From Aminobacter aganoensis (GTDB lineage Bacteria > Pseudomonadota > Alphaproteobacteria > Rhizobiales > Rhizobiaceae), in the NCBI RefSeq assembly GCF_014206975.1, contig NZ_JACHOU010000010.1, positions 1 through 64,000 of the forward strand: a stretch of DNA of 64,000 bases, written 5' to 3'. The notes beneath the pieces are model-generated. The model saw only the letters and a list, made by a program, of their open reading frames with translations. It was not told the DNA's origin and made no database searches. Numbering within the stretch: the stretch's first letter is position 1; each line of letters starts with the position of its first letter. A program made the translations under genes and the position numbers. This document shows, one piece after another, positions 1-64,000 of the stretch.

Positions 1-245
1 GTTTTGGTATCTGGCTGCCGGCTGACCGTCTGATTACAACCGCATCAGCCGCCCGCAAGGACCCCAGCGGCCGACGACGCGGGATAAGCCAAATCGCGAC
101 CAAATACAAAAACGCACCGCAGCCGAATTGCCATGAGCCCCTAGGCATGCACGTCAAAGGCCGTGGCCTGAGAGCGCCGCTTATGGTGTGGTGCGCGCCC
201 AGGCGGTCGAACACTTCTCGCCAGCCGTGCCAGGCACTCGGATGC

Positions 246-261
246 CCTCGACGCGTCGAGG
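246..261. repeat. 16-bp perfect palindrome
   Basis: The sequence CCTCGACGCGTCGAGG is its own reverse complement. With one bulged base, the flanks TGC and GCA extend the pairing to positions 243-263. It lies in DNA with no gene. It could be a regulator binding site or a small hairpin; nothing nearby tells which. Confidence 0.5.
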
Positions 262-570
262 CAAACGCCGCGCTACGTCAGCGCATGGCTTTGCAAGCTT
301 CCACGAGCCCGTCCAAACGGTCTTGAGGACGTTATGCCGACCGGGCCAGGGCAGGTTTTGCACAGTTAAGACAGGTACGTGCAGGAATAGGTGCCAGGAA
401 AACCAAGGTCCACAAAGTACAGCGACATGCGGCTCGCATGCAGGGGCGCGTGGCCAATGCCTGGCCGCTCGGGGGCTCCCGCCGGCAAGTTGAGTGGAGG
501 AAAAGTGGCCCTGAATGAGCGATGACCTGGCCGTCCCAGGATCGCAGGCTGGTCGATGCCCGCCGGCCGC

Positions 571-599
571 AAAAAAGGCCCGCGCGAAGCGGGCCTTTT
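571..599. terminator. Rho-independent terminator after the TerC gene
   Basis: A perfect 7-bp stem GGCCCGC / GCGGGCC closes a 5-base loop at 577-595. Six A residues precede it and four T residues follow, so it can act in both directions. It lies about 60 bp past the stop codon of the leftward TerC-family gene. Confidence 0.8.
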
Positions 600-658
600 C
601 ATGTCGCACCTGCAGACCGGAGACGTCGTTCTCCGGCCTGCCTGATCGTGCCGTGCCG

Positions 659-1315
659 TCAGGAGCCGGCGATGTAGGGCATCAGCTCATAGGCGCCGCG
701 ATAGATCATCTCGCCGGCGACGTAGAGGATGATGATCAGGCCGACATAGGCGATCCAGCGATGCTTCTGCAAAAGATTGGCGATGAAGCTCGCGGCGATG
801 CCCATCAGCGCGATGGACAGCACGAGGCCGAAGATCAGCACGTTGGGATGGTCGCGCGCCGCACCGGCGACGGCCAGCACGTTGTCGAGCGACATGGAAA
901 CGTCGGCGATGAGGATCTGCCATGCCGCCTGTCCGAGCGTCTTACGCGGGGCCGAACCGGCAACCTTGCCGTCCTTGTCGATATCGCTTTCCGAAAGCGC
1001 CTCGATGGCCTGGGTTTCCTCGGTGTGGGTCTGCCGGAGCTCGCGCCACATCTTCCAGCACACCCACAGCAGCAGCACGCCGCCGGCAAACAGCAGGCCG
1101 ACGATCTGCAGCAGCTGGGTCGTGGCAGCGGCAAAGCCGATGCGCAGCACTGTCGCGGCAACGATGCCGATGAGAATGGCCTTGGCGCGCTGGTCCTTGG
1201 GCAGGCCTGCGGCGGCAAGGCCGATGATGATCGCGTTGTCGCCCGCCAGGACCAGGTCGATCATGATCACCTGGAACAGTGCGGTCATCGCTTCTGGAGT
1301 GAAAAATTCTGTCAT
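659..1315 (-). CDS. TerC family integral membrane protein
   Basis: The gene encodes a 218-residue inner-membrane protein of the TerC/YjbE family, linked to metal ion (often manganese) export or tellurium resistance. The family's acidic membrane motifs are present: VLAGDNAII in the first helix and DVSMSLDNVLAV in the middle, with conserved aspartates inside hydrophobic segments. An acidic, hydrophilic loop rich in E, D and K separates the two halves. The start at 1315 (MTEFF) is chosen because AAAGGG lies just upstream; a longer frame would add a proline-rich tail unlike the family. The gene stands alone and is divergent from the Crp/Fnr-type gene. The family is clear but the substrate is not known. 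Confidence 0.88.
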   Translation of the reverse strand: MTEFFTPEAMTALFQVIMIDLVLAGDNAIIIGLAAAGLPKDQRAKAILIGIVAATVLRIGFAAATTQLLQIVGLLFAGGVLLLWVCWKMWRELRQTHTEETQAIEALSESDIDKDGKVAGSAPRKTLGQAAWQILIADVSMSLDNVLAVAGAARDHPNVLIFGLVLSIALMGIAASFIANLLQKHRWIAYVGLIIILYVAGEMIYRGAYELMPYIAGS

Positions 1316-1648
1316 GCGGCACCCTTTGCTTTCAGCTGGGGGCGGCGCGGCTTGCAATCATAGCCGTAGGCAGCGCGGACTCCGCGCGTGTCACAAAGTG
1401 CTGCTACAGCGTAGGGATTTCAAAAGCCAGGCCACCCGGATTGGAACTTCCAGTCCGACATCACAGTCCTCGATGGACTGCCAGAGGGGCCCGGCCTGGT
1501 AGCGACTAGCTAATTGCCGCAAGCGAGAAACTCAAGGCCAAATTTTGCCAGGCGCAGAGGATTGGCGCCGATTGGCGGGCCTCGCGGCGTGACGAAGGCG
1601 TCGGCGGCATGGTACGCAGGTCACTCATGCCAGTGTGCAGGAGCGCGC
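1316..1648. other. Divergent intergenic region (terC family / crp-fnr type)
   Basis: This 333-base region should hold both divergent promoters. It contains a 15-base dyad, GCGCGGA-C-TCCGCGC, at 1373-1387, which could be an operator or a cruciform. I saw no clear -35/-10 pair and no riboswitch that I could recognise upstream of the TerC gene. Confidence 0.4.
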
Positions 1649-2323
1649 GTGATCAGTTCGGAGCAATTTCTGACCTCGGTGTTCTGGGCGCAGGAGCTGC
1701 CAGGCGAGGAGCAGGAGCGGGCGCGGCGCGGCATTGCGCTGCGCAATCTCGACGTGGGTGCTTCCCTCATTCACCGCGGCGACCGCGTCGACAGCTGGAT
1801 CGGCGTCGTCAGCGGCCTGCTGAAGCTCGGCTCGATCACCGATTCCGGCAAGGCGGTCAGCTATGTCGGCTTGCCGCCGAGCTGCTGGTTCGGCGAAGGC
1901 TCGCTGCTCAAGGACGAGCCGCGCCAGTACGACGTCGTCGCCTTGCGCCGCACCCAGGTGGCCCTGCTCAACCGCGCCACTTTTTTCTGGCTGTTCGAAA
2001 ACAGCGTCGCCTTCAACCGGCTGCTGGTGCGCCTGTTCAACGAGCGCCTCGGCCAGTTCATCGCGCTGGTCGAGCACGACCGCACGCTCGATTCCACCGG
2101 CAAGGTGGCGCGCAGCCTGGCCTGGCTGTTCAACCCCGTCATCAGCCCCTTCCTTGGCAAGCACATCGACATCAGCCAGGAAGAAATCGGCCTGCTGGCC
2201 GGTGTTTCCAGGCCGGTCGCCAACCGCACCTTGCAGGAACTGGAGCGGGCCGGCCTGTTGCGCAACGAGGGCGGCGGCGTGACGATCCTGGATCTGGGAA
2301 AGCTGCGGCGCTACGGCGAATAG
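1649..2323 (+). CDS. Crp/Fnr family transcriptional regulator
   Basis: The product is a 224-residue regulator with an N-terminal cyclic-nucleotide-binding fold (roughly residues 15-130) and a C-terminal winged helix-turn-helix (ISQEEIGLLAGVSRPVANRT, about residues 175-195). It lacks the cysteine cluster of Fnr, so it should not carry an iron-sulfur cluster. The GTG start at 1649 is chosen because AGGAG sits five bases upstream; an upstream in-frame start would add 45 residues of unlikely sequence. It lies 186 bases before the acyl-CoA ligase/ABC operon in the same direction and is the natural candidate for its local regulator. The effector is unknown. Confidence 0.87.
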   Translation: MISSEQFLTSVFWAQELPGEEQERARRGIALRNLDVGASLIHRGDRVDSWIGVVSGLLKLGSITDSGKAVSYVGLPPSCWFGEGSLLKDEPRQYDVVALRRTQVALLNRATFFWLFENSVAFNRLLVRLFNERLGQFIALVEHDRTLDSTGKVARSLAWLFNPVISPFLGKHIDISQEEIGLLAGVSRPVANRTLQELERAGLLRNEGGGVTILDLGKLRRYGE

Positions 2324-2509
2324 ACGGCGCCAGCGGCACGGTCTTCGGCACTCGCCGCCGGGCGGCGGACCTAGTCCGGTAAGTTATATCAAGCATGCCC
2401 GGTCTGTCTGTCAAGCCAGCCCTTGAAAAAGACGGCCAAGGTTGCGAGCTTCCAATCAACGACCGGGAACACCCGGCGATCTACGAGGGAACAAACGGGA
2501 GGCGTGCCT

Positions 2510-4479
2510 TTGGCACAAGGGAGCGCAACGCGCGAGCTCGATACGTTTGCCAAGCTGTTGTGCGAGCATGCCCGCGTGCGGCCGAGCCGCCCGGCGATGC
2601 GGTACAAGGATCTCGGCATCTGGCGGACGTGGAACTGGAGCGAACTGGCCGAGACCATCCGCGCCTATGCTGCCGGCCTCGCGCAACTGGGCCTGGAGCG
2701 CGGCGCGACCATCGCCGTCATCGGCGAGAACCGGCCGGCCATGTACTGGACCATTCTCGCCGCGCAGTGGCTGGGAGCGATCCCGGTCCCGGTCTATGCC
2801 GATGCGGTGGCAGACGAGATGGCCTATGTGCTCGACCACGCCGACGTTGCCTTTGCCGCGGTGCAGGACCAGGAGCAGGTCGACAAGCTGATCTCGGTCC
2901 AGGACCGCGTGCCCAAGCTTCGGACCGTGCTCTATGACGAGCCGCGCGGATTGCGCGACTACGACCACAGCCGGCTCCATGCCATCGCCGACGTCATTGC
3001 CCGGGGACGCGAGCTTGTGCGCACCGACCCGGCTGCGGCAGCGGCCGTCGATGCCGAACGCGATCGCGGCCAGGCCAGCGACATCTCCATCATCCTCTAC
3101 ACCTCGGGCACCACGGGCCGCTCCAAGGGTGTGCTGTTGACCGCCGGCGGCTCGATAGCGGCGGCACGCGATACCGTCGCCTTCGACAAGCTCACCGACC
3201 GCGACGAGGTGCTTGCCTATCTGCCGCTGGCCTGGGTCGGCGATCACTACCTCAACTACGCCCAGTCGCTGGTCGCGGGTTTCTGCGTTGCCTGTCCCGA
3301 GAGCCGCGAAACGGCGGAAGCCGACACGCAGGAGATCGGGCCGAGCTTCTACTTCGCGCCGCCGCGCGTGTTCGAGACGCTGCTGACCCGGATCACCATC
3401 CGCATGGAGGATGCCGGCGCGCTCAAGCGCGGCATGTTCAACCACTTCGTCGGCGTTGCCAGGCGCTGGGGCGAAAAGATCCTCGACGGCGAAAAGGTAC
3501 CGCTCCATGCCCACCTCGGCTACGCGATCGGGAACCTGCTGGTCTACGCGCCGCTGAAGAATGTGCTCGGCTTCTCCCGCATTCGCGTCGCCTACACGGC
3601 CGGCGAGGCGATCGGCCCGGATTTGTTTTCCTTCTACCGCTCGCTCGGCCTCAACCTGAAGCAGCTCTACGGCCAGACCGAGGCCTTCCTCTATGTCACG
3701 GCGCAGCCAGACGGGCAGATCCGCGCGGGCACGGTGGGACCGGCGACGCCCAATGTCGACATCCGCATCGCCGACGACGGCGAGGTGCTCTACCGGTCGC
3801 CGGGCCAGTTCGTCGGCTATTACAAGGACACCGAAAAGACGGCCGAAACGGTCACTCCGGACGGCTATGTGAAGACCGGCGACGCCGGCTTCTTCGATCC
3901 CGACGGCCACCTCACCATCATCGACCGCGCCAAGGATGTCGGCAAGCTGAAATCAGGCGCGCTGTTTGCGCCGAAATACATCGAAAACAAGCTGAAGTTC
4001 TTCCCCAACATCAAGGAAGCGGTGGCCTTCGGCCAGGACCGCGACTTCGCCACCGTCATGCTCAACATCGACCTGACGGCGGTGGGCAACTGGGCGGAAC
4101 GCAAGAACATCGCCTACGGCTCCTACCAGGAGCTGGCGCAGCGGCCCGAAGTCTACGCGATGTTCACCGAGCATGTCGCCGAAGTGAACCGCGCTTTGGC
4201 CGCCGAGCCGCGCATGGCGGCGGCGCAAATCAAGCGTTTCCTGATCCTGCACAAGGAACTCGACGCCGACGACGGCGAGATGACGCGCACGCAGAAGGTT
4301 CGCCGCGGCTTCATCGCCGAACGCTACCAGCCGCTTGTCGATGCCCTCTACAACGGCGCCGAAGCCGCCGACATCTCGACCGAGGTGACCTTCGAGGACG
4401 GCCGCAAGGGCGTCATCGCGGCAAGGGTCCGCATTGCCGACGCCCAGGTGGCGCAGGGCGCCAAGCCGGGGGTTGCCGC

Positions 4480-4483
<4 letters not shown>
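2510..4483 (+). CDS. AMP-forming acyl-CoA synthetase (long-chain fatty acid-CoA ligase type)
   Basis: This ANL-superfamily enzyme of about 657 residues activates a carboxylic acid to acyl-AMP and then to acyl-CoA. The P-loop signature ILYTSGTTGRSKGV is near residue 203, followed by the YGQTE motif and the KTGD/DRAKDVGKLKSG region. A TTG start at 2510 is supported by GGGAGG seven bases upstream; longer frames have no such site. The stop overlaps the start of the ABC ATPase by four bases, so the two are translationally coupled. Being the first gene of an ABC importer operon, it probably activates the imported acid in the cytoplasm. The substrate (fatty, dicarboxylic or aromatic acid) cannot be read from sequence. 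Confidence 0.87.
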
Positions 4484-5259
<776 letters not shown>

Positions 5260-5294
5260 CCATGCCGGTGTCTGGTGGAGGAGGAAAGTTCCGC

Positions 5295-5360
5295 ATGAAC
5301 ACGAGACGCAGCGCAGCACGGACGATGGCAGGCCGCTCGACATCCGGCCGGGCCGGCTGA
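5295..5360 (+). CDS. Possible 21-residue leader peptide
   Basis: A short frame starts at ATG 5295 and ends just before the permease gene. The purine-rich GGAGGAGGAAAG, one of the strongest Shine-Dalgarno stretches in the operon, ends seven bases upstream. The product, MNTRRSAARTMAGRSTSGRAG, is arginine-rich and resembles nothing I know. It fills most of the 114-base gap between the ATPase and permease genes, where the other gaps are tiny or overlapping. It may be a coupling or regulatory mini-ORF, or the site may be a relic. Confidence 0.3.
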   Translation: MNTRRSAARTMAGRSTSGRAG

Positions 5361-5373
5361 GGAAGGCAGACCG

Positions 5374-6348
5374 ATGCTCTACAACATCTTCATCGACCCT
5401 TTCGTGCAGATGGCGCAGATGCCCGATCTGCTGGTCCAGACCCTGTGGGAAGGGCTGGTGTCGGGCGTGCTCTATGCGCTGATCGCCCTTGGCTTCGTGC
5501 TCATCTTCAAGGCGTCCGGCGTCTTCAACTTCGCCCAGGGCATCATGGTGGTGTTTTCGGCGCTTACCCTCGTCGGTTTCTACGACAAGTTTTCGGCCGC
5601 CGGTTTCTCCGGCCACGTCGCGGCCTTCGTCGCGCTGATCCTGACGGCGGCGGTGATGTTCGTGCTGGCGATGCTGGTCGAGCGCGTCGTGCTGCGGCCG
5701 CTGGTCAACCAGCCCGACATCATCCTGTTCATGGCGACGTTCGGCATCACCTACGTGCTGATCGGCTTCGGCGAGATGGTGTTCGGCGGCGACCCCAAGC
5801 AGATGATCGCCAGCGAGCTTTACCTGCCCAGCGGCTCGGTCGATGTCGAGATGCTCGGCGGCCTCGTCAGCTTCCAGAAGATCGACATCGCCGCCGCCGT
5901 CATCGCGTCCGTGATGATCGTCGGGCTGGCCCTGTTTTTCCAGAAGACCCGCATCGGCCGGGCGTTGCGTGCGGTTGCCGACAGCCACAAGGCAGCCCTT
6001 TCGGTCGGCATTTCGCTCAACCAGATCTGGGTCATCGTCTGGTTCGCCGCAGGCCTCGTCGCGCTGGTGACCGGCATCATGTGGGGCGCGCGTTCCGACG
6101 TCTCCTTCGCGCTCGAGATCGTGGCGCTCAAGGCGCTTCCGGTGCTGGTGCTCGGCGGGCTGACCTCGGTGCCCGGGGCGATCGTCGGCGGGCTGATCAT
6201 CGGCATCGGCGAAAAGCTTGGCGAATTCTACTGGGGGCCTCTGCTCGGCGGCGGCATCGAGAGCTGGTTCGCCTACGCCATTGCCCTGCTGTTCCTGCTG
6301 TATCGGCCGCAGGGCCTGTTCGGCGACAAGATAATAGAGCGGATCTGA
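5374..6348 (+). CDS. Branched-chain-type ABC transporter permease (LivH family)
   Basis: This 324-residue inner-membrane permease has about eight hydrophobic segments. It carries the LivH hallmarks: an N-terminal region ending in VLIFKASGVFNFAQG, the cytoplasmic coupling loop KTRIGRALRAVADSHKAALSVGI around residue 195, and the terminal LLYRPQGLFGDKIIERI. AGGAAGG lies upstream of the ATG. It forms the translocation channel with the next gene's product, from which it is separated by only four bases. Confidence 0.9.
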   Translation: MLYNIFIDPFVQMAQMPDLLVQTLWEGLVSGVLYALIALGFVLIFKASGVFNFAQGIMVVFSALTLVGFYDKFSAAGFSGHVAAFVALILTAAVMFVLAMLVERVVLRPLVNQPDIILFMATFGITYVLIGFGEMVFGGDPKQMIASELYLPSGSVDVEMLGGLVSFQKIDIAAAVIASVMIVGLALFFQKTRIGRALRAVADSHKAALSVGISLNQIWVIVWFAAGLVALVTGIMWGARSDVSFALEIVALKALPVLVLGGLTSVPGAIVGGLIIGIGEKLGEFYWGPLLGGGIESWFAYAIALLFLLYRPQGLFGDKIIERI

Positions 6349-6352
6349 CGAC

Positions 6353-7429
6353 ATGTTCTATCGCGAAACGGGTCAGTTCAAGCAAAGCTACGCGGCCGAC
6401 CAGGCGGTGTTTCCGATCCTGCAGGACCGGCTCGGCCTGGCCGTCATCCTGCTCGTCGCCTTCGTCGCAGTGCCGCTGTTCGGCAACGAGTTCCTGCTCG
6501 CCTCGGTGATGGTGCCGTTCCTGATCCTTTCGCTCGGCGCGATCGGGCTCAACATCCTCGTAGGCTACACCGGGCTGCTGTCCCTCGGTTCTGCCGCCTT
6601 CATGGGCGTCGGCGCCTATTCTGCCTACAAGCTCTCGACCATCTTTCCCGGCGTCAACATCCTGGTCTGGATCCTCTGCTCGGGCTTCTTCGCAGCGGGC
6701 ATCGGTGTGCTGTTCGGCCTACCGTCGCTGCGCATCAAGGGTTTCTACCTCGCGGTCGCGACGCTGGCTGCGCAGTTCTTCCTGCAATGGTGTTTCGTGC
6801 GGATAAGCTGGCTCTACAACGACAACCCGTCCGGCGCCATCGAAGTGCCGGCGCGCACGCTGTTCGGCCTCGCCATCACCGGCCCCTCGGCCACGCCCGT
6901 CACGCGCTATCTCGTGGTGCTGGTGATCGTCGCCGTCATGACCCTGCTCGCCTCCAACATCGTCCACGGCAGGATCGGCCGCACCTGGATGGCGGTCCGC
7001 GACATGGACATCGCCGCGCAGCTGATGGGCATCCGACTTTTGCCGGCAAAGCTGCTCGCGTTCGCGGTTTCGTCCTTCTACTGCGGCGTTTCGGGCGCGC
7101 TGATGGTCTTCCTCTGGCTCGGCGCCGCCGAGCCGTCGGCCTTCGACATCAAGCTCTCGTTCCTGCTGCTGTTCATGGTCATCATCGGCGGCCTTGGCTC
7201 GATGATCGGCAGCTTCTTCGGCGCTGCCCTGATCCACATCCTGCCGATCGTCATCCGCATGCTGCCCGAGGCGCTCGGCCTGCCGATCGCTGCGGCAACC
7301 GTGGAGCACCTGACCTATCTGATCGTCGGCGCCCTCATCATCTTTTTCCTGATCGTCGAACCGCACGGCCTCGCGCGGCTCTGGCAGATCGCCAAGCAGA
7401 AGCTTCGTGTGTGGCCCTTCCCTTACTAG
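6353..7429 (+). CDS. Branched-chain-type ABC transporter permease (LivM family)
   Basis: This 358-residue inner-membrane permease is the LivM partner. The conserved stretch GLNILVGYTGLLSLGSAAFM is near residue 65, the coupling loop GRIGRTWMAVRDMDIAAQLMGI is near residue 205, and the C-terminal VEPHGLARLW is typical of LivM. It starts four bases after the LivH-type stop. A hydrophilic N-terminal extension of about 25 residues precedes the first membrane segment. Confidence 0.9.
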   Translation: MFYRETGQFKQSYAADQAVFPILQDRLGLAVILLVAFVAVPLFGNEFLLASVMVPFLILSLGAIGLNILVGYTGLLSLGSAAFMGVGAYSAYKLSTIFPGVNILVWILCSGFFAAGIGVLFGLPSLRIKGFYLAVATLAAQFFLQWCFVRISWLYNDNPSGAIEVPARTLFGLAITGPSATPVTRYLVVLVIVAVMTLLASNIVHGRIGRTWMAVRDMDIAAQLMGIRLLPAKLLAFAVSSFYCGVSGALMVFLWLGAAEPSAFDIKLSFLLLFMVIIGGLGSMIGSFFGAALIHILPIVIRMLPEALGLPIAAATVEHLTYLIVGALIIFFLIVEPHGLARLWQIAKQKLRVWPFPY

Positions 7430-7477
7430 GGGTCCCGCACAAGACGGAAATGCAAAAGAAGTAGGGAGGAGAACCAA

Positions 7478-8809
7478 ATGTCGTTCAAGAACTGGCTATA
7501 CGCACTTTCTGCAGCAGCAGCGCTGACCTTGCCGGCCGTCCACGGCGCGCAGGCCCAGGAAGAATCGATCTATGTGCCGCTGTTCACCTATCGCACCGGT
7601 CCGTTTGCCGGCTCCGGCACGCCGATTGCCAACGGCATGCACGACTATCTGACGCTTCTCAACGAGCGCGACGGCGGCATCGGCGGCGTCAAGCTGGTGG
7701 TCGAGGAATGCGAGACCGGCTACGACACCAAGAAGGGCCTCGAATGCTATGAATCGGTGAAGCCCAAGAAGCCGGTGATCGTCAATCCATGGTCGACCGG
7801 CATCACCTTGCCGCTGATCCCCAAGGCGGCCGTGGACAAGATCCCCGTGCTGTCGATGGCCTACGGTCTTTCGGCCTCGGCCAAGGGCGACACCTTCCCA
7901 TGGATCTTCAACCCGCCGGCAACCTACTGGGATGGCTTCACCCAGATCCTGCAATACATCGCCACCCAGGAAGGTGGCGGCATCGACAAGCTCAAGGGCA
8001 AGAAGATCGGCTACATCTATCTCGATGCCAGCTTCGGCCGCGAGCCGCTGCCGCTGATCGAGCAGCTGTCCAAGGAGCTCGGCTTCGAGGCCAAGCTCTA
8101 TCCGGTGGCCGCCGCCGACATGCAGAACCAGTCGTCGCAGTGGCTGAGCGTGCGTCGCGACAAGCCCGACTACATGATCCTCTATGGCTGGGGCGCGCTC
8201 AACGCCACCGCCGTCAAGGAAGCGGTCAAGACCAACTATCCGATGGAGAAGTTCATCTCGATCTGGTGGCCGAGCGAGGATGACGCCAAGGGTGCCGGCG
8301 ACGGTGCAAAGGGCTTCAAGACGCTGAACTGGCATGCCGTGGGCGCGGACTTCCCGCTTCTCGCCGACATCCAGAAGCACGTCGTCGATGCCGGCAAGAG
8401 CCAGGTCTCGTCCAAGGACAAGGTCGGCCAGGTCCTCTACAACCGCGGCATCTACAACTCGATGCTGATCGCCGAGGCGATCCGCAAGGCGCAGGAGATC
8501 ACCGGCAAGAAGGCGGTCACCGGCGAGGACGTCCGGCGCGGGCTGGAAGGCCTCAACATCGACGAGGCAAGGCTCAAGGAGATCGGCCTCGAGGGCTTCA
8601 CCGGTGCGGTCAAGCTCTCCTGCGCCGACCACAACGGCCACTTCTCGACCTTCGTCCAGAGCTGGAACGGCACCACCTACGAAAAGGTCTCCGACTACAT
8701 CGCGCCGATGAGCGACAAGGTCGGCCCGCTGCTCGATGCCGACGCCAAGGCCTATGCCGAGAAGAACGCGCCGTGGCCGGCCCGTGCCGAGGCGTGCGAC
8801 GCCTCGTAA
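7478..8809 (+). CDS. Branched-chain-type ABC transporter periplasmic binding protein
   Basis: This 443-residue periplasmic receptor has a classical Sec signal peptide of about 26 residues ending in GAQAQ and a type I periplasmic binding fold (Peripla_BP_6). A strong site, GGGAGGAGAA, precedes the ATG. It is longer than typical LivK proteins, as in the subfamily found beside acyl-CoA ligases. Cysteines in the EECETGYDTKKGLECYE region may form a disulfide. A stem-loop follows the gene, which may let the receptor mRNA outlast the rest of the operon. The ligand is unknown; the flanking ligases suggest an organic acid. Confidence 0.88.
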   Translation: MSFKNWLYALSAAAALTLPAVHGAQAQEESIYVPLFTYRTGPFAGSGTPIANGMHDYLTLLNERDGGIGGVKLVVEECETGYDTKKGLECYESVKPKKPVIVNPWSTGITLPLIPKAAVDKIPVLSMAYGLSASAKGDTFPWIFNPPATYWDGFTQILQYIATQEGGGIDKLKGKKIGYIYLDASFGREPLPLIEQLSKELGFEAKLYPVAAADMQNQSSQWLSVRRDKPDYMILYGWGALNATAVKEAVKTNYPMEKFISIWWPSEDDAKGAGDGAKGFKTLNWHAVGADFPLLADIQKHVVDAGKSQVSSKDKVGQVLYNRGIYNSMLIAEAIRKAQEITGKKAVTGEDVRRGLEGLNIDEARLKEIGLEGFTGAVKLSCADHNGHFSTFVQSWNGTTYEKVSDYIAPMSDKVGPLLDADAKAYAEKNAPWPARAEACDAS

Positions 8810-8831
8810 GCCGACTGCGCCCTTCAACGTA

Positions 8832-8857
8832 TCCCTTCCCCCGGTCGGGGGGAGGGA
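8832..8857 (+). other. Intercistronic stem-loop after the binding-protein gene
   Basis: An 11-bp, GC-rich stem (TCCCTTCCCCC against GGGGGGAGGGA, one wobble pair) closes a four-base loop between the binding-protein and second ATPase genes. No T run follows, so it is more likely an RNA-stabilising or attenuating hairpin than a full terminator. Confidence 0.7.
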
Positions 8858-8878
8858 CCCCAGCTCCGGAGCTTCGTC

Positions 8879-9715
8879 ATGCCTGAACATGCTTCCATCG
8901 CTGTCGACACCGCCCGGCCGATGCTGTCCGTCAACAACATCGAGGTGATCTACGATCACGTCATCCTCGTCCTCAAGGGTGTGTCGCTGGCCGTTCCGCA
9001 GGGCGGCATCGTCGCCATCCTCGGCGCCAACGGCGCCGGCAAGACGACGACGCTGAAGGCGATCTCGAACCTTCTTCACGCCGAGCGGGGCGAGGTCACC
9101 AAGGGCTCGATCGAGTTCGACGGCGAGCGCGTCGACAGCCTCAGCCCGAACGAACTGGTGCGGCGCGGCTGCATCCAGGTGATGGAGGGGCGGCACTGCT
9201 TCGGCCATCTGTCGATCGAGGAAAACCTGCTCACCGGTGCTTTTACGCGGCGTGACGGCAACCGCGCCATCCGCGAAGATCTCGACATGATCTACGACTA
9301 TTTCCCCCGGCTGAAGCAGCGCCGGTCGTCCATGGCCGGCTACACCTCGGGCGGCGAGCAGCAGATGTGTGCCATCGGCCGCGCCATGATGAGCCGTCCC
9401 AAGATGATCCTTCTCGACGAGCCGTCGATGGGGCTGGCGCCGCAGGTGGTCGACGAGATCTTCGAGATCGTCAAGGACCTGAACACCAGGCAGGGCGTGT
9501 CGTTCCTGGTGGCCGAGCAGAACACCAACATGGCGCTGAAATACGCCACTTACGGCTACATCATGGAAACCGGCCGCATCGTCATGGATGGCGACGCCGC
9601 CTCGTTGCGCGACAACGAGGACGTCAAGGAATTCTATCTCGGCATCGGCGGCGAGGGCCGCAAGTCGTTCCGCGAGGTCAAGAGCTACAAGCGGCGCAAG
9701 CGCTGGCTCGCCTGA
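8879..9715 (+). CDS. Branched-chain-type ABC transporter ATPase (LivF family)
   Basis: This is the second ATPase (278 residues) of the importer. It has Walker A GANGAGKTT near residue 45, signature SGGEQQMCAIGRAM and Walker B ILLDEPSMGLAP, then the LivF motif VAEQNTNMALKYATYGYIMETG. The C-terminal tail is basic (RKSFREVKSYKRRKRW) and longer than in most LivF proteins. It follows the binding-protein gene after 69 bases that hold a stem-loop. Confidence 0.9.
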   Translation: MPEHASIAVDTARPMLSVNNIEVIYDHVILVLKGVSLAVPQGGIVAILGANGAGKTTTLKAISNLLHAERGEVTKGSIEFDGERVDSLSPNELVRRGCIQVMEGRHCFGHLSIEENLLTGAFTRRDGNRAIREDLDMIYDYFPRLKQRRSSMAGYTSGGEQQMCAIGRAMMSRPKMILLDEPSMGLAPQVVDEIFEIVKDLNTRQGVSFLVAEQNTNMALKYATYGYIMETGRIVMDGDAASLRDNEDVKEFYLGIGGEGRKSFREVKSYKRRKRWLA

Positions 9716-9792
9716 ACCGCGTCATGTTCCGGGTGCTGCGCGGTCATGCCAGCTGGGCGGCGCGCCCCATCGTCCAGAAATCCAGGTGAACC

Positions 9793-11031
9793 ATGGTCAC
9801 GAACGCACATTACGATGCCGGGGAAACCCAGGATCCTGCCGCCCGCGAGGCCGCCCTTTTTGCCAGGCTGCATTCGCTGCTCGAGACCGCGCAAGCCGGC
9901 GCGCCGGCCTTGCGCCAGCAGCTTGAGGGCGTGGCCGTCGCGAGCCTCGTCGACCGTGCGGCACTCCAGCAGGTGCCGGTCATCCGCAAGGGCGACCTGC
10001 TTGCCCTCCAGGCCAAGGAACCGCCTTTCGCCGGCCTGTCGCCCGTCAGGCCGGGTGCGTTGAAGCGCCTGCTCGTTTCCCCCGGCCCGATCTTCGATCC
10101 CGAAGGCCGTGGCGACGACTGGTGGGGTTCTGCCCGCGCCCTGTTCGCATCCGGCATGCGCCGGGAAGACATCGTCCACAATGCCTTCAGCTACCACCTC
10201 ACCCCAGGCGGCCACATGATGGAATCGGGTGCCCATGCGCTTGGCTGCGCGGTGATCCCGGCCGGCGTCGGCAACACCGACCAGCAGGTCGAGGCGATCG
10301 CGGCACTCAAGCCGTCCGGCTACATCGGCACACCCGACTTCCTCAAGATCCTGATCGACCGCATGAGTGCCGTTGGTGCTGCAAACCCGTTCCGCCACGC
10401 TTTGGTTTCGGGTGCGGCGTTCCCGGCGTCGCTGCAGCAGGAGATCGCCGGTGCCGGCATCGACGCCTACCAGGCCTATGCCACCGCCGAGCTCGGCGTC
10501 GCCGCCTATGAAACCACGGCGCGTTCGGGGCTTGTCGTCAACGAGGGGCTGATCGTCGAGATCGTGCGTCCGGGCACCGGCGAGGCGGTCGCCGACGGCG
10601 AGGTCGGCGAGGTCGTGGTCACGCGGCTCAACGCGGAATACCCGTTGCTGCGGTTTGGTACCGGCGACCTGTCGCGGGTGCTCTCCGGCCTCAGCTCCTG
10701 CGGCCGCACCAACATGCGGCTCGCCGGCTGGATGGGCCGCGCCGACCAGCGCACCAAGGTCAAGGGCATGTTCGTGGACCCGGCCCAGGTCGCCGTGATC
10801 GGCCGCCGGTTTCCCGGCCTCGGCCGGCTCCGCCTCGTCGTCGGCCGCGACGGCGCGCAGGACACGATGCTGCTGAAGGCCGAAGCCGGCGCGCCGAGCG
10901 ACGAACTCCGTGCTGAGCTCGAAGCGGCACTGCAAGGCGCGACCAAGATGAAGGGCGGCGTCGAGATCGTCGCCCCCGGCAGCCTGCCCAATGACGGCAA
11001 GGTCATCGCCGACGACCGCCCGGTCGAATAG
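9793..11031 (+). CDS. Phenylacetate-CoA ligase-like AMP-forming enzyme
   Basis: This 412-residue protein of the PaaK branch of the ANL superfamily should form an aryl- or acyl-CoA through an adenylate. Visible features are the DWWGSARALFASGMRREDIVHN region, AYATAELG in place of the usual motif near residue 225, and the C-terminal RVLSG...NMRLAGWMGRADQRTKVKGMFV segment with the hinge and lysine-bearing domain. It ends the ABC operon, so the operon both starts and ends with CoA ligase genes of different subfamilies. The loop that is glycine- and threonine-rich in most ANL enzymes is not obvious here, as is common in this branch. Substrate unknown. Confidence 0.82.
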   Translation: MVTNAHYDAGETQDPAAREAALFARLHSLLETAQAGAPALRQQLEGVAVASLVDRAALQQVPVIRKGDLLALQAKEPPFAGLSPVRPGALKRLLVSPGPIFDPEGRGDDWWGSARALFASGMRREDIVHNAFSYHLTPGGHMMESGAHALGCAVIPAGVGNTDQQVEAIAALKPSGYIGTPDFLKILIDRMSAVGAANPFRHALVSGAAFPASLQQEIAGAGIDAYQAYATAELGVAAYETTARSGLVVNEGLIVEIVRPGTGEAVADGEVGEVVVTRLNAEYPLLRFGTGDLSRVLSGLSSCGRTNMRLAGWMGRADQRTKVKGMFVDPAQVAVIGRRFPGLGRLRLVVGRDGAQDTMLLKAEAGAPSDELRAELEAALQGATKMKGGVEIVAPGSLPNDGKVIADDRPVE

Positions 11032-11091
11032 CGGCCGCCGCGTGGCCGCCAAGGCCAAACCAGCAGCTGTTCGGCGGCAGCGCGAAGCTGG

Positions 11092-12228
11092 TCAGTAGGC
11101 CGCCCGGTAGATCGACAGGATGTCGGTGCGCGCCAGGTCGCGCGGGTTGTTGTCGAGCAGGCGGCGGATGGCGAAGGCGTCATCGGCCATCGTCTCCAGG
11201 TCGTTTTCCGGCACGCCCAGCTTTGACAGCCGCATCTCGATTCCGAGCGAGGCGCAGTAATCATGCGTCGATCCGAACACGTCCTGCACGGCATTCGCCT
11301 CCGGCAGCCCGAGTGCAGAGAGCACATGACCGGTCTTCTCGGTCGCCGCCGGCAGGTTGAAGGCCAGCACATGCGGGAAGATCAGCGCGTTGGCGGCGCC
11401 ATGGGCGATGTGCCAGCGCGTGCCCAGCGGATAGGCGAGCGCATGGCCGCCTGCCGTATTGACCGGGCCGAGGCAGAAGCCCCCATAGAGCGAGGCGAGC
11501 GACAGCCCGGCGCGGGCCTCGACGTCGCTGCCGTCCTTGACCGCACGCGCAAGGTAGCGGCCGACCAGCTTCACGCCTTCAAGCGCGTAGAGGTCGATCA
11601 TCGGATGCGCCTTCTTGTTGGTGTAGGCCTCGACGCAGTGGGCCATGGCGTCGACGCCGGTGGCGGCGGTGACGGCCGGCGGCACGGTCATGGTCAGCGC
11701 CGGGTCGACGATCGCGATGTCGGCCAGCATCTCGATGCTTTCGACGGCGAGCTTCGCCTGCGTCTCCGGATCGGTGACGAGCGCGCGGATTCCGGCCTCG
11801 CTGCCGGTGCCGGATGTCGTCGGCACCTGGGCGAGCGCCACCCGGCGCCTTGCCGCCTTGCCAACACCGACGATGTCCTGCAGCCGCTGGCCGGTGCCGG
11901 CCATCACCGAGACAAGTTTGGCAAGGTCCATGGCGCTGCCGCCGCCGAAGCCGACGATCAGGTCGGCCTCCGAGCGGGCCGCCAGCTCCAGCACCTTTTC
12001 GAGATTGGGCAGGTCAGGCTCCGGGCGCACCTCGCCGAAGACGACCGTCTCGACACCCAGATCAAGCGTGTCCACCCGTGCCGCATTGAATCCGTCGGCG
12101 ACGACCAGCGCCTTCCTGACGTTGCGTGCCTTCACCCAGGCGGCAAGCCGCGACACCACGCCGGGGCCGAACTCGATGACCGGCGGCCGAACGATCGTGA
12201 TGGGCGTGTTGAGACCGGTCATCGTCAT
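11092..12228 (-). CDS. Iron-containing alcohol dehydrogenase
   Basis: This 378-residue group III dehydrogenase uses NAD(P)H and a divalent metal to interconvert an alcohol and a carbonyl. It shows the nucleotide motif GGGSAMDLAK near residue 95 and the metal ligands in VDAMAH (Asp and His), GGHALAYPLG (His) and HIAHGAAN (His). An internal ATG six bases on (12222) lies at a better distance from GGAG and may be the real start. It is the last gene of the leftward operon, 37 bases after the sialidase-fold gene. Related enzymes include maleylacetate reductase and lactaldehyde reductase; the context suggests a small aldehyde or hydroxy-acid intermediate. Confidence 0.85.
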   Translation of the reverse strand: MTMTGLNTPITIVRPPVIEFGPGVVSRLAAWVKARNVRKALVVADGFNAARVDTLDLGVETVVFGEVRPEPDLPNLEKVLELAARSEADLIVGFGGGSAMDLAKLVSVMAGTGQRLQDIVGVGKAARRRVALAQVPTTSGTGSEAGIRALVTDPETQAKLAVESIEMLADIAIVDPALTMTVPPAVTAATGVDAMAHCVEAYTNKKAHPMIDLYALEGVKLVGRYLARAVKDGSDVEARAGLSLASLYGGFCLGPVNTAGGHALAYPLGTRWHIAHGAANALIFPHVLAFNLPAATEKTGHVLSALGLPEANAVQDVFGSTHDYCASLGIEMRLSKLGVPENDLETMADDAFAIRRLLDNNPRDLARTDILSIYRAAY

Positions 12229-12265
12229 GGCTCCAGCTGGATATGGCCGCCGCAGTCAAGCATCG

Positions 12266-13471
12266 TCAGTACGCGCCTGGGGACAAGCGGACATATTTGA
12301 TGGCGCGGCGGAAATAGGTGAAGGCGACGTGGATGACGCCATCCGGGGTCGCCAGGATCGACGGGTAGGAGAACTCGCGGTTCAGCCCGTCCTTGGAATT
12401 GTTGGTCAGGCAGAAGCCGTCGCCCGTCTCGAGGTCGATGCGGTTGCCGAAGCTCTCGCCGCCGTCGGAGGAGAAGGCGAGGCTGAGCGGCGCGCGCGGC
12501 ACGCCCCAGACGGCCTTGCGGCCTTCCGGCTCGGTTGCTGGCTCGGCCGCGACGGGCTCGTCGCCCTCGATCTCGTCATAGAGCGACAATCGCCGGTCGT
12601 CGGACATCGAGGCGTTGGCATGGTTGTAGACGATGGCGATGCGGCCATCGGCCGTGCGCACGGCCTGCACCGACGAGTTGTTGTTGGGCAGGTCGGTGGC
12701 TTCAGGCGCGCTCCAGCTGCGGCCGCCGTCAAGCGAGCGGCTGCGCAGCACCTGTTCGGAAAAGCGGTTGCGGTACAGGGCCACCATCTCCTCGCTGCCG
12801 AGCGCCACGATGTTCATGTGCACGGCACCTAAGCTGTCGGGCACGTCGTGCATCGTCCAGCTGGCGCCGGCGTCGGTGGAAACCAGCACCGCCGCAGTGT
12901 CGACGTCGCCGCTCCAGCGTGTCCCCGGCCGGCCGATGCAGCGAAACACCGGCAGCAGCCATTCGCCGCGGCCGTTGATGATGATCGGCTGGCGCACGAA
13001 GGTGCCGGGAATGTCGCAGAGCACCGACACCTTGCCGAAGCTCTTGCCGCCATCCTCGGAGATGCGCCGCTTGACCACCGCGCCGTCCTGATGGCCCGAG
13101 GTCTGCGAGGTGTAGAGCAGCCAGACCTTGCCGTCGGGCGCGTTGAACAGCAGCGGGTTCTGTTCGGATTTCTGGGGGTCGTCCGACATCTTCTCCGGCG
13201 CCGACCAGCTGTCCGAGCCGGGCGCCAGTCGCGACAGGTAGACCGAGATGTCGCCCATGCCCTCCATCGTGCCGCCAAACCAGACGCAGGCCAGCGTGCC
13301 GTCGGGCAAAAGCGACAGGTTGGCGGCATGGTTCTGCACCGTCGGCGACGCCAGGAACGCGTCGCTGCGTCCCGACGACACCTGATGCAGCTTGCCGTCC
13401 ATCTGCGCGGCGACCTCTGCGTGGGTCGTGACTGCGGCGGACGGGTGCGCCTGGGCTGTATTGGTGGCCAC
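12266..13471 (-). CDS. Sialidase-fold (BNR repeat) protein without signal peptide
   Basis: The 401-residue product has the six-bladed propeller pattern of the sialidase superfamily. Four Asp-box repeats (S-x-D-x-G-x-x-W/F) are visible: SEDGGKSF, STDAGASW, SLDGGRSW and SSDGGESF. The start is GTG 13471, with AAGGAGG five bases upstream and the dapA-like stop just before it. The N terminus (VATNTAQAHPSAAVTT) has no signal peptide, so the protein is probably cytoplasmic, unlike secreted neuraminidases. Lying in an operon with an aldolase of the NanA/DapA family, it may cleave or isomerise an imported glycoside or acid-sugar conjugate. True sialidase activity is not shown. Confidence 0.8.
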   Translation of the reverse strand: MATNTAQAHPSAAVTTHAEVAAQMDGKLHQVSSGRSDAFLASPTVQNHAANLSLLPDGTLACVWFGGTMEGMGDISVYLSRLAPGSDSWSAPEKMSDDPQKSEQNPLLFNAPDGKVWLLYTSQTSGHQDGAVVKRRISEDGGKSFGKVSVLCDIPGTFVRQPIIINGRGEWLLPVFRCIGRPGTRWSGDVDTAAVLVSTDAGASWTMHDVPDSLGAVHMNIVALGSEEMVALYRNRFSEQVLRSRSLDGGRSWSAPEATDLPNNNSSVQAVRTADGRIAIVYNHANASMSDDRRLSLYDEIEGDEPVAAEPATEPEGRKAVWGVPRAPLSLAFSSDGGESFGNRIDLETGDGFCLTNNSKDGLNREFSYPSILATPDGVIHVAFTYFRRAIKYVRLSPGAY

Positions 13472-13481
13472 CGCGCCCTCC

Positions 13482-14387
13482 TTACGGCAGCCGTTCGAGC
13501 TGCGGCCGGAGCGCGGCGATCTCGCTTTCGCCCAAGCCCACCAGCGGCGGCCGCAGTCGCTGCCATGCCTTCTCGCCATGCTTCAGGCCGACCATGGCCT
13601 TGATGGTCGGGATCTGGGCGTAGCTGTTGGACAGGTTACGCCAGGCGTTGATGCGCGCCTGCGCGGCCTCGACCTTGGCCGCTGCTGCCGCATCGGCGTG
13701 GCCGTCGAACACGGTGCGCAGCGAATCCGCGATCAGGTTGGACGTCGCGGTGATGCAGCCGGCGCCGCCTTCGCGCAGCAGCGGCAGCATCAGCGGATCG
13801 GCGCCGGGGAACACGGCAAAGCCCGGATAGGCCTTCAACAGCGCCTGCATGTTGGCGAGGTCGCCCTTGGATTCCTTGATGCCGACGACCGTCTTCGGAA
13901 AAGCCTCGATCAGGTGGCCGACCAGCTCGACCGACAGCGAAATGCCAGAGACCTGGGGGATGTGGTAGAGCACGACCTTGAGCCGGTCGTCGGCCACGCC
14001 TTCGAGGATGCGCGAATAGGCGTCGAACAGGCCGTCGTCGGACACGCCCTTGTAGTAGAAGGGCGGCAGCATCACGACCTTGTCGATCCCCAGCGACAGC
14101 GCATGGCGGGTCAGCTCGATGGTCTCCGGAATGGCCGCGACGCCGGTGCCCGGCATCAGCCTGTCGGCGGCAACACCTGCCTTGATCACGCTTTCCAGCA
14201 TCGCCTTGCGCTCACCGAGCGAGAACGAGTTGGCCTCGCCCGTCGTGCCGAGCAGGGCCACGCCATGGCAGCCCTCGTCGAGCAGCCGCTGGCAATGCTT
14301 GGCCAGCAGGCCGTGATCGGGCGACAGGTCGGCGTTGATGGGCGTGGCGGCGGCGGAGAAGACGCCCGAGATTGCGAAACTGGTCAT
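13482..14387 (-). CDS. DapA/NanA family aldolase (dihydrodipicolinate synthase-like)
   Basis: This 301-residue class I aldolase-fold protein carries [16 protein letters not shown] near residue 45, the catalytic tyrosine in [13 protein letters not shown] and the Schiff-base lysine in [11 protein letters not shown]. The family includes lysine-pathway DapA, N-acetylneuraminate lyase and 2-keto-3-deoxy acid-sugar aldolases. Its place between a PdxA-like and a sialidase-fold gene argues for the catabolic kind. The ATG at 14387 overlaps the PdxA stop (ATGA), so the pair is coupled. It ends 10 bases before the next gene. The substrate is probably a 2-oxo acid; nothing here fixes it. Confidence 0.85.
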
Positions 14388-15373
14388 GCTGTCACCCGAG
14401 GCGTTCCGGCGAGCTTGCGCGCATAGGCGATCGCCGCATTCATGTTGACGTGGTTGGCCTTGCCGGTCCCGGCAATGTCGAAGGCGGTGCCATGGTCGAC
14501 CGAGGTGCGGTCGATCGGCAGGCCGAGCGAAATGTTGACGCCGCTGTCGAAGGCGACCAGCTTCATCGGGATGTGGCCCTGGTCGTGATATTGCGCGACG
14601 ACGAGGTCGAAGGCACCTGAATAGGCGCGGTGGAAGACCGTGTCCGGCGGGACCGGCCCGTGGGCGTCGATGCCCTCGGCCTTGGCTGAAGCCACGGCAG
14701 GCGCGATGAACTCGTCGTCCTCGGTGCCGAACAGGCCGTTTTCGCCGCAATGCGGGTTGAGGCCGGCGACCGCGATGCGCGGGTTGGCGACGCCGATGCG
14801 GCGCAGGTGGCGATGGCCGGTGCGGATGGTTTCGAGGATGCGCTCCGGCTTGACCCTGATAATCGCCTCCTTGAGCGACACATGGGTCGAGACGTGGATC
14901 ACCGACATGCGCTCGGAGGCGAGCAGCATCCACGACGAGCGCGAACCGGTCAGATGCGCCAGCATGCCGGTGTGGCCGTCATAGTGGTGGCCGGCAAGGT
15001 TCAGCGCTTCCTTGTTGATGGGCGCGGTGACGATGCAGCCGATCTCGCCTGCGGTCGCCGCTTCCACCGCACGCGCGATGAAGCGGAACGAGGCGTCGCC
15101 GGCGCGGGTGTCGATCTTGCCGAAGGCGATCGGGCCGCCGTCAATTTCGACATGCTCGATGGCGATGGTGTCGGCGCCGTCGGAGGCGGGCGCGAATTTC
15201 AACGGCGCGCCGACGATCTTCGCTGCCGCCTTGAGGCTGTCGCGGTTGCCGAAGACGCGGATGGTGGCGCGGTCGGCAGCATCCATCTCGGCCAGCGACT
15301 TGCAGATGATCTCGGGTCCGACGCCTGCCGGGTCCCCCATGGTGATGCCAATCGTGCGGCTAGAACTCGCCAT
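14384..15373 (-). CDS. PdxA-family 4-phospho-acid dehydrogenase (PdxA2-like)
   Basis: This 329-residue NAD-dependent dehydrogenase has the family hallmarks [16 protein letters not shown] at the N terminus, [21 protein letters not shown] near residue 130 and the metal-binding C-terminal region [25 protein letters not shown] (first part quoted by motif). PdxA itself oxidises 4-phosphohydroxy-L-threonine in vitamin B6 synthesis. The paralogue PdxA2 oxidises and decarboxylates D-threonate 4-phosphate to dihydroxyacetone phosphate and is found beside DUF1537 kinases, as here. It is first in the leftward operon. The catabolic role is inferred from context, and a role in pyridoxal synthesis cannot be excluded. 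Confidence 0.86.
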
Positions 15374-15749
15374 CGCTCCCTGTCCGTCTTTTCCGCAGGC
15401 AGCACCCGGCTCCTGCGGTCTGGAATCCTCCCGAGCGCAAGCGCCCTGGGGGCGCGATCTGCACTTGGCTTATGGCCGGAAACTGACCACAAGTAGACAA
15501 GTTGTCAAGTTGCTTTTTCCAGCGCAAGCAGGCTGTCCGCTCAACGTAGAAGAGTATTGTATTGATTTAACGAGGAAATTCCTGCGGCATTTAACCGGGA
15601 GCTAATTTTTCTCGCCCGGTGTCTGAAAAAATGAATTGACATGTTTACAATATGGCGGCATTTGTTCGGCCCACGGTCGCCGCTTCCGTGTCTGTTGCCT
15701 TTCGACTGACCAGAGCATCGCCGTTCACGGGTTTCAGGGAGGAAATGTG
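15374..15749. promoter_or_regulatory. Divergent control region of the acid-sugar locus
   Basis: This 376-base region separates the leftward pdxA-like operon from the rightward ABC transporter operon and should contain both promoters. The stretch 15480-15660 is AT-richer than its surroundings. It has a dyad at 15496-15506 and a TTGACA at 15636-15641, which could be a -35 element for the transporter; a convincing -10 was not seen. The GntR-family protein encoded at 22477 is the likely ligand. Confidence 0.5.
15488..15511. promoter_or_regulatory. Candidate GntR operator
   Basis: GACAAGTTGTC at 15496-15506 is a dyad with one central base. Read on the minus strand, the motif ACTTG occurs three times at 8-base intervals across 15490-15510. 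FadR-type GntR proteins usually bind short dyads of this size. Which regulator binds is inferred from gene order only. Confidence 0.45.
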
Positions 15750-17399
15750 ATGTCGAAACGGAACACCGAGACTCCGTCGCGTGCCGGGATGACCCGCCGC
15801 GACGCGCTCAGGCTCGGCCTGGGCAGCGCTGTGGGCTTCACGCTGCTCGGCCTCAACGCCAAGATCGTCTTTGCGCAGGAAGGCCAGGTGCTGAAGGTTG
15901 CCAATCCGGCCTTCAACCAGGATTGGTCGCCGTTGCGCGGCGGCGGCGTGCCCTATCGCTGGAATTCGGCCTGGTGGGCCTCGCCGATGTATTTCGACAG
16001 CGAAGGCAAGATCCATCCTTATGTCTTCGCCACCTGGGAAGGTTCGGCTGACTCCAAGACCTGGACCTTCAAGCTCGACCCCAAGGCGACCTTCTCCGAC
16101 GGCAGCAAGATCACCTCGGCAGATGTCGCCGGGTCGTGGAACGTAGCCGCGATGCCCGGCACCAAGAGCCAGCGTGCCGACCAGGTGCTCGCCAAGGTCG
16201 CGGGCTTCGCCGAGGTCACCGGCGGCAGCGCCAACACCATTTCCGGCGTCGCCACCCCGGACGAGGGCACCGTCGTCGTGACGCTGACCGAGTCCGACCC
16301 GATCTACTTCATGCGCGTCGCCAACCACATCGTGCCGATCACCAAGGCGTCGCAGTCGCGCGGCGAGGACGGCAACGAGATCCAGGACTGGTTCACGCCC
16401 GACGCGGGTGCCGTTTATTCCGGCCCGTTCAAGCTGACCAGCATCGACATCGACGGCGGCAAGCTGGTGTTCGAGCCGAACGAAAACTTCTTCGGCCCGA
16501 AGCCCAAGCTCGCCCGCATCGAGATCACCTCGATCGAGGACAATGTGACGGCGACCTCGCTGCTCAAGTCGGGCGAGTTCAACGCCCACACCGAGCTCGT
16601 CACCTCGACCATCGTGCAGGACCTCGGCGCCGAATTCGCCTCCGGCCCGCTGATCCCGACCAGCCAGCACTTCTGGTTCAATTCCAAGCGCGCGCCGATG
16701 GATGACCCCAAGGTTCGCCAGGCGCTGATCATGGCCGTCGACCGCGACGGCCTGATGAAGGCCTCGTTCCCCGACGGTCCGCACAAGAAGACCGACCAGG
16801 TCCTCAACTCGGTGCCAGGCGCCGACAATTCCGGTTTCGAGCCCTATCCCTACGATCCGGAAGGCGCCAAGAAGCTGCTCGCCGAGTCGACCTATGGCGG
16901 CCCCGAGCGCCTGCCCAAGATCCTGTTCGTCGGCATATCCTCGCCGGCCAACGAGGCGGCGGCCCAGTTCATCGCCGAGCAGTGGCGCCAGAATCTCGGC
17001 ATCACCGCCGTCGACATGAAGCCGCAGCAGGACGCCTATGCCGGCCCCGACCAGAACGCGGTGCAGATCTTCCGCGATGACGTCGGCACCCGCGTGCCGG
17101 ACGCGGCGAGCTATCTCGCCGGCTCCATCGCCTCGACCTCGTCCAACGCCCAGAACAAGCTCGGCGGCTACAAGAACGACAAGGTCGACCAGCTGCTGGC
17201 CGAAGCCGCCACCAAGGCGGCGGACGATCCGCAGCGCGTGGCCCTTGCCCAGGAGGCCCAGAAGGTCTTCCGCGAGGACTGGACCTTCATTCCCTGGTAC
17301 GCACAGGCGATGTCGCGCTGGGCCAACGCCAATGTGAAGGGCATCGACAAGAACCTCGACTGGCAGGTTGTCGCCCCTTGGGAAATCACCGTCGGCTGA
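15750..17399 (+). CDS. Dipeptide-type ABC transporter binding protein, Tat-exported
   Basis: This 549-residue periplasmic receptor is of the SBP_bac_5 (DppA/OppA) type. The N terminus has a twin-arginine motif (TRRDALRLG) before a hydrophobic stretch ending in IVFA, so export is probably by the Tat route. The start at 15750 follows GGGAGGA. Family features include TWTFKLDPKATFSDGSKIT near residue 110 and VRQALIMAVDRD near residue 325. The family moves peptides, glycosides, nickel or opines. Here the neighbouring kinase and PdxA-like gene suggest an acid-sugar-like or conjugated ligand. A strong stem-loop follows the stop. Confidence 0.88.
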   Translation: MSKRNTETPSRAGMTRRDALRLGLGSAVGFTLLGLNAKIVFAQEGQVLKVANPAFNQDWSPLRGGGVPYRWNSAWWASPMYFDSEGKIHPYVFATWEGSADSKTWTFKLDPKATFSDGSKITSADVAGSWNVAAMPGTKSQRADQVLAKVAGFAEVTGGSANTISGVATPDEGTVVVTLTESDPIYFMRVANHIVPITKASQSRGEDGNEIQDWFTPDAGAVYSGPFKLTSIDIDGGKLVFEPNENFFGPKPKLARIEITSIEDNVTATSLLKSGEFNAHTELVTSTIVQDLGAEFASGPLIPTSQHFWFNSKRAPMDDPKVRQALIMAVDRDGLMKASFPDGPHKKTDQVLNSVPGADNSGFEPYPYDPEGAKKLLAESTYGGPERLPKILFVGISSPANEAAAQFIAEQWRQNLGITAVDMKPQQDAYAGPDQNAVQIFRDDVGTRVPDAASYLAGSIASTSSNAQNKLGGYKNDKVDQLLAEAATKAADDPQRVALAQEAQKVFREDWTFIPWYAQAMSRWANANVKGIDKNLDWQVVAPWEITVG

Positions 17400-17413
17400 T
17401 GCCGGCGTAACGC

Positions 17414-17436
17414 GCACGGGGGCTCGGCCCCCGTGC
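17414..17436 (+). other. Intercistronic stem-loop after the binding-protein gene
   Basis: A perfect 10-bp stem, GCACGGGGGC / GCCCCCGTGC, closes a three-base loop between the receptor and first permease genes. It is followed by a mixed pyrimidine stretch (CTCTTTCT) and no clean T run, so partial termination or 3'-end protection is more likely than a full stop. Confidence 0.75.
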
Positions 17437-17481
17437 TATCCTCTTTCTGAGATCTAACCGAGCGGTGGGAGGCCGCCCGCC

Positions 17482-18438
17482 ATGCTGCGTTATATTGCAA
17501 CACGGCTGCTGCTGTGGATCCCGTCCGTCCTGCTGGTCATGCTGGCCGTCTATGCCATGGCCTATTACGGCGCCGGCGACCCGATCAAGCTGATCTTCCT
17601 GCGCGCCCCCGGCGATGTCGCCTACAATCCCGAAAAGATCGAGGCGATCCGCGATGCGGCTGGTCTCAACCGACCGTTCCTCGTCCAGTTCGGCAGCTAC
17701 ATCCTCAACCTGATCCAGGGCAATTTCGGCAACTCGCTGACCTCGGGCCGCTCTGTCTGGGCGATGGTGTCGGCCGCGGCCCCCGTCTCCTTCAAGCTCG
17801 GCCTCTGCGCCGTCATCCTGACGGCCATCGTCGCAGTGCCCCTCGGCATGATCGCGGCGATGAACCAGAACACCAAGATCGACTACGCGATCCTCGGTTC
17901 GGCGCTGTTCCTCTGGGCCATCCCGGCCTATGTCGCCGGCCCGCTGCTGATGGTGCTGCTGATCTTCATCCTGCCGGGCGGCAGCGTTCCCTATGGCTGG
18001 GGCGGCATTTTCGACGTCCGCATCCTGTTGCCGCTGCTTGTGCTGTCCTTCCAGCCGATCGCGCTGATCGTGCGCCAGACGCGTGCCGCGGTCATCGAGG
18101 TGCTGTCGGAGGATTTCGTCCGTACCGCCCGCGCCAAGGGCGTGCCGGAGATGGTGGTCGCCTTCCGCCACATCCTGAGGCCGGTGCTGACGCCCGTCGT
18201 CACCCAGCTCGGCCTGATCATGATCACCATCGTCAATGGCGCCATCTTCGTCGAGCTGGTGTTCGGCCTGCCCGGCCTCGGCCGCCTGACGGTCTCGGCG
18301 CTGACCAATTCCGACTATCCCGTCATCCTGGCCATCACGCTGATCGGCTCCTTCCTGGTGATGCTGTCGAACCTTCTCGTCGACGTGCTCTATCCGCTGC
18401 TCGATCCGCGCGCCAACGACACGATGAGGAGCCGCTGA
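17482..18438 (+). CDS. Dipeptide-type ABC transporter permease (DppB family)
   Basis: This 318-residue inner-membrane permease shows the DppB pattern: an N-terminal helix (MLRYIATRLLLWIPSVLLV), a short periplasmic part, and the BPD_transp_1 domain with its coupling loop EDFVRTARAKGVPEMVV near residue 210. The C-terminal YPLLDPRAND is typical. GGGAGG lies upstream of the ATG. It pairs with the next gene's product, whose start is one base past this stop. Confidence 0.9.
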   Translation: MLRYIATRLLLWIPSVLLVMLAVYAMAYYGAGDPIKLIFLRAPGDVAYNPEKIEAIRDAAGLNRPFLVQFGSYILNLIQGNFGNSLTSGRSVWAMVSAAAPVSFKLGLCAVILTAIVAVPLGMIAAMNQNTKIDYAILGSALFLWAIPAYVAGPLLMVLLIFILPGGSVPYGWGGIFDVRILLPLLVLSFQPIALIVRQTRAAVIEVLSEDFVRTARAKGVPEMVVAFRHILRPVLTPVVTQLGLIMITIVNGAIFVELVFGLPGLGRLTVSALTNSDYPVILAITLIGSFLVMLSNLLVDVLYPLLDPRANDTMRSR

Positions 18439-18439
18439 C

Positions 18440-19405
18440 ATGACGATGACACCCGTCAATCTCTCCTCGACAGTGGCCGACGACGAGCCCCCCGTCAGCT
18501 TGTGGCGTGATGCCTGGCATCGCCTGCTGCGCAACAAGCTGGCGGTCGCCGGTCTCGCCGTGGTCATCCTGCTCGCCTTCGTCGCCGTCTTCGGTCCGTG
18601 GCTCACGCCCTACGACTTCCTGACCCAGGACCTCAGCGCCCGCAACCAGGCGCCGTCGCTGGCGCATCTGTTCGGCACCGACGACCTCGGCCGTGATGTC
18701 TTCTCCCGCGTCGTCTATGGCACCCGCACCGCCTTTGTCGTGGCGATCGTGGTGACGGCAATTGCGGTCGTCATCGGCGTCACCCTCGGCGCCATGGCCG
18801 GCTTCTTCGGCGGCATGTTCGACCGCGTCGTCATGTGGTTCACCGACATGACCATGTCGGTTCCCAACCTGCTGCTGGTCGTCGTCATCAACGCCTCGCT
18901 CAAGACGCCGATCACCGCCTGGATGGAGGCGCGCTACCAGGCGACGCTCAACCCGTTCTACCGCGAAACCATCTGGGTCGATTTCCTGTTGGTGTTCGGT
19001 TCGATGGCGCTGATCAGCTGGCCGCCCTATGCCCGCCTCGTCCGCGCCCAGGTGCTGTCGATCCGTGGCCGGCCCTATGTCACCGCCGCCCGTGCGCTCG
19101 GCCTCACCAACCGCCTGATCCTGATGCGCTACATCGTTCCCAACGCTATCGGCCCGCTGATCGTCTCGGTCAGCGCCGGCCTTGGCACCGCCATGGTTCT
19201 GGAAAGCGCCTTCTCCTTCCTCGGCGTCGGCGTCAACCCGCCCACGCCGAGCTGGGGCAACATGATCTCCGACGGCCTGCGCGTCTGGCAGCATTATCCA
19301 CATCTGCTGGCAGCACCCGCCGCCGTGCTCGGCCTCGCCACCGTCGCCTTCTCGTTCCTCGGCGACGGCCTCAACGACGCTCTCAACCCGAGGGGCAGCA
19401 AATGA
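18440..19405 (+). CDS. Dipeptide-type ABC transporter permease (DppC family)
   Basis: This 321-residue permease has the DppC features: a cytoplasmic N-terminal tail, LFGTDDLGRDVFSRVVYGTR near residue 75, the coupling loop RPYVTAARALGLTNRLILMRY near residue 210, and the terminal FLGDGLNDALNPR. Between the two halves it has a longer periplasmic loop (about residues 150-180) than most DppC proteins. It overlaps the ATPase gene by four bases. Confidence 0.9.
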   Translation: MTMTPVNLSSTVADDEPPVSLWRDAWHRLLRNKLAVAGLAVVILLAFVAVFGPWLTPYDFLTQDLSARNQAPSLAHLFGTDDLGRDVFSRVVYGTRTAFVVAIVVTAIAVVIGVTLGAMAGFFGGMFDRVVMWFTDMTMSVPNLLLVVVINASLKTPITAWMEARYQATLNPFYRETIWVDFLLVFGSMALISWPPYARLVRAQVLSIRGRPYVTAARALGLTNRLILMRYIVPNAIGPLIVSVSAGLGTAMVLESAFSFLGVGVNPPTPSWGNMISDGLRVWQHYPHLLAAPAAVLGLATVAFSFLGDGLNDALNPRGSK

Positions 19406-20412
19406 CCGCTCCCGCAGACAACAAGCCGCTGCTCGACGTGCGCGGCCTGACCATCGAGATCGACACCCGCCGCGGCCCTGCCGTCATCGTCGACGGCATC
19501 AACCTCACCGTCGGCAAGGGCGAGACGCTCGGCGTCGTCGGCGAATCCGGCTGCGGCAAGAGCCTGACCATGCTGAGCCTGGTCCGGCTCCTGCCCAACA
19601 AGATCAGGGTCAAGGGCGGCACCGCCGAGTTCGCCGGCCGTGACCTGCTCAAGATGTCGAAGTCGGAACTGCGCCAGGTGCGCGGAGGCAAGATCGGTTT
19701 CGTCTTCCAGGATCCGATGACCTCGCTCAATCCGGTGATGCGCATCGGCGACCAGCTGTGCGAGCCGCTGATCTACCACCGCAAGATGAACAAGGCCGAT
19801 GCGCGCGTCCGCGCCATCGAGCTTTTGCGCCTCGTCGGCATCCCCGGCCCCGAGCAGCGCATCGAGGCCTACCCGCACGAGCTCTCCGGCGGCATGCGCC
19901 AGCGCGTCATGATCGCCATCGGGCTCGCCTGCGACCCGGAACTCCTGATCGCCGACGAGCCGACCACCGCGCTCGACGTCACCATCCAGGCCCAGATCGT
20001 CGACCTGGTGAAGGACCTGCGCAAGAAGCTCAACATGTCGGTGGTGTGGATCACCCACGACCTCGCCTTGATCGCCGGCCTCGTCGACCGCGTCGCCGTG
20101 CTCTATGCCGGCACCGTCGTCGAGGACGCGCCGGTCAACGAGCTCTTCGCCCGTCCCACGCATCCTTATACGCGCGGTCTCTTGGCCTCGATCCCCAAGC
20201 TCTCCGACGAACGCGCCAGCCGGTTGTCCTCCATCGGCGGCACCCCGCCCGAACCAGGCCGCCGCCCCAAGGGCTGTCCCTTCGCGCCGCGCTGCGGACT
20301 GGCCGAGAGCGTTTGCCATGAGCGCGTGCCGGTGCTCGAGCCGGTCGCGGGATCGGGCGGCCACCGCGTCGCCTGCTTCGTCGCCCAGCGCCAGATGATG
20401 GAGGCCGCGTGA
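19402..20412 (+). CDS. Dipeptide-type ABC transporter ATPase (DppD family)
   Basis: This 336-residue ATPase has Walker A GESGCGKS near residue 47, signature LSGGMRQRVMIA, Walker B LLIADEPTTALD, and the C-terminal oligopeptide-type extension with HPYTRGLLASIPKL and the cysteine-bearing GCPFAPRC. It starts within the DppC stop (ATGA) and shares one base with the next gene. With the partner ATPase it powers the importer. Confidence 0.9.
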   Translation: MTAPADNKPLLDVRGLTIEIDTRRGPAVIVDGINLTVGKGETLGVVGESGCGKSLTMLSLVRLLPNKIRVKGGTAEFAGRDLLKMSKSELRQVRGGKIGFVFQDPMTSLNPVMRIGDQLCEPLIYHRKMNKADARVRAIELLRLVGIPGPEQRIEAYPHELSGGMRQRVMIAIGLACDPELLIADEPTTALDVTIQAQIVDLVKDLRKKLNMSVVWITHDLALIAGLVDRVAVLYAGTVVEDAPVNELFARPTHPYTRGLLASIPKLSDERASRLSSIGGTPPEPGRRPKGCPFAPRCGLAESVCHERVPVLEPVAGSGGHRVACFVAQRQMMEAA

Positions 20413-21404
20413 TGGCTGCCGAACCGCTGATCAAGGTCGAGAACCTCGTCAAGCATTTCGTCGTCCGCCTCGGCGCATTCGGCGAGCGCGGCGCCACCGT
20501 CTATGCGGTCGACGACGTCAGCTTCGACATCTTCGCCGGCGAGACGCTGTCGCTGGTCGGCGAATCCGGCTGCGGCAAGTCGACCACCGGCTTCACCTTG
20601 CTCAACCTGCAGAAGGCAACCTCGGGCAAGGTCATCTTCCAGGGCGAGAACATCGTCTCGCTCGACGAAAAGCGCATGCGGCCCTATCGCCGCGAGCTGC
20701 AGATTGTCTTCCAGGATCCCTATTCGACGCTCAACCCGCGCATGACCATCGGCGAGGTGGTGGGCGAGCCGATCCTGTTCCACAAGCTCGCCACCAAGGC
20801 CGAGCTGCCCGAGTGCGTCTCGCGCCTGCTCGCCGATGTCGGCCTGCCCGCGCGTTTCGCCCAGCGCTATCCGCACGAACTGTCGGGCGGCCAGCGCCAG
20901 CGCGTGGCGATCGCCCGGGCGCTTGCCTGCCAGCCGAAATTCATCGTCTGCGACGAGGCGATCTCGGCGCTCGACGTCTCGGTGCAGGCGCAGATCATCA
21001 ACCTGCTGCTCGACCTGCAGGAAAAGTATGGGCTGACCTACCTGTTCATCGCCCACGACCTTGCCGTCGTCCGCCACATCAGCACGCGTGTCGGCGTCAT
21101 GTATCTCGGCCGCATGGCCGAACTCGCGACCCGCGAGCAGCTGTTCTCCAATCCGCTGCATCCCTACACCAGGGCGTTGCTGTCGGCGGTGCCCGAGGCC
21201 GATCCCGAGCTCGAAAAGACCCGCCAGCGCCAGATCCTGACCGGCGACGTGCCGAGCCCGCTGGCCCCGCCGGCAGGCTGCCGCTTCCACACCCGCTGCC
21301 CCATCGCCATGGACAAGTGCAAGGCCGTCGTGCCCGAGTGGCGCGAGGTCGTTCCCGGCCACCACGTCTCCTGCCACGCCGTGGGCATGGAAACGGCTGG
21401 ATGA
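20412..21404 (+). CDS. Dipeptide-type ABC transporter ATPase (DppF family)
   Basis: This 330-residue partner ATPase has Walker A GESGCGKST, signature LSGGQRQRVAIARAL, Walker B IVCDEAISALD and a C-terminal oligopeptide-type extension with CRFHTRCPIAMDKC. The ATG at 20412 lies seven bases after GGAGG and is preferred to the GTG three bases earlier. The Walker B stretch reads CDEA in place of the commoner CDEP, a change that keeps the catalytic glutamate. Its stop overlaps the kinase start. Confidence 0.9.
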   Translation: MAAEPLIKVENLVKHFVVRLGAFGERGATVYAVDDVSFDIFAGETLSLVGESGCGKSTTGFTLLNLQKATSGKVIFQGENIVSLDEKRMRPYRRELQIVFQDPYSTLNPRMTIGEVVGEPILFHKLATKAELPECVSRLLADVGLPARFAQRYPHELSGGQRQRVAIARALACQPKFIVCDEAISALDVSVQAQIINLLLDLQEKYGLTYLFIAHDLAVVRHISTRVGVMYLGRMAELATREQLFSNPLHPYTRALLSAVPEADPELEKTRQRQILTGDVPSPLAPPAGCRFHTRCPIAMDKCKAVVPEWREVVPGHHVSCHAVGMETAG

Positions 21405-22480
21405 CGCTGATGCTCGCCATCGTCGCCGACGACCTGACCGGAGCGCTCGACACCTCGGCGCCCTTCGTCGCGTCAGGCCTCAAGGTCGCGGTGGCGATGA
21501 CCCCCGAGGCGACCGGCAAGGCTCTTGCCGGCAGGCCGGATGTCTTTGCCGTCAGCACCGCGTCGCGGGCGCTGCCGGCGGATGTTGCCTCTGCCAGGGT
21601 GCGCGACGTGGCGAAGCAATTGATGCCGCATGCTCCCGGCATCGTCATGAAGAAGATCGACTCCCGCCTGAAGGGCAATGTCTGCGTGGAGGCGGACGCA
21701 CTCGCCGAGGCGTCGGGCCGCGACGCGCTGGTGGTGGCACCTGCCGTTCCGGACCAGGGCCGCACGACGCGCGACGGTGCCGTCGTCGGCCGCGGCGTCG
21801 ATGCACCCTTGCCGGTGTTGGCGGCATTCGCCGGCTGCGCCAGGCGCGCTTCCGTCCGCAACGCCGCCGCCGATGCCGACCTCGACCGCGTCGTCACCGA
21901 TACCGACTGGAGCAGGAGCGTTGCCGTCGGCGCGCGAGGTCTGGGCCTCGCCTTCGCGCGGCACCTCGACGGGGACAATTCGGAGCACGCATTGCCATCG
22001 CCAAGCGACGGAAACATGCTCTTTGCCTTCGGCTCGCGCGATCCGATCACCGACCAGCAGGTCGCAACCCTGCTGGATGGCAATCCCGATGTCGGTAGCG
22101 TCGATGCCCCGAACGGTCGCTTCGTCCTGCCGGACGACTGCGCCTTGCCGATGGTCGTGCGCTGCACTGGCGACATGATCGAGGATCCCTCCCGCATTGC
22201 CGCCCGTTTCGCCGAGCAGGTCGCCGCCGTAGTCGAGCGCCTTCGCCCCGCCACGCTCGTCATGGGCGGCGGCGACACGGCACTGGCGATACTTGGCGCG
22301 CTCGGCGCCGACGTGCTATTTCCGCAGGGCGAGGTGGCGCCGGGCCTGCCCTGGTTCACCATCGCGACACGCCATGGCGAGGGGCTGCGCTGTGTCGTAA
22401 AATCCGGCGGATTCGGGACGGTCGCGGTTCTCTCCGATCTCTTGCGGCCACCGAGCGGGGAACAGGCGGAACAGACATGA
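21401..22480 (+). CDS. DUF1537 four-carbon acid-sugar kinase
   Basis: This 359-residue ATP-dependent kinase belongs to the DUF1537 family, whose known members phosphorylate D-threonate (DtnK) or 3-oxo-tetronates (OtnK). The N-terminal substrate domain begins IVADDLTGALDTSAPF and contains KKIDSRLKGN and APAVPDQGRTTRDG. The C-terminal nucleotide domain has VMGGGDTA near residue 285 and KSGGFGT near residue 335. It is shorter than the roughly 420 residues usual for the characterised enzymes. A second ATG (21410) would drop three residues. The pairing with a PdxA-like dehydrogenase 6 kb away suggests DtnK-like chemistry giving a phospho-acid for oxidation. Confidence 0.87.
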   Translation: MTLMLAIVADDLTGALDTSAPFVASGLKVAVAMTPEATGKALAGRPDVFAVSTASRALPADVASARVRDVAKQLMPHAPGIVMKKIDSRLKGNVCVEADALAEASGRDALVVAPAVPDQGRTTRDGAVVGRGVDAPLPVLAAFAGCARRASVRNAAADADLDRVVTDTDWSRSVAVGARGLGLAFARHLDGDNSEHALPSPSDGNMLFAFGSRDPITDQQVATLLDGNPDVGSVDAPNGRFVLPDDCALPMVVRCTGDMIEDPSRIAARFAEQVAAVVERLRPATLVMGGGDTALAILGALGADVLFPQGEVAPGLPWFTIATRHGEGLRCVVKSGGFGTVAVLSDLLRPPSGEQAEQT

Positions 22481-23265
22481 CGACCGAATTGCAGCAGGAC
22501 GGAACAGAGCCCGAAGCGGTCGACACCGGCGAAAAGCCGGGCAACGGCGGCACGAAGGGCGCTTCGAAGGCACCCAAGCTGGTCGACAAGGTCTTCGACC
22601 AGCTGCAGGAGCGCATCGTCTCGGGCGAATTCCCCTCCGGTTCCAAGCTGCCGGGCGAGCACGACCTGGCGACGCTGCTCGGTGTTTCCCGCCCCGTGGT
22701 GCGCGACGCGCTCGGCCGCCTGCGCGACGTCGGGCTGGTTTATTCCCGCCAGGGCTCGGGCACCTATGTCCGTGTCTTTGACACCCAGAAGACCAGCCTC
22801 GGCTTCTCCCCGGTCAAGACCATCGCCGACATCCAGCGCTGCTACGAGTTCCGCCTGACCATCGAGCCGGAGGCGGCCTATTTCGCCGCTCTCCGCCACG
22901 ACGACGCCGCGATGCAGAAGATGCGCGCCGCGCTGTCCGAGCTGCGTGACGCCACGCGCGACCAGACCCACCGCTCCGACGTCGACTTCCTGTTCCACCG
23001 CTCGGTGGCCGAGGCCGCCAACAACCACTACTACACCGCCTGCCTCGACGCCCTGCGCCAGCACATCGCCGTCGGCATGAACCTGCACGGCCTGTCGCTG
23101 ATGGGTCCGCTGACCAAGCTCGAGCAGGTCTACGACGAACATCGCGGCATCTGCGACGCCATTGCCGCCGGCGAGGCCGAGCTGGCTCGCGACCTGATGC
23201 GCGAGCACCTCGAAGGCTCGCGCAACCGCCTGTTCGAAAACAAGGTGCTCGACCTCTCGCGCTGA
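22477..23265 (+). CDS. GntR family regulator, FadR (FCD) type
   Basis: This 262-residue repressor-type protein has a low-complexity N-terminal tail of about 30 residues, a winged helix-turn-helix (GEHDLATLLGVSRPVVRDAL near residue 65) and an all-helical FCD ligand domain. Possible metal ligands are DVDFLFH and the later REHLEGSR histidine. The gene is coupled to the kinase by an ATGA overlap. It is the only regulator gene in the acid-sugar locus and probably controls both divergent operons through the dyad near 15500. The ligand is probably the pathway substrate or a phosphorylated product. Confidence 0.88.
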   Translation: MTTELQQDGTEPEAVDTGEKPGNGGTKGASKAPKLVDKVFDQLQERIVSGEFPSGSKLPGEHDLATLLGVSRPVVRDALGRLRDVGLVYSRQGSGTYVRVFDTQKTSLGFSPVKTIADIQRCYEFRLTIEPEAAYFAALRHDDAAMQKMRAALSELRDATRDQTHRSDVDFLFHRSVAEAANNHYYTACLDALRQHIAVGMNLHGLSLMGPLTKLEQVYDEHRGICDAIAAGEAELARDLMREHLEGSRNRLFENKVLDLSR

Positions 23266-23316
23266 CCTCCGGTCGGCTGAACCGACGCCGCGTTCGCGGC
23301 ACGACAGGAAAGACAG

Positions 23317-24279
23317 ATGACAACGACGATCGTTACGGTCGGCGGCCGCATGGCTGCCGAGGGCCTTGCCATGCTCGAACGTGCCGGCATCGAGTGCATC
23401 TCGACCGAACCCTACCCGACGAAGCCGGAGGTGTTGGCGCTGATCGACAAACACCAGCCGGCAGCACTGGTGGTGCGGCTGGTGGAACTTGTCGACCGCG
23501 ACATGCTGGCTGCCTCGCGCAAGCTGAAGATCGTCGCCAAGCACGGCGTCGGCACCAATGACATCGATGTTGCGGCGGCCAAGGCGCTCGGCATTCCGGT
23601 CATCATGGCGACCGGCGCCAACGCCCATTCGGTGGCCGAGCACGCGCTCGGGCTGATCCTCGCCTTGACCAAGGATTTCCTGCGCCAGGACGGCCACATC
23701 CGCAACGGCCTGTGGGACAAGAAGCTTTATGCCGGGAGCGAGCTGCGCGGCCGGAAGCTAGGTCTCGTCGGCTTCGGCCTGATCGGCCAGATCCTCGCCC
23801 GCATGGTTGCTCCAATCGGCATGCAGGTCTCGGCCTACGATCCGTTTGCGCCCGAGGAGGCTTTCTCCGGCGGCGTCACCCGCGCAACATCGCTCGATAC
23901 GCTTCTTGCCGAATGCGATGTCGTCAGCCTGCACTGCCCGCTGACCGATGGCACGCGCAACCTGATCGGCGCACGTGAAATCGCTCTGATGAAACCCACG
24001 GCCTACTTCATCAACACCGCGCGCGGCGAGGTCGTCGACGAGCCTGCGCTGGTCGCCGCCCTCCAGGCCGGCCGCATCGCCGGCGCCGGGCTCGACAGCT
24101 TCGCCGAGGAGCCACCGGTGGCAAGCCCGCTGTGGCAGCTGCCCAACGTCCTGCTGACACCACATGTCGCCGGCGTCACCGAGGACGCGCGCCGCGCCGT
24201 CTCGATCATGACGGCGACCAACGTGCTCGCCTTCCTCCGTGGCGAGCCGCTCGCCCGGAACCTCCATGCAAGGGTTTGA
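23317..24279 (+). CDS. D-2-hydroxyacid dehydrogenase (phosphoglycerate dehydrogenase-like)
   Basis: This 320-residue NAD-dependent enzyme has the Rossmann motif GLVGFGLIGQ near residue 150 and the catalytic trio of the D-isomer-specific family: Arg in FINTARGEVVDE, Glu in DSFAEEPP and His in LTPHVAGVT. AGGAAAGACAG precedes the ATG. The family oxidises D-2-hydroxy acids or reduces 2-oxo acids. It follows the GntR gene by 51 bases and precedes an Ldh2-family dehydrogenase, which usually has the opposite stereochemical preference. Together they could interconvert the two forms of a hydroxy acid. Confidence 0.86.
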   Translation: MTTTIVTVGGRMAAEGLAMLERAGIECISTEPYPTKPEVLALIDKHQPAALVVRLVELVDRDMLAASRKLKIVAKHGVGTNDIDVAAAKALGIPVIMATGANAHSVAEHALGLILALTKDFLRQDGHIRNGLWDKKLYAGSELRGRKLGLVGFGLIGQILARMVAPIGMQVSAYDPFAPEEAFSGGVTRATSLDTLLAECDVVSLHCPLTDGTRNLIGAREIALMKPTAYFINTARGEVVDEPALVAALQAGRIAGAGLDSFAEEPPVASPLWQLPNVLLTPHVAGVTEDARRAVSIMTATNVLAFLRGEPLARNLHARV

Positions 24280-24281
24280 CC

Positions 24282-25328
24282 ATGGCCTCCGATGACACGC
24301 GCCACGACGCCGATGCGCTGACCGATCTCGCCTTCGCCCTGTTCAAGGCGGCTGGCCTCGATCCGGACAAGGCCCATGCCGTCGCCGAGATCCTGGTCGA
24401 GGCCGATTTGATGGGCCACACCACCCACGGGCTGGCGCTCGCGCCCTGGTATCTCGAAAGCATCCGCGACGGCGTCATGACCAAGTCAGGCGCGCCCAAA
24501 GTCATTTCCGATCGTGGCGCCTGCGTCGCCTGGGACGGTTTGCGCCTGCCTGGCGCCTGGCTGACGGCAACCGCCATGGACCTCGCCGTCGCGCGCGCCG
24601 CCACCTATGGCACGGTCACCATAGCCATCGGCAACAGCCACCACATCGGCTGCCTCGCCGCCTACCTCACCCGCGCCACCGATCGCGGCTACATGGCGCT
24701 GCTTGCCAGCTCCAGCCCGTCGGGCGCCTCGGTCGCCCCTTTCGGCGGCACCCGCGGCGTCTTCACGCCAAACCCCATCGCCGCCGGCATCCCGACCGAT
24801 GGCGATCCGATCCTGATCGACGTCAGCGCCTCGATCACCACCAACAACATGAGCTCCCGGCTGATCGCCGAGGGCCGCAAGTTCGAGCATCAATGGCTGC
24901 TCGACCGCCACGGCAATCCGACAGACGATCCCAATGTGCTGAACAACGGCGGCACCATCCTGCCCGCCGGCGGCCTCGACCACGGCCAGAAGGGTTATGC
25001 GCTGGCGATCCTGGTCGAAGCCCTGACGCAAGGCTTGGCCGGTTTCGGCCGCGCCGACAAACCCGAGGGCACCAATGCCTCGGTCTTCCTGCAGGTCATC
25101 GACCCCACCGCCTTCGCCGGCGAGGCCGCCTTTGTCAGCCAGACCGGCTGGCTGGCCGACGCCTGCCGCACCAATCCCCCGCGCCAGGGTGTCGAGCGGG
25201 TCCGCCTGCCGGGCGAAAGCGCCGCCCGCCGCAAGCGTCAGGCCCTGGTCCAGGGCATTGCGCTGCACGAAGGCGTGTTCGACAAGCTGCGTGTCGAGGC
25301 AACCCGGCTCGGCGTCGATTTCACCTAG
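24282..25328 (+). CDS. Ldh2 family oxidoreductase (malate/L-lactate dehydrogenase type)
   Basis: This 348-residue NAD(P)-dependent oxidoreductase has the Ldh2/YlbC fold. Visible features are DLMGHTTHGLALAPWYL near residue 40 (catalytic His), the stretch SHHIGCLAAYLTRATDRGYMALL near residue 115 and GGTRGVFTPNPIAAGIP near residue 150. The family includes sulfolactate, ureidoglycolate and diketogulonate reductases. It is the last gene of the rightward operon, two bases after the hydroxyacid dehydrogenase stop, with only a weak AAGGG upstream, so it may depend on translational coupling. Confidence 0.86.
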   Translation: MASDDTRHDADALTDLAFALFKAAGLDPDKAHAVAEILVEADLMGHTTHGLALAPWYLESIRDGVMTKSGAPKVISDRGACVAWDGLRLPGAWLTATAMDLAVARAATYGTVTIAIGNSHHIGCLAAYLTRATDRGYMALLASSSPSGASVAPFGGTRGVFTPNPIAAGIPTDGDPILIDVSASITTNNMSSRLIAEGRKFEHQWLLDRHGNPTDDPNVLNNGGTILPAGGLDHGQKGYALAILVEALTQGLAGFGRADKPEGTNASVFLQVIDPTAFAGEAAFVSQTGWLADACRTNPPRQGVERVRLPGESAARRKRQALVQGIALHEGVFDKLRVEATRLGVDFT

Positions 25329-25544
25329 TGCGTGTGGCGCCCGGCGCCCGGCGGCGCAACCATTCGTTGATCAATTGAGTCTTCGAACGCTAAAATTTTA
25401 TATACCAAGATATGCACTGCCGGTTTACCAAAAGAAAAAAATAGAAAAGATCGCATACCAAGATATATATTAGTCGATCCCCATAGGTTGCAATGACGAT
25501 TGGCGCCTTGTTCTGTCGGGCCAATTAGGCAGGGGGATTTGGCG
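25329..25544 (+). promoter_or_regulatory. AT-rich leader of the giant adhesin gene
   Basis: This 216-base region drops sharply in GC content around 25380-25475 compared with everything around it. It contains overlapping palindromes TTGATCAA and TCAATTGA (25367-25378), a 12-bp direct repeat at 25402 and 25455, and an A-rich tract at 25430-25450. It probably holds the promoter and binding sites for the 11.6-kb gene. No terminator for the upstream operon was clear. Confidence 0.5.
25402..25466 (+). repeat. Direct repeat ATACCAAGATAT, 53 bp apart
   Basis: The exact 12-mer ATACCAAGATAT occurs at 25402-25413 and again at 25455-25466. The 53-bp offset is close to five turns of B-form DNA, so a protein bound at both would face the same side. 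The copies lie 79-143 bp upstream of the adhesin start codon. Confidence 0.7.
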
Positions 25545-28500
25545 ATGGCGACCAGTATTGAGTTTGAGAACGTCTCGGGTGCGGCTGAAGGTGCTTCGGC
25601 AGCAGGCACGGTCCAGTTGGCACAGACCGAGGGCGTCTCGCCGCAGCAGCCGGCAGCGCAGGCCGATCCCGTTCCCGTCGATGCAGGTTCCGGCCAGCCG
25701 GTCCAGCAGACCCAGCCGACCGCGGCGGCCCCGGCTGAGGCCCAGGCCGAATATGTCGCCGACGCTTCCAATGTCGTGCACCTGCCGGCCAATGTCTCGA
25801 TCGACAACATCAAGGTCGACGGCGACAACCTGGTTCTCGAGCAGGCCGACGGCAGCGTCATCGTCATTAAGGACGCCGCGGCCAACGTGCCGACCTTCCT
25901 GCTCGGCGATGTCGAGGTTCCGCGCGTTGCCCTGATCGCAGCGCTCGAGGCCGGCGGCATCAACGTCGCATTCGGTGCCGACGGTTCCATTTCGGCCGCC
26001 TCTGGCTCGACCAGCAGCTCCGGCGGCAATTTCGAGCTGCCCGCCGGCGGCATCGGCAATGGCTTCGACCTGTCTGCCCTGCTGCCGCCCACCGCGCTGG
26101 CCTTCCCGCAATATGATGGCCGCGAACTGACCCTCGGCGAGAACGCCGATCCCGAGTTCGCCGGCTTCTCGATCCGCCTTTCCGAAGAAGGGCTCCAGGG
26201 CGGTATCAAGGACGGCTCGGGCTCGCCCGACGACCGTTCCGATTCCCCCGTCTACACAGGCAATTTCGGCGCGACCGATCCCAATGGCGATTCGCTGACC
26301 TACAGCCTCGGCCTGCCCACCACGCCCGGCCTCTCCTCCGGCGGCCAGCCGATCACCTGGGAACTCGTCGGCCCGAACCTGCTGGTCGGCAAGATCGATG
26401 GTGGCGAAGGTCCGGATCAGGAGATCATCCGCCTGGAGATCACCAACCCGGGCACGGGTGCGTTCGAGGTTACGATCCTGGGCCCGATCGATCATCCGGA
26501 ACAGGGTGCCGAGGATGTCGTCGGCATCGACGTGCCGGTGACAGTCAAGGATCCCAACGGTGGCTCGGCGACGGCCAATGTGACGATCGAAATCGAGGAC
26601 GACAGCCCGAAAATCACCTCCGTGGGACTGGGCGGTTCCGCGGTCGTTGATGAAACGACGGCAGGCACGACGGCCGGCTATCCGGTTGAGGTCACGAGCG
26701 GCAGCCCGGTCCTGGACCTCGACGCGCATTTCGGTGCCGACGGCGCTGCCGCTGGCGGTGGCATTTCTTACGCGCTCTCCCTCACCGGCGGTGTTTCGAC
26801 CTTGAAGACCGCCATCGGCGACTTCCCGATCTCGCTGGTCCAGGTCGATCCGACGACCATCGCCGGCGTGTACCAGAACAACGGTCAGCAGACCGCGTTC
26901 ACCGTCAAGATCAACGCCAACGGCACGTTGACCGTCACGCAGAACGTGCCGCTTGAGCACAACACCGACGGCGACACGCCGGCCGCCCACGACGACTTCC
27001 TCAGCCTGTCCGGCCTCGTCAACGCCACCGTGACCATAACCGATTTCGACAATGACAGCGTTTTCGGTGGCGCGCAGGTCGGCGGCCTGATCCGCTTCTA
27101 TGACGACGGCCCCAGCGTTTCCGAAAATGCGGTGGTGCTTCTCGATGATGACGCGATGGACGGCGGCAATGCTGGTACGCCTGCAGTCGGCGACGACGCT
27201 GACAGCGCCAATACCTCGGGCACTCTCGGCTACGATTTCGGCGCCGATGGCGGCTCGGTCGCCTGGCTGGTGAGCGGCGCCCCCACCGGCTTCGAGTACA
27301 AGCCCGGTACCAACGGCGCACTGGAGGTCTTCCAGAACGGCACCAAGGTGCTCACCGTCACGCTGGACGGCGCCACCGGTGCCTACACCGTGACGCAGAA
27401 CGCGCCGATCCAGCACGCAACGGGCGGCAACGAAAACAACCAGATCTTCAACTTGACCTACCAGGTCACCGACAATGACGGCGACACCGCCAACGGTACG
27501 CTGCAAATCAACGTCGACGACGACACGCCCACCATCGCAGGGTCCGGCGAAGGCCCCGTGCTGACGGTCGACGACAGCAGCCTCGGCACCAACGCGACCG
27601 CGTCATTCGCCAACAATTTTGTCGCTTCCTATGGCGCCGATGGCCCCGGATCGGTCACTTACGCTCTGAGCGTCGTTGCCGGCGTTTCCGGCCTGACCGA
27701 CACCGCGACCGGCCAGCAGGTCGTCCTGAGCATGAACAACGGTGTTGTGGAGGGCAGGACTGCCGTCGGCAATAGCCTCGTGTTCACCGTCAAGGTCAAT
27801 GCCAACGGCGATGTCACGCTTGATCAAATTCGCTCGGTTCGCCACGAAAATACCAACGATCACGACGACGCCCGCAGCCTGGCCGAAGATCTGGTCAAGC
27901 TGACCGCGACGGTCACCGACGCCGACGGCGACAGCCAGTCGGCGACGCTGAACATCGGTGACAATCTGGTGTTCAAGGATGACGGCCCGTCGGTCAAGCC
28001 GGGCGATGCGTCCGTCAAGGTCGACGAGGACGACCTCTGGACGGCGTTTTCGCACGGTACGTCGCCCGACGGCGACACCGAATGGTTCACCGGCGCGGCA
28101 AAAGCCACGGGATCGGTCGCAGGCTTGGTCAACTTCGGCACTGACGGCGCCGCTACCGGCGGTGGGTTCGGCTTCACCGCTACGGCAGCCGACCAGATGG
28201 AAGCGCTTGGTCTGCAGTCCAAGGGTTCGCCGCTGAGCTATGCCGTGGTCGGCAACACGCTCGTCGCCTTCGTCGACAACGGCAATGGTCATTACGACCT
28301 TCTCCAGGATCGCCCTGTCTTCACGATGACGCTCGACGGCGACGGCGACTTCACTTTCCGCCTGCTCGACCAACTCGACCATGTCGCGCCGCCATCCGGC
28401 GCCAATCAGAATGAGGATCTGCAGGCCAACGGCGCGCCGGTGTCGTCGATCGACTTCGGCTCCGTCATCCAGGCCACGGACAGGGACGGCGATTCCGTGA

Positions 28501-31500
28501 CCCTGTCCGGCAAGGTCAACGTGACCGTTGTCGACGACATCCCGCAGGTCCACATCAAGGCGACCGGCGCTGCGGTGACGCATGACGAGACGGCAGGCCT
28601 CCAGGGCGATGACGCCGACCCGTCGGTCATCGCCGACCGCTTTGCCTCGCTCAATCAGCCCGCCGCCCTCGGCTACGCGCATCAGGGCAACGTGGTCAGC
28701 TACGGCGCCGATGCTTTCGAACCGGGTGCCGATGAGCCGATCACGATGTCGATCGCGCTTGCCCTCAATGGCGGCAATGGCACCGACTCCGGCCTCAAGA
28801 CGACGTCCGGCAGCCAGATCTCGCTCTACCTCGTGGACGGCTTGATCGTCGGTCGGGTGGATAATGCCGATGGATCGGCGAATCCGAACGGCCAGATCGC
28901 CTTTGCGGTCGCCCTCGACCAGGACGGTGGCGTCAGCATCGCCCAGTATCTGTCGCTGGAGCATCCGAAGCAGGGCAATGGCTCGCAGAATTCGCACGAC
29001 GAGCCGGTCAATCTGGGCAACCTCGTCAAGGTCGTCCTCACGGCGACCGACAATGATGGCGACACGGTCGAGAAGTCGGTCACCATCGGCAACAAGATCG
29101 TGTTCGAGGACGACGGTCCCAGGATCACGGCGCCCGTCGCGGGTGCTGGCGTCGTTCACGACGAAACGCCCGGCAACGATCCCGACGCCAACGACAATGG
29201 TACGATCTCGCCGCTCAACGTTAACAATCCGGGCAGCGACCCGCACGTCAATGGCGGCGTCGGCCCCATCGGGGTTGCCCAGTCGCAGGGCGCCATCGTC
29301 ACGGCAAACGTCGACTATGGTGCAGATGGCGCCGGCGGGCTGACCTACGCGCTCAATATCGGTGCCGCAAGCACGACCCTGCTCACCACCGAAGGTCGGG
29401 CGATCCAGCTGTTCAACGAAGGGGGCATCATCGTCGGCCGCTTCGACGCTGCCGGCGGCCAGATCGACCAGGGTGATCCTGCGGCATTCGCCGTCGGCAT
29501 CGACCCGGTGACCGGCGTGGTCACGCTCGTGCAATACGTCTCGCTGCAGCATCCGACCCAGGGCTCCAGCCATGACGAGGAACTGTCGCTCGCAGCCAAC
29601 AACATCAGGGTTGTCCTGACCGCCAGGGATGGCGACGGCGACACCACAAGCGCCACCGTCAATGTCGGCAATGCCATCAAGTTCGAGGACGACGGCCCGA
29701 AGCTGATCTCGGTCGTCCCGACGGTGCCGGCGCTCGGACAGGAGTTGGTCGTCAACGGCAGCTTCGAGGATGGCCACGGACTGACCGGCTCGAACTGGGA
29801 AATCTACGCCCAGTTGCCGGGCGGCGGCTGGACCATGGGTCCTGACGGCGTTCCGTTCGAGATCCAGACGGGTGGCGCTGGCGGTCTTGGTGCCGATGGC
29901 CAAGGCAACGCCATCGTCGAACTGGATGGCGACACCCAGAGCAACGGCAATCCGGATGTCGTTCCGGTCCAGGCCACCAACGCGACCATCCAGCAGGCGA
30001 TTGCCGGCACCGAGGCCGGCCAGACCTACCAGCTCAGCTTCGCCTATTCGCCGCGTGGCGGCGAGGGCGCCGGCTCCAGCGGCATGCAGGTTTGGTTCGA
30101 CGGCAAGCTCGTCTACGAAATCCCGGCGAACAACAACTATCCCGCCAACACTTGGCAGCATTTCACCGTCAACGTGACGGCAAGCGGTCCGGGTGCTGTG
30201 CTCGCTTTCAAGGGCACCGGCAGTCAGAACGAGCTCGGCGCCCTGCTCGACAGCGTCAGCCTGAAGGCAGTCTACACCGCGACCATCGACGACGAGAACG
30301 TGCCGGGCGGTGCCGCGGGCATTCCGGGCGGCCCGGGCGATGACGGCGCGGGCAATGTCGCCACCGGCAAGATCAATTTCGACGCCGGCAGCGACGGCCT
30401 GAAGTCGATCGCCGCGACGGGCGTTGCGGGTCTCCAGGCGATTTATGTCGACCCGACGACCAATGTCGGCACGCAGTACAATGTCAACAATCAGGCCTGG
30501 GTGGCCAATGGTGCCGGCGGTACGCTGACCGGCACGATGGACGTGCCCAATGTCGGCACTGTCACGGTCTACACCCTGACCATCGACGCGTCGGGCAACT
30601 ACACGCTGACCATGCTTCAGCCGCTGGTGCATTCGGTTACTGACAACCCTGCCACGAGCGAAGAGGAGACGTCTTTCGAAGACAATCGTCCGCTCGATTT
30701 CGGCTTCACCATCACCGATGGCGATGGCGACACCGCGACCGGCACGGTCGCCATCAGCGTCGACGACGACAGCCCGGAATTCGTTAATGGCGGCATCGAG
30801 GACGGCGCGGTGTCGGCCTACAATACGGCAGTGACAGGCGATCTGAACCTTGCCTTTGGCGAGGATGGCCAGCACGCGACGGACGGCCTCCGCATCACCG
30901 GTTGGCCAGAGCTTGAAGGCGTCACCACCACCCTCTCTGGCGACGGCAAGACCCTGACAGCCACGATTGGGGGTCAGGGCGGCGCAACGCTCTATACGCT
31001 TCAGCTCAATGGCGACGGCACCTACACCTTCAACCAGGTGAACTCGCTGCCGGGCGGCGGCAACACGCTGCCGGAAGTCTCAGTTTCGAGCGGCTTTGGG
31101 CCGACCGCGACCAAGGATTACGAAGGCTTCACGCTCAAGGGCCTCGACGGCGGTCTGCTCAGCGGTTCCGGTGATGGCATCGGCATTGGCAACAATGGCA
31201 TGAACCCCGGCGAGAAGTTTGCCATCGTTTACGATGTCGAGATGACCTCGGCCAAGCTGGGCGTCAACCATTTTGGCAACGGAACGGTTCGCCTGGACTG
31301 GGTCGCAAAGGATCAGGACGGCAACATTGTCGCGTCTGGCAGCAGCGCGGATTTCAGTTCGGACGGCACCGTGACGATCACGCCGCCTCTTGACCCGGGC
31401 GAGAAGTTCTTCAGCCTCGAAGTGACGACGGTTGGAGTGGATGGTCCTGCTCCGAAGTTCAAGCTCATCAGCGTCGGTGGCGAAACGCACGGCGATGCGG

Positions 31501-34500
31501 TCATCGACAAGCTGAACTTCCAGGTCACCGGCAAGGACGGCGATGGCGACTCGGTCTCCGATGGCTTCGATATCAAGCTCGGCGGCTCGAAGCCCGTGGC
31601 CATCGACGCTTCGGCGGCCGTCGATGACGACGGCCTGTCCGGTGCCAATACTGGTGGTCTCCAGGATATCGCAGTCCCAGACAACGACAATGACGGCAAG
31701 GAATCGACCTTCTCCGGCGCGCTGCAGGGCAGCGGCGGCGATGGCGCACTGGTGTTCAGCTTCGCCGGCATGAGTGGCCAGTCCGCGCAGGTTGGTCAGG
31801 AAATGGTCTCCTACAGCCTCGTCGGCAACACGTTGACGGCAACCGTCTCGGGGGCGGCGCCAGGCGCGGTTGCTGCCCCGCGAACCGGCCAGGTTCTGTT
31901 CGAGATCGTGCTCAATCCAAACAGCGGCCATTACGACCTGGCGCTGAAGATACCTGTGCTGCACGCCAATGCAGACAACTCGGAGGCGAGTGTCAGCGTC
32001 ATCCCGCCGATCACATTCACTGTTGGCGACTCCGACACCGACACGTCAGCTGCCGACACTGATACCGGTACGCTGGCGATCGAGTTCAACGACGACGTGC
32101 CGATTGCCGGCAACCATCCGGGCGGCAGCTTCGTCGAGGGCAGCGCGACTCAGGATCTTGGCGTTGCGACAACCCTGCTCGGAATCAGCGGCGGTGCCGA
32201 CGGTCTTGCCGGCACGCTGCAGCAGATCGCCTTCAACAACACCGGCGGCACTGGCGGTGCGCTGTCGATCGACAACAACGGCCACCTGATCTACACGCCG
32301 GCCGCCAATGTCGGCACCTCGGGTGCGACGGAGACGTTCAGCTATACGGTCACCGACAAGGACGGCGATGCGATCACCAAGCAGGTGACGTTCGAGATCT
32401 CCGACACCGGCGTCAGCAACCTGTCGGCGACCGATGCCCTGGTTGATGAGGACGACATCGCCGGCGCTGGCGGAGTTGCCGATGGGCCCGGCGATCTGAC
32501 GACGCCGGTTCCGGGCGGCACGATCAGCTACACGTTGGGTGCGGACGGTAACGGTGCTTCGGTCGCACTTTCGGCGACCGTCGGCTTCACCAAGCTGGAC
32601 GGTACGTCGATCAGCACGCAGTGGGATCCGATCGGCAAGGTTCTGGTCGGCTACGGCACCAATCCGTCCGACGTGGTGTTCAGGATCACGCTGACGGCGG
32701 TCGGCACGGCGTCGAACGCCGCCAACAGCGCCTCCTACACGGTCGAACTGCTGCAGCCGGTCGCGCATCCCGCCCATGACGAGGATGGGCTGAACGATGG
32801 CGCCGAGACGGCGTTCGAGGACGATCTGTCGATCTCGGTCACCGCAACGGTCACGGACGGCGACGGCAGCACCGGCACGACTGGCTTCACCGTCACCATC
32901 GACGACGACGTGCCTGTCGCCGGGAACCATCCGGGCGGCAGCTACGTCGAGGGCAGCGGGACGCAGGATCTTGGCGTTGCGACGACCCTGCTGGGGATCA
33001 ACGCCGGCGCCGACGGTCTTGCCGGCACGCTGCAGCAGATCGCCTTCAGCAACACCGGCGGCACCAGCGGCACGTTGTCGATCGACAACAATGGCCACCT
33101 GATCTACACGCCGGCCACCAATGTCGGCACCTCGGGCGCGACGGAGACGTTCAGCTACACGGTCACCGACAAGGATGGCGATGCGATCACCAAGAAGGTG
33201 ACGTTCCAGGTCACCGACACGGGAGTGACGGGGGTCGGCGTATCGGCGACGCAGCTTGTTGCCGATGAAGACGACATCGCCGGTGCAAACGGCAATGCGG
33301 GTGGCACGGACGATGCCTCGCCGGCTCTGTCTGGCACGATCAGCTATACGCTGGGGGGCGATGCCATCGGCAGCGTGACGCTGTCGACGGCGAGCGATGC
33401 GACGGGTCTTCAGACGCTGGACGGCCAGGCGGTCAAGACGGCCTGGGTGGGTAGCCAGCTGATTGGTTATGTCGGCGCCGATGCCGGCAATGCGGCCAAC
33501 CAGGTGTTCAGGATCGTTGTCGGCGCGCCGACCAATACGGGTGCGTCCTACCAGATGACGCTGCTGCAGCCGGTCAAGCACTCGGTGAGCGGCACGGAGG
33601 ACGACACGGCACCGTTCACCGTCGACGTGAAGGTGACGGATGCCGACGGCAGCGTCGGCACCACCAGCTTCACCGTCGTCATCGACGACGACACGCCGAT
33701 TGCGAACACTGCCGTCAACAACGATCCGGTTGCCCCGCAGGTAACCGAGGGCGGTTCGATTTCGGGCACCTGGAGCCAGGCAGCCGGCGCCGACGGACTG
33801 AAGGAGATCGTCTTCTCCGCGGGTTCGCAAACGCAGACGGTCACGACGGGGGCCTTTGGCAGCCTCGAGTTGAACGTTGCCGGAGGTAAGGTCACCTTCA
33901 ACGACAATGGCACCTGGACCTTTGCTTCGCCCAACAACTCCGTCGCCGCTGACCAGAACTTCACGCTCGGCGTCAAGGTGGTGGATCGCGACGGCGACGA
34001 GCACAGCAGCAGCGAGGTGATCAAGGTGGTCAACAGCGCATCGCCCACGGCGACTTCTGCTGCGGTGACCGCCGATGAAGACGATCTGGCTGCCGGCAAC
34101 CACAACACGAACAGTGACGGTGATGCGGCGCAGTCGGGCCTGACGGGATCGTTAGGCAGCTTCGGTCCCGATGGGGCTGGATCCGTGGCGTTCGGCGTCA
34201 CCAACGGCGCTGCGGTGACGGCGAGCGGTTACCCGACGGTCAGCGCCGGCGGACAGCAGCTGTTCTACCATTGGGATGCGGGCACCAAGACGCTGTACGG
34301 CACCACCGACACGTCGGCGGCCGCGGCAAATGCTGCATTCAAGGTCACGCTCACCGGCACCAGCTATGAGTTCACCTTGCTCAAGCCGCTGGACCACAAG
34401 ACGGCTGGCACCGAGGACGATATCGACATCAGCCTCGGCTACACCATCACCGACAGCAATGGCGACACGGCCAATGGCAGTTTGTCGATCAAGGTCGATG

Positions 34501-37133
34501 ACGACATGCCGCTGGCCAAGAACGATACGGCCACGGTTGTCGAGGGTGCCAAGCCGAGCATGAATGTCGTGCTGGTCATCGACACCTCCGGCAGCATGGC
34601 CGATGACGGGGACCCCAACACCCCGGGCGTTCAGTCGCGGCTGGCCATGGCCAAGGCGGCGGCCCTCAACTTGCTCAATTCGAGCGGTGTCACCATCAAC
34701 CAGGTGATGGTTGTTGAGTTCTACGACCAGGTCCAGGTCAACGATCCCAAATGGGGCACCTGGAGCAATCCGGCCGACAGGGCCGATATCGAGAGCTTCA
34801 TCAACACCAGAGTCACCGGCGGCGGCACCAACTACGATGCAGCAACCGGGGCGGTTCGCGCCAGCTGGGGCACCGGGCCCACTGCGGCCGATCTCACCAA
34901 TGTCTACTTCCTGTCGGACGGCGATCCCGATCCCAATTCGGCGGGGCTTGATGCCGGCGAAACGACGGTTTGGCAGAACTTCCTTGTCAATCCTGACGGC
35001 AACGGCGCGACCAACGACGCCGTGGACAACGTTTACGCCGTGGGCATCGGTTCTGGCGTGAGCACCACTGCGCTCGATCCTGTTGCCTGGGCGAATGGCA
35101 ATGCCAACTTCCCGCCGATCGTCATCACGGATGCGACGCAGCTGAGCTCTACCCTGACGGGTACCCTGCCGGGCTCGACCACCGGAAACGTGCTCTCCAA
35201 TGACGGCGGCTTCGGCGCCGACGGTGGCCGTATCCTGTCGATCGAGGTCGACGGCGTGACCTACACGTGGAACGGCGCCAATTCGATCGCCAAGTCCAGC
35301 GGTGGCGCGATCGCCGGAACGTCGTTCACCGTGAACACGGCCACTGGCGGAACCTTCACCTTCCAGTTCGCAACGGCTGGAGGAAAGAACGCCGGCGACT
35401 GGAGCTACAAGGCGCCGGCAAGCGTGACCCAGGACAGGGTCGAGCACTTCACCTACGTCGTTCGCGACGGTGACGGTGACACGGCGTCGGCGAACCTGGA
35501 TATCACGGTCCAAAACATCAACCAGGCGCCAGTCGGCATCGATGGCGTTGTCAACGGCACTGAAGACACCACTGTCACGCTGACGGCGGGCAACTTCAGC
35601 TTCACCGACAGCGACAACCATCAGCTCCAGTCGGTGATCATCACGACACTGCCGGCAGGTGGCCAGTTGCTGCTCAACGGCGTTGCTGTGCTTGCCGGGG
35701 CGACGATCTCGTCAACGGCGATCGCCGCCGGTCAGCTGACCTATGTTCCCGCGGCGAATGCCAATGGCTCGGTCAACCTGTCGTTCCAGGTGGTCGACAA
35801 TGGCGGCACGGCAAATGGCGGGAAGAACACCGACACGTCGCCGAACACGCTGACGATCAACCTGGCGGCGGTGAATGATGCACCGACAGCGGCCATTGCT
35901 CCCACTAGCTACAGCGCGACCGAGCAAACCAACCTGACATTGCATGGCACCGGATTGTCGATCGCGGATGTGGATGCAGGTTCAGGCACCGTGACAGCCG
36001 TACTGTCGGTGACATTCGGCATTCTGGATGTCGTACGAGGGAATAGCGGCGTTTCCGTCAGCGGAAGTGGCACCGGTTCCGTAACATTGACCGGTACCAT
36101 TGCCCAGATCAACAATCTTCTGGGTGGTGTCGACACGGGGTCGGGCTCGGCTGGGACTATTCGCTATAATGCGAACAACGATGCGCCGCCGAGCAGCGCG
36201 GTTCTGACGCTGACGGTTAGCGACGGTGGCAACACCGGCTCCGGCGGAACACAAATCGCAAGTGACAGTGCAACGATCAACATTACTGCTGTCAACGATG
36301 CTGCAGCAGCGACGGATGACAATGTTATCGTCAACATTGCACCAGTTGATGGTAGCGTGCTGCAATTGCCCAATTGGGCGCTGCTGGCAAACGATGATCC
36401 GGACGGCCCCAATCCCTCGCTCAACATTGCGACGGTCAGTAATCCCAGTGACTTGGCGTCGGTAAGCCTGGCGACGAATCCGGGTTACGTGACGGTCAAG
36501 AACAACTCGGGATGGTGGGGGGATGACACAGACTGGGGCGATTTCAAATATGCCTACGCCACTGGCGGCAAAGCCGATGTCTCGATATCGCATGACACCG
36601 TCGGGGCCATGGACGGTACCAGTTCCGACGATGTGATGATCGATCTTATCAACAACGCGGCCACCGAAATGCGTGGCAACGGCGGCAACGATGTGCTGAT
36701 CGGCAACGGCGGGAATGACCTGCTCTTCGGTGGCGATGGCAACGACATCCTGCACGGCGGTGACGGCGCTGACACCATGACCGGCGGATCGGGCGCCGAC
36801 ACCTTCGTCATCAGTGCCGACACGTTGGGGGCGATCAACGACGTCATCACCGACTTCAATCCGGCCGAGGGTGACCAGATCGATCTCAGCGAACTGTTGA
36901 AGGGCATAGCGCCCAACACCAACCTGGAGACGGCGGGTTATGTGAAGATCGAAGACCAGGGTAACGGCACTTCGATCCTCAGCGTCGACGTCGACGGCAA
37001 TACAAGCAATGCCAACACCTATCAGGAGGTCGCAGTTCTCCAGAACTTCAGCTACGATAGCAGTGGAGTTAATGACCTCGTGAAGGTGCTGTACGAAAAC
37101 AGTTCGGGTAACAAGAACCCGGATAACGTATAG
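25545..37133 (+). CDS. Giant type I secreted repeat adhesin with vWA and RTX domains
   Basis: The 3862-residue product looks like a BapA/LapA-type surface or biofilm protein. The start at 25545 (MATSIEF) follows AGGGGGA by seven bases. After a roughly 200-residue N-terminal module come about a dozen cadherin-like repeats of 140-200 residues, joined by a DD-x-P motif (the first at residues 352-355). Two inserts interrupt the array: a jelly-roll-like domain (about 1395-1585, NGSFEDG...LLDSVSLK) and another at about 1842-2000. A von Willebrand A domain (3006-3206) carries the MIDAS motif DTSGS at 3013-3017. VCBS/tandem-95-like units, RTX nonapeptides (3710-3752, GGNDVLIGNGGND type) and a C-terminal secretion domain (VITDFNPAEGDQIDLSELL) follow. 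I see no cysteine. Export should be by a type I system, not encoded in this window. Confidence 0.9.
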   Translation: MATSIEFENVSGAAEGASAAGTVQLAQTEGVSPQQPAAQADPVPVDAGSGQPVQQTQPTAAAPAEAQAEYVADASNVVHLPANVSIDNIKVDGDNLVLEQADGSVIVIKDAAANVPTFLLGDVEVPRVALIAALEAGGINVAFGADGSISAASGSTSSSGGNFELPAGGIGNGFDLSALLPPTALAFPQYDGRELTLGENADPEFAGFSIRLSEEGLQGGIKDGSGSPDDRSDSPVYTGNFGATDPNGDSLTYSLGLPTTPGLSSGGQPITWELVGPNLLVGKIDGGEGPDQEIIRLEITNPGTGAFEVTILGPIDHPEQGAEDVVGIDVPVTVKDPNGGSATANVTIEIEDDSPKITSVGLGGSAVVDETTAGTTAGYPVEVTSGSPVLDLDAHFGADGAAAGGGISYALSLTGGVSTLKTAIGDFPISLVQVDPTTIAGVYQNNGQQTAFTVKINANGTLTVTQNVPLEHNTDGDTPAAHDDFLSLSGLVNATVTITDFDNDSVFGGAQVGGLIRFYDDGPSVSENAVVLLDDDAMDGGNAGTPAVGDDADSANTSGTLGYDFGADGGSVAWLVSGAPTGFEYKPGTNGALEVFQNGTKVLTVTLDGATGAYTVTQNAPIQHATGGNENNQIFNLTYQVTDNDGDTANGTLQINVDDDTPTIAGSGEGPVLTVDDSSLGTNATASFANNFVASYGADGPGSVTYALSVVAGVSGLTDTATGQQVVLSMNNGVVEGRTAVGNSLVFTVKVNANGDVTLDQIRSVRHENTNDHDDARSLAEDLVKLTATVTDADGDSQSATLNIGDNLVFKDDGPSVKPGDASVKVDEDDLWTAFSHGTSPDGDTEWFTGAAKATGSVAGLVNFGTDGAATGGGFGFTATAADQMEALGLQSKGSPLSYAVVGNTLVAFVDNGNGHYDLLQDRPVFTMTLDGDGDFTFRLLDQLDHVAPPSGANQNEDLQANGAPVSSIDFGSVIQATDRDGDSVTLSGKVNVTVVDDIPQVHIKATGAAVTHDETAGLQGDDADPSVIADRFASLNQPAALGYAHQGNVVSYGADAFEPGADEPITMSIALALNGGNGTDSGLKTTSGSQISLYLVDGLIVGRVDNADGSANPNGQIAFAVALDQDGGVSIAQYLSLEHPKQGNGSQNSHDEPVNLGNLVKVVLTATDNDGDTVEKSVTIGNKIVFEDDGPRITAPVAGAGVVHDETPGNDPDANDNGTISPLNVNNPGSDPHVNGGVGPIGVAQSQGAIVTANVDYGADGAGGLTYALNIGAASTTLLTTEGRAIQLFNEGGIIVGRFDAAGGQIDQGDPAAFAVGIDPVTGVVTLVQYVSLQHPTQGSSHDEELSLAANNIRVVLTARDGDGDTTSATVNVGNAIKFEDDGPKLISVVPTVPALGQELVVNGSFEDGHGLTGSNWEIYAQLPGGGWTMGPDGVPFEIQTGGAGGLGADGQGNAIVELDGDTQSNGNPDVVPVQATNATIQQAIAGTEAGQTYQLSFAYSPRGGEGAGSSGMQVWFDGKLVYEIPANNNYPANTWQHFTVNVTASGPGAVLAFKGTGSQNELGALLDSVSLKAVYTATIDDENVPGGAAGIPGGPGDDGAGNVATGKINFDAGSDGLKSIAATGVAGLQAIYVDPTTNVGTQYNVNNQAWVANGAGGTLTGTMDVPNVGTVTVYTLTIDASGNYTLTMLQPLVHSVTDNPATSEEETSFEDNRPLDFGFTITDGDGDTATGTVAISVDDDSPEFVNGGIEDGAVSAYNTAVTGDLNLAFGEDGQHATDGLRITGWPELEGVTTTLSGDGKTLTATIGGQGGATLYTLQLNGDGTYTFNQVNSLPGGGNTLPEVSVSSGFGPTATKDYEGFTLKGLDGGLLSGSGDGIGIGNNGMNPGEKFAIVYDVEMTSAKLGVNHFGNGTVRLDWVAKDQDGNIVASGSSADFSSDGTVTITPPLDPGEKFFSLEVTTVGVDGPAPKFKLISVGGETHGDAVIDKLNFQVTGKDGDGDSVSDGFDIKLGGSKPVAIDASAAVDDDGLSGANTGGLQDIAVPDNDNDGKESTFSGALQGSGGDGALVFSFAGMSGQSAQVGQEMVSYSLVGNTLTATVSGAAPGAVAAPRTGQVLFEIVLNPNSGHYDLALKIPVLHANADNSEASVSVIPPITFTVGDSDTDTSAADTDTGTLAIEFNDDVPIAGNHPGGSFVEGSATQDLGVATTLLGISGGADGLAGTLQQIAFNNTGGTGGALSIDNNGHLIYTPAANVGTSGATETFSYTVTDKDGDAITKQVTFEISDTGVSNLSATDALVDEDDIAGAGGVADGPGDLTTPVPGGTISYTLGADGNGASVALSATVGFTKLDGTSISTQWDPIGKVLVGYGTNPSDVVFRITLTAVGTASNAANSASYTVELLQPVAHPAHDEDGLNDGAETAFEDDLSISVTATVTDGDGSTGTTGFTVTIDDDVPVAGNHPGGSYVEGSGTQDLGVATTLLGINAGADGLAGTLQQIAFSNTGGTSGTLSIDNNGHLIYTPATNVGTSGATETFSYTVTDKDGDAITKKVTFQVTDTGVTGVGVSATQLVADEDDIAGANGNAGGTDDASPALSGTISYTLGGDAIGSVTLSTASDATGLQTLDGQAVKTAWVGSQLIGYVGADAGNAANQVFRIVVGAPTNTGASYQMTLLQPVKHSVSGTEDDTAPFTVDVKVTDADGSVGTTSFTVVIDDDTPIANTAVNNDPVAPQVTEGGSISGTWSQAAGADGLKEIVFSAGSQTQTVTTGAFGSLELNVAGGKVTFNDNGTWTFASPNNSVAADQNFTLGVKVVDRDGDEHSSSEVIKVVNSASPTATSAAVTADEDDLAAGNHNTNSDGDAAQSGLTGSLGSFGPDGAGSVAFGVTNGAAVTASGYPTVSAGGQQLFYHWDAGTKTLYGTTDTSAAAANAAFKVTLTGTSYEFTLLKPLDHKTAGTEDDIDISLGYTITDSNGDTANGSLSIKVDDDMPLAKNDTATVVEGAKPSMNVVLVIDTSGSMADDGDPNTPGVQSRLAMAKAAALNLLNSSGVTINQVMVVEFYDQVQVNDPKWGTWSNPADRADIESFINTRVTGGGTNYDAATGAVRASWGTGPTAADLTNVYFLSDGDPDPNSAGLDAGETTVWQNFLVNPDGNGATNDAVDNVYAVGIGSGVSTTALDPVAWANGNANFPPIVITDATQLSSTLTGTLPGSTTGNVLSNDGGFGADGGRILSIEVDGVTYTWNGANSIAKSSGGAIAGTSFTVNTATGGTFTFQFATAGGKNAGDWSYKAPASVTQDRVEHFTYVVRDGDGDTASANLDITVQNINQAPVGIDGVVNGTEDTTVTLTAGNFSFTDSDNHQLQSVIITTLPAGGQLLLNGVAVLAGATISSTAIAAGQLTYVPAANANGSVNLSFQVVDNGGTANGGKNTDTSPNTLTINLAAVNDAPTAAIAPTSYSATEQTNLTLHGTGLSIADVDAGSGTVTAVLSVTFGILDVVRGNSGVSVSGSGTGSVTLTGTIAQINNLLGGVDTGSGSAGTIRYNANNDAPPSSAVLTLTVSDGGNTGSGGTQIASDSATINITAVNDAAAATDDNVIVNIAPVDGSVLQLPNWALLANDDPDGPNPSLNIATVSNPSDLASVSLATNPGYVTVKNNSGWWGDDTDWGDFKYAYATGGKADVSISHDTVGAMDGTSSDDVMIDLINNAATEMRGNGGNDVLIGNGGNDLLFGGDGNDILHGGDGADTMTGGSGADTFVISADTLGAINDVITDFNPAEGDQIDLSELLKGIAPNTNLETAGYVKIEDQGNGTSILSVDVDGNTSNANTYQEVAVLQNFSYDSSGVNDLVKVLYENSSGNKNPDNV
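32098..33223 (+). repeat. Internal near-identical repeat pair in the adhesin gene
   Basis: About 310 bases at 32098-32410 recur at 32911-33223, offset by 813 bp (271 codons), with long exact runs including one of roughly 40 bases. The encoded blocks both begin GNHPGGS and contain SIDNNGHLIYTPA. Other repeats of the protein have diverged far more, so this pair arose recently or has been kept alike by gene conversion. Confidence 0.85.
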
Positions 37134-37172
37134 AATGGCGCCTGGGTTGATTGAGAGGGACTGCAGTTTTCG

Positions 37173-37532
37173 ATGACGGTCGACAGACCTGACACAACGG
37201 ACGAAGGGGCGGGTGCTGCGGCGCTCGCCCTTGATGTCGTGGGGATCGCGGAGTGGCGGGCGGAGCCGGATTTCCCGGACCTGCCCATGCTCGCCCCGTC
37301 TCCGTTGCCGGCGACCGACCAGGCGGCACTCGGCGAGATCCTCGCCGATGCGCTGTTCGGCGAGGTCATCGAGATCTCCGACCTGATCCCGCATCTGCTG
37401 GCGCCTGGCGTCGAGGCTGCGGCGGGGCCGGTCGACGTCGTCGTTGCAACGGACATGGCCGGGGATGCCATGGTCGCCATGGTGCCTTTCACCATCCTCT
37501 TCGAGGAAGAGCCGGGGCACGGCACGTTTTGA
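37173..37532 (+). CDS. Small acidic protein downstream of the adhesin, unrecognised
   Basis: This 119-residue acidic protein has no signal peptide, no cysteine and only three basic residues in its last 90. It is rich in A, D, E, P and V, with segments such as DFPDLPMLAPSPLP and GEVIEISDLIPHLL. It starts 39 bases after the adhesin stop, with AGAGGGA twelve bases upstream of the ATG, so it is probably cotranscribed. I do not recognise the family. A cytoplasmic partner or regulator of the giant protein is a guess from position alone. It could be a spurious frame, but the codon pattern matches real genes nearby. Confidence 0.6.
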   Translation: MTVDRPDTTDEGAGAAALALDVVGIAEWRAEPDFPDLPMLAPSPLPATDQAALGEILADALFGEVIEISDLIPHLLAPGVEAAAGPVDVVVATDMAGDAMVAMVPFTILFEEEPGHGTF

Positions 37533-37620
37533 GAATGTGAATACGCCCGGGCTGCCGGGCGGGGACGTCAACGGGTTGCAGCCGGCGACCAAGGCATGCC
37601 GGCAGGAGAGGGGATTTCTC

Positions 37621-37995
37621 ATGGCTTTTGATTGGAAGATGCGGTCGGCCGTTGCCGGCCTTTGCCTGGCCGCCTTCGCCGGCCAGGCTGTGGCGGCCGA
37701 CCTGATCGACATGCCCACGGTCAGCTATTGCACCACGGCCGGCACCTCCAGCCTGGCGCTGAACGAGAATGTCGGCGAGCTCAAGACCGAGGTCGTGCGC
37801 CTGATGGACGAGGCGGTCGCGGCGGCGAACAGCTCGCAGTGGATCGATTCCAAGCGCCCGGTCTTCGTCTGGGCCTCCGAGGCCAAGGTCGCCTGCGGCA
37901 AGGCCTATGGCTACCTCAAGACTAACTACCGCGACGAAGACTACCTCAACAAATGCGAATGCTTCCACAGCCGCATGGTCGAGTACATGAACTAG
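37621..37995 (+). CDS. Small exported protein, unrecognised
   Basis: The 124-residue product has a clear Sec signal peptide (MAFDWKMRSAVAGLCLAAFAGQAVAA). The mature part of about 98 residues has four cysteines, in SYCTT, KVACGKAYG and NKCECF, which could form two disulfides. GGAGAGGGG precedes the ATG. It is likely periplasmic. It follows the acidic small gene by 88 bases and may belong to the same transcript as the adhesin. The family is not recognised. Confidence 0.75.
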   Translation: MAFDWKMRSAVAGLCLAAFAGQAVAADLIDMPTVSYCTTAGTSSLALNENVGELKTEVVRLMDEAVAAANSSQWIDSKRPVFVWASEAKVACGKAYGYLKTNYRDEDYLNKCECFHSRMVEYMN

Positions 37996-38020
37996 CCGGG
38001 CAGCGGGCACGCGTTCTCCC

Positions 38021-38806
38021 GTGGCCTTCGCCGCGCCGATGGTGTCTCGAACGCCCCGGCCCCGCGCGATGAGGCGAGCGCTCGTTGCCCCGCTCCTGGG
38101 CTGCCTTGCGCTGGCGGCGACGGCGGCGTCTGCCGCCGTCCCTGAGCTCAGGCTGCCGCAGGCCGATCCTGTCGTGGCACCGGCGCCATGCGCCGACCCG
38201 GCTGTCGAGGCCGGCCGACCAGCCTTCCGTGCCTTTGCCGCCTGCGAGGCGAGGAACCGGAGCCTGCCGGCAGAATTCGCCCTTGCGGTGATGGAGATCG
38301 AGAGTTTTTACGATCCCGAGGCGCGTGGCGGCGATGGCGAGGTCGGGCTGATGCAGGTGATGCCGGCCACGGCCCGGATGATGGGCTTTCGCGGCACCCT
38401 CGACGACCTGGCGGAGCCGCGCACCAACATCGCCCTTGGCGTGCGGTATCTCGCCGGCGCGTTCCGCCTGGCCGGCGGCGATCTTTGCACCACGGTGATG
38501 AAATACCGGGCAGGCCATGCCGAGACGCGGTTTTCGGCGCTTTCGGTGCGTTATTGCCTCCGGGCGCGGGCGATCCTCCAGCGCGATGGCCACAAGGTGA
38601 GTGGCGTGGTGCCCGAGGCGACGTTCGGTTTCGCCGCGGTAGCCGGCCTCGGCGCGGTCACGGTTGGCGGCTCGGCGCCTCCCAGGGGCGTCTGCGTCAG
38701 GCGCTCCTTCGTGCCGGGCCCACGCTACATGCGCTGCGTCGAATACCGGCCGGCGGCCCAGGCGCGGCATATCCGCAGCTTGCGCGCCAAGCTGTTTGGC
38801 GGCTAG
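38021..38806 (+). CDS. Lytic transglycosylase (SLT domain)
   Basis: This exported muramidase-like enzyme cleaves the MurNAc-GlcNAc bond of peptidoglycan. The catalytic glutamate is in MEIESFYDPEARG, followed by the family's GLMQVMPATARMMGF. The remaining SLT features, NIALGVRYLAGAF and MKYRAGH, are in order. The GTG at 38021 gives 261 residues; ATG 38069 (MRRALVAPLLGC) would give a more standard signal peptide and may be the real start, since no start has a strong binding site. The C-terminal 60 residues are basic with paired cysteines. It lies between the adhesin group and a lipoprotein gene and may open the wall for a secretion apparatus. Confidence 0.85.
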   Translation: MAFAAPMVSRTPRPRAMRRALVAPLLGCLALAATAASAAVPELRLPQADPVVAPAPCADPAVEAGRPAFRAFAACEARNRSLPAEFALAVMEIESFYDPEARGGDGEVGLMQVMPATARMMGFRGTLDDLAEPRTNIALGVRYLAGAFRLAGGDLCTTVMKYRAGHAETRFSALSVRYCLRARAILQRDGHKVSGVVPEATFGFAAVAGLGAVTVGGSAPPRGVCVRRSFVPGPRYMRCVEYRPAAQARHIRSLRAKLFGG

Positions 38807-38939
38807 GTCTGGATGCGGGGGACTGATTACCGCGCCGCACGCCTTCGGGCGCGCATGGACGCGGGTGCACTTTGGTTCTGCGCATGATCCTGTCCGGGGA
38901 TCGATCCCATCCCGGGAACCATGCGCCAGGGGAGAAATG

Positions 38940-40157
38940 ATGACGGTATCCCGACAGCGCATCTCGCGGCATGCCGCATTGCTGGCCCTCGCACTGGCGT
39001 TGCCGCTCGGCCTGAGCGCCTGCCAGTCCGGCGGCGCCGGCAGCGATGACGTTCTGGGCACCGTGGCTGAAGGAAATACAGCCGGCGCGGAAGCCGCCGC
39101 CGCGAAGCCAGGCCCGGCCAAGGCCGGCGAGACGCTCGGCAAGGGCCCGGTCAAGGTGGCCATGCTGCTTCCCCTCTCCGCCGGTGGCGCCGCCGGCGAC
39201 CGCGGCCGCAAGATGCGCGATGCCGCAGCCCTTGCCATGGCCGATCTCGGCAACGACCTCATCACCCTCAATGTCGAGGACACCGGCGGCAATGACGGTC
39301 GCGCCCGCACGCTGGCCACGGGTGCGCTGGCCTCGGGCGCCAAGCTGGTCATCGGTCCCAGCGAGCAGGGCGCGGTGCGGCAGCTGGCTGCGGTCTCGGG
39401 CACCAACCGGCCGCTGGTGCTGGCGCTGGCCGACAATTATGCCGGCGCCCCCGGCGTCTATTCGGTGAGGCTCAACGAGGCCGACAGTGCCGCCGCAGGC
39501 GCGGCCGCCATCGCTGCCAAGGGGCCGCGCAAGTTCGTGCTGTTCATGGCCGAAGGCGAGGCCGGCAAGGCGGTCGAAAAGCGGGTCGCCAACAGCCTGT
39601 CGATCTATGGCGCCTCCCTTGCCGTGGCGCTGCCCTTTGGCCCGTCGTCGGGCGGCTCGGAAAAGGCGGTCGCCGACATGATGGCGCTGGTCAGCGATCC
39701 GCAGGCGGTCGTCATCGCCAGCGGCGGCGCCAATCCGGCGCCGCTGGTTTCGGCGCTCAAGGCCAAGGGAGTGCTCGGCAACAACGTCACGCTGGTTGGC
39801 TCCAACCGCTGGCTCGAGCACGGCATTGACGACCCGGTGCTGCAGGGCGCCTACATCGCCACTCTCGACAGCGCCGAGATCGGGCCGATCGCCGAGCGTT
39901 TCCGCAAGACCTACAATTACGAGCCCGACGTCAACGTCGCCTATGGCTACGACACCGTGGCCCTTGCCGCCGGCATCGCCAGTGCCATGGGCCCCAAGGG
40001 CTTCACCAAGAAGGTGATCGAGAATCCCACCGGCTTCCGCGGCTCCACCGGCGTCTTCCGCTTCCGCGAGGATGGTGCGGGCGAACGCGCCATGCCGTTC
40101 TTCCGCATCGACAAGGGCAAGCTCAGGCAGGTCGAAAAGTCGACCTCGGGCTTCTGA
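38940..40157 (+). CDS. Periplasmic-binding-fold lipoprotein (penicillin-binding protein activator type)
   Basis: This 405-residue lipoprotein has a signal peptide ending in the lipobox LSAC and a type I periplasmic binding fold (VKVAMLLPLSAGGAAGDRGRKMRDAAALA near residue 70, quoted by its start). Stand-alone proteins of this kind in alphaproteobacteria are annotated as penicillin-binding protein activators by likeness to LpoA. The second of two adjacent ATGs (38940) is chosen because AGGGGAG ends five bases before it. No permease or ATPase gene is adjacent, which favours a cell-wall role over transport. It follows the lytic transglycosylase gene by 133 bases. Confidence 0.8.
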   Translation: MTVSRQRISRHAALLALALALPLGLSACQSGGAGSDDVLGTVAEGNTAGAEAAAAKPGPAKAGETLGKGPVKVAMLLPLSAGGAAGDRGRKMRDAAALAMADLGNDLITLNVEDTGGNDGRARTLATGALASGAKLVIGPSEQGAVRQLAAVSGTNRPLVLALADNYAGAPGVYSVRLNEADSAAAGAAAIAAKGPRKFVLFMAEGEAGKAVEKRVANSLSIYGASLAVALPFGPSSGGSEKAVADMMALVSDPQAVVIASGGANPAPLVSALKAKGVLGNNVTLVGSNRWLEHGIDDPVLQGAYIATLDSAEIGPIAERFRKTYNYEPDVNVAYGYDTVALAAGIASAMGPKGFTKKVIENPTGFRGSTGVFRFREDGAGERAMPFFRIDKGKLRQVEKSTSGF

Positions 40158-40170
40158 CGGGCTGTCCTGA

Positions 40171-40204
40171 AGGCAAAAAAAGCGCGGGAACGCGGCGCCT
40201 TTTT
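40171..40204. terminator. Probable bidirectional terminator
   Basis: AAGGC with a run of A residues on one side and GCC with a T run on the other flank an imperfect GC-rich inner stem (CGC / GCG). It lies between convergent genes, the lipoprotein (+) and dadA (-). The stem is weak, so confidence is moderate. Confidence 0.5.
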
Positions 40205-40223
40205 CGTTTCGACTGGACGTTGC

Positions 40224-41477
40224 TCAGGCGTAGCGCGACAGCGCCAGATCCGAGACGTCGATCTCCGGCCGGACGCTGCCGATCATGTCGGCCAGCACGC
40301 GGCCCGAGCCGCAGGCCATGGTCCAGCCCAGCGTGCCGTGACCGGTATTGAGGTAGAAATTGTCGAACCTGGTCCGTCCGATGACCGGCGTGCCATCCGG
40401 CGTCATCGGCCTGAGCCCGCTCCAGAAGGTGGCGCGGCTCTGGTCGGCGGCGCCGCCGAACAGATCCTCGACCGAGAACTGCAGCGTTGCCTTGCGCGAC
40501 GGTGACAGGTCGGTGTTGAAGCCGGCAATCTCGGCCATGCCGCCGACGCGGATACGGTCGCCGAGGCGGGTGATGGCGATCTTGTAGGTGTCGTCCATGA
40601 TCGTCGACACCGGCGCCTTGCTCTCGTCGACGATCGGCACGGTGATCGAATAACCCTTGACCGGATAGACCGGCACCGTGAGGCCGAGCGGCTTGACGAA
40701 GGCGGGCGTGAAGCTGCCCAGCGCGCCGACGAAGGTGTCGGCCTCGACCTCGCCTTCCGAGGTGCGCACGGCAACGATGCGGTTGCCTTCCTGGCGCAGG
40801 CCTTCGAGCTTCACGCCGTAGCGGAACTCGACGCCCAGTCCTTCCGCCAGCTTGGCCAGTTCGTTGGTGAACTTGAAGCAGTCGCCGGTCTCGTCATTGG
40901 GCAGGCGCAGGCCGCCGGCGATCCTGTCGCACACCGGTGCCAGGCCCGGCTCGGCGCCGACGCAGCCGGCGGGGTCCAGCACCTCGTAAGGCACGCCGTC
41001 GCTCTTCAGCACCTCGATGTCCTTGGCCATGCCGTCGAGCTGCTTGGCGTAGCGGAACAGCTGCAGCGTGCCCTGCGTGCGGTGGTCGTACGCGATGCCG
41101 GTGTCGTCGCGCAGCGCGATCAGCTGGTCGCGGCTGTATTCGGCGAGCCGCACCATGCGGCCCTTGTTCAGGGCGTAGCGGGCCGAGGTGCAGTTGCGCA
41201 GCATCGCCGTCACCCAGCGCCAGGTCTTGATGTCCAGCATCGGCTGGATGATCAGCGGCGCATGCTTCATGAACAGCCACTTCATCGCCTTCTGTGGAAT
41301 GCCGGGCGCGGCCCAGGGCGAGGCATAGCCGGGCGAAATCTCGCCGGCATTGGCAAAGCTGGTCTCCAGCGCCGGGCCCGGCTGGCGGTCCAGCACGGTC
41401 ACCTTGTGGCCGGCCTTGGCCAGGTAGTAGGCGGAGGTGACGCCGATGACGCCGGCGCCGAGAATGACTATGCGCAT
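40224..41477 (-). CDS. dadA: D-amino acid dehydrogenase
   Basis: This 417-residue FAD enzyme oxidises D-amino acids, chiefly D-alanine, to 2-oxo acids and passes electrons to the respiratory chain at the inner membrane. The N-terminal dinucleotide motif is [20 protein letters not shown], followed by the DadA stretch [20 protein letters not shown] and the C-terminal [21 protein letters not shown] precedes the ATG. It lies 14 bases after alr in the same operon; together they convert L-alanine through D-alanine to pyruvate. Confidence 0.93.
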
Positions 41478-41491
41478 GATTGCCCCTGTGG

Positions 41492-42619
41492 TTAGCGCGC
41501 TGCCGGGCTGAGGTAGCGGCGCTCGTAGCGCCGGCCCAGGCTGGTCAGGATTTCGTAGGAAATGGTGCCGGCATCCGCCGCGATCGTTTCGAGCGTCTGG
41601 TGCGGGCCGATCAGCTCGACCATGTCGCCGAGTTTCAGCGCACCGGGCTGGAGCGACGTGACGTCGAGGATGATGCTGTCCATCGACACGCGCCCGACGA
41701 TGGGCAGGCGCACGTCGCCGTAATATGCGGCACCCGTATTGCTGAGATGGCGCGGCAGTCCATCGGCATAACCGGCGGCGATGGTGGCAAGCCGCATCTC
41801 GGATGAGGCGACGAAACTCGCGCCATAGCCGATCTCGGCGCCGGCCGGCACGGTGCGGGTCTGCACGACGCCGACCTCGAGCCGCACGACCGGCCGCATC
41901 GGGTTTTGGCCTTCGCCCAGCGGCGCGCCGCCATAGAGCGCGATGCCCGGGCGGGCGAGTTCGCCGCGATAGTCCTCGCCGAGGAAGATGCCGGCCGAGT
42001 TGGCAAAAGACAGTCTTGCGTCGGGGAAGCGGCTCCGGACGGCGCCCATCCGTGCCAGCTGGCGGGCGTTGGCCGCGTGCGCCGGCTCGTCGCCGCAGGC
42101 AAGATGGCTCATGATGATGTCAAGATCGATGCCGGCAAGCCTGTCCGGCTCGGCAAGCAGCGTGTCCAGTTCCCGCGGTTCGAGCCCGAGCCGCGACATG
42201 CCGGTGTCGGCCTGCAGTGCTGCTGGCAGCGTGGCGTTGCGCGCCCTTGCCGTCGCCGACCAGTTGGCGACCTGTTCCAGCGAGTTCAGCACCGGCACGA
42301 CGCCGAGATCGGCGCAATCGCCTTCGCTGCCGGGCATCAGGCCGTTCAGCACCAGGATGCGCGCGTCGGAAGGGAGGTACGGCTTCAGCCTGATGGCCTC
42401 GATGAAATGCGCCACGAAGAAGTCGCGGCAGCCGGCCTCGTAGAGGGCAGGGGCGACATGCGCGACGCCGAGGCCATAGGCGTCCGCCTTGACCACGGCG
42501 GCGGCCTTGGCCGGTGCCGTTTGCCGGCAAAGCAGTTGGTAATTGGCAACCAGCGCGCCAAGATCGATGGTCAGGACCCCGCAGGCCGCACGGCTCTCGA
42601 TGTCGCTTCGCACGCTCAT
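41492..42619 (-). CDS. alr: Alanine racemase (catabolic, DadX-like)
   Basis: This 375-residue PLP enzyme interconverts L- and D-alanine. The PLP lysine is in [11 protein letters not shown] near residue 40, and the catalytic tyrosine is in AEIGYGASF near residue 260. The ATG at 42619 is used; a GTG six bases upstream has a better-placed GGAG and is an alternative. Its operon with dadA and the divergent Lrp-type gene argues for a catabolic role, although it may also supply cell-wall D-alanine. Confidence 0.92.
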
Positions 42620-42757
42620 GGTCACGCCCGGGCTCCGTCCCTCGCCAATCCCGTGACCATACCGCAATGATCGTCGAAAATCTTGCCAATATGATGCATC
42701 TTGTGCGAACAACAGGATGTTGGTGCAATTTTCAGCGCCTCATTGGAAGGAAATGCG
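42620..42757. promoter_or_regulatory. Divergent alr-dadA / Lrp control region
   Basis: This 138-base region separates the alanine operon from its likely regulator. An imperfect dyad, GAAAATCTTGCC (42676-42687) against GGTGCAATTTTC (42722-42733), matches in the outer six and last two bases. Between them lies the palindrome GATGCATC at 42693-42700. Lrp-type proteins bind AT-flanked dyads of about this span. Confidence 0.45.
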
Positions 42758-43222
42758 ATGCCGTCGCTGGATGCCATCGACCGCAACATCATCCGCGCCC
42801 TGCGTGCCAATGCGCGCATCAGCAACGCCAGGCTGGCCGAGGAGGTCGGCCTGTCGCCGTCCGCCTGCCTGAGACGCGTGCAATTGCTGGAGCAGGAAGG
42901 GGTGATCCGCGGCTACACCGCGATCATCGGCAATGCCGCCGCCGACGAGGGCATCGCCGTCATCGTCCAGATCACGCTGGAACGACAGACCGAGGATTAT
43001 TTCAACCGCTTCGAACTGGCGGTGCGGCGCTACCCCGAGATCAAGGAGTGCTACCTGATGACGGGCGATTCCGACTATTTCCTGCGCGTCGAGGTCGCCA
43101 GCGCCGGCGATTTCGAGCGCGTGCACAAGGAAATCCTGTCGGCCCTGCCGGGCCTCGCCCGCATCCATTCGAGCTTTTCGATCCGCAACATCCTGCAGTC
43201 CAAACGGCCGAAAACGTCTTGA
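42758..43222 (+). CDS. Lrp/AsnC family regulator (likely DadR)
   Basis: This 154-residue regulator has an N-terminal helix-turn-helix (ISNARLAEEVGLSPSACLRRV near residue 20, quoted in part) and a C-terminal RAM ligand domain (ECYLMTGDSDYFLRVEV). AAGGAAA precedes the ATG. It is divergent from alr-dadA, the arrangement seen for DadR, which senses L-alanine and activates the dad operon in related bacteria. The assignment to dad control is from position. Confidence 0.88.
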   Translation: MPSLDAIDRNIIRALRANARISNARLAEEVGLSPSACLRRVQLLEQEGVIRGYTAIIGNAAADEGIAVIVQITLERQTEDYFNRFELAVRRYPEIKECYLMTGDSDYFLRVEVASAGDFERVHKEILSALPGLARIHSSFSIRNILQSKRPKTS

Positions 43223-43257
43223 ACAGAGCCGGCGCCTGTGCGGCGCCGGCTCTGTTC
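43221..43257. terminator. Bidirectional terminator between Lrp and semialdehyde dehydrogenase genes
   Basis: A perfect 16-bp stem, GAACAGAGCCGGCGCC with its complement, closes a five-base loop. The left arm begins in the last base pairs of the Lrp stop codon and the right arm ends 11 bases before the convergent gene's stop. There is no long T run, but the position and stability fit a shared terminator. Confidence 0.75.
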
Positions 43258-43268
43258 GATCGTCAGGT

Positions 43269-44702
43269 TCAGACGGCTGCCTGGGTCAGGAACTTGGTCA
43301 CCAGATAGGCTTCCAATGCTTCCGAGCCGCCTTCAGAGCCGTAGCCGCTGTCCTTGATGCCGCCGAACGGCGTTTCGGGCAAGGCGAGACCGAGATGGTT
43401 GATGGTCAGCATGCCGGTTTCGATCTCGGCGCCAAGGTCCGTCACCGTCTTGTTCGACTTGGTGAAGGCGTAGGCGGCGAGCCCGTAGGGCAGGCGGTTG
43501 GCTTCGGTCACGACATCCTCGAACGTCTTGAACGGCATCACCAGCGCCACCGGGCCGAACGGCTCCTCGTTCATGATGCGCATGTCGGGGCGCACGCCCG
43601 AAAGCACCGTCGGCTCGAAATACGATCCCTTGTTGCCGATGCGCTTGCCGCCGGTCTCGATCCTGGCGCCGTCGCTCACCGCCTCGTTGATCAGCGTCTC
43701 GACTGCCTCGAGGCGGCGTTCGTTGACCAGCGGCCCCATGCGGGTGCCCTCGGCAAGGCCGTCGCCGACCTTCACCGCGCGCACATGCTCGACGAACTTG
43801 CCGAGGAAGCGGTCATGTGCGCCTTCCTGGATCAGGAAGCGCGTCGGCGACACGCAGACCTGGCCGGCATTGCGGAACTTCGAGCCTGCCAGGATCGCCG
43901 CTGCCGCGTCGATGTCGGCGTCGTCGAACACCATCGCCGGGGCGTGGCCGCCGAGTTCCATCGTCGCCCGCTTCATGTGCGTGCCGGCCAGTGCGGCGAG
44001 ATGCTTGCCGACCGGCACCGAGCCGGTGAACGACACCTTGCGGATGATGGGATGCGGCACGAGGTAGCCGGAGATCTCCGGCGGATTGCCGTAGACGAGG
44101 TTGAGCACGCCGTCCGGCAGGCCGGCATCCCTGAACACGTCGGCCAGGCAGGCCGGTGATGCCGGCGTCTCTTCCGGCGGCTTGACGATGATCGAGCAGC
44201 CGGTGGCGAGTGCGGCGCCGATCTTGCGCACCGCCTGCGACACCGGGAAGTTCCAGGGCGTGAACGCCGCCACCGGGCCGACCGGCTCCTTGACCACGAG
44301 CTGCTGGATGCCGGGCGCGCGGGCCGGTATGACCCGGCCATAGGTGCGGCGGCCCTCTTCGGCGAACCAGTCGAACAGGTCGGCCGACGACAGGATTTCC
44401 ATCCTGGCCTCGCCGATCGGCTTGCCCTGTTCCTGCGTCATCAGCGTCGCGATCTGGTCCGCGCGCTCGCGCATCAGTTCGGCGGCGCGGCGCAGCACCT
44501 TGGCGCGGTCGAACGGCGAAACCTTGCGCCACGCCTTGAAGCCGCGCTCTGCCGCGGCAAGTGCCCGGTCGAGATCGCCCTTGCCGGCCGAGGCGACCTT
44601 GCCGATCACCTCATTGGTGGCGGGATTGGTGACGTCGATGGTCTTGCCGCCTTCTGCGTCGCTCCATTTGCCGTCGATGAACAGTTTAACGTCAGGGTAC
44701 AT
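43269..44702 (-). CDS. gabD: NAD(P)-dependent succinate-semialdehyde dehydrogenase
   Basis: This 477-residue aldehyde dehydrogenase has the GabD pattern: [20 protein letters not shown] near residue 145, the catalytic Glu in TMELGGHAP near residue 250, the catalytic Cys in [11 protein letters not shown] near residue 285, and EEPFGPVAL near residue 385. The start at 44702 follows AAGGA by seven bases. It oxidises succinate semialdehyde, or a similar omega-semialdehyde, to the acid. With the divergent aminotransferase it could complete GABA breakdown; glutarate semialdehyde is also possible. Confidence 0.87.
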
Positions 44703-44779
44703 TGCGGTGTCCTTGCTGGAACGGTGGCGGGAAGGGGCTTGCGTCGGCAATGGCCTAAACGCCTAATCGGGGAGTTGTA

Positions 44780-45901
44780 CTAGACATAGGGTGGCGCAAT
44801 TCTTTGTGCCACGAGATCTGCAATCGCCAGCGACGAGGTCAGCCCCGGGCTTTCGATGCCGAACAGGTTGACGAGGTTCTTGACGCCATGGGTCTCGGCG
44901 CCCTGGATGACGAAGTCGGCTGCCGGCTCGCCCGGCCTCGACAGTTTGGGGCGAATGCCGCTGTAGGTCGGGCTCAGGCTGCCATCGGCAAGGTCCGGCC
45001 AGTATCGTCGGATTTCGCCGTAGAAATGCTCGGCGCGGCGCGGGTCGACCGTGTAGTCCTTGTCCTCGATCCACTCCACATCGGGGCCGAAGCGCATGCC
45101 GCCATTGAGGTCGAGCGTCAGGTGCACGCCGAGCCCGCCCGGCTCCGGCACCGGGTAGATCAGCCTGGAGAAGGCCGGCTTGCCGGTGACCGAGAAATAG
45201 CTGCCGCGCGCCAGCTTGAGCGTCGGCACGAATTGCGGGTCGAGCCCTTCGAGCGAGGCTGCCAGCCTGTTGGCGCCCAACCCGGCGGCATTGACGAAAT
45301 GCCGCGCCGCGATCTCGAAGCTGGCGCCGCTCGACCCGTCCCGCGTCTGCAGCACGAAGCGCTCCGTCTCGATCCGCCCCGACACGATTTCGGTGTTGAG
45401 GCTGAGAAAGGCGCCATGCTCCTCCGCCTCGCCGAGCAGCGCCAGCATCAGCGCATGGCTGTCGACGATGCCGGTCGATGGCGACAGCACTGCCGCCACG
45501 CATGTCAGCGATGGCTCCATCGCCATGGCCTCGGCGGCGTTCAGCATCACCAGATCGTCGACGCCATTGGCCTTCGCCTTGGCGATGATCCCGGCCAGCA
45601 TCTCCTGCTGCCCGGGCAGGGTCGCCGCGATCAGCTTGCCGCAACGCTTGTGCGGAATGTTGCGCGCGGCCGCATAGGCGTAGAGCCGGTCGCGGCCCTC
45701 GACGCAGAGCTTCGCCTTCAGGCTGCCTTCGGGATAATAGATGCCGGCGTGGATCACCTCGGAGTTGCGCGAGCTGGTCTCGGTGCCGATGGCGTCCGCC
45801 CTCTCCAGGACGATCGTCTCCATGCCGCGCCTGGCAAGCTCGCGCGCCACGGCGAGGCCGATGACGCCGGCGCCGGCGACGATGCAGTCGACGCTGTCCA
45901 T
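44780..45901 (-). CDS. lhgO: FAD-dependent oxidoreductase, L-2-hydroxyglutarate oxidase-like
   Basis: This 373-residue DAO-family flavoenzyme begins with the FAD motif [20 protein letters not shown], then [21 protein letters not shown], which is characteristic of LhgO. The C-terminal [19 protein letters not shown] is also typical. LhgO oxidises L-2-hydroxyglutarate to 2-oxoglutarate with transfer to the respiratory chain. It lies between the GntR gene (one base upstream) and gabD. In enterobacteria lhgO also neighbours gabDT, together with csiD, which is absent here. Other 2-hydroxy acids remain possible substrates. Confidence 0.82.
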
Positions 45902-45902
45902 C

Positions 45903-46589
45903 TCAGGCAGCGCCTCCGGCCGGCTTCAGCGCGCTCAGTTGCTCGATGATGACCGAGCTTGCGCCGCGGATGTCGTCGACGATGGCGCGTTCGGCCTTGT
46001 CGGCGTCACGGGCCTCGATGGCGGCAAGGATGATGTGGTGCTGGTCGATCATCGCCCGCCCGCCATGCTGGTAGGATGCCGCGATGATGGGACCCATCTG
46101 CAGCCACAGCCGGCCCAGAATGCCGCGCAGCACCGTCATGTTGGCGATCTGGGCCAGGGCGAAATGGAAGGTCTGGTTGAGCTCCAGCGCGCCGGCCCAG
46201 TCTTCGTCGGCGATTGCCCGTTCGTTGCGGTCGATCAGATCGCGCAGCCGCGCCATGTCCTTGGCCTCGGCTTTCAGCGCGGCCTCGCGGGCGGCCAGCC
46301 CTTCGAGCTTCATCCGGATCTGGCGTATCTCGAGATAGCGCTCCAGTGTCATCACCGGCACACGCACCTCGCGCGCCGATTTCTGCACCAGCGCCTCGTC
46401 CTGGATCAGCCGCAAAATGGCATCGCGCACCGGGGTCACGCTGGTGCCGAGCGACTGCGCGAGATCGCGGATGGTCAGCCGCGCGTCCGGCGCGAAGCGG
46501 CCCTTGATCAGCGCATCCGACAGCTGGCCATAGACGATCTCGCCGAGATTGTCGTGTTCCACCGCCTGCAAGCCGAAACTCTCGTTCAT
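45903..46589 (-). CDS. GntR family regulator, FCD type
   Basis: This 228-residue regulator has a winged helix-turn-helix ([20 protein letters not shown] near residue 45) and an FCD domain whose metal ligands include the histidines of NQTFHFAL and DQHHIIL. GAGGAG lies close upstream of the ATG. It is the first gene of the lhgO-gabD operon and is divergent from the aminotransferase gene, so it probably controls both through the shared region at 46590-46785. Confidence 0.88.
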
Positions 46590-46643
46590 TGCTCCTCGAT
46601 CCTGCCGATGCCGCGTGGCCTGCCTGCGGGCATGCTCTGGCCC

Positions 46644-46678
46644 TTGACAGTCCGCTGCTTGAAAAACATGATGCATCA
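46644..46678 (+). promoter_or_regulatory. Promoter and operator before the aminotransferase gene
   Basis: TTGACA at 46644-46649 and CATGAT at 46667-46672 are 17 bp apart, a good sigma-70-like spacing for rightward transcription. The perfect palindrome TGATGCATCA at 46669-46678 overlaps the -10, the expected place for repression by the divergent GntR protein. Confidence 0.55.
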
Positions 46679-46785
46679 AACAGCAAAACGTGGATTTTGC
46701 AAGTGCGGTCGCGGCACCAGGCCGGATCGCCCTTGCATTCGGACAGCCGCTCGTGCGGCTCAGGATCGGAACGGAGGAAGCCCCG

Positions 46786-48156
46786 ATGGACACCCAGCCC
46801 AATTCGCCCGAGGCGCGCGACAAAAAATACCACATGCACGCCTACACCAACGCCCGTCGCCACCAGGAGGTCGGGCCGCTGATCATCGAAAAGGGTGACG
46901 GCATCTATGTCGAGGACATCTCGGGCAAGCGCTACATCGAAGCGATGTCGGGCCTGTGGAGCGTCGGCGTCGGCTTCTCCGAGAAGCGCCTCGTCGATGC
47001 GGCGACCCGGCAGATGGCCAAGCTGCCCTTCTACCACAACTTCACCCACAAGGGGCATTCGCCGGTCATCGACCTTGCCGAGAAGCTGGTCACCATGGCG
47101 CCGGTGCCGATGAGCAAGGCGTTCTTCACCAATTCCGGATCAGAGGCCAACGACACGGCCATGAAGATGATCTGGTATCGCTCCAACGCGCTCGGCCAGC
47201 CACAGAAGAAGAAGATCATCTCGCGCAAGCGCGGCTATCACGGCGTCACCATCGCCTCGGCCAGCCTCACCGGCCTGCCCTACAACCACATGTCCTTCGA
47301 CCTGCCCATCGCCAACGTGCTGCACACCTCGTCGCCGCACCACTGGCGCGAGGCGCAGCCGGGAGAGACCGAGCAGCAGTTCTCGACCCGCCTCGCCGAT
47401 GACCTGGAGAAGCTGATCCTCGCCGAAGGCCCCGACACCGTTGCCGCCTTCTTCGGCGAGCCGGTCATGGGTGCTGGCGGCGTCGTCGTGCCGCCGGCCG
47501 GCTACTGGGAAAAGATCCAGGCCGTGCTCAAGAAGTACGACATCCTGCTCGTCGCCGACGAGGTCATCTGCGGCTTCGGCCGCACCGGCAACATGTTCGG
47601 CACCGAGACCTACGCCATGCAGCCCGACATCATGGTGATGTCGAAGCAGATTTCCTCGTCCTACCTGCCGATCTCGGCGATGCTGGTCAATGACAGGGTG
47701 TTCGACCCGCTGGCCGACGAAAGCAACCGCATCGGCACCTTCGGTCATGGCTTCACCGCCGGCGGCCACCCGGTGGCGGCGGCCGTCGCGCTTGAAAACA
47801 TCGCCATCATCGAGGAGCGCAACCTCGTCGCCAACGCCCGCGAGGTCGGCGCCCACATGCAGAAGCGCCTCGCCGGCCTCGCCGCGCACGACCTCGTCGG
47901 CGAAGTCCGCGGCGTGGCCCTCATCGGCGCCATGGAACTGGTAACCGACAAGGCGACCAAGGCGCCATGGGGCAACGTCGGCGCGCTCGGCGGCCTGGTC
48001 AACGGCATCCTGCAGCAGAACGGCGTCATCTCCCGCAACATGGGCGACTCCCTCGCCTTCTGCCCGCCGCTGATCATCAACGACAAGCAGGTCGACGACA
48101 TCTTCGACGCCGTCGAAAAGTCGCTCGACGAAGCCGCCAGGCAGGTCAAGGCCTGA
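46786..48156 (+). CDS. Class III omega-aminotransferase
   Basis: This 456-residue PLP enzyme has the class III features: GLWSVGVGFSEKRLVDAA near residue 55, FFTNSGSEANDTAMKM near residue 115, the PLP aspartate in LLVADEVICGFGRTGNMFG near residue 255, and the Schiff-base lysine in MVMSKQISSSYLPIS near residue 290. GGAGGAAG precedes the ATG. Related enzymes move the terminal amino group of putrescine, beta-alanine or GABA to pyruvate. With the divergent gabD it would yield an acid from an omega-amino donor. Confidence 0.88.
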   Translation: MDTQPNSPEARDKKYHMHAYTNARRHQEVGPLIIEKGDGIYVEDISGKRYIEAMSGLWSVGVGFSEKRLVDAATRQMAKLPFYHNFTHKGHSPVIDLAEKLVTMAPVPMSKAFFTNSGSEANDTAMKMIWYRSNALGQPQKKKIISRKRGYHGVTIASASLTGLPYNHMSFDLPIANVLHTSSPHHWREAQPGETEQQFSTRLADDLEKLILAEGPDTVAAFFGEPVMGAGGVVVPPAGYWEKIQAVLKKYDILLVADEVICGFGRTGNMFGTETYAMQPDIMVMSKQISSSYLPISAMLVNDRVFDPLADESNRIGTFGHGFTAGGHPVAAAVALENIAIIEERNLVANAREVGAHMQKRLAGLAAHDLVGEVRGVALIGAMELVTDKATKAPWGNVGALGGLVNGILQQNGVISRNMGDSLAFCPPLIINDKQVDDIFDAVEKSLDEAARQVKA

Positions 48157-48182
48157 TCGACTGCACGTCGCCAACAGCAAAA

Positions 48183-48207
48183 AGCCCGCCATCTGGCGGG
48201 CTTTTTT
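48183..48207 (+). terminator. Rho-independent terminator
   Basis: The perfect stem GCCCGCC / GGCGGGC closes a four-base loop and is followed by six T residues, with A residues on the other side. It lies 27 bases past the aminotransferase stop. Confidence 0.88.
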
Positions 48208-48266
48208 CGTTGAGGTTGCGTGCTCATCCGTCAGTTGCGCGACCGGAAATCGGCACGCCATCTCCG

Positions 48267-48395
48267 TAGCCCTCATGGTGAGCCTGTCGAACCACGAGGG
48301 CGCTGGACACCGGAGGCGCTGGCTCAGGCGTCAATCTCGTTCGGGGACCGGTCGCCCAGCGCCCTCGTGGTTCGACAGGCTCACCATGAGGGCTA
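48267..48395. repeat. Perfect 40-bp inverted repeat pair
   Basis: The 40 bases at 48267-48306 are exactly repeated in reverse complement at 48356-48395, with 49 bases between. Each copy is itself a hairpin, with CCCTCATGGT opposite ACCACGAGGG around a core containing GCCTGTCGA. This is the shape of a paired REP-like intergenic element. It occupies most of the 260-base gap after the terminator; I see nothing else in that gap. Confidence 0.85.
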
Positions 48396-48467
48396 CTGAA
48401 ACGCTTCGCCGCTCAGTGCCGGAGGTTTGGTCCCTTGCCCCCTCGGAGAGAACGCCAGGCGCGCCGC

Positions 48468-49220
48468 TCACACGTGCTGGCCGCCGTTGATGTGGATCTC
48501 GCCGCCGGTGACATAGGACGCCTGGCTCGAGCACAGGAAATAGATGATGTCGGCCACCTCGGACGTGGCGCCCAGGCGCCGCATCGGGATCGTCTCGACG
48601 ATCTTCTCGGTGCCCGGCGACAGGATGGCGGTGTCGATCTCGCCGGGGGCGATGGCGTTGACGCGGATGCCGTGCGGGCCGAAGTCGGCGGCCATCTCGC
48701 GCGTCAGCGCGCCAAGTGCCGCCTTCGAGGTCGCATAGGCCGCGCCGGCAAAGGGGTGGACGCGCGTACCGGCGATCGAGGTGACGTTGACCACCGAGCC
48801 CTTCGCCGCCGCAAGTTCCTTGAACAGGCCGCGCGCCAGCATGATCGGCGCCAGGAAGTTGACCTGGAACACGTCGCGCCAGACATGCATCGGCGTGTCG
48901 AGCGAGTTCATGCGCGCGCCGCCCTTGAGCTTGGGCGAAATGCCGGCGTTGTTGACCAGTGCGTGCAGCATGCCGCCTTCTTTTTCCAGCCGCTGGCGGA
49001 TTTCCGAAACGGCGCTGCCGACGTCGCCCTGGTCGGCAAGGTCGACCTTGATGTGGTCTTCAGGTCCGGCCGGCCAGGGGCAATCGTCGGAAAATGCCTG
49101 GCGCGAGCAGGTGATGACGCGCCAGCCTTCGCGCGAAAAGCGCTTCACCGTCGCATGGCCGATGCCACGGCTGGCTCCGGTCAGCACGATCGTCTTTCGC
49201 CCTTCGGTCTTCTCGGCCAT
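48468..49220 (-). CDS. SDR family NAD(P)-dependent oxidoreductase
   Basis: This 250-residue short-chain dehydrogenase has the coenzyme motif TGASRGIGHA near residue 15, LVNNAGIS near residue 90 and the catalytic Tyr-Lys pair in AYATSKAAL near residue 160, with the serine in VVNVTSIAG. It ends in the typical YVTGGEIHINGGQHV. GAGGA lies upstream of the ATG. It is a single gene between a repeat element and pcaQ, in the same direction as pcaQ. The substrate is unknown; a tie to aromatic catabolism is possible from position only. Confidence 0.88.
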   Translation of the reverse strand: MAEKTEGRKTIVLTGASRGIGHATVKRFSREGWRVITCSRQAFSDDCPWPAGPEDHIKVDLADQGDVGSAVSEIRQRLEKEGGMLHALVNNAGISPKLKGGARMNSLDTPMHVWRDVFQVNFLAPIMLARGLFKELAAAKGSVVNVTSIAGTRVHPFAGAAYATSKAALGALTREMAADFGPHGIRVNAIAPGEIDTAILSPGTEKIVETIPMRRLGATSEVADIIYFLCSSQASYVTGGEIHINGGQHV

Positions 49221-49298
49221 CGCATCCTCGTTTCAAACGTCTGACGTATGTAGCGGATGCACCTGGCCTTTGCGAGGGGGCACGGCCGATGGCGGCGT

Positions 49299-50216
49299 TC
49301 AGCCGCGCTCGGTCGCCGCTTCGCGGATCGTCTTGAGCAGGATCGAAAACGCCGCCGAAGGCTGCGTGTCGGTGCGCATGGTCAACCCCACGGGCCCGCG
49401 CGTCTCCGCCGTGTCCACCGGCAGCATTTTCAGCGTGCCGGCCTTGATCTCGTCGCTGACCACGCCATGCGAGATGATCCACACCGCATCGCTCTGGCGC
49501 ACGAAGGCGCGGCCGAACGAATCCGATACGGTCTCGATCTCGGTCGGGATCGAGGCGACGCCGTTGGTGATGAAGAAGCGCTCGACGAAGGGCCGGATGA
49601 TCGAGCCGCGCGTCGGCATCAGCAGCGGGAACTCGCCCAGCCGTTCGAACACGTCGGCGTCGCCCTTGAGCAGTGGATGGCCGGCGCGGACCACGAAGAC
49701 CACCTGTTCCGAATAGAGGTGCTCGAAGAAGAAGCCGGTCATCTTCTCGGGTGCCGCCAGTCGGCCGACGACGAGGTCGAGCTCGCCGAGCCTGAGCTGC
49801 TCCAGGAGCACTGCGTTCTCGCCGGTCACGATCTTGATCGTGGCGCCCGTGTCTTCGCCGAGGAACAGGCTCATGGCGCGCGGCATGATGTGCGCCGAAA
49901 CCGTCGGCAGCGCGCCGATGCGGATAGGCGGTGCGCCCTCGGCCCGCGCATTGGCGACCGAATCGATGCCCTGGCGCAGCGCGGTGATCGCCATGCCTGC
50001 GTGCTGCATGAACACTTCGCCCGAGCGCGTGATCTTGATGCCGCGTCCGTCGCGCTCGAACACGCTGACGCCCAGCGCCTCCTCCAGCTCGCGGATCGTC
50101 TTGGTCACCGCCGGCTGGCTGACATTGAGCAGCCCGGCTGCCTTGACCACGCTTTTCTGGCGCGCGACTTCTAGGAAAGTCTGGAGGTGGCGGAACCTGA
50201 CACGGCTTTCGATCAT
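49299..50216 (-). CDS. pcaQ: LysR family regulator PcaQ
   Basis: This 305-residue LysR regulator has an N-terminal helix-turn-helix (SVVKAAGLLNVSQPAVTKTI, about residues 22-41) and a substrate-binding effector domain. Its match to PcaQ rests on the RFRHLQTFLEVARQKS start and on its place divergent from pcaDCHGB. PcaQ activates the pca genes in response to beta-carboxy-cis,cis-muconate or its lactone. A dyad fitting its known recognition site lies in the intergenic region, and another lies upstream of the transporter operon. Confidence 0.92.
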   Translation of the reverse strand: MIESRVRFRHLQTFLEVARQKSVVKAAGLLNVSQPAVTKTIRELEEALGVSVFERDGRGIKITRSGEVFMQHAGMAITALRQGIDSVANARAEGAPPIRIGALPTVSAHIMPRAMSLFLGEDTGATIKIVTGENAVLLEQLRLGELDLVVGRLAAPEKMTGFFFEHLYSEQVVFVVRAGHPLLKGDADVFERLGEFPLLMPTRGSIIRPFVERFFITNGVASIPTEIETVSDSFGRAFVRQSDAVWIISHGVVSDEIKAGTLKMLPVDTAETRGPVGLTMRTDTQPSAAFSILLKTIREAATERG

Positions 50217-50225
50217 GGGATTTTC

Positions 50226-50241
50226 ATAACCCAGCAGTTAA
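50226..50241. promoter_or_regulatory. Candidate PcaQ box at pcaQ-pcaD
   Basis: ATAACC-CAGC-AGTTAA fits the ATAACC-N4-GGTTA dyad reported for PcaQ in Sinorhizobium meliloti with a single change. It lies 10 bases before pcaQ and 70 bases upstream of pcaD, the usual place for a LysR site serving both. Confidence 0.65.
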
Positions 50242-50310
50242 GAGAAGGCCACAAAATATCATTTTACCAAACCAAACATCTCATCCACTGTCATCCCGAG
50301 GAGAAATCGA

Positions 50311-51108
50311 GTGCAATTCACAGACATCGGCGGCATCACGCTGCACCACCAGCTCATCGGCGGTCCCGCAGGCAAGCCGGTCCTGGTATTTGCCAATTCG
50401 CTGGGCACCGATTTCCGCATCTGGCGCGACGTCATCGTCCGGCTTGCCGGTGACTTCCCCATCGTCACCTACGACAAGCGCGGCCACGGCCTTTCCGACA
50501 CGGGGACGGCTCCCTATTCGATGGACGACCATGTCGGCGATCTCGCCGGCCTGCTCGACCACCTGAATGTCAGGAACGCCATCGTCTGCGGCCTGTCGGT
50601 CGGCGGGCTGATCGCCCAGGGTCTCTATGCCAGGCGTCCCGACCTGGTCCGCGCGCTGGTCCTCTGCGACACCGCCCACAAGATCGGCACCAACGACAGC
50701 TGGAACACGCGCATCGCCGCCGTCGAGAAAAACGGCATCGCCTCGATCGCCGATGGCGTCATGAAGCTTTGGTTCACGCCCGAATTTCACGAACAGCGCC
50801 AGCCCGACCTCGTCGGCTATCGCAACATGCTGTCGCGCCAGCCGCTCGCCGGCTACACCGGCACCTGTGCCGCCCTGCGCGACGCCGACTACACCGAGGC
50901 CGCCAGGGCGATCGCCGTGCCCACGCTCTGCGTCGTCGGCGACCATGACGGCTCGACCCCGCCGGCACTGGTGCGCTCAATGGCCGATCTCATTCCCGGC
51001 TCGCGCTTCAAGATCATCGACGGCGCCGGCCATATCCCTTGCGTTGAAAAGCCGGACGAGCTCGTCGCCCTCATCAGGCGCTTCGTCGCCCGCCTTCCAC
51101 TGGAGTGA
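50311..51108 (+). CDS. pcaD: 3-oxoadipate enol-lactonase
   Basis: This 265-residue alpha/beta hydrolase converts 3-oxoadipate enol-lactone to 3-oxoadipate. The nucleophile serine is in CGLSVGGLIAQ near residue 95, the acid is in VVGDHDGSTPP near residue 215, and the histidine is in GAGHIPCVE near residue 240. It starts with GTG, supported by GAGGAGAAA just upstream. It is first in pcaDCHGB, with pcaC eight bases after its stop. Confidence 0.93.
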   Translation: MQFTDIGGITLHHQLIGGPAGKPVLVFANSLGTDFRIWRDVIVRLAGDFPIVTYDKRGHGLSDTGTAPYSMDDHVGDLAGLLDHLNVRNAIVCGLSVGGLIAQGLYARRPDLVRALVLCDTAHKIGTNDSWNTRIAAVEKNGIASIADGVMKLWFTPEFHEQRQPDLVGYRNMLSRQPLAGYTGTCAALRDADYTEAARAIAVPTLCVVGDHDGSTPPALVRSMADLIPGSRFKIIDGAGHIPCVEKPDELVALIRRFVARLPLE

Positions 51109-51115
51109 TTTGACA

Positions 51116-51526
51116 ATGAACGCATCGGCGCCAGCCTCGACCAGGTATCGCCAGGGTCTCGCCGTTCGCCGCTCGGTGCTCGGTGATGCCCATGTCGACC
51201 GCGCCGAAACGGCCTCGACCGATTTCGACCGGCCGTTCCAGGAACTGATCACCGAGGCCGCCTGGGGCACGGTGTGGGCGCGCCCGACCTGGAGCAAGCG
51301 CGAGCGCTCGATGGTCACCCTCGCCCTGCTCGCGGCGCTGGGCCATGACGAGGAGGTGGCAATGCACGTCCGCGCCACCGCCAACACCGGCGCGTCGCGC
51401 GAGGACATCTGCGAAACCTTCCTGCATGTCGCGATCTATGCCGGTGTGCCGGCGGCCAACCGCGCCATCAAGATCGCCAAGCAGGTCTTTGCCGAAAAGG
51501 ACGCGGGCAAATCCGATGAGCATTGA
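51116..51526 (+). CDS. pcaC: 4-carboxymuconolactone decarboxylase
   Basis: This 136-residue protein of the CMD family decarboxylates gamma-carboxymuconolactone to the enol-lactone. The motifs [34 protein letters not shown] and the histidine of [12 protein letters not shown] are as expected. Its length is normal for a stand-alone PcaC not fused to PcaD. It overlaps pcaH by 11 bases. Confidence 0.93.
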
Positions 51527-52271
51527 TCCCAAGCCGAACCGCCAGCCCGAGATCGGCGCCTTCTTCCAGCGCGACCGCTCCTGGCACCCGCCGGCCTTCA
51601 CGCCCGGCTACAAGACCTCGGTGCTGCGGTCGCCGCAAAAGGCGCTTCTGTCGCTCGACAACACCATTTCCGAGATCACCGGTCCGGTCTTCGGCCACGA
51701 TATGCTGGGCGAACTCGACAACGACCTGATCCACAATTTCGCCAAGCCGGGCGAAAGCGCCATCGGCGAGCGCATCATCGTCTACGGCCGCGTGCTCGAC
51801 GAGCGCGGCAAGGGCGTGCCGGGCGCGCTGCTGGAATTCTGGCAGGCCAATGCCGGCGGGCGCTATCGCCACAAGAAGGAAGGCTACATTGCCGCCCTCG
51901 ATCCCAATTTTGGCGGTTGCGGCCGCACCATCACCGACGAGGACGGCAGCTATGCCTTCCGCAGCATCAAGCCCGGCCCCTATCCGTGGCCGAACGGCGT
52001 CAACGACTGGCGCCCCGCCCACATCCACTTCTCGGTCTTCGGCCACGGCTTTGCCCAGCGGCTCATCACCCAGATGTATTTCGAGGGCGATCCGCTGATC
52101 TGGCTCTGCCCGATCGTCAGGACCATCCCCGACCGGGCTGCCGTCGAGACGTTGATCGCAGCCCTCGACATGCAGGCGACGATCCCGATGGACGCCCGCG
52201 CCTACAAGTTCGACATCGTGCTGCGCGGCCGCCGCTCCTCGGTGTTCGAGAACCGTCTGGAGGGCAACTGA
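51516..52271 (+). CDS. pcaH: Protocatechuate 3,4-dioxygenase beta subunit
   Basis: This 251-residue subunit binds the catalytic ferric iron that cleaves protocatechuate between the two hydroxyls. The expected ligands are visible: Tyr in GGRYRHK, Tyr in KPGPYPW, and two His in [11 protein letters not shown]. The N-terminal domain and the core jelly roll are full length. It starts inside the 3' end of pcaC and shares one base with pcaG. Confidence 0.95.
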
Positions 52272-52885
52272 TGGTCCAGTCGCTGAACCGGCTCAAGGAA
52301 AGCCCCTCGCAGACGGCGGGTCCTTACGTCCATATCGGTCTCACCCCCAATTTCTGCGGCATTCCGGGCGTCTTCGAAAAGGACCTCGGCACCGACATGG
52401 TCAACGACAAGACCATGGGCGAACGCATCACCGTGCGCGCCCGCGTGCTCGACGGTACCGGCGCGCCGCTCAGGGATGCCCTCATCGAGATCTGGCAGGC
52501 CGATGCCGCTGGCCTCTACAATTCGCCGACCGAAATCCGCGGTGCCGCCGACCCCAACTTCACCGGCTGGGGCCGCAAGGCCACCGACATGGTCTCGGGC
52601 GAATGCCTGTTCGAGACCATCAAGCCGGGCCGCGTGCCCTACAAGCCCGGCGTGCTCATGGCTCCGCACATCACCTTCTGGATCGTTGCGCGCGGCATCA
52701 ATCTCGGCCTGCAGACCCGGATGTATTTTGCCGACGAAGAACAGGCCAATGCCGATGACCCGGTGCTGGCCCGCATCGAGCACCGTTCGCGCGTGCCGAC
52801 GCTGATCGCCGCGCGCCTGGACGATGTCTACGTCTTCGACATCCACCTCCAGGGCGACAAGGAAACGGTGTTCTTCGACATCTGA
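52271..52885 (+). CDS. pcaG: Protocatechuate 3,4-dioxygenase alpha subunit
   Basis: This 204-residue partner of PcaH has the same jelly-roll fold without the full iron site. It begins LKESPSQTAGPYVHIGLTP, a hallmark of PcaG, and contains EIWQADAAGLYNSP and APHITFWIVARGINLGLQ. The stop of pcaH and this ATG share one base, ensuring equal translation of the two subunits. Confidence 0.95.
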   Translation: MVQSLNRLKESPSQTAGPYVHIGLTPNFCGIPGVFEKDLGTDMVNDKTMGERITVRARVLDGTGAPLRDALIEIWQADAAGLYNSPTEIRGAADPNFTGWGRKATDMVSGECLFETIKPGRVPYKPGVLMAPHITFWIVARGINLGLQTRMYFADEEQANADDPVLARIEHRSRVPTLIAARLDDVYVFDIHLQGDKETVFFDI

Positions 52886-52922
52886 GCCCGAGCCCACGAC
52901 CCTTCAGCACATGCCCCCCTGA

Positions 52923-55253
<2,331 letters not shown>

Positions 55254-55276
55254 TCCCGTGGAATCGCGCCGGTCAC

Positions 55277-55292
55277 ATATCTGTCAGGTTAT
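55277..55292. promoter_or_regulatory. Candidate PcaQ box before the transporter operon
   Basis: ATATCT-GTCA-GGTTAT has a perfect right half of the ATAACC-N4-GGTTAT dyad and a left half matching four of six bases. It lies 113-128 bases upstream of the binding-protein start, in an AT-rich gap after pobA. In Sinorhizobium PcaQ controls such a transporter. Confidence 0.55.
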
Positions 55293-55404
55293 AGATTGAG
55301 CGATTCTTTTCATTTTACATTACCGTTTCGAACATGACACTTGGCTACGGACATACCGGGACCGGCGCGCGCGACAGTGCCGGCTCGTCCAGATGGAGGA
55401 AAAA

Positions 55405-56577
55405 TTGAAGAAGTCTGTTTTGGCCGCCCTGGCGGTACTTGCGCTTTCCGGCACCGCCTTCGCCGACACCATCAAGGTCGGTGTCGTCGGTCCGTTCTCC
55501 GGCCCGTTCGCCATCCAGGGCAAGAATTTCAAGGCCGGCATCGACGCCTGGATCGCGCTCAACGGCGCCAAGGTCGGCGACGACGACATCGAGATCGTCT
55601 ACCGCGACCTGCCGGCCGCCGATCCGGCCCAGTCCAAGGCGCTGGCCCAGGAACTGGTCGTCAAGGAAGGCGTGCAGTATCTCGCAGGCTTCTACTTCAC
55701 CCCTGACGCGATGGCGGTCACCCCGCTTCTCGAACAGGCCAACGTGCCGCTGGTCGTCATGAACGCCGCCACCTCGGCCATCGTCACCAAGAGCCCGCTG
55801 GTCGTGCGCACCTCCTTCACCACCTGGCAGACCTCGGCGCCGATGGCCAGGGTCGCCAGGGAGCGCGGCGTCAAGAAGGTCATCACCGTGGTTTCCGACT
55901 ACGGCCCGGGCGTCGATTCCGAAAACGCCTTCAAGACCACCTTCACCGCCGAAGGCGGGGAGATAGTCGATTCCGTCCGCATGCCGCTGTCGACCAACGA
56001 CTTCAGCCCGATCATGCAACGCGTCAAGGATTCGGGCGCCGATGCGGTGTTCGCCTTCCTGCCGTCGGGCCCGACCACGCTCGGCTTCGTCAAGGCTTAC
56101 AACGAAAACGGCCTTGCCAAGGCAGGCGTGCAGTTCCTCGCCCCCGGCGACCTGACCCAGGAGTCCGATCTGCCGGCACTCGGCGAGGCGGCATCCGGAC
56201 TGCTGACCACCTTCCACTACGCCGTGTCGCACGACTCGGCCGAAAACAAGACGTTCGTCGAGGCCGCCCGCAAGGCCATCGGCAACCCGGCCGAACTGTC
56301 CTTCCCCTCGGTCGGCGCCTATGACGGCATGCATGTCATCTACAAGATGATCGAGGCCACCGGCGGCGAGCAGGACGCCCAGAAGGCGGTCGACGCCGTC
56401 AAGGGCCTCGCCTGGGAAAGCCCGCGCGGCCCGGTGTCGATCGATGCCGAGAGCCGCCACATCACGCAGAACATCTATCTGCGCGAGGTCGCCAAGGCCG
56501 AGGACGGCACCTTCTACAACAAGGAAATCGCGACCTTCGAAAAGCAGGGCGACCCCGGCCTTGCAGCCCTGAAGTAA
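55405..56577 (+). CDS. pcaM: Periplasmic binding protein of the protocatechuate-type ABC importer
   Basis: This 390-residue receptor has a Sec signal peptide (KKSVLAALAVLALSGTAFA) and a Peripla_BP_6 fold. A TTG start at 55405 is chosen because GGAGG lies five bases upstream and gives a normal signal peptide; the ATG at 55393 precedes that site. By gene order it matches PcaM of Sinorhizobium meliloti, part of a PcaQ-controlled protocatechuate importer. A stem-loop follows. The ligand may be protocatechuate, 4-hydroxybenzoate or both. Confidence 0.85.
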   Translation: MKKSVLAALAVLALSGTAFADTIKVGVVGPFSGPFAIQGKNFKAGIDAWIALNGAKVGDDDIEIVYRDLPAADPAQSKALAQELVVKEGVQYLAGFYFTPDAMAVTPLLEQANVPLVVMNAATSAIVTKSPLVVRTSFTTWQTSAPMARVARERGVKKVITVVSDYGPGVDSENAFKTTFTAEGGEIVDSVRMPLSTNDFSPIMQRVKDSGADAVFAFLPSGPTTLGFVKAYNENGLAKAGVQFLAPGDLTQESDLPALGEAASGLLTTFHYAVSHDSAENKTFVEAARKAIGNPAELSFPSVGAYDGMHVIYKMIEATGGEQDAQKAVDAVKGLAWESPRGPVSIDAESRHITQNIYLREVAKAEDGTFYNKEIATFEKQGDPGLAALK

Positions 56578-56598
56578 CAGCGTTACGCCAACGACAGG

Positions 56599-56623
56599 GC
56601 CCGGATGCCTGATGCGTCCGGGC
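56599..56623 (+). other. Intercistronic stem-loop after the binding-protein gene
   Basis: A 10-bp stem (GCCCGGATGC against GCGTCCGGGC, one wobble pair) closes a five-base loop 22 bases past the receptor stop. The stem contains an ATG (56605) that would otherwise be the permease start, so the ATG at 56641 is preferred. It matches the hairpins at 8832 and 17414 in position. Confidence 0.65.
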
Positions 56624-56640
56624 TGCTGCTGGATCACACG

Positions 56641-57504
56641 ATGCAAACCGTTCTCAGCGTTGGGATCGACGCCCTTGCCTATGGCATGGTGCTGTTCGTC
56701 ATCTCGATAGGACTTTCGGTGACCATGGGCCTGATGCGCGTGGTCAACCTCGCCCATGGCGCCTTCGCCATGATCGGCGGCTACATCGCCTCCTATGCCA
56801 CCCAGACGCTCGGCCTCGGCTATGGCGTGGCGATCCTCGCCGCGGTGGTCGGCACCATCATCATCGCCGTCCCGGTCGAGCGCTTCCTCTACCGCCGCAT
56901 CTACGGCGCGCCCGAACTCACCCAGGTGCTGATGACGATCGGCATCACCTTCTGCGTCATCGGCATCGCCAACTACGTCTTCGGCCCGACGCTGAAGACC
57001 ATCCCGCTGCCCGAGGCGCTGCGCGGTCCGGTCGATCTCGGCTTCCGCTCGATCGCCGCCCACAAGCTGTTCGCCATCGCCTGCGGCGTCGCCGTTGCCG
57101 GCGCGCTCTGGTACCTGATCGAACGGACCTCGTTCGGCGTCAAGCTGCGTGCCTCGGTCGACAATGCCGCCATGGCCGCCTCGCTCGGCGTGCGCACCAG
57201 GATCGTCTATGCCGTCAGCTTCGCGGTGGCCGTCGGCCTCGCCGCCTTCGGCGGCATCGTTGGCGCCGAGCTGCTTCCCATCGAACCCTATTACGCGCTC
57301 CGCTACATGGTCACCTTCCTCGTCGTCGTTTCGGTCGGCGGCGCCGGCTCCATCCCCGGCGCGCTGCTTGCCTGCCTGCTGCTCGGCGCCATCGACACCA
57401 CCGGCCGCTATCTTCTGCCGGAATATGGCGAGTTCTTCTTCTACCTCGCCGTCATCGCCATCGTCTGCGTTTTCCCGCGCGGCCTTCTCGGCAGGAGAAG
57501 CTAG
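56641..57504 (+). CDS. pcaN: ABC transporter permease, LivH family (protocatechuate importer)
   Basis: This 287-residue inner-membrane permease has LivH features: ISIGLSVTMGLMRVVNLAHG near residue 25, the coupling loop RTSFGVKLRASVDNAAMAASLGV near residue 165 (quoted by its ends), and the final VCVFPRGLLGRRS. If ATG 56605 were used it would have 12 more residues. Gene order matches pcaN. It is followed directly by the LivM-type gene. Confidence 0.85.
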   Translation: MQTVLSVGIDALAYGMVLFVISIGLSVTMGLMRVVNLAHGAFAMIGGYIASYATQTLGLGYGVAILAAVVGTIIIAVPVERFLYRRIYGAPELTQVLMTIGITFCVIGIANYVFGPTLKTIPLPEALRGPVDLGFRSIAAHKLFAIACGVAVAGALWYLIERTSFGVKLRASVDNAAMAASLGVRTRIVYAVSFAVAVGLAAFGGIVGAELLPIEPYYALRYMVTFLVVVSVGGAGSIPGALLACLLLGAIDTTGRYLLPEYGEFFFYLAVIAIVCVFPRGLLGRRS

Positions 57505-58515
57505 ATGGCTGCCATCGAGACCACCTCATCTGCGAAGCCTGGGGCTGCCGCGCGCCCGAACTGGCTCATGCGCGACCTGCTCGGCCTCGCCGTCATCCTG
57601 GCCGTCGCCGCCATCGGCTATTTCCTGTTCCCCAACAACCTGGCGCTGCTGACCCGCATCCTCGGCGTCGCACTGCTGGTGCTGTCGATCGATCTGGTCA
57701 CCGGCTTCTGCGGGGTGGCCACGCTCGGCCATGCCGCCCTCTTCGGCGCCGGCGCCTACGCCTCGGGCATCGCCGCCGTGCATTTCGGCATCACCGATCC
57801 GCTGCTGATGGTCGTCGTCGGCGCCTTCGGCGGTGCCGTAGCCGGCGTCGTCTCAGGCGCCGTCATCCTGCGCGGCCATGGGCTGGCGCAACTGGTTCTG
57901 TCCATCGCCGTCGTCCATCTGTTCCACGAGGCCGCCAACAAGGCCTCCGCCTATACCGGCGGCAGCGACGGCCTGTCCGGCATTGCGCCCGATCCGGTGT
58001 TCGGCCTATTCGCCTTCGACCTCTGGGGCCGCACGGCCTATGGTTTTGCCGTCGCGCTGGTCGTCATCGCCTTCGTCGTGCTGCGGCTGATCACCCGTTC
58101 GCCCTTCGGCATGCTCTGCCGCGGCATCAAGGAGGATCCGATCCGCATCCGCGCCATGGGCGCTTCGGTGCAGGGCACGCTGCTCAAGATGTATGTCATC
58201 TCAGGCGCCGTGGCGGGAGTCGGCGGCGCGCTCAACGCCATCTCGACCCAGGTCGTCGGCCTCGATTCGCTCAGCTTCACGCTCTCGGCCGAAGCGCTGG
58301 TGATGCTCGTCCTCGGCGGCACCGGCTCGCTCTATGGCGCGCTGATCGGCACCGTCAGTTTCATGTGGTTCGAGGATTTCGTCTCGGCCGCCAATCCGTT
58401 CCACTGGCTCACCATCGTCGGCGCGCTTCTGATCGCCGTGGTGCTGTTTGCGCCGCGTGGCCTCTATGGCACGGCGCTCGCGCTTGTCGATCGTTTCCGG
58501 AGGACGGGCAAATGA
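57505..58515 (+). CDS. pcaV: ABC transporter permease, LivM family (protocatechuate importer)
   Basis: This 336-residue inner-membrane permease has the LivM stretch [20 protein letters not shown] near residue 55, the coupling loop [22 protein letters not shown] near residue 195 and a C-terminal [19 protein letters not shown] precedes the ATG, which abuts the previous stop. It overlaps the ATPase gene by four bases. Order matches pcaV. Confidence 0.87.
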
Positions 58516-59276
58516 CTGCGGTCTTCCAGGTCCAGAACCTCAACAAGGCGTTCGGCGGTCTTGCCGTCACGCAGGACGTGTCGATCACCATGAATCCGGG
58601 CGACCGCGTCGCCCTGATCGGCCCCAACGGCGCCGGCAAGACCACCTTCGTCAATCTCGTCACCGGCCATCTCGAACCCGATTCCGGCAAGGTCCTGCTC
58701 GGCGGCAACGATGTCACCTCGCTTAGCCCGACCTTGCGTGTCCGCCAGGGCCTCGTCCGTTCGTTCCAGGTCACGCGCCTGTTTCCCGACATGACCCCGG
58801 AGGAGCATCTGGCGCTCGCCGTCATGCAGCGCACCGGTCGCACCGGCGCGATCTTCGGCCACTACCAGGCCAAGCCCGACGTCATGGCCGAGGTCGCCGA
58901 ATTGCTGCGCACACTCGGCCTCGACCACATCGCCACCCGCAAGGTCGCCGAGATCGCCTATGGCCAGCAGCGCCTTCTGGAGATCGCATTGGCATTGGCG
59001 CTCAGGCCCAAGGTGCTGCTGCTCGACGAACCGGCTGCCGGCGTGCCGCAGAGCGACACCCCGCGCATCGAGGCCGCCCTTGCCGGCCTGCCCGCCGACC
59101 TTGCCGTGCTGATGATCGAGCACGACATGGATCTCGTTTTCCGCTTCGCCAGGCGCGTCATCGTGCTCGCCGCCGGTGCCATCATCTTCGACGGCTCGCC
59201 GGCGGACGTCACCAGGGACGCCCGCGTCCGCGAAGCCTATCTCGGAAGCTACGCCAATGACCGCAGCGCCGCTTGA
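58512..59276 (+). CDS. pcaW: ABC transporter ATPase, LivG family (protocatechuate importer)
   Basis: This 254-residue ATPase has Walker [10 protein letters not shown], a signature that is altered to [15 protein letters not shown] (as in LivG), and Walker [13 protein letters not shown]. The ATG overlaps the LivM-type stop. The last 20 bases overlap the next gene. Order matches pcaW. Confidence 0.87.
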
Positions 59277-59973
59277 AGTCGCCGACCTGAGCGCCGGCTA
59301 CGGCCCGACGCGGGTCCTGGAGGGCGTCAGCTTCTCCGTGCCGGCCGGCGCGCGGCTGGCCGTGCTCGGCCGCAACGGCATGGGCAAGACGACGCTGCTT
59401 GCCACCATCGCTGGCCAGACCAGGCGCTATGGCGGCTCGATCCGCCTCGGCGGCACCGATCTCAGCAGCCAGGAAAGCTCGGCCCGTGCCCGCAGCGGCC
59501 TCGGCTACGTGCCGCAGGCGCGCTGCATCTTCCCCTCCCTGACCGTCGAGGAAAACCTCTTCGTCGGCCTCAAGGGCCGCGACCGGTCGGCGATCGAGGA
59601 GGCCTACCAGATGTTCCCGCGGCTCAAGGAGCGCCGCCGGAACCTCGGCTCCCAGCTGTCCGGCGGCGAGCAGCAGATGCTGTCCACCGCCCGCACCATC
59701 CTCGGCAAGCCGACAGTGCTCTTGCTCGACGAGCCGCTGGAGGGGTTGGCCCCGGTCATCTGCGAGGAGCTGATGACCGCGTTCTCGCATCTGGCTTCCG
59801 GCGGCGAGATGACCGTTGTCCTGGTCGAGCAGCGCATCCAGAGCGCGCTTGATTTCGCCGACCACGCCATCATCCTCGAGCGTGGCCGGGTTGCCTGGTC
59901 CGGCACGCCGGCGGAGCTGTCCGCCCGGCCCGAGGTGGTGGAAAAGCTGCTCGGCGTCGGCGGCCTGCACTGA
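59257..59973 (+). CDS. pcaX: ABC transporter ATPase, LivF family (protocatechuate importer)
   Basis: This 238-residue ATPase has Walker A GRNGMGKTT, signature LSGGEQQMLSTARTI and Walker B VLLLDEPLEGLAP, followed by VLVEQRIQSALDFADHAIILERG. It begins 20 bases inside the preceding ATPase gene and ends the transporter operon. Order matches pcaX. Confidence 0.87.
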   Translation: MTAAPLEVADLSAGYGPTRVLEGVSFSVPAGARLAVLGRNGMGKTTLLATIAGQTRRYGGSIRLGGTDLSSQESSARARSGLGYVPQARCIFPSLTVEENLFVGLKGRDRSAIEEAYQMFPRLKERRRNLGSQLSGGEQQMLSTARTILGKPTVLLLDEPLEGLAPVICEELMTAFSHLASGGEMTVVLVEQRIQSALDFADHAIILERGRVAWSGTPAELSARPEVVEKLLGVGGLH

Positions 59974-59976
59974 GCC

Positions 59977-59992
59977 GCCGGAAGGCTCCGGC
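59977..59992. terminator. Possible short convergent terminator hairpin
   Basis: GCCGGA / TCCGGC around a four-base loop lies between the convergent pcaX and RND genes and touches the RND stop codon. There is no T run, so it is a weak call. Confidence 0.35.
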
Positions 59993-62900
59993 TACCCGGC
60001 TGCGGCCTCCGCCGCCTCGGTCGTCGGTGTTGCCTCGCTTGGCTCCTTGATCCTGAACCAGGCGACATAGAGCGCGGGCAGGAACAACAGCGTGATCGCC
60101 GTGCCGGCCAGGATGCCGCCCATCATCGCATAGGCCATCGGCGCCCAGAACACCTCGCGCGCGATCGGGATCAGCGCCAGCGAGGCCGCTGCGGCCGTCA
60201 GCGCGATGGGGCGCATGCGGTGTTCCGATGCCTCGATCACCGCGTGCCATTTGTCGGTGCCGGCGGCGATCAGCTCCTCGATCTGCACGATCAGGATCAC
60301 CGAGTTGCGGATCAGGATGCCGACCAGCGCCAGCACGCCGAGAAGCGCCACGAAGCCGAGCGGCTGTCCGGTCGGCACCAGTGCCGCCACCACGCCGATC
60401 AGCCCCAGCGGCGCCACCGCCACCACCAGGAACAGCCGCTGGAAGCTCTGCAGCTGGATCATCAGTACCGTTGCCATGATGAACAGCATGATCGGCACGA
60501 CCGCGACGATCGGACCCTGGCTGTTGGCGCTTTCCTCGACCGAGCCGCCGGTCGCCACCGCATAACCCGCCGGCAGCTTGGCGGCGAAGGCCTCGACCGC
60601 CGGCTTCAGCTCGGCAACCACGGTGTCGGGTAAGGTGTTGCCGACCATGCCGGCTTTGACGGTGATCGTCGGCATCCGGCTGCGCCGCCAGATCGTCGGC
60701 TGTTCCAGCTCGTAGCGGAAGTCGGCGACGGTCGCGAGCGGGATCGCCTCGCCGTTGCCGGTCGGGATCTGCAGGTTGCGCAGCGTCTCGATCGAGCCGC
60801 GCTCGACGTCCTGGGCCCGCACCACCACATTGATCAGGTAGGTCGCGTCGCGCACCTGGGTGATCGCCACCCCGCCGACCACGCTGTTCATGGCGCTGGC
60901 GATATCCTCGGAGGTGATGCCGAGCTGGCGTGCCTTGTCCTGCAGCACCTCGACCTTCAGCACTCGCGATGGTTCGTTCCAGTCGAAGCTCGGCGCCTGC
61001 AGCTTGGCATTGGCGGAGATGACGCCCGCCAGTTGCTGCGACAGCGTCCGTACCGTCTGCACGTCGGGACCGCTGACGCGATATTGCACCGGCCGGCCCA
61101 CGGGCGGGCCGAGTTCCAGCGTCTTGACGAAGGCGTCGGTGCCCACGAACTGCTCGCGCAGGATCTTCTCGATCGCCGGCTGCACCCTCTGCCGCGCCTC
61201 GAGATCCTTGGTCACGATGACCGTCTGGCCGAAATACGGGTTGGCCGGCTGCACGTCATAGGCCAGCACGAAGCGCACCGCGCCCTGGCCGATGTAGGAG
61301 CTGAAGTGGTCGATGTCGGCGTTGCCCTTGAGGGCGACGTTCTCGAACTGCTCGATCTCGGCGCGCGTCTCGGCGATCGAGCTGTTCTGCGGCAGGTTCC
61401 AGTCGACGATCAGTTCGGGCCGGTCCGACGGCGGGAAGAATTGCTGCTGCACGAAGGTCAGCCCGACCACCGACAGCGCGAACAGGACCACGGTCGCGAT
61501 GATGGTCAGCCAGTGACGGCGCACCGCCCAATTGAGGATGCGGGAAAAGCCCGCGGCAACGCGCCCCGGGCGCTCGTCGTGCTTTTTCATCGTTGCCGGC
61601 AAAAGCGTGACGCCGAGCAACGGCGCAAACAGCACCGCCACGATCCACGACAGCAGCAGCGACACCGCGATGACCACGAACAGCGTGTAGGTGTATTCGC
61701 CGGCCTGGCTGCTGTTCAGTCCGATCGGCACGAAGCCGGCGACGGTCACCAGCGTGCCGGTCAGCATCGGAAACGCCGTCGAGGTGTAGACATAGGTCGC
61801 CGCTTTCCGCAGCGAGTCGCCCACCTCCAGCCGTGCCACCATCATCTCGACCGCAATCATCGCGTCGTCGACCAGCAGGCCGAGCGCGATGATCAGCGCG
61901 CCGAGCGAGATGCGTTGCAGCGAGATGCCCATATAGGCCATGACCAGGAAGGTGATCGCCAGCACCAGCGGGATCGACAGCGCCACCACGAAGCCGGCGC
62001 GCATGCCCAGGCTGATGAACGACACGGCGAGCACGATGGCCACCGCCTCGAACAGCGCCCGCGTGAAACCGGAGACGGCATGCTCGACGATGGCCGGCTG
62101 GTCGGCGACCTGGTGCACGCCGACGCCGATCGGCAGTTCGCCGGTCACCTCGTGCATCAATTCCTTCAGCGCCTCGCCGAATTCCAGCAGGTTGGCGTTG
62201 GGCTTCATGCCGATGGCCAGCCCGATCGCCGGCGCGCCATTGACCCGGAACAGCGAGGTCGGCGGGTCGACATAGCCGCGGCTGATGGTGGCGACGTCGC
62301 TCAGCCGGAAGAAGCGGTCGTTGACCCTGAGGTTGATCGCCCTCAGGCTCTCCTCCGAGGTGAACTGGCCGCCGACGCGCACCGCGATGCGCTCCGACCC
62401 GGCCTGGATCACCCCCGACGGCGCAATCGCGTTCTGCGCCTGCAGGCTGGCGACGATGGCTTGCTGGTTGAGGCCGAGCGCCGCGATCTGGCGGGTCGAG
62501 AATTCGAGGTAGATGACCTCGTCCTGCGCCCCGATCAGCTCCACCTTGCCGGCGTTCGGAATGGTCAGGATGCGGGTGCGCACTGTCTCGACATGGTCGC
62601 GCAGCTGGCGCATCGACAGCCCGTCGGCGGTAAAGGCATAGACATTGCCGAACACGTCGCCGAAGCGGTCGTTGAAGAACGGCCCCTGCACCCCTTGCGG
62701 GAAATTCGGCCTCAGGTCGTTGACCATGTTGCGGACCTGCACCCAGGTCGGCGCCACGTCGCGCGCCTTGGTCGTCGACTTGAGGTTGACGAAGATGATC
62801 GTCTGGCCGGCGGTGGTCACGCTGCGGCTGAAGTCCAGGCTTTCCAGCTCCTCGAGCTTCTTTTCGATCCGGTCGGTCACCTGCCGCGTCGTCTCGTCGA

Positions 62901-63075
62901 CCGAGGCACCCGGCCAGTTGGCCTGGATCAGCATGGTCTTGATGGTGAAGCTCGGATCTTCCTCGCGGCCGAGGTTGAGATAGGCGAACACGCCGGCGAT
63001 CGTGAAGATCAGCATGAAGTACCAGACCATCGAGCGGTGGCTCAGTGCCCAGTCGGAAAGATTGAAGCCCTTCAC
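59992..63075 (-). CDS. RND family efflux transporter permease
   Basis: This 1027-residue proton-driven inner-membrane pump has twelve membrane segments in two halves and large periplasmic loops. Visible features are the N-terminal helix after NLSDWALSHRSMVWYFML, GREEDPSFTIKTMLIQANWPGAS near residue 36, DDAMIAVEMMVARLE (acidic proton-relay region) near residue 405 and the second-half signature VALLGVLALVGILIRNSVILI. It starts with GTG after GAGGGGGC, one base past the stop of the membrane-fusion gene, so the two are coupled. Substrates may be drugs, solvents or aromatics; no local regulator is visible. Confidence 0.9.
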   Translation of the reverse strand: MKGFNLSDWALSHRSMVWYFMLIFTIAGVFAYLNLGREEDPSFTIKTMLIQANWPGASVDETTRQVTDRIEKKLEELESLDFSRSVTTAGQTIIFVNLKSTTKARDVAPTWVQVRNMVNDLRPNFPQGVQGPFFNDRFGDVFGNVYAFTADGLSMRQLRDHVETVRTRILTIPNAGKVELIGAQDEVIYLEFSTRQIAALGLNQQAIVASLQAQNAIAPSGVIQAGSERIAVRVGGQFTSEESLRAINLRVNDRFFRLSDVATISRGYVDPPTSLFRVNGAPAIGLAIGMKPNANLLEFGEALKELMHEVTGELPIGVGVHQVADQPAIVEHAVSGFTRALFEAVAIVLAVSFISLGMRAGFVVALSIPLVLAITFLVMAYMGISLQRISLGALIIALGLLVDDAMIAVEMMVARLEVGDSLRKAATYVYTSTAFPMLTGTLVTVAGFVPIGLNSSQAGEYTYTLFVVIAVSLLLSWIVAVLFAPLLGVTLLPATMKKHDERPGRVAAGFSRILNWAVRRHWLTIIATVVLFALSVVGLTFVQQQFFPPSDRPELIVDWNLPQNSSIAETRAEIEQFENVALKGNADIDHFSSYIGQGAVRFVLAYDVQPANPYFGQTVIVTKDLEARQRVQPAIEKILREQFVGTDAFVKTLELGPPVGRPVQYRVSGPDVQTVRTLSQQLAGVISANAKLQAPSFDWNEPSRVLKVEVLQDKARQLGITSEDIASAMNSVVGGVAITQVRDATYLINVVVRAQDVERGSIETLRNLQIPTGNGEAIPLATVADFRYELEQPTIWRRSRMPTITVKAGMVGNTLPDTVVAELKPAVEAFAAKLPAGYAVATGGSVEESANSQGPIVAVVPIMLFIMATVLMIQLQSFQRLFLVVAVAPLGLIGVVAALVPTGQPLGFVALLGVLALVGILIRNSVILIVQIEELIAAGTDKWHAVIEASEHRMRPIALTAAAASLALIPIAREVFWAPMAYAMMGGILAGTAITLLFLPALYVAWFRIKEPSEATPTTEAAEAAAG

Positions 63076-63076
63076 G

Positions 63077-64000
63077 CTATGCCCCCTCGTCGATCCTGAC
63101 TTTCTGGCCTTCCTGGAGGCTGTGCACGCCCGCCGTCACCACGCGCATGCCCGCCTCGATGCCGCCGGCGGTGAAGCTGGCGCCGTCCTTTTCCTTGACC
63201 TCGATACCCCGCAGGCTGACGGTCGACGCTGCCTGGTCGACGACCCAGACGAAGCTCTTGCCGTCCTTCTCCAGAAGCGCCGACAGCGGCAGGTCGATCG
63301 CCTCGTCGGCCTTCGATACCGGGATCGCGGTGACCGTGGACCCCAGCCGGAAGGCTGTCGGCGGCTCGGTCAGCGCCAGCCGCACCCGTCGCGTCCGGGT
63401 CGAGGCATCGGCCTGCGGCGCGATCTCGCGGACATGCGCCTTGGTGCGCAGCGACAGCGCCGACTGCAGCGATACTTCGAATTCGGCGCCCTCCTTCAAC
63501 TCGCCCGCCATCTGGTCGGGAACGTCCACCACCGCCTCGCGGGCGTCGGAGCGCGCCACAGTCACCACCATCTGTCCGGGCGACACCGTCTGCCCCACTT
63601 CGGCGCCGGTGGCGGTGACGATGCCGTCGAAGTCGGAGAACAGCCGGGCATAGCCGAGCTGTTCCTCTGCCTTGGCAAGGGCGGCGCGCGCCCGTTCGAC
63701 ATTGGCTGCGGCCGAATCGAGCGCCTGCTTGGCTGAATCGTAGACCGCCTGCGAGGTGTTGGATTCCTGGAGCAGGGTGCGCTGGCGTTCCTCGCTCGCC
63801 GAGGCGTTGGCAAACTGCGCCTCGGCGGTCGACAGGTCGGCGCGGGCCGACTGCATCGACAGCTCCAGCGCCAGCGGGTCGATGGCGGCGAGCGTCGTTC
63901 CCTTGGTCACCTGGTCGCCGACGCCGACATCGCGTGCCACCAGCCGCCCCAGCAGGCGGAAGGCGAGGTCGGCGGAAAATTCCGGCTGGATGGTGCCGGC
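63077..64000 (-). CDS. RND efflux membrane-fusion protein, 5' part beyond window
   Basis: This is the periplasmic adaptor of the RND pump. The frame stays open to the right edge, reading FSADLAFRLLGRLVARDVGVGD there, so the true start lies outside. The biotinyl-lipoyl-type motif VGVGDQVTKGTTLAAIDP, a coiled-coil hairpin (residues about 60-110 of the visible part) and the second lipoyl half FDGIVTATGAEVGQTVSPGQ are present. At least 307 residues are visible. It precedes the pump gene in the same operon. Confidence 0.88.
   Translation of the reverse strand, partial: AGTIQPEFSADLAFRLLGRLVARDVGVGDQVTKGTTLAAIDPLALELSMQSARADLSTAEAQFANASASEERQRTLLQESNTSQAVYDSAKQALDSAAANVERARAALAKAEEQLGYARLFSDFDGIVTATGAEVGQTVSPGQMVVTVARSDAREAVVDVPDQMAGELKEGAEFEVSLQSALSLRTKAHVREIAPQADASTRTRRVRLALTEPPTAFRLGSTVTAIPVSKADEAIDLPLSALLEKDGKSFVWVVDQAASTVSLRGIEVKEKDGASFTAGGIEAGMRVVTAGVHSLQEGQKVRIDEGA

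Follow-up and report, generated by a model that had tools for sequence, protein, structure and literature searches.

The window, i.e. the whole analysed stretch of 64,000 nucleotides from Aminobacter aganoensis, carries two divergent gene groups separated by a gap with a conserved 15-base site (Table 1). All the genes named in the first-pass annotation corresponded to open frames at their positions. The start of the BNR_2 protein was uncertain, and its open frame reaches 13579.

Table 1. Genes and sites of the locus in window coordinates
Feature	Position	Strand	Basis
Fe-alcohol dehydrogenase (Fe-ADH)	11092..12228	-	PF25137/PF00465
BNR_2 sialidase-fold propeller-type protein	12266..~13414	-	PF13088, E 8.8e-64
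DHDPS/DapA-family (DapA/NanA) class I aldolase	13482..14390	-	PF00701
PdxA2-type dehydrogenase	14384..15373	-	PF04166
Conserved 15-base site TTGACATRTTTACAA, divergent promoter gap	15636..15650	+	
Periplasmic solute-binding protein (SBP), dipeptide/oligopeptide family	15750..17399	+	SBP_bac_5
ABC permease 1 (presumed from position)	17482..18438	+	open frame; conserved beside SBP
ABC permease 2 (presumed from position)	18440..19405	+	open frame; conserved beside SBP
Putative ABC ATPase 1 (OppD-like)	19402..20412	+	open frame, conserved
Putative ABC ATPase 2 (OppF-like)	20409..21404	+	open frame, conserved
Short DUF1537 four-carbon acid sugar kinase	21401..22480	+	PF07005 + PF17042
FadR-type GntR regulator	22477..23265	+	PF00392 + PF07729
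D-isomer-specific 2-hydroxyacid dehydrogenase	23317..24279	+	PF02826/PF00389
Ldh_2-family 2-hydroxyacid dehydrogenase	24282..25328	+	PF02615

The importer, GntR regulator, DUF1537 kinase, PdxA, DapA-type aldolase, Fe-ADH and sialidase-fold protein were treated as seven core genes. All seven were held together by 75 of 80 named loci, which were picked by similarity and belong mostly to Rhizobium, and the grouping is therefore not due to chance. The SBP and the DapA family were each present in 80 of these loci, the kinase in 78, GntR in 77 and Fe-ADH in 76. The leftward and rightward genes were thus conserved with each other, in agreement with the earlier proposal that they form one system. The two 2-hydroxyacid dehydrogenases, which had been counted in the same system, looked accessory instead. 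They were detected in 20 of the 80 named loci, a lower bound since for most of these loci the available sequence extends little past GntR, the side on which the pair lies in the window, and both were absent from Aminobacter sp. SR38, in which the DNA beyond GntR was read. The two co-occurred in 20/20 loci having either, and they could possibly act as a C2-epimerising pair. A D-isomer-type and an Ldh_2-type dehydrogenase side by side resemble SlcC/ComC, the two-dehydrogenase sulfolactate racemase. Here, however, the pair looks accessory, and the Ldh_2 protein scored 144.3, below the L-sulfolactate dehydrogenase cut-off of 500.

The gene set occurs in many plant-associated bacteria, and rearranged sets were found in Caballeronia, Pantoea and Enterococcus. 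In Enterococcus raffinosus, a member of another phylum, the kinase, Fe-ADH, DapA, PdxA, YhcH and propeller genes stand in a row. The kinase, PdxA, DapA family and Fe-ADH were all located near the propeller gene (stretch of at most 19.9 kb) in 20 of 40 further loci, which are not independent of each other and in which the DapA, SDR and GntR profiles match broad families. Four of the 40 had none of the four enzymes near the propeller, and there the kinase and PdxA were paired elsewhere in the genome. The enzymes stay together while gene order and importer change.

The site TTGACATRTTTACAA was the sole match in the window when up to 3 mismatches were allowed (0.04 expected), and it was present in the gap of 78 of the 80 loci with up to 2 mismatches. 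A promoter-like match at 15623-15651 spans the site, which may serve as an operator and overlaps what could be the -10 box of the importer operon. The regulon is probably controlled by the GntR regulator of the locus, which matched the curated NanR model below its cut-off. A regulator close to the Pleomorphomonas set carries the name nagC. Importers vary across the sets: ABC systems of two peptide-type forms and SSS carriers were found, a CitMHS carrier adjoins the Enterococcus set, and TTT-type binding proteins occur in Roseomonas. The substrate may, as suggested earlier, be imported whole and cut in the cell by a propeller enzyme, but the propeller lacks the GH33 signature, and the variety of importers fits a small polycarboxylate no worse than a conjugate.

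The BNR_2 protein is the only BNR_2 match in the genome, and its AlphaFold model had a pLDDT of 85.6. The best 50 Foldseek matches were nearly all sialidases, with TM values by query length of about 0.6-0.7. Of 57 proteins, 53 have three or four Asp boxes (S-x-D-x-G-x-x-[WFY]), three have two and one has five. The fold and the Asp boxes of the proposed sialidase-fold member were thus confirmed, whereas the classical GH33 residues were not. In GH33, the [FY]RIP motif carries the first carboxylate-binding Arg, and a catalytic Glu is paired with a Tyr nucleophile. The motif was found in 0/57 proteins, and at the position of a NanC Glu the aligned residue, in a weak alignment, was His199, kept in 56/57 proteins and replaced by Gln in one. 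Tyr350 was invariant in 57/57, as were E51, D55, R215, R217 and R307. Its residues thus set the BNR_2 protein apart from classical GH33 sialidases. It is probably cytoplasmic, with no signal peptide recognised by eye. Such a protein is annotated as 'exo-alpha-sialidase' in many plant-associated bacteria, and 310 plasmid records contained a match.

The kinase had been described as a DUF1537 protein, and both its SBD_N and NBD_C domains were above cut-off, each partly covered; the form is, however, shortened, and its match to the N-terminal Pfam domain covers no more than positions 1-129 of that domain's 230. The eight best PDB chains for its model (pLDDT 92.5) trace to five proteins: four carry a DUF1537 label, and the fifth, 3dqq, labelled putative tRNA synthase, was taken to be a DUF1537 protein as well. 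The TM values were 0.45-0.75 with rmsd up to 17.7, and some chains superpose poorly. The kinase is the only PF07005 match in the genome; a second PdxA is encoded elsewhere. The best curated model of the kinase was D-threonate kinase (NF047819; 137.6 bits, cut-off 450), and the window PdxA reached 336.1 bits with D-threonate 4-phosphate dehydrogenase (NF002891; cut-off 583), both below cut-off. The general PdxA model TIGR00557 (4-hydroxythreonine-4-phosphate dehydrogenase) was passed (368.4 vs 290.35), which does not decide the substrate because Pantoea-type D-threonate members pass it too. The window PdxA scored 310 bits to 2hi1 (PdxA 2) and 307 to 6e85 (D-threonate 4-phosphate dehydrogenase), and 193 to 1ps7 (PdxA of E. 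coli).

The Pantoea-type kinases passed the D-threonate kinase cut-off in 3/3 tested cases (L117, 505.9; L172, 615.4; L173, 613.5), and the corresponding PdxA proteins passed theirs in 4/4 (L117, L172, L175, L182; 657.8-679.8). L117 is a Klebsiella record and L182 a Pantoea record, while L172, L173 and L175 match them in gene order. The D-threonate cut-offs were reached neither by the two proteins of L114 (Caballeronia), L116 (A. fabrum), L174, L179 (Enterococcus) or L207, nor by the L144 kinase. In Caballeronia, the kinase and PdxA are one 768-aa protein. From the PdxA similarity and these Pantoea-type scores, the predicted end of the route in a tetronate phosphate was retained, by analogy as D-threonate 4-phosphate. 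Known D-threonate catabolism (DUF1537 kinase and PdxA2) uses the same two terminal enzyme families, and the Pantoea-type pairs meet its curated cut-offs, unlike the window's own pair. The known route starts at D-threonate, whereas here an aldolase, a reductase, a propeller and other importers precede these steps, and the input is probably a compound larger than a tetronate, as had been suggested.

The window aldolase keeps the Schiff-base Lys, the active-site Tyr and the GTTGE (GxxGE) motif of the class I DapA/NAL family; six matches to this family occur in the genome, this one included. Its assignment as dapA (TIGR00674) was rejected with 140.2 against a cut-off of 206.15 and with Val at the position of the carboxylate Arg, and that as N-acetylneuraminate lyase with 104.9 and 100.3 bits against cut-offs of 281 or 382. 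Among 13 aligned DapA-type sequences from the sets, seven have Arg at the position of the E. coli DapA arginine, which we take to be the carboxylate binder, and two have Lys. The curated models matched by Fe-ADH include lactaldehyde reductase and 4-hydroxybutyrate dehydrogenase, and none of the scores reached its cut-off. The gene was absent from the available DNA of three Devosia loci (L039, L042, L080), and no replacement was recognised in L039 and L042. In three other loci lacking Fe-ADH (L139, L141, L157), an SDR gene is flush with PdxA; the SDR of L139 was compared with curated models.

From the gene content, its conservation, and the family and motif evidence, we infer every reaction, the order of the steps and the substrate. 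The gene set itself is well supported, and the exact food molecule is a prediction: with a chance just short of even, the set would be an undescribed degradation route for Dha, an unusual seven-carbon sugar acid found in the pectin of plant cell walls. The importer would take up the sugar acid or a small derivative, from which the sialidase-fold protein may deliver the free acid by opening a ketoside or an anhydro/lactone form; this is the least certain step. The DapA-type aldolase would cleave the open chain by retro-aldol reaction into pyruvate and D-threuronate, a four-carbon aldehyde acid, and Fe-ADH would reduce the latter to D-threonate. The DUF1537 kinase, as a D-threonate 4-kinase, would then form D-threonate 4-phosphate, from which PdxA would yield dihydroxyacetone phosphate and CO2 by oxidative decarboxylation. 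If both dehydrogenases share a cofactor, the redox would cancel, and Dha and ATP would give pyruvate, dihydroxyacetone phosphate and CO2. When the stereochemistry of six 3-deoxy-2-keto acids was worked through from their Fischer patterns, Dha alone gave a C4 acid, namely D-threonate. The substrates of ordinary DapA, pyruvate and a C4 aldehyde acid, have the skeleton of the proposed cleavage products, which favours Dha. The step logic is that of the galactarate/glucarate route GarL-GarR-GarK, in which an aldolase gives pyruvate and an aldehyde acid, followed by a reductase and a kinase; here the route would be one carbon longer, with other families and an extra PdxA oxidative decarboxylation.

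YhcH (DUF386) is present in the Pantoea-type and Enterococcus sets. According to PMC8141875, YhcH provides sialic acid in its open form to the DapA-family aldolase that cleaves it and gave no help with 2-keto-3-deoxyxylonate, which is largely open-chain, and the presence of YhcH therefore points to a ring-closed keto-acid. Against the Dha reading stand the D-threonate scores below cut-off of the window's kinase and PdxA and of those in several further loci, and the lack of Fe-ADH in the Devosia DNA. No RG-II glycosidase was noticed in passing next to the loci. Moreover, just 3 of the 40 further loci contained YhcH, that of L117 was below the N-acetylneuraminate anomerase cut-off (109.7 vs 160), and the window DapA has the above-mentioned Val. 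Propeller homologues outside the set count against it as well. The Streptomyces homologue has just DapA-family and ABC genes beside it, all four enzymes are missing near the Halomontanus homologue and within 10 kb on a fecal scaffold, and the P. agglomerans locus is SSS-propeller-YhcH-SDR only. Next to the Roseomonas and Pseudoroseomonas homologues, PdxA was absent and the kinase was not adjacent; the last gene of the Pseudoroseomonas stretch is annotated as 3-oxo-tetronate kinase. The Dha route also leaves the role of the propeller unexplained; the protein should be unneeded if free Dha is imported.

The same chemistry could serve a different 3-deoxy-2-heptulosaric acid, be it a stereoisomer, an ester or a conjugate, which we regard as unlikely. 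Such an acid occurs in algal scale polysaccharides, Roseicitreum, a holder of the set, came from intertidal sediment, importers differ between lineages, and the stereocentre that the aldol step removes is not read by any of the present evidence; the Pantoea-type D-threonate enzymes, however, require the Dha configuration at the two stereocentres that remain. Somewhat less probable again is a system for D-threonate or D-erythronate (or their esters or lactones) as the nutrient, with the propeller opening a conjugate or lactone, the 2-hydroxyacid dehydrogenases epimerising C2, and DapA and Fe-ADH acting on side substrates. D-threonate needs the kinase and PdxA alone, and the strict pairing of the 2-hydroxyacid dehydrogenases recalls the sulfolactate racemase. 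Yet the aldolase would be superfluous although the DapA family is in all 80 named loci, the epimerising pair is found in only 20 of them, and YhcH serves a ring-closed keto-acid ahead of an aldolase.

A catabolic system for sialic-acid-like nonulosonates or Kdo-type octulosonates is improbable. The sialidase fold, the DapA-family aldolase with the NanA-like YHIPQVSG motif of the DapA-type alignment, the NanR match of GntR, and YhcH and an SSS-type carrier in some sets are shared with sialic acid catabolism (NanA, YhcH/NanQ, carriers, sialidase). However, NanE and NanK were not annotated in the stretches read, where the plasmid gene tables are incomplete, and the propeller lacks the classical sialidase residues. 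Cleavage of Kdo, like that of sialic acid, gives an aldose and not a C4 acid, so the kinase and PdxA, enzymes for a C4 acid, would be unexplained. In Bacteroides, the hydrolases GH33, which has a sialidase-type fold, and GH143 act on Kdo and Dha ketosides in RG-II degradation; those degrade the glycan itself, whereas the present propeller lacks the FRIP motif and, by eye, a signal peptide. That an ordinary dipeptide importer stands by chance beside unrelated sugar-acid genes is very improbable: SBP_bac_5 proteins usually bind peptides and other lineages use a different type of importer, but this reading is already contradicted by conservation, as the binding protein adjoins the enzymes in all 80 named loci and one promoter site is shared in 78.

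Dha and Kdo are the two ulosonic-type sugars of RG-II. In the open literature, no description of bacterial Dha breakdown was seen by title or start of abstract among the matches listed, which is weak evidence of absence, and none of the matches listed named a natural source of D-threonate. Tentatively, and with less assurance than for Dha as the substrate, the locus may encode a complete intracellular Dha pathway via D-threuronate and D-threonate to pyruvate and dihydroxyacetone phosphate, one that ranges through Proteobacteria and reaches at least one Bacillota plasmid, with a new family of ulosaric-acid propellers. If true, the locus would give the D-threonate pathway its natural source, a testable function would be available for the protein annotated 'exo-alpha-sialidase' in many plant-associated bacteria, and the propellers would form an enzyme family of their own that acts on ulosaric acids. 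Tools for measuring Dha, for which a standard is lacking according to PMC8218411 and PMC12168206, would also be gained.

All the genes named by the first-pass annotation were present at the locus (table below). Across the genome, the DUF1537 kinase domain and BNR_2 were each matched once, PdxA twice and the DHDPS family six times; the locus PdxA is thus a second copy and not the sole one for vitamin B6. Close relatives of the locus occur in Aminobacter. Directly ahead of it lie genes resembling a set for the uptake and CoA ligation of branched-chain/aromatic acids, and the giant repetitive frame in the same table (about 3,800 aa) probably encodes a surface adhesin secreted by a type I system.

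Genes of the locus and of its surroundings
Feature	Coordinates	Strand	Position
Peripla_BP_6 receptor, ABC ATPase, PaaK-like AMP-binding protein	7478-11031	+	directly ahead of locus
Iron-containing alcohol dehydrogenase (Fe-ADH)	11092-12228	-	left operon, 4th gene
Sialidase-fold protein (propeller)	12266-about 13414	-	left operon, 3rd gene
DapA family	13482-14390	-	left operon, 2nd gene
PdxA	14384-15373	-	left operon, 1st gene
SBP, 2 permeases, 2 ATPases, DUF1537 kinase, GntR, 2-hydroxyacid dehydrogenase, Ldh_2 dehydrogenase	15750-25328	+	right operon, in order
Open frame with DUF5801 repeats, von Willebrand A domain, cadherin-like and RTX repeats	25500-37133	+	

The conservation of the locus was studied in 80 named loci retrieved by the propeller, the best 80 of 159 confirmed. 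Genes were labelled using profiles made from close relatives (E up to 1e-8), the DapA, SDR and GntR labels denoting family membership only. Propeller, PdxA, DapA family and SBP were each detected in 80/80 loci, kinase, GntR and Fe-ADH in 78, 77 and 76, respectively. The first-pass annotation had staked its proposal on the leftward and rightward genes being conserved together, and this was borne out, as the seven core genes occurred jointly in 75/80 loci. The loci are non-independent, since they were picked by similarity and are mostly from Rhizobium. Among the incomplete loci, L037 (Devosia) reaches just about 0.6 kb past the propeller gene, and L074 begins within the importer, so its kinase and GntR lie outside the stretch. 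The other three are also from Devosia: L039 is without Fe-ADH, L042 begins within the kinase-GntR side and is without Fe-ADH, and L080 begins inside the importer with no Fe-ADH within 2 kb past the propeller gene. No substitute for Fe-ADH was recognised in L039 and L042. There is good support for the idea that these genes make up a single undescribed acid-sugar system; the component proteins belong to known families.

Beyond the close relatives, the propeller was detected in 50/397 genomes of an order-wide sample (E up to 1e-20), and in 3/385 and 11/398 genomes of class- and phylum-wide samples, respectively (E up to 1e-30). The samples overlap and include the genome of the window; altogether 57 genomes bore a propeller, and longer stretches (at most 19.9 kb) were taken for 40 of them. 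All four enzyme partners were present in 20/40 stretches and none in 4/40; counted gene by gene, the kinase occurred in 33 stretches, a DapA-family gene in 30, PdxA in 26 and Fe-ADH in 25. In the four genomes with no partner in the stretch (G112, G327, G324, G294), kinase and PdxA were paired at another place, as DapA-kinase-PdxA-FeADH blocks (L207, L208), FeADH-PdxA-kinase on a short contig (L214) and PdxA-kinase-GntR (L209). Of the five kinase-only loci, L160 and L165 among them, the three in G333, G370 and G243 were followed further, and in each a block of PdxA, FeADH, DapA family and 2-hydroxyacid dehydrogenase was located roughly 8-17 kb off (L197, L202, L203). A second kinase-PdxA-DapA-FeADH block was present elsewhere in G119 (L210), G175 (L212) and G316 (L211).

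Annotated plasmids carry the set in Methylobacterium nodulans, Caballeronia, Rhizobium daejeonense, Agrobacterium fabrum, Roseicitreum and Pleomorphomonas, and in Pantoea stewartii without an annotated kinase. The Pantoea-type order is divergent PdxA, then FeADH, DapA, SSS, propeller, YhcH (DUF386) and SDR. In Enterococcus raffinosus (Bacillota), kinase-FeADH-DapA-PdxA-YhcH-propeller and a CitMHS carrier are consecutive, and Caballeronia has a kinase-PdxA fusion of 768 aa. A second form with ABC-propeller-kinase order was observed in L144, L148, L152, L153, L160, L163, L168 and L177. The full-length kinase of L144 is adjoined by a PrpR_N sigma-54 activator, similar frames occur in L152, L163 and L168, and L153 holds an FAA_hydrolase-family gene. 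SSS-propeller-SDR sets in L143 and L162 stand apart from the kinase block and adjoin a protein that by eye looks secreted, L162 having also a gene that by eye resembles the enolase superfamily. The excerpt of PMC12904279 describes S. meliloti kinase/DapA-family variants on pSymB, not clearly at the locus of the set.

Counting words across 77 promoter gaps, the window's included, resulted in the word TTGACATATTTACAA, whose core 10-base words were present in 69/77 gaps. Allowing up to 2 mismatches, it was located inside the divergent gap of 78/80 loci and nowhere else in those loci; it was also found in 12/78 further loci scanned, near relatives among them. In the window it occurs once (15636-15650; 0.04 expected), overlying the -10 of a promoter-like match. 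The conserved site may be the GntR operator or in part promoter. A FadR-like operator, TNGTNNNACNA, was rejected, being unenriched in the gaps (1/77 vs a mean of 6.0 in shuffles).

The window PdxA scored 310 bits with 2hi1 (PdxA 2), 307 with 6e85 (D-threonate 4-phosphate dehydrogenase) and 193 with 1ps7, which we take to be E. coli PdxA; the general pdxA was the only curated model passed. For the window kinase the top curated model was D-threonate kinase (NF047819), the score of this short form falling far under the cut-off. The eight top PDB chains against its structure model (pLDDT 92.5) were all from DUF1537 proteins, of which 3dqq is presumably one, the first three with large rmsd. In the case of Pantoea-type sets, the kinases of L117, L172 and L173 (3/3 tested) passed NF047819, and the PdxA of L117, L172, L175 and L182 (4/4 tested) passed the D-threonate 4-phosphate dehydrogenase model NF002891; L117 is a Klebsiella record and L182 is Pantoea stewartii. 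The models were not passed by the kinases and PdxA of L114, L116, L174, L179 and L207, nor by the kinase of L144. As the window pair is under the cut-offs whereas the Pantoea-type proteins tested are above, it is by analogy that the window kinase and PdxA would act on the D-threonate route.

The DapA-type protein retains the Schiff-base lysine, the tyrosine and the GTTGE motif, and is under the cut-offs of the DapA and NanA models. Two DapA kinds occur in the set: the window kind with YHIPQVSG, near to YNIPALSG of NanA, and another with arginine at the position of E. coli DapA's arginine. Among 13 aligned sequences, the window's included, arginine was found in 7, lysine in 2 and neither in 4. 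The DapA-family gene adjoining the A. fabrum set (L116 7520-8413) is of the arginine-bearing kind, and those of S. meliloti (L112 about 7711, L120 about 5711) score low, 72 and 45 bits, a possible sign that the system has exchanged its aldolase. In L139, L141 and L157 an SDR is flush with PdxA in the place of Fe-ADH, which fits a plain aldehyde reductase role. YhcH is present in the Pantoea-type and Enterococcus sets. In the excerpt of PMC8141875, YhcH delivers sialic acid in its open form to the aldolase and is of no help to the largely open 2-keto-3-deoxyxylonate; its presence in the sets suggests that the 2-keto acid here is ring-closed. The L117 YhcH scores under the sialic acid anomerase cut-off, which fits another sugar and proves nothing.

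The top matches of the propeller structure model (pLDDT 85.6) were sialidases. In 57 homologues, some near-identical and with Enterococcus, Streptomyces and a haloarchaeon included, Glu51, Asp55, Arg215, Arg217, Arg307 and Tyr350 were invariant, and His199, which faces a NanC glutamate in a weak alignment, was kept in 56/57. The [FY]RIP motif was absent from all 57. On the residues presumed catalytic in sialidases, the missing motif and His199 at the glutamate position rule out a classical sialidase; the protein is a different kind of member of the sialidase superfamily. Given that YhcH occurs alongside it, the propeller is probably not merely a ring opener. Its step might be to free Dha, the seven-carbon 3-deoxy-2-heptulosaric acid of plant pectin RG-II, from a small ketoside or to open an anhydro or lactone form. 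Homologues without the set in Streptomyces, Halomontanus, Roseomonas, Pseudoroseomonas and a fecal scaffold indicate that the propeller family is broader than the system; in the 10 kb of that scaffold, deposited as 'Bacteriophage sp.', partner genes were absent.

The D-isomer-type and Ldh_2 dehydrogenases occurred jointly, behind PdxA, in at least 20/80 named loci, a lower bound because in most of them the DNA stops shortly past GntR. They were never found singly, and are therefore a linked pair. In the 29 kb read of Aminobacter sp. SR38, the pair was detected neither beside GntR nor elsewhere. Sulfolactate is epimerised at C2 by such a dehydrogenase pair; by analogy, the D-isomer-type and Ldh_2-type pair could epimerise C2 here, e.g. 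D-erythronate to D-threonate. In the excerpt of the LarA epimerase paper PMC11770544, 4-deoxy-tetronates were the only tetronates.

For reduction to give a tetronate, the aldolase product has to be a C4 aldehyde acid, and its parent consequently a C7 acid that carries a carboxyl at either end. Six natural 3-deoxy-2-keto acids were compared by their Fischer patterns. Kdo, KDG, DAH, KD-glucarate and KD-xylonate were rejected, as none yields a C4 acid; Dha alone does. Within RG-II, Dha bears an arabinose, and the ribulokinase and ribose-type ABC genes adjoining the Pleomorphomonas set (L124 15489-20297) are therefore conceivably linked to it. Ordinary DapA condenses pyruvate with another C4 aldehyde acid, thus a C7 skeleton is familiar to the DapA family. 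The C4 acid from Dha, D-threuronate, would after reduction read COOH-left-right-CH2OH, which is D-threonate, and the redox of the reductase and PdxA steps would cancel, provided a common cofactor. Dha as the specific substrate of the system is a prediction resting on this fit, to which we give about even chances.
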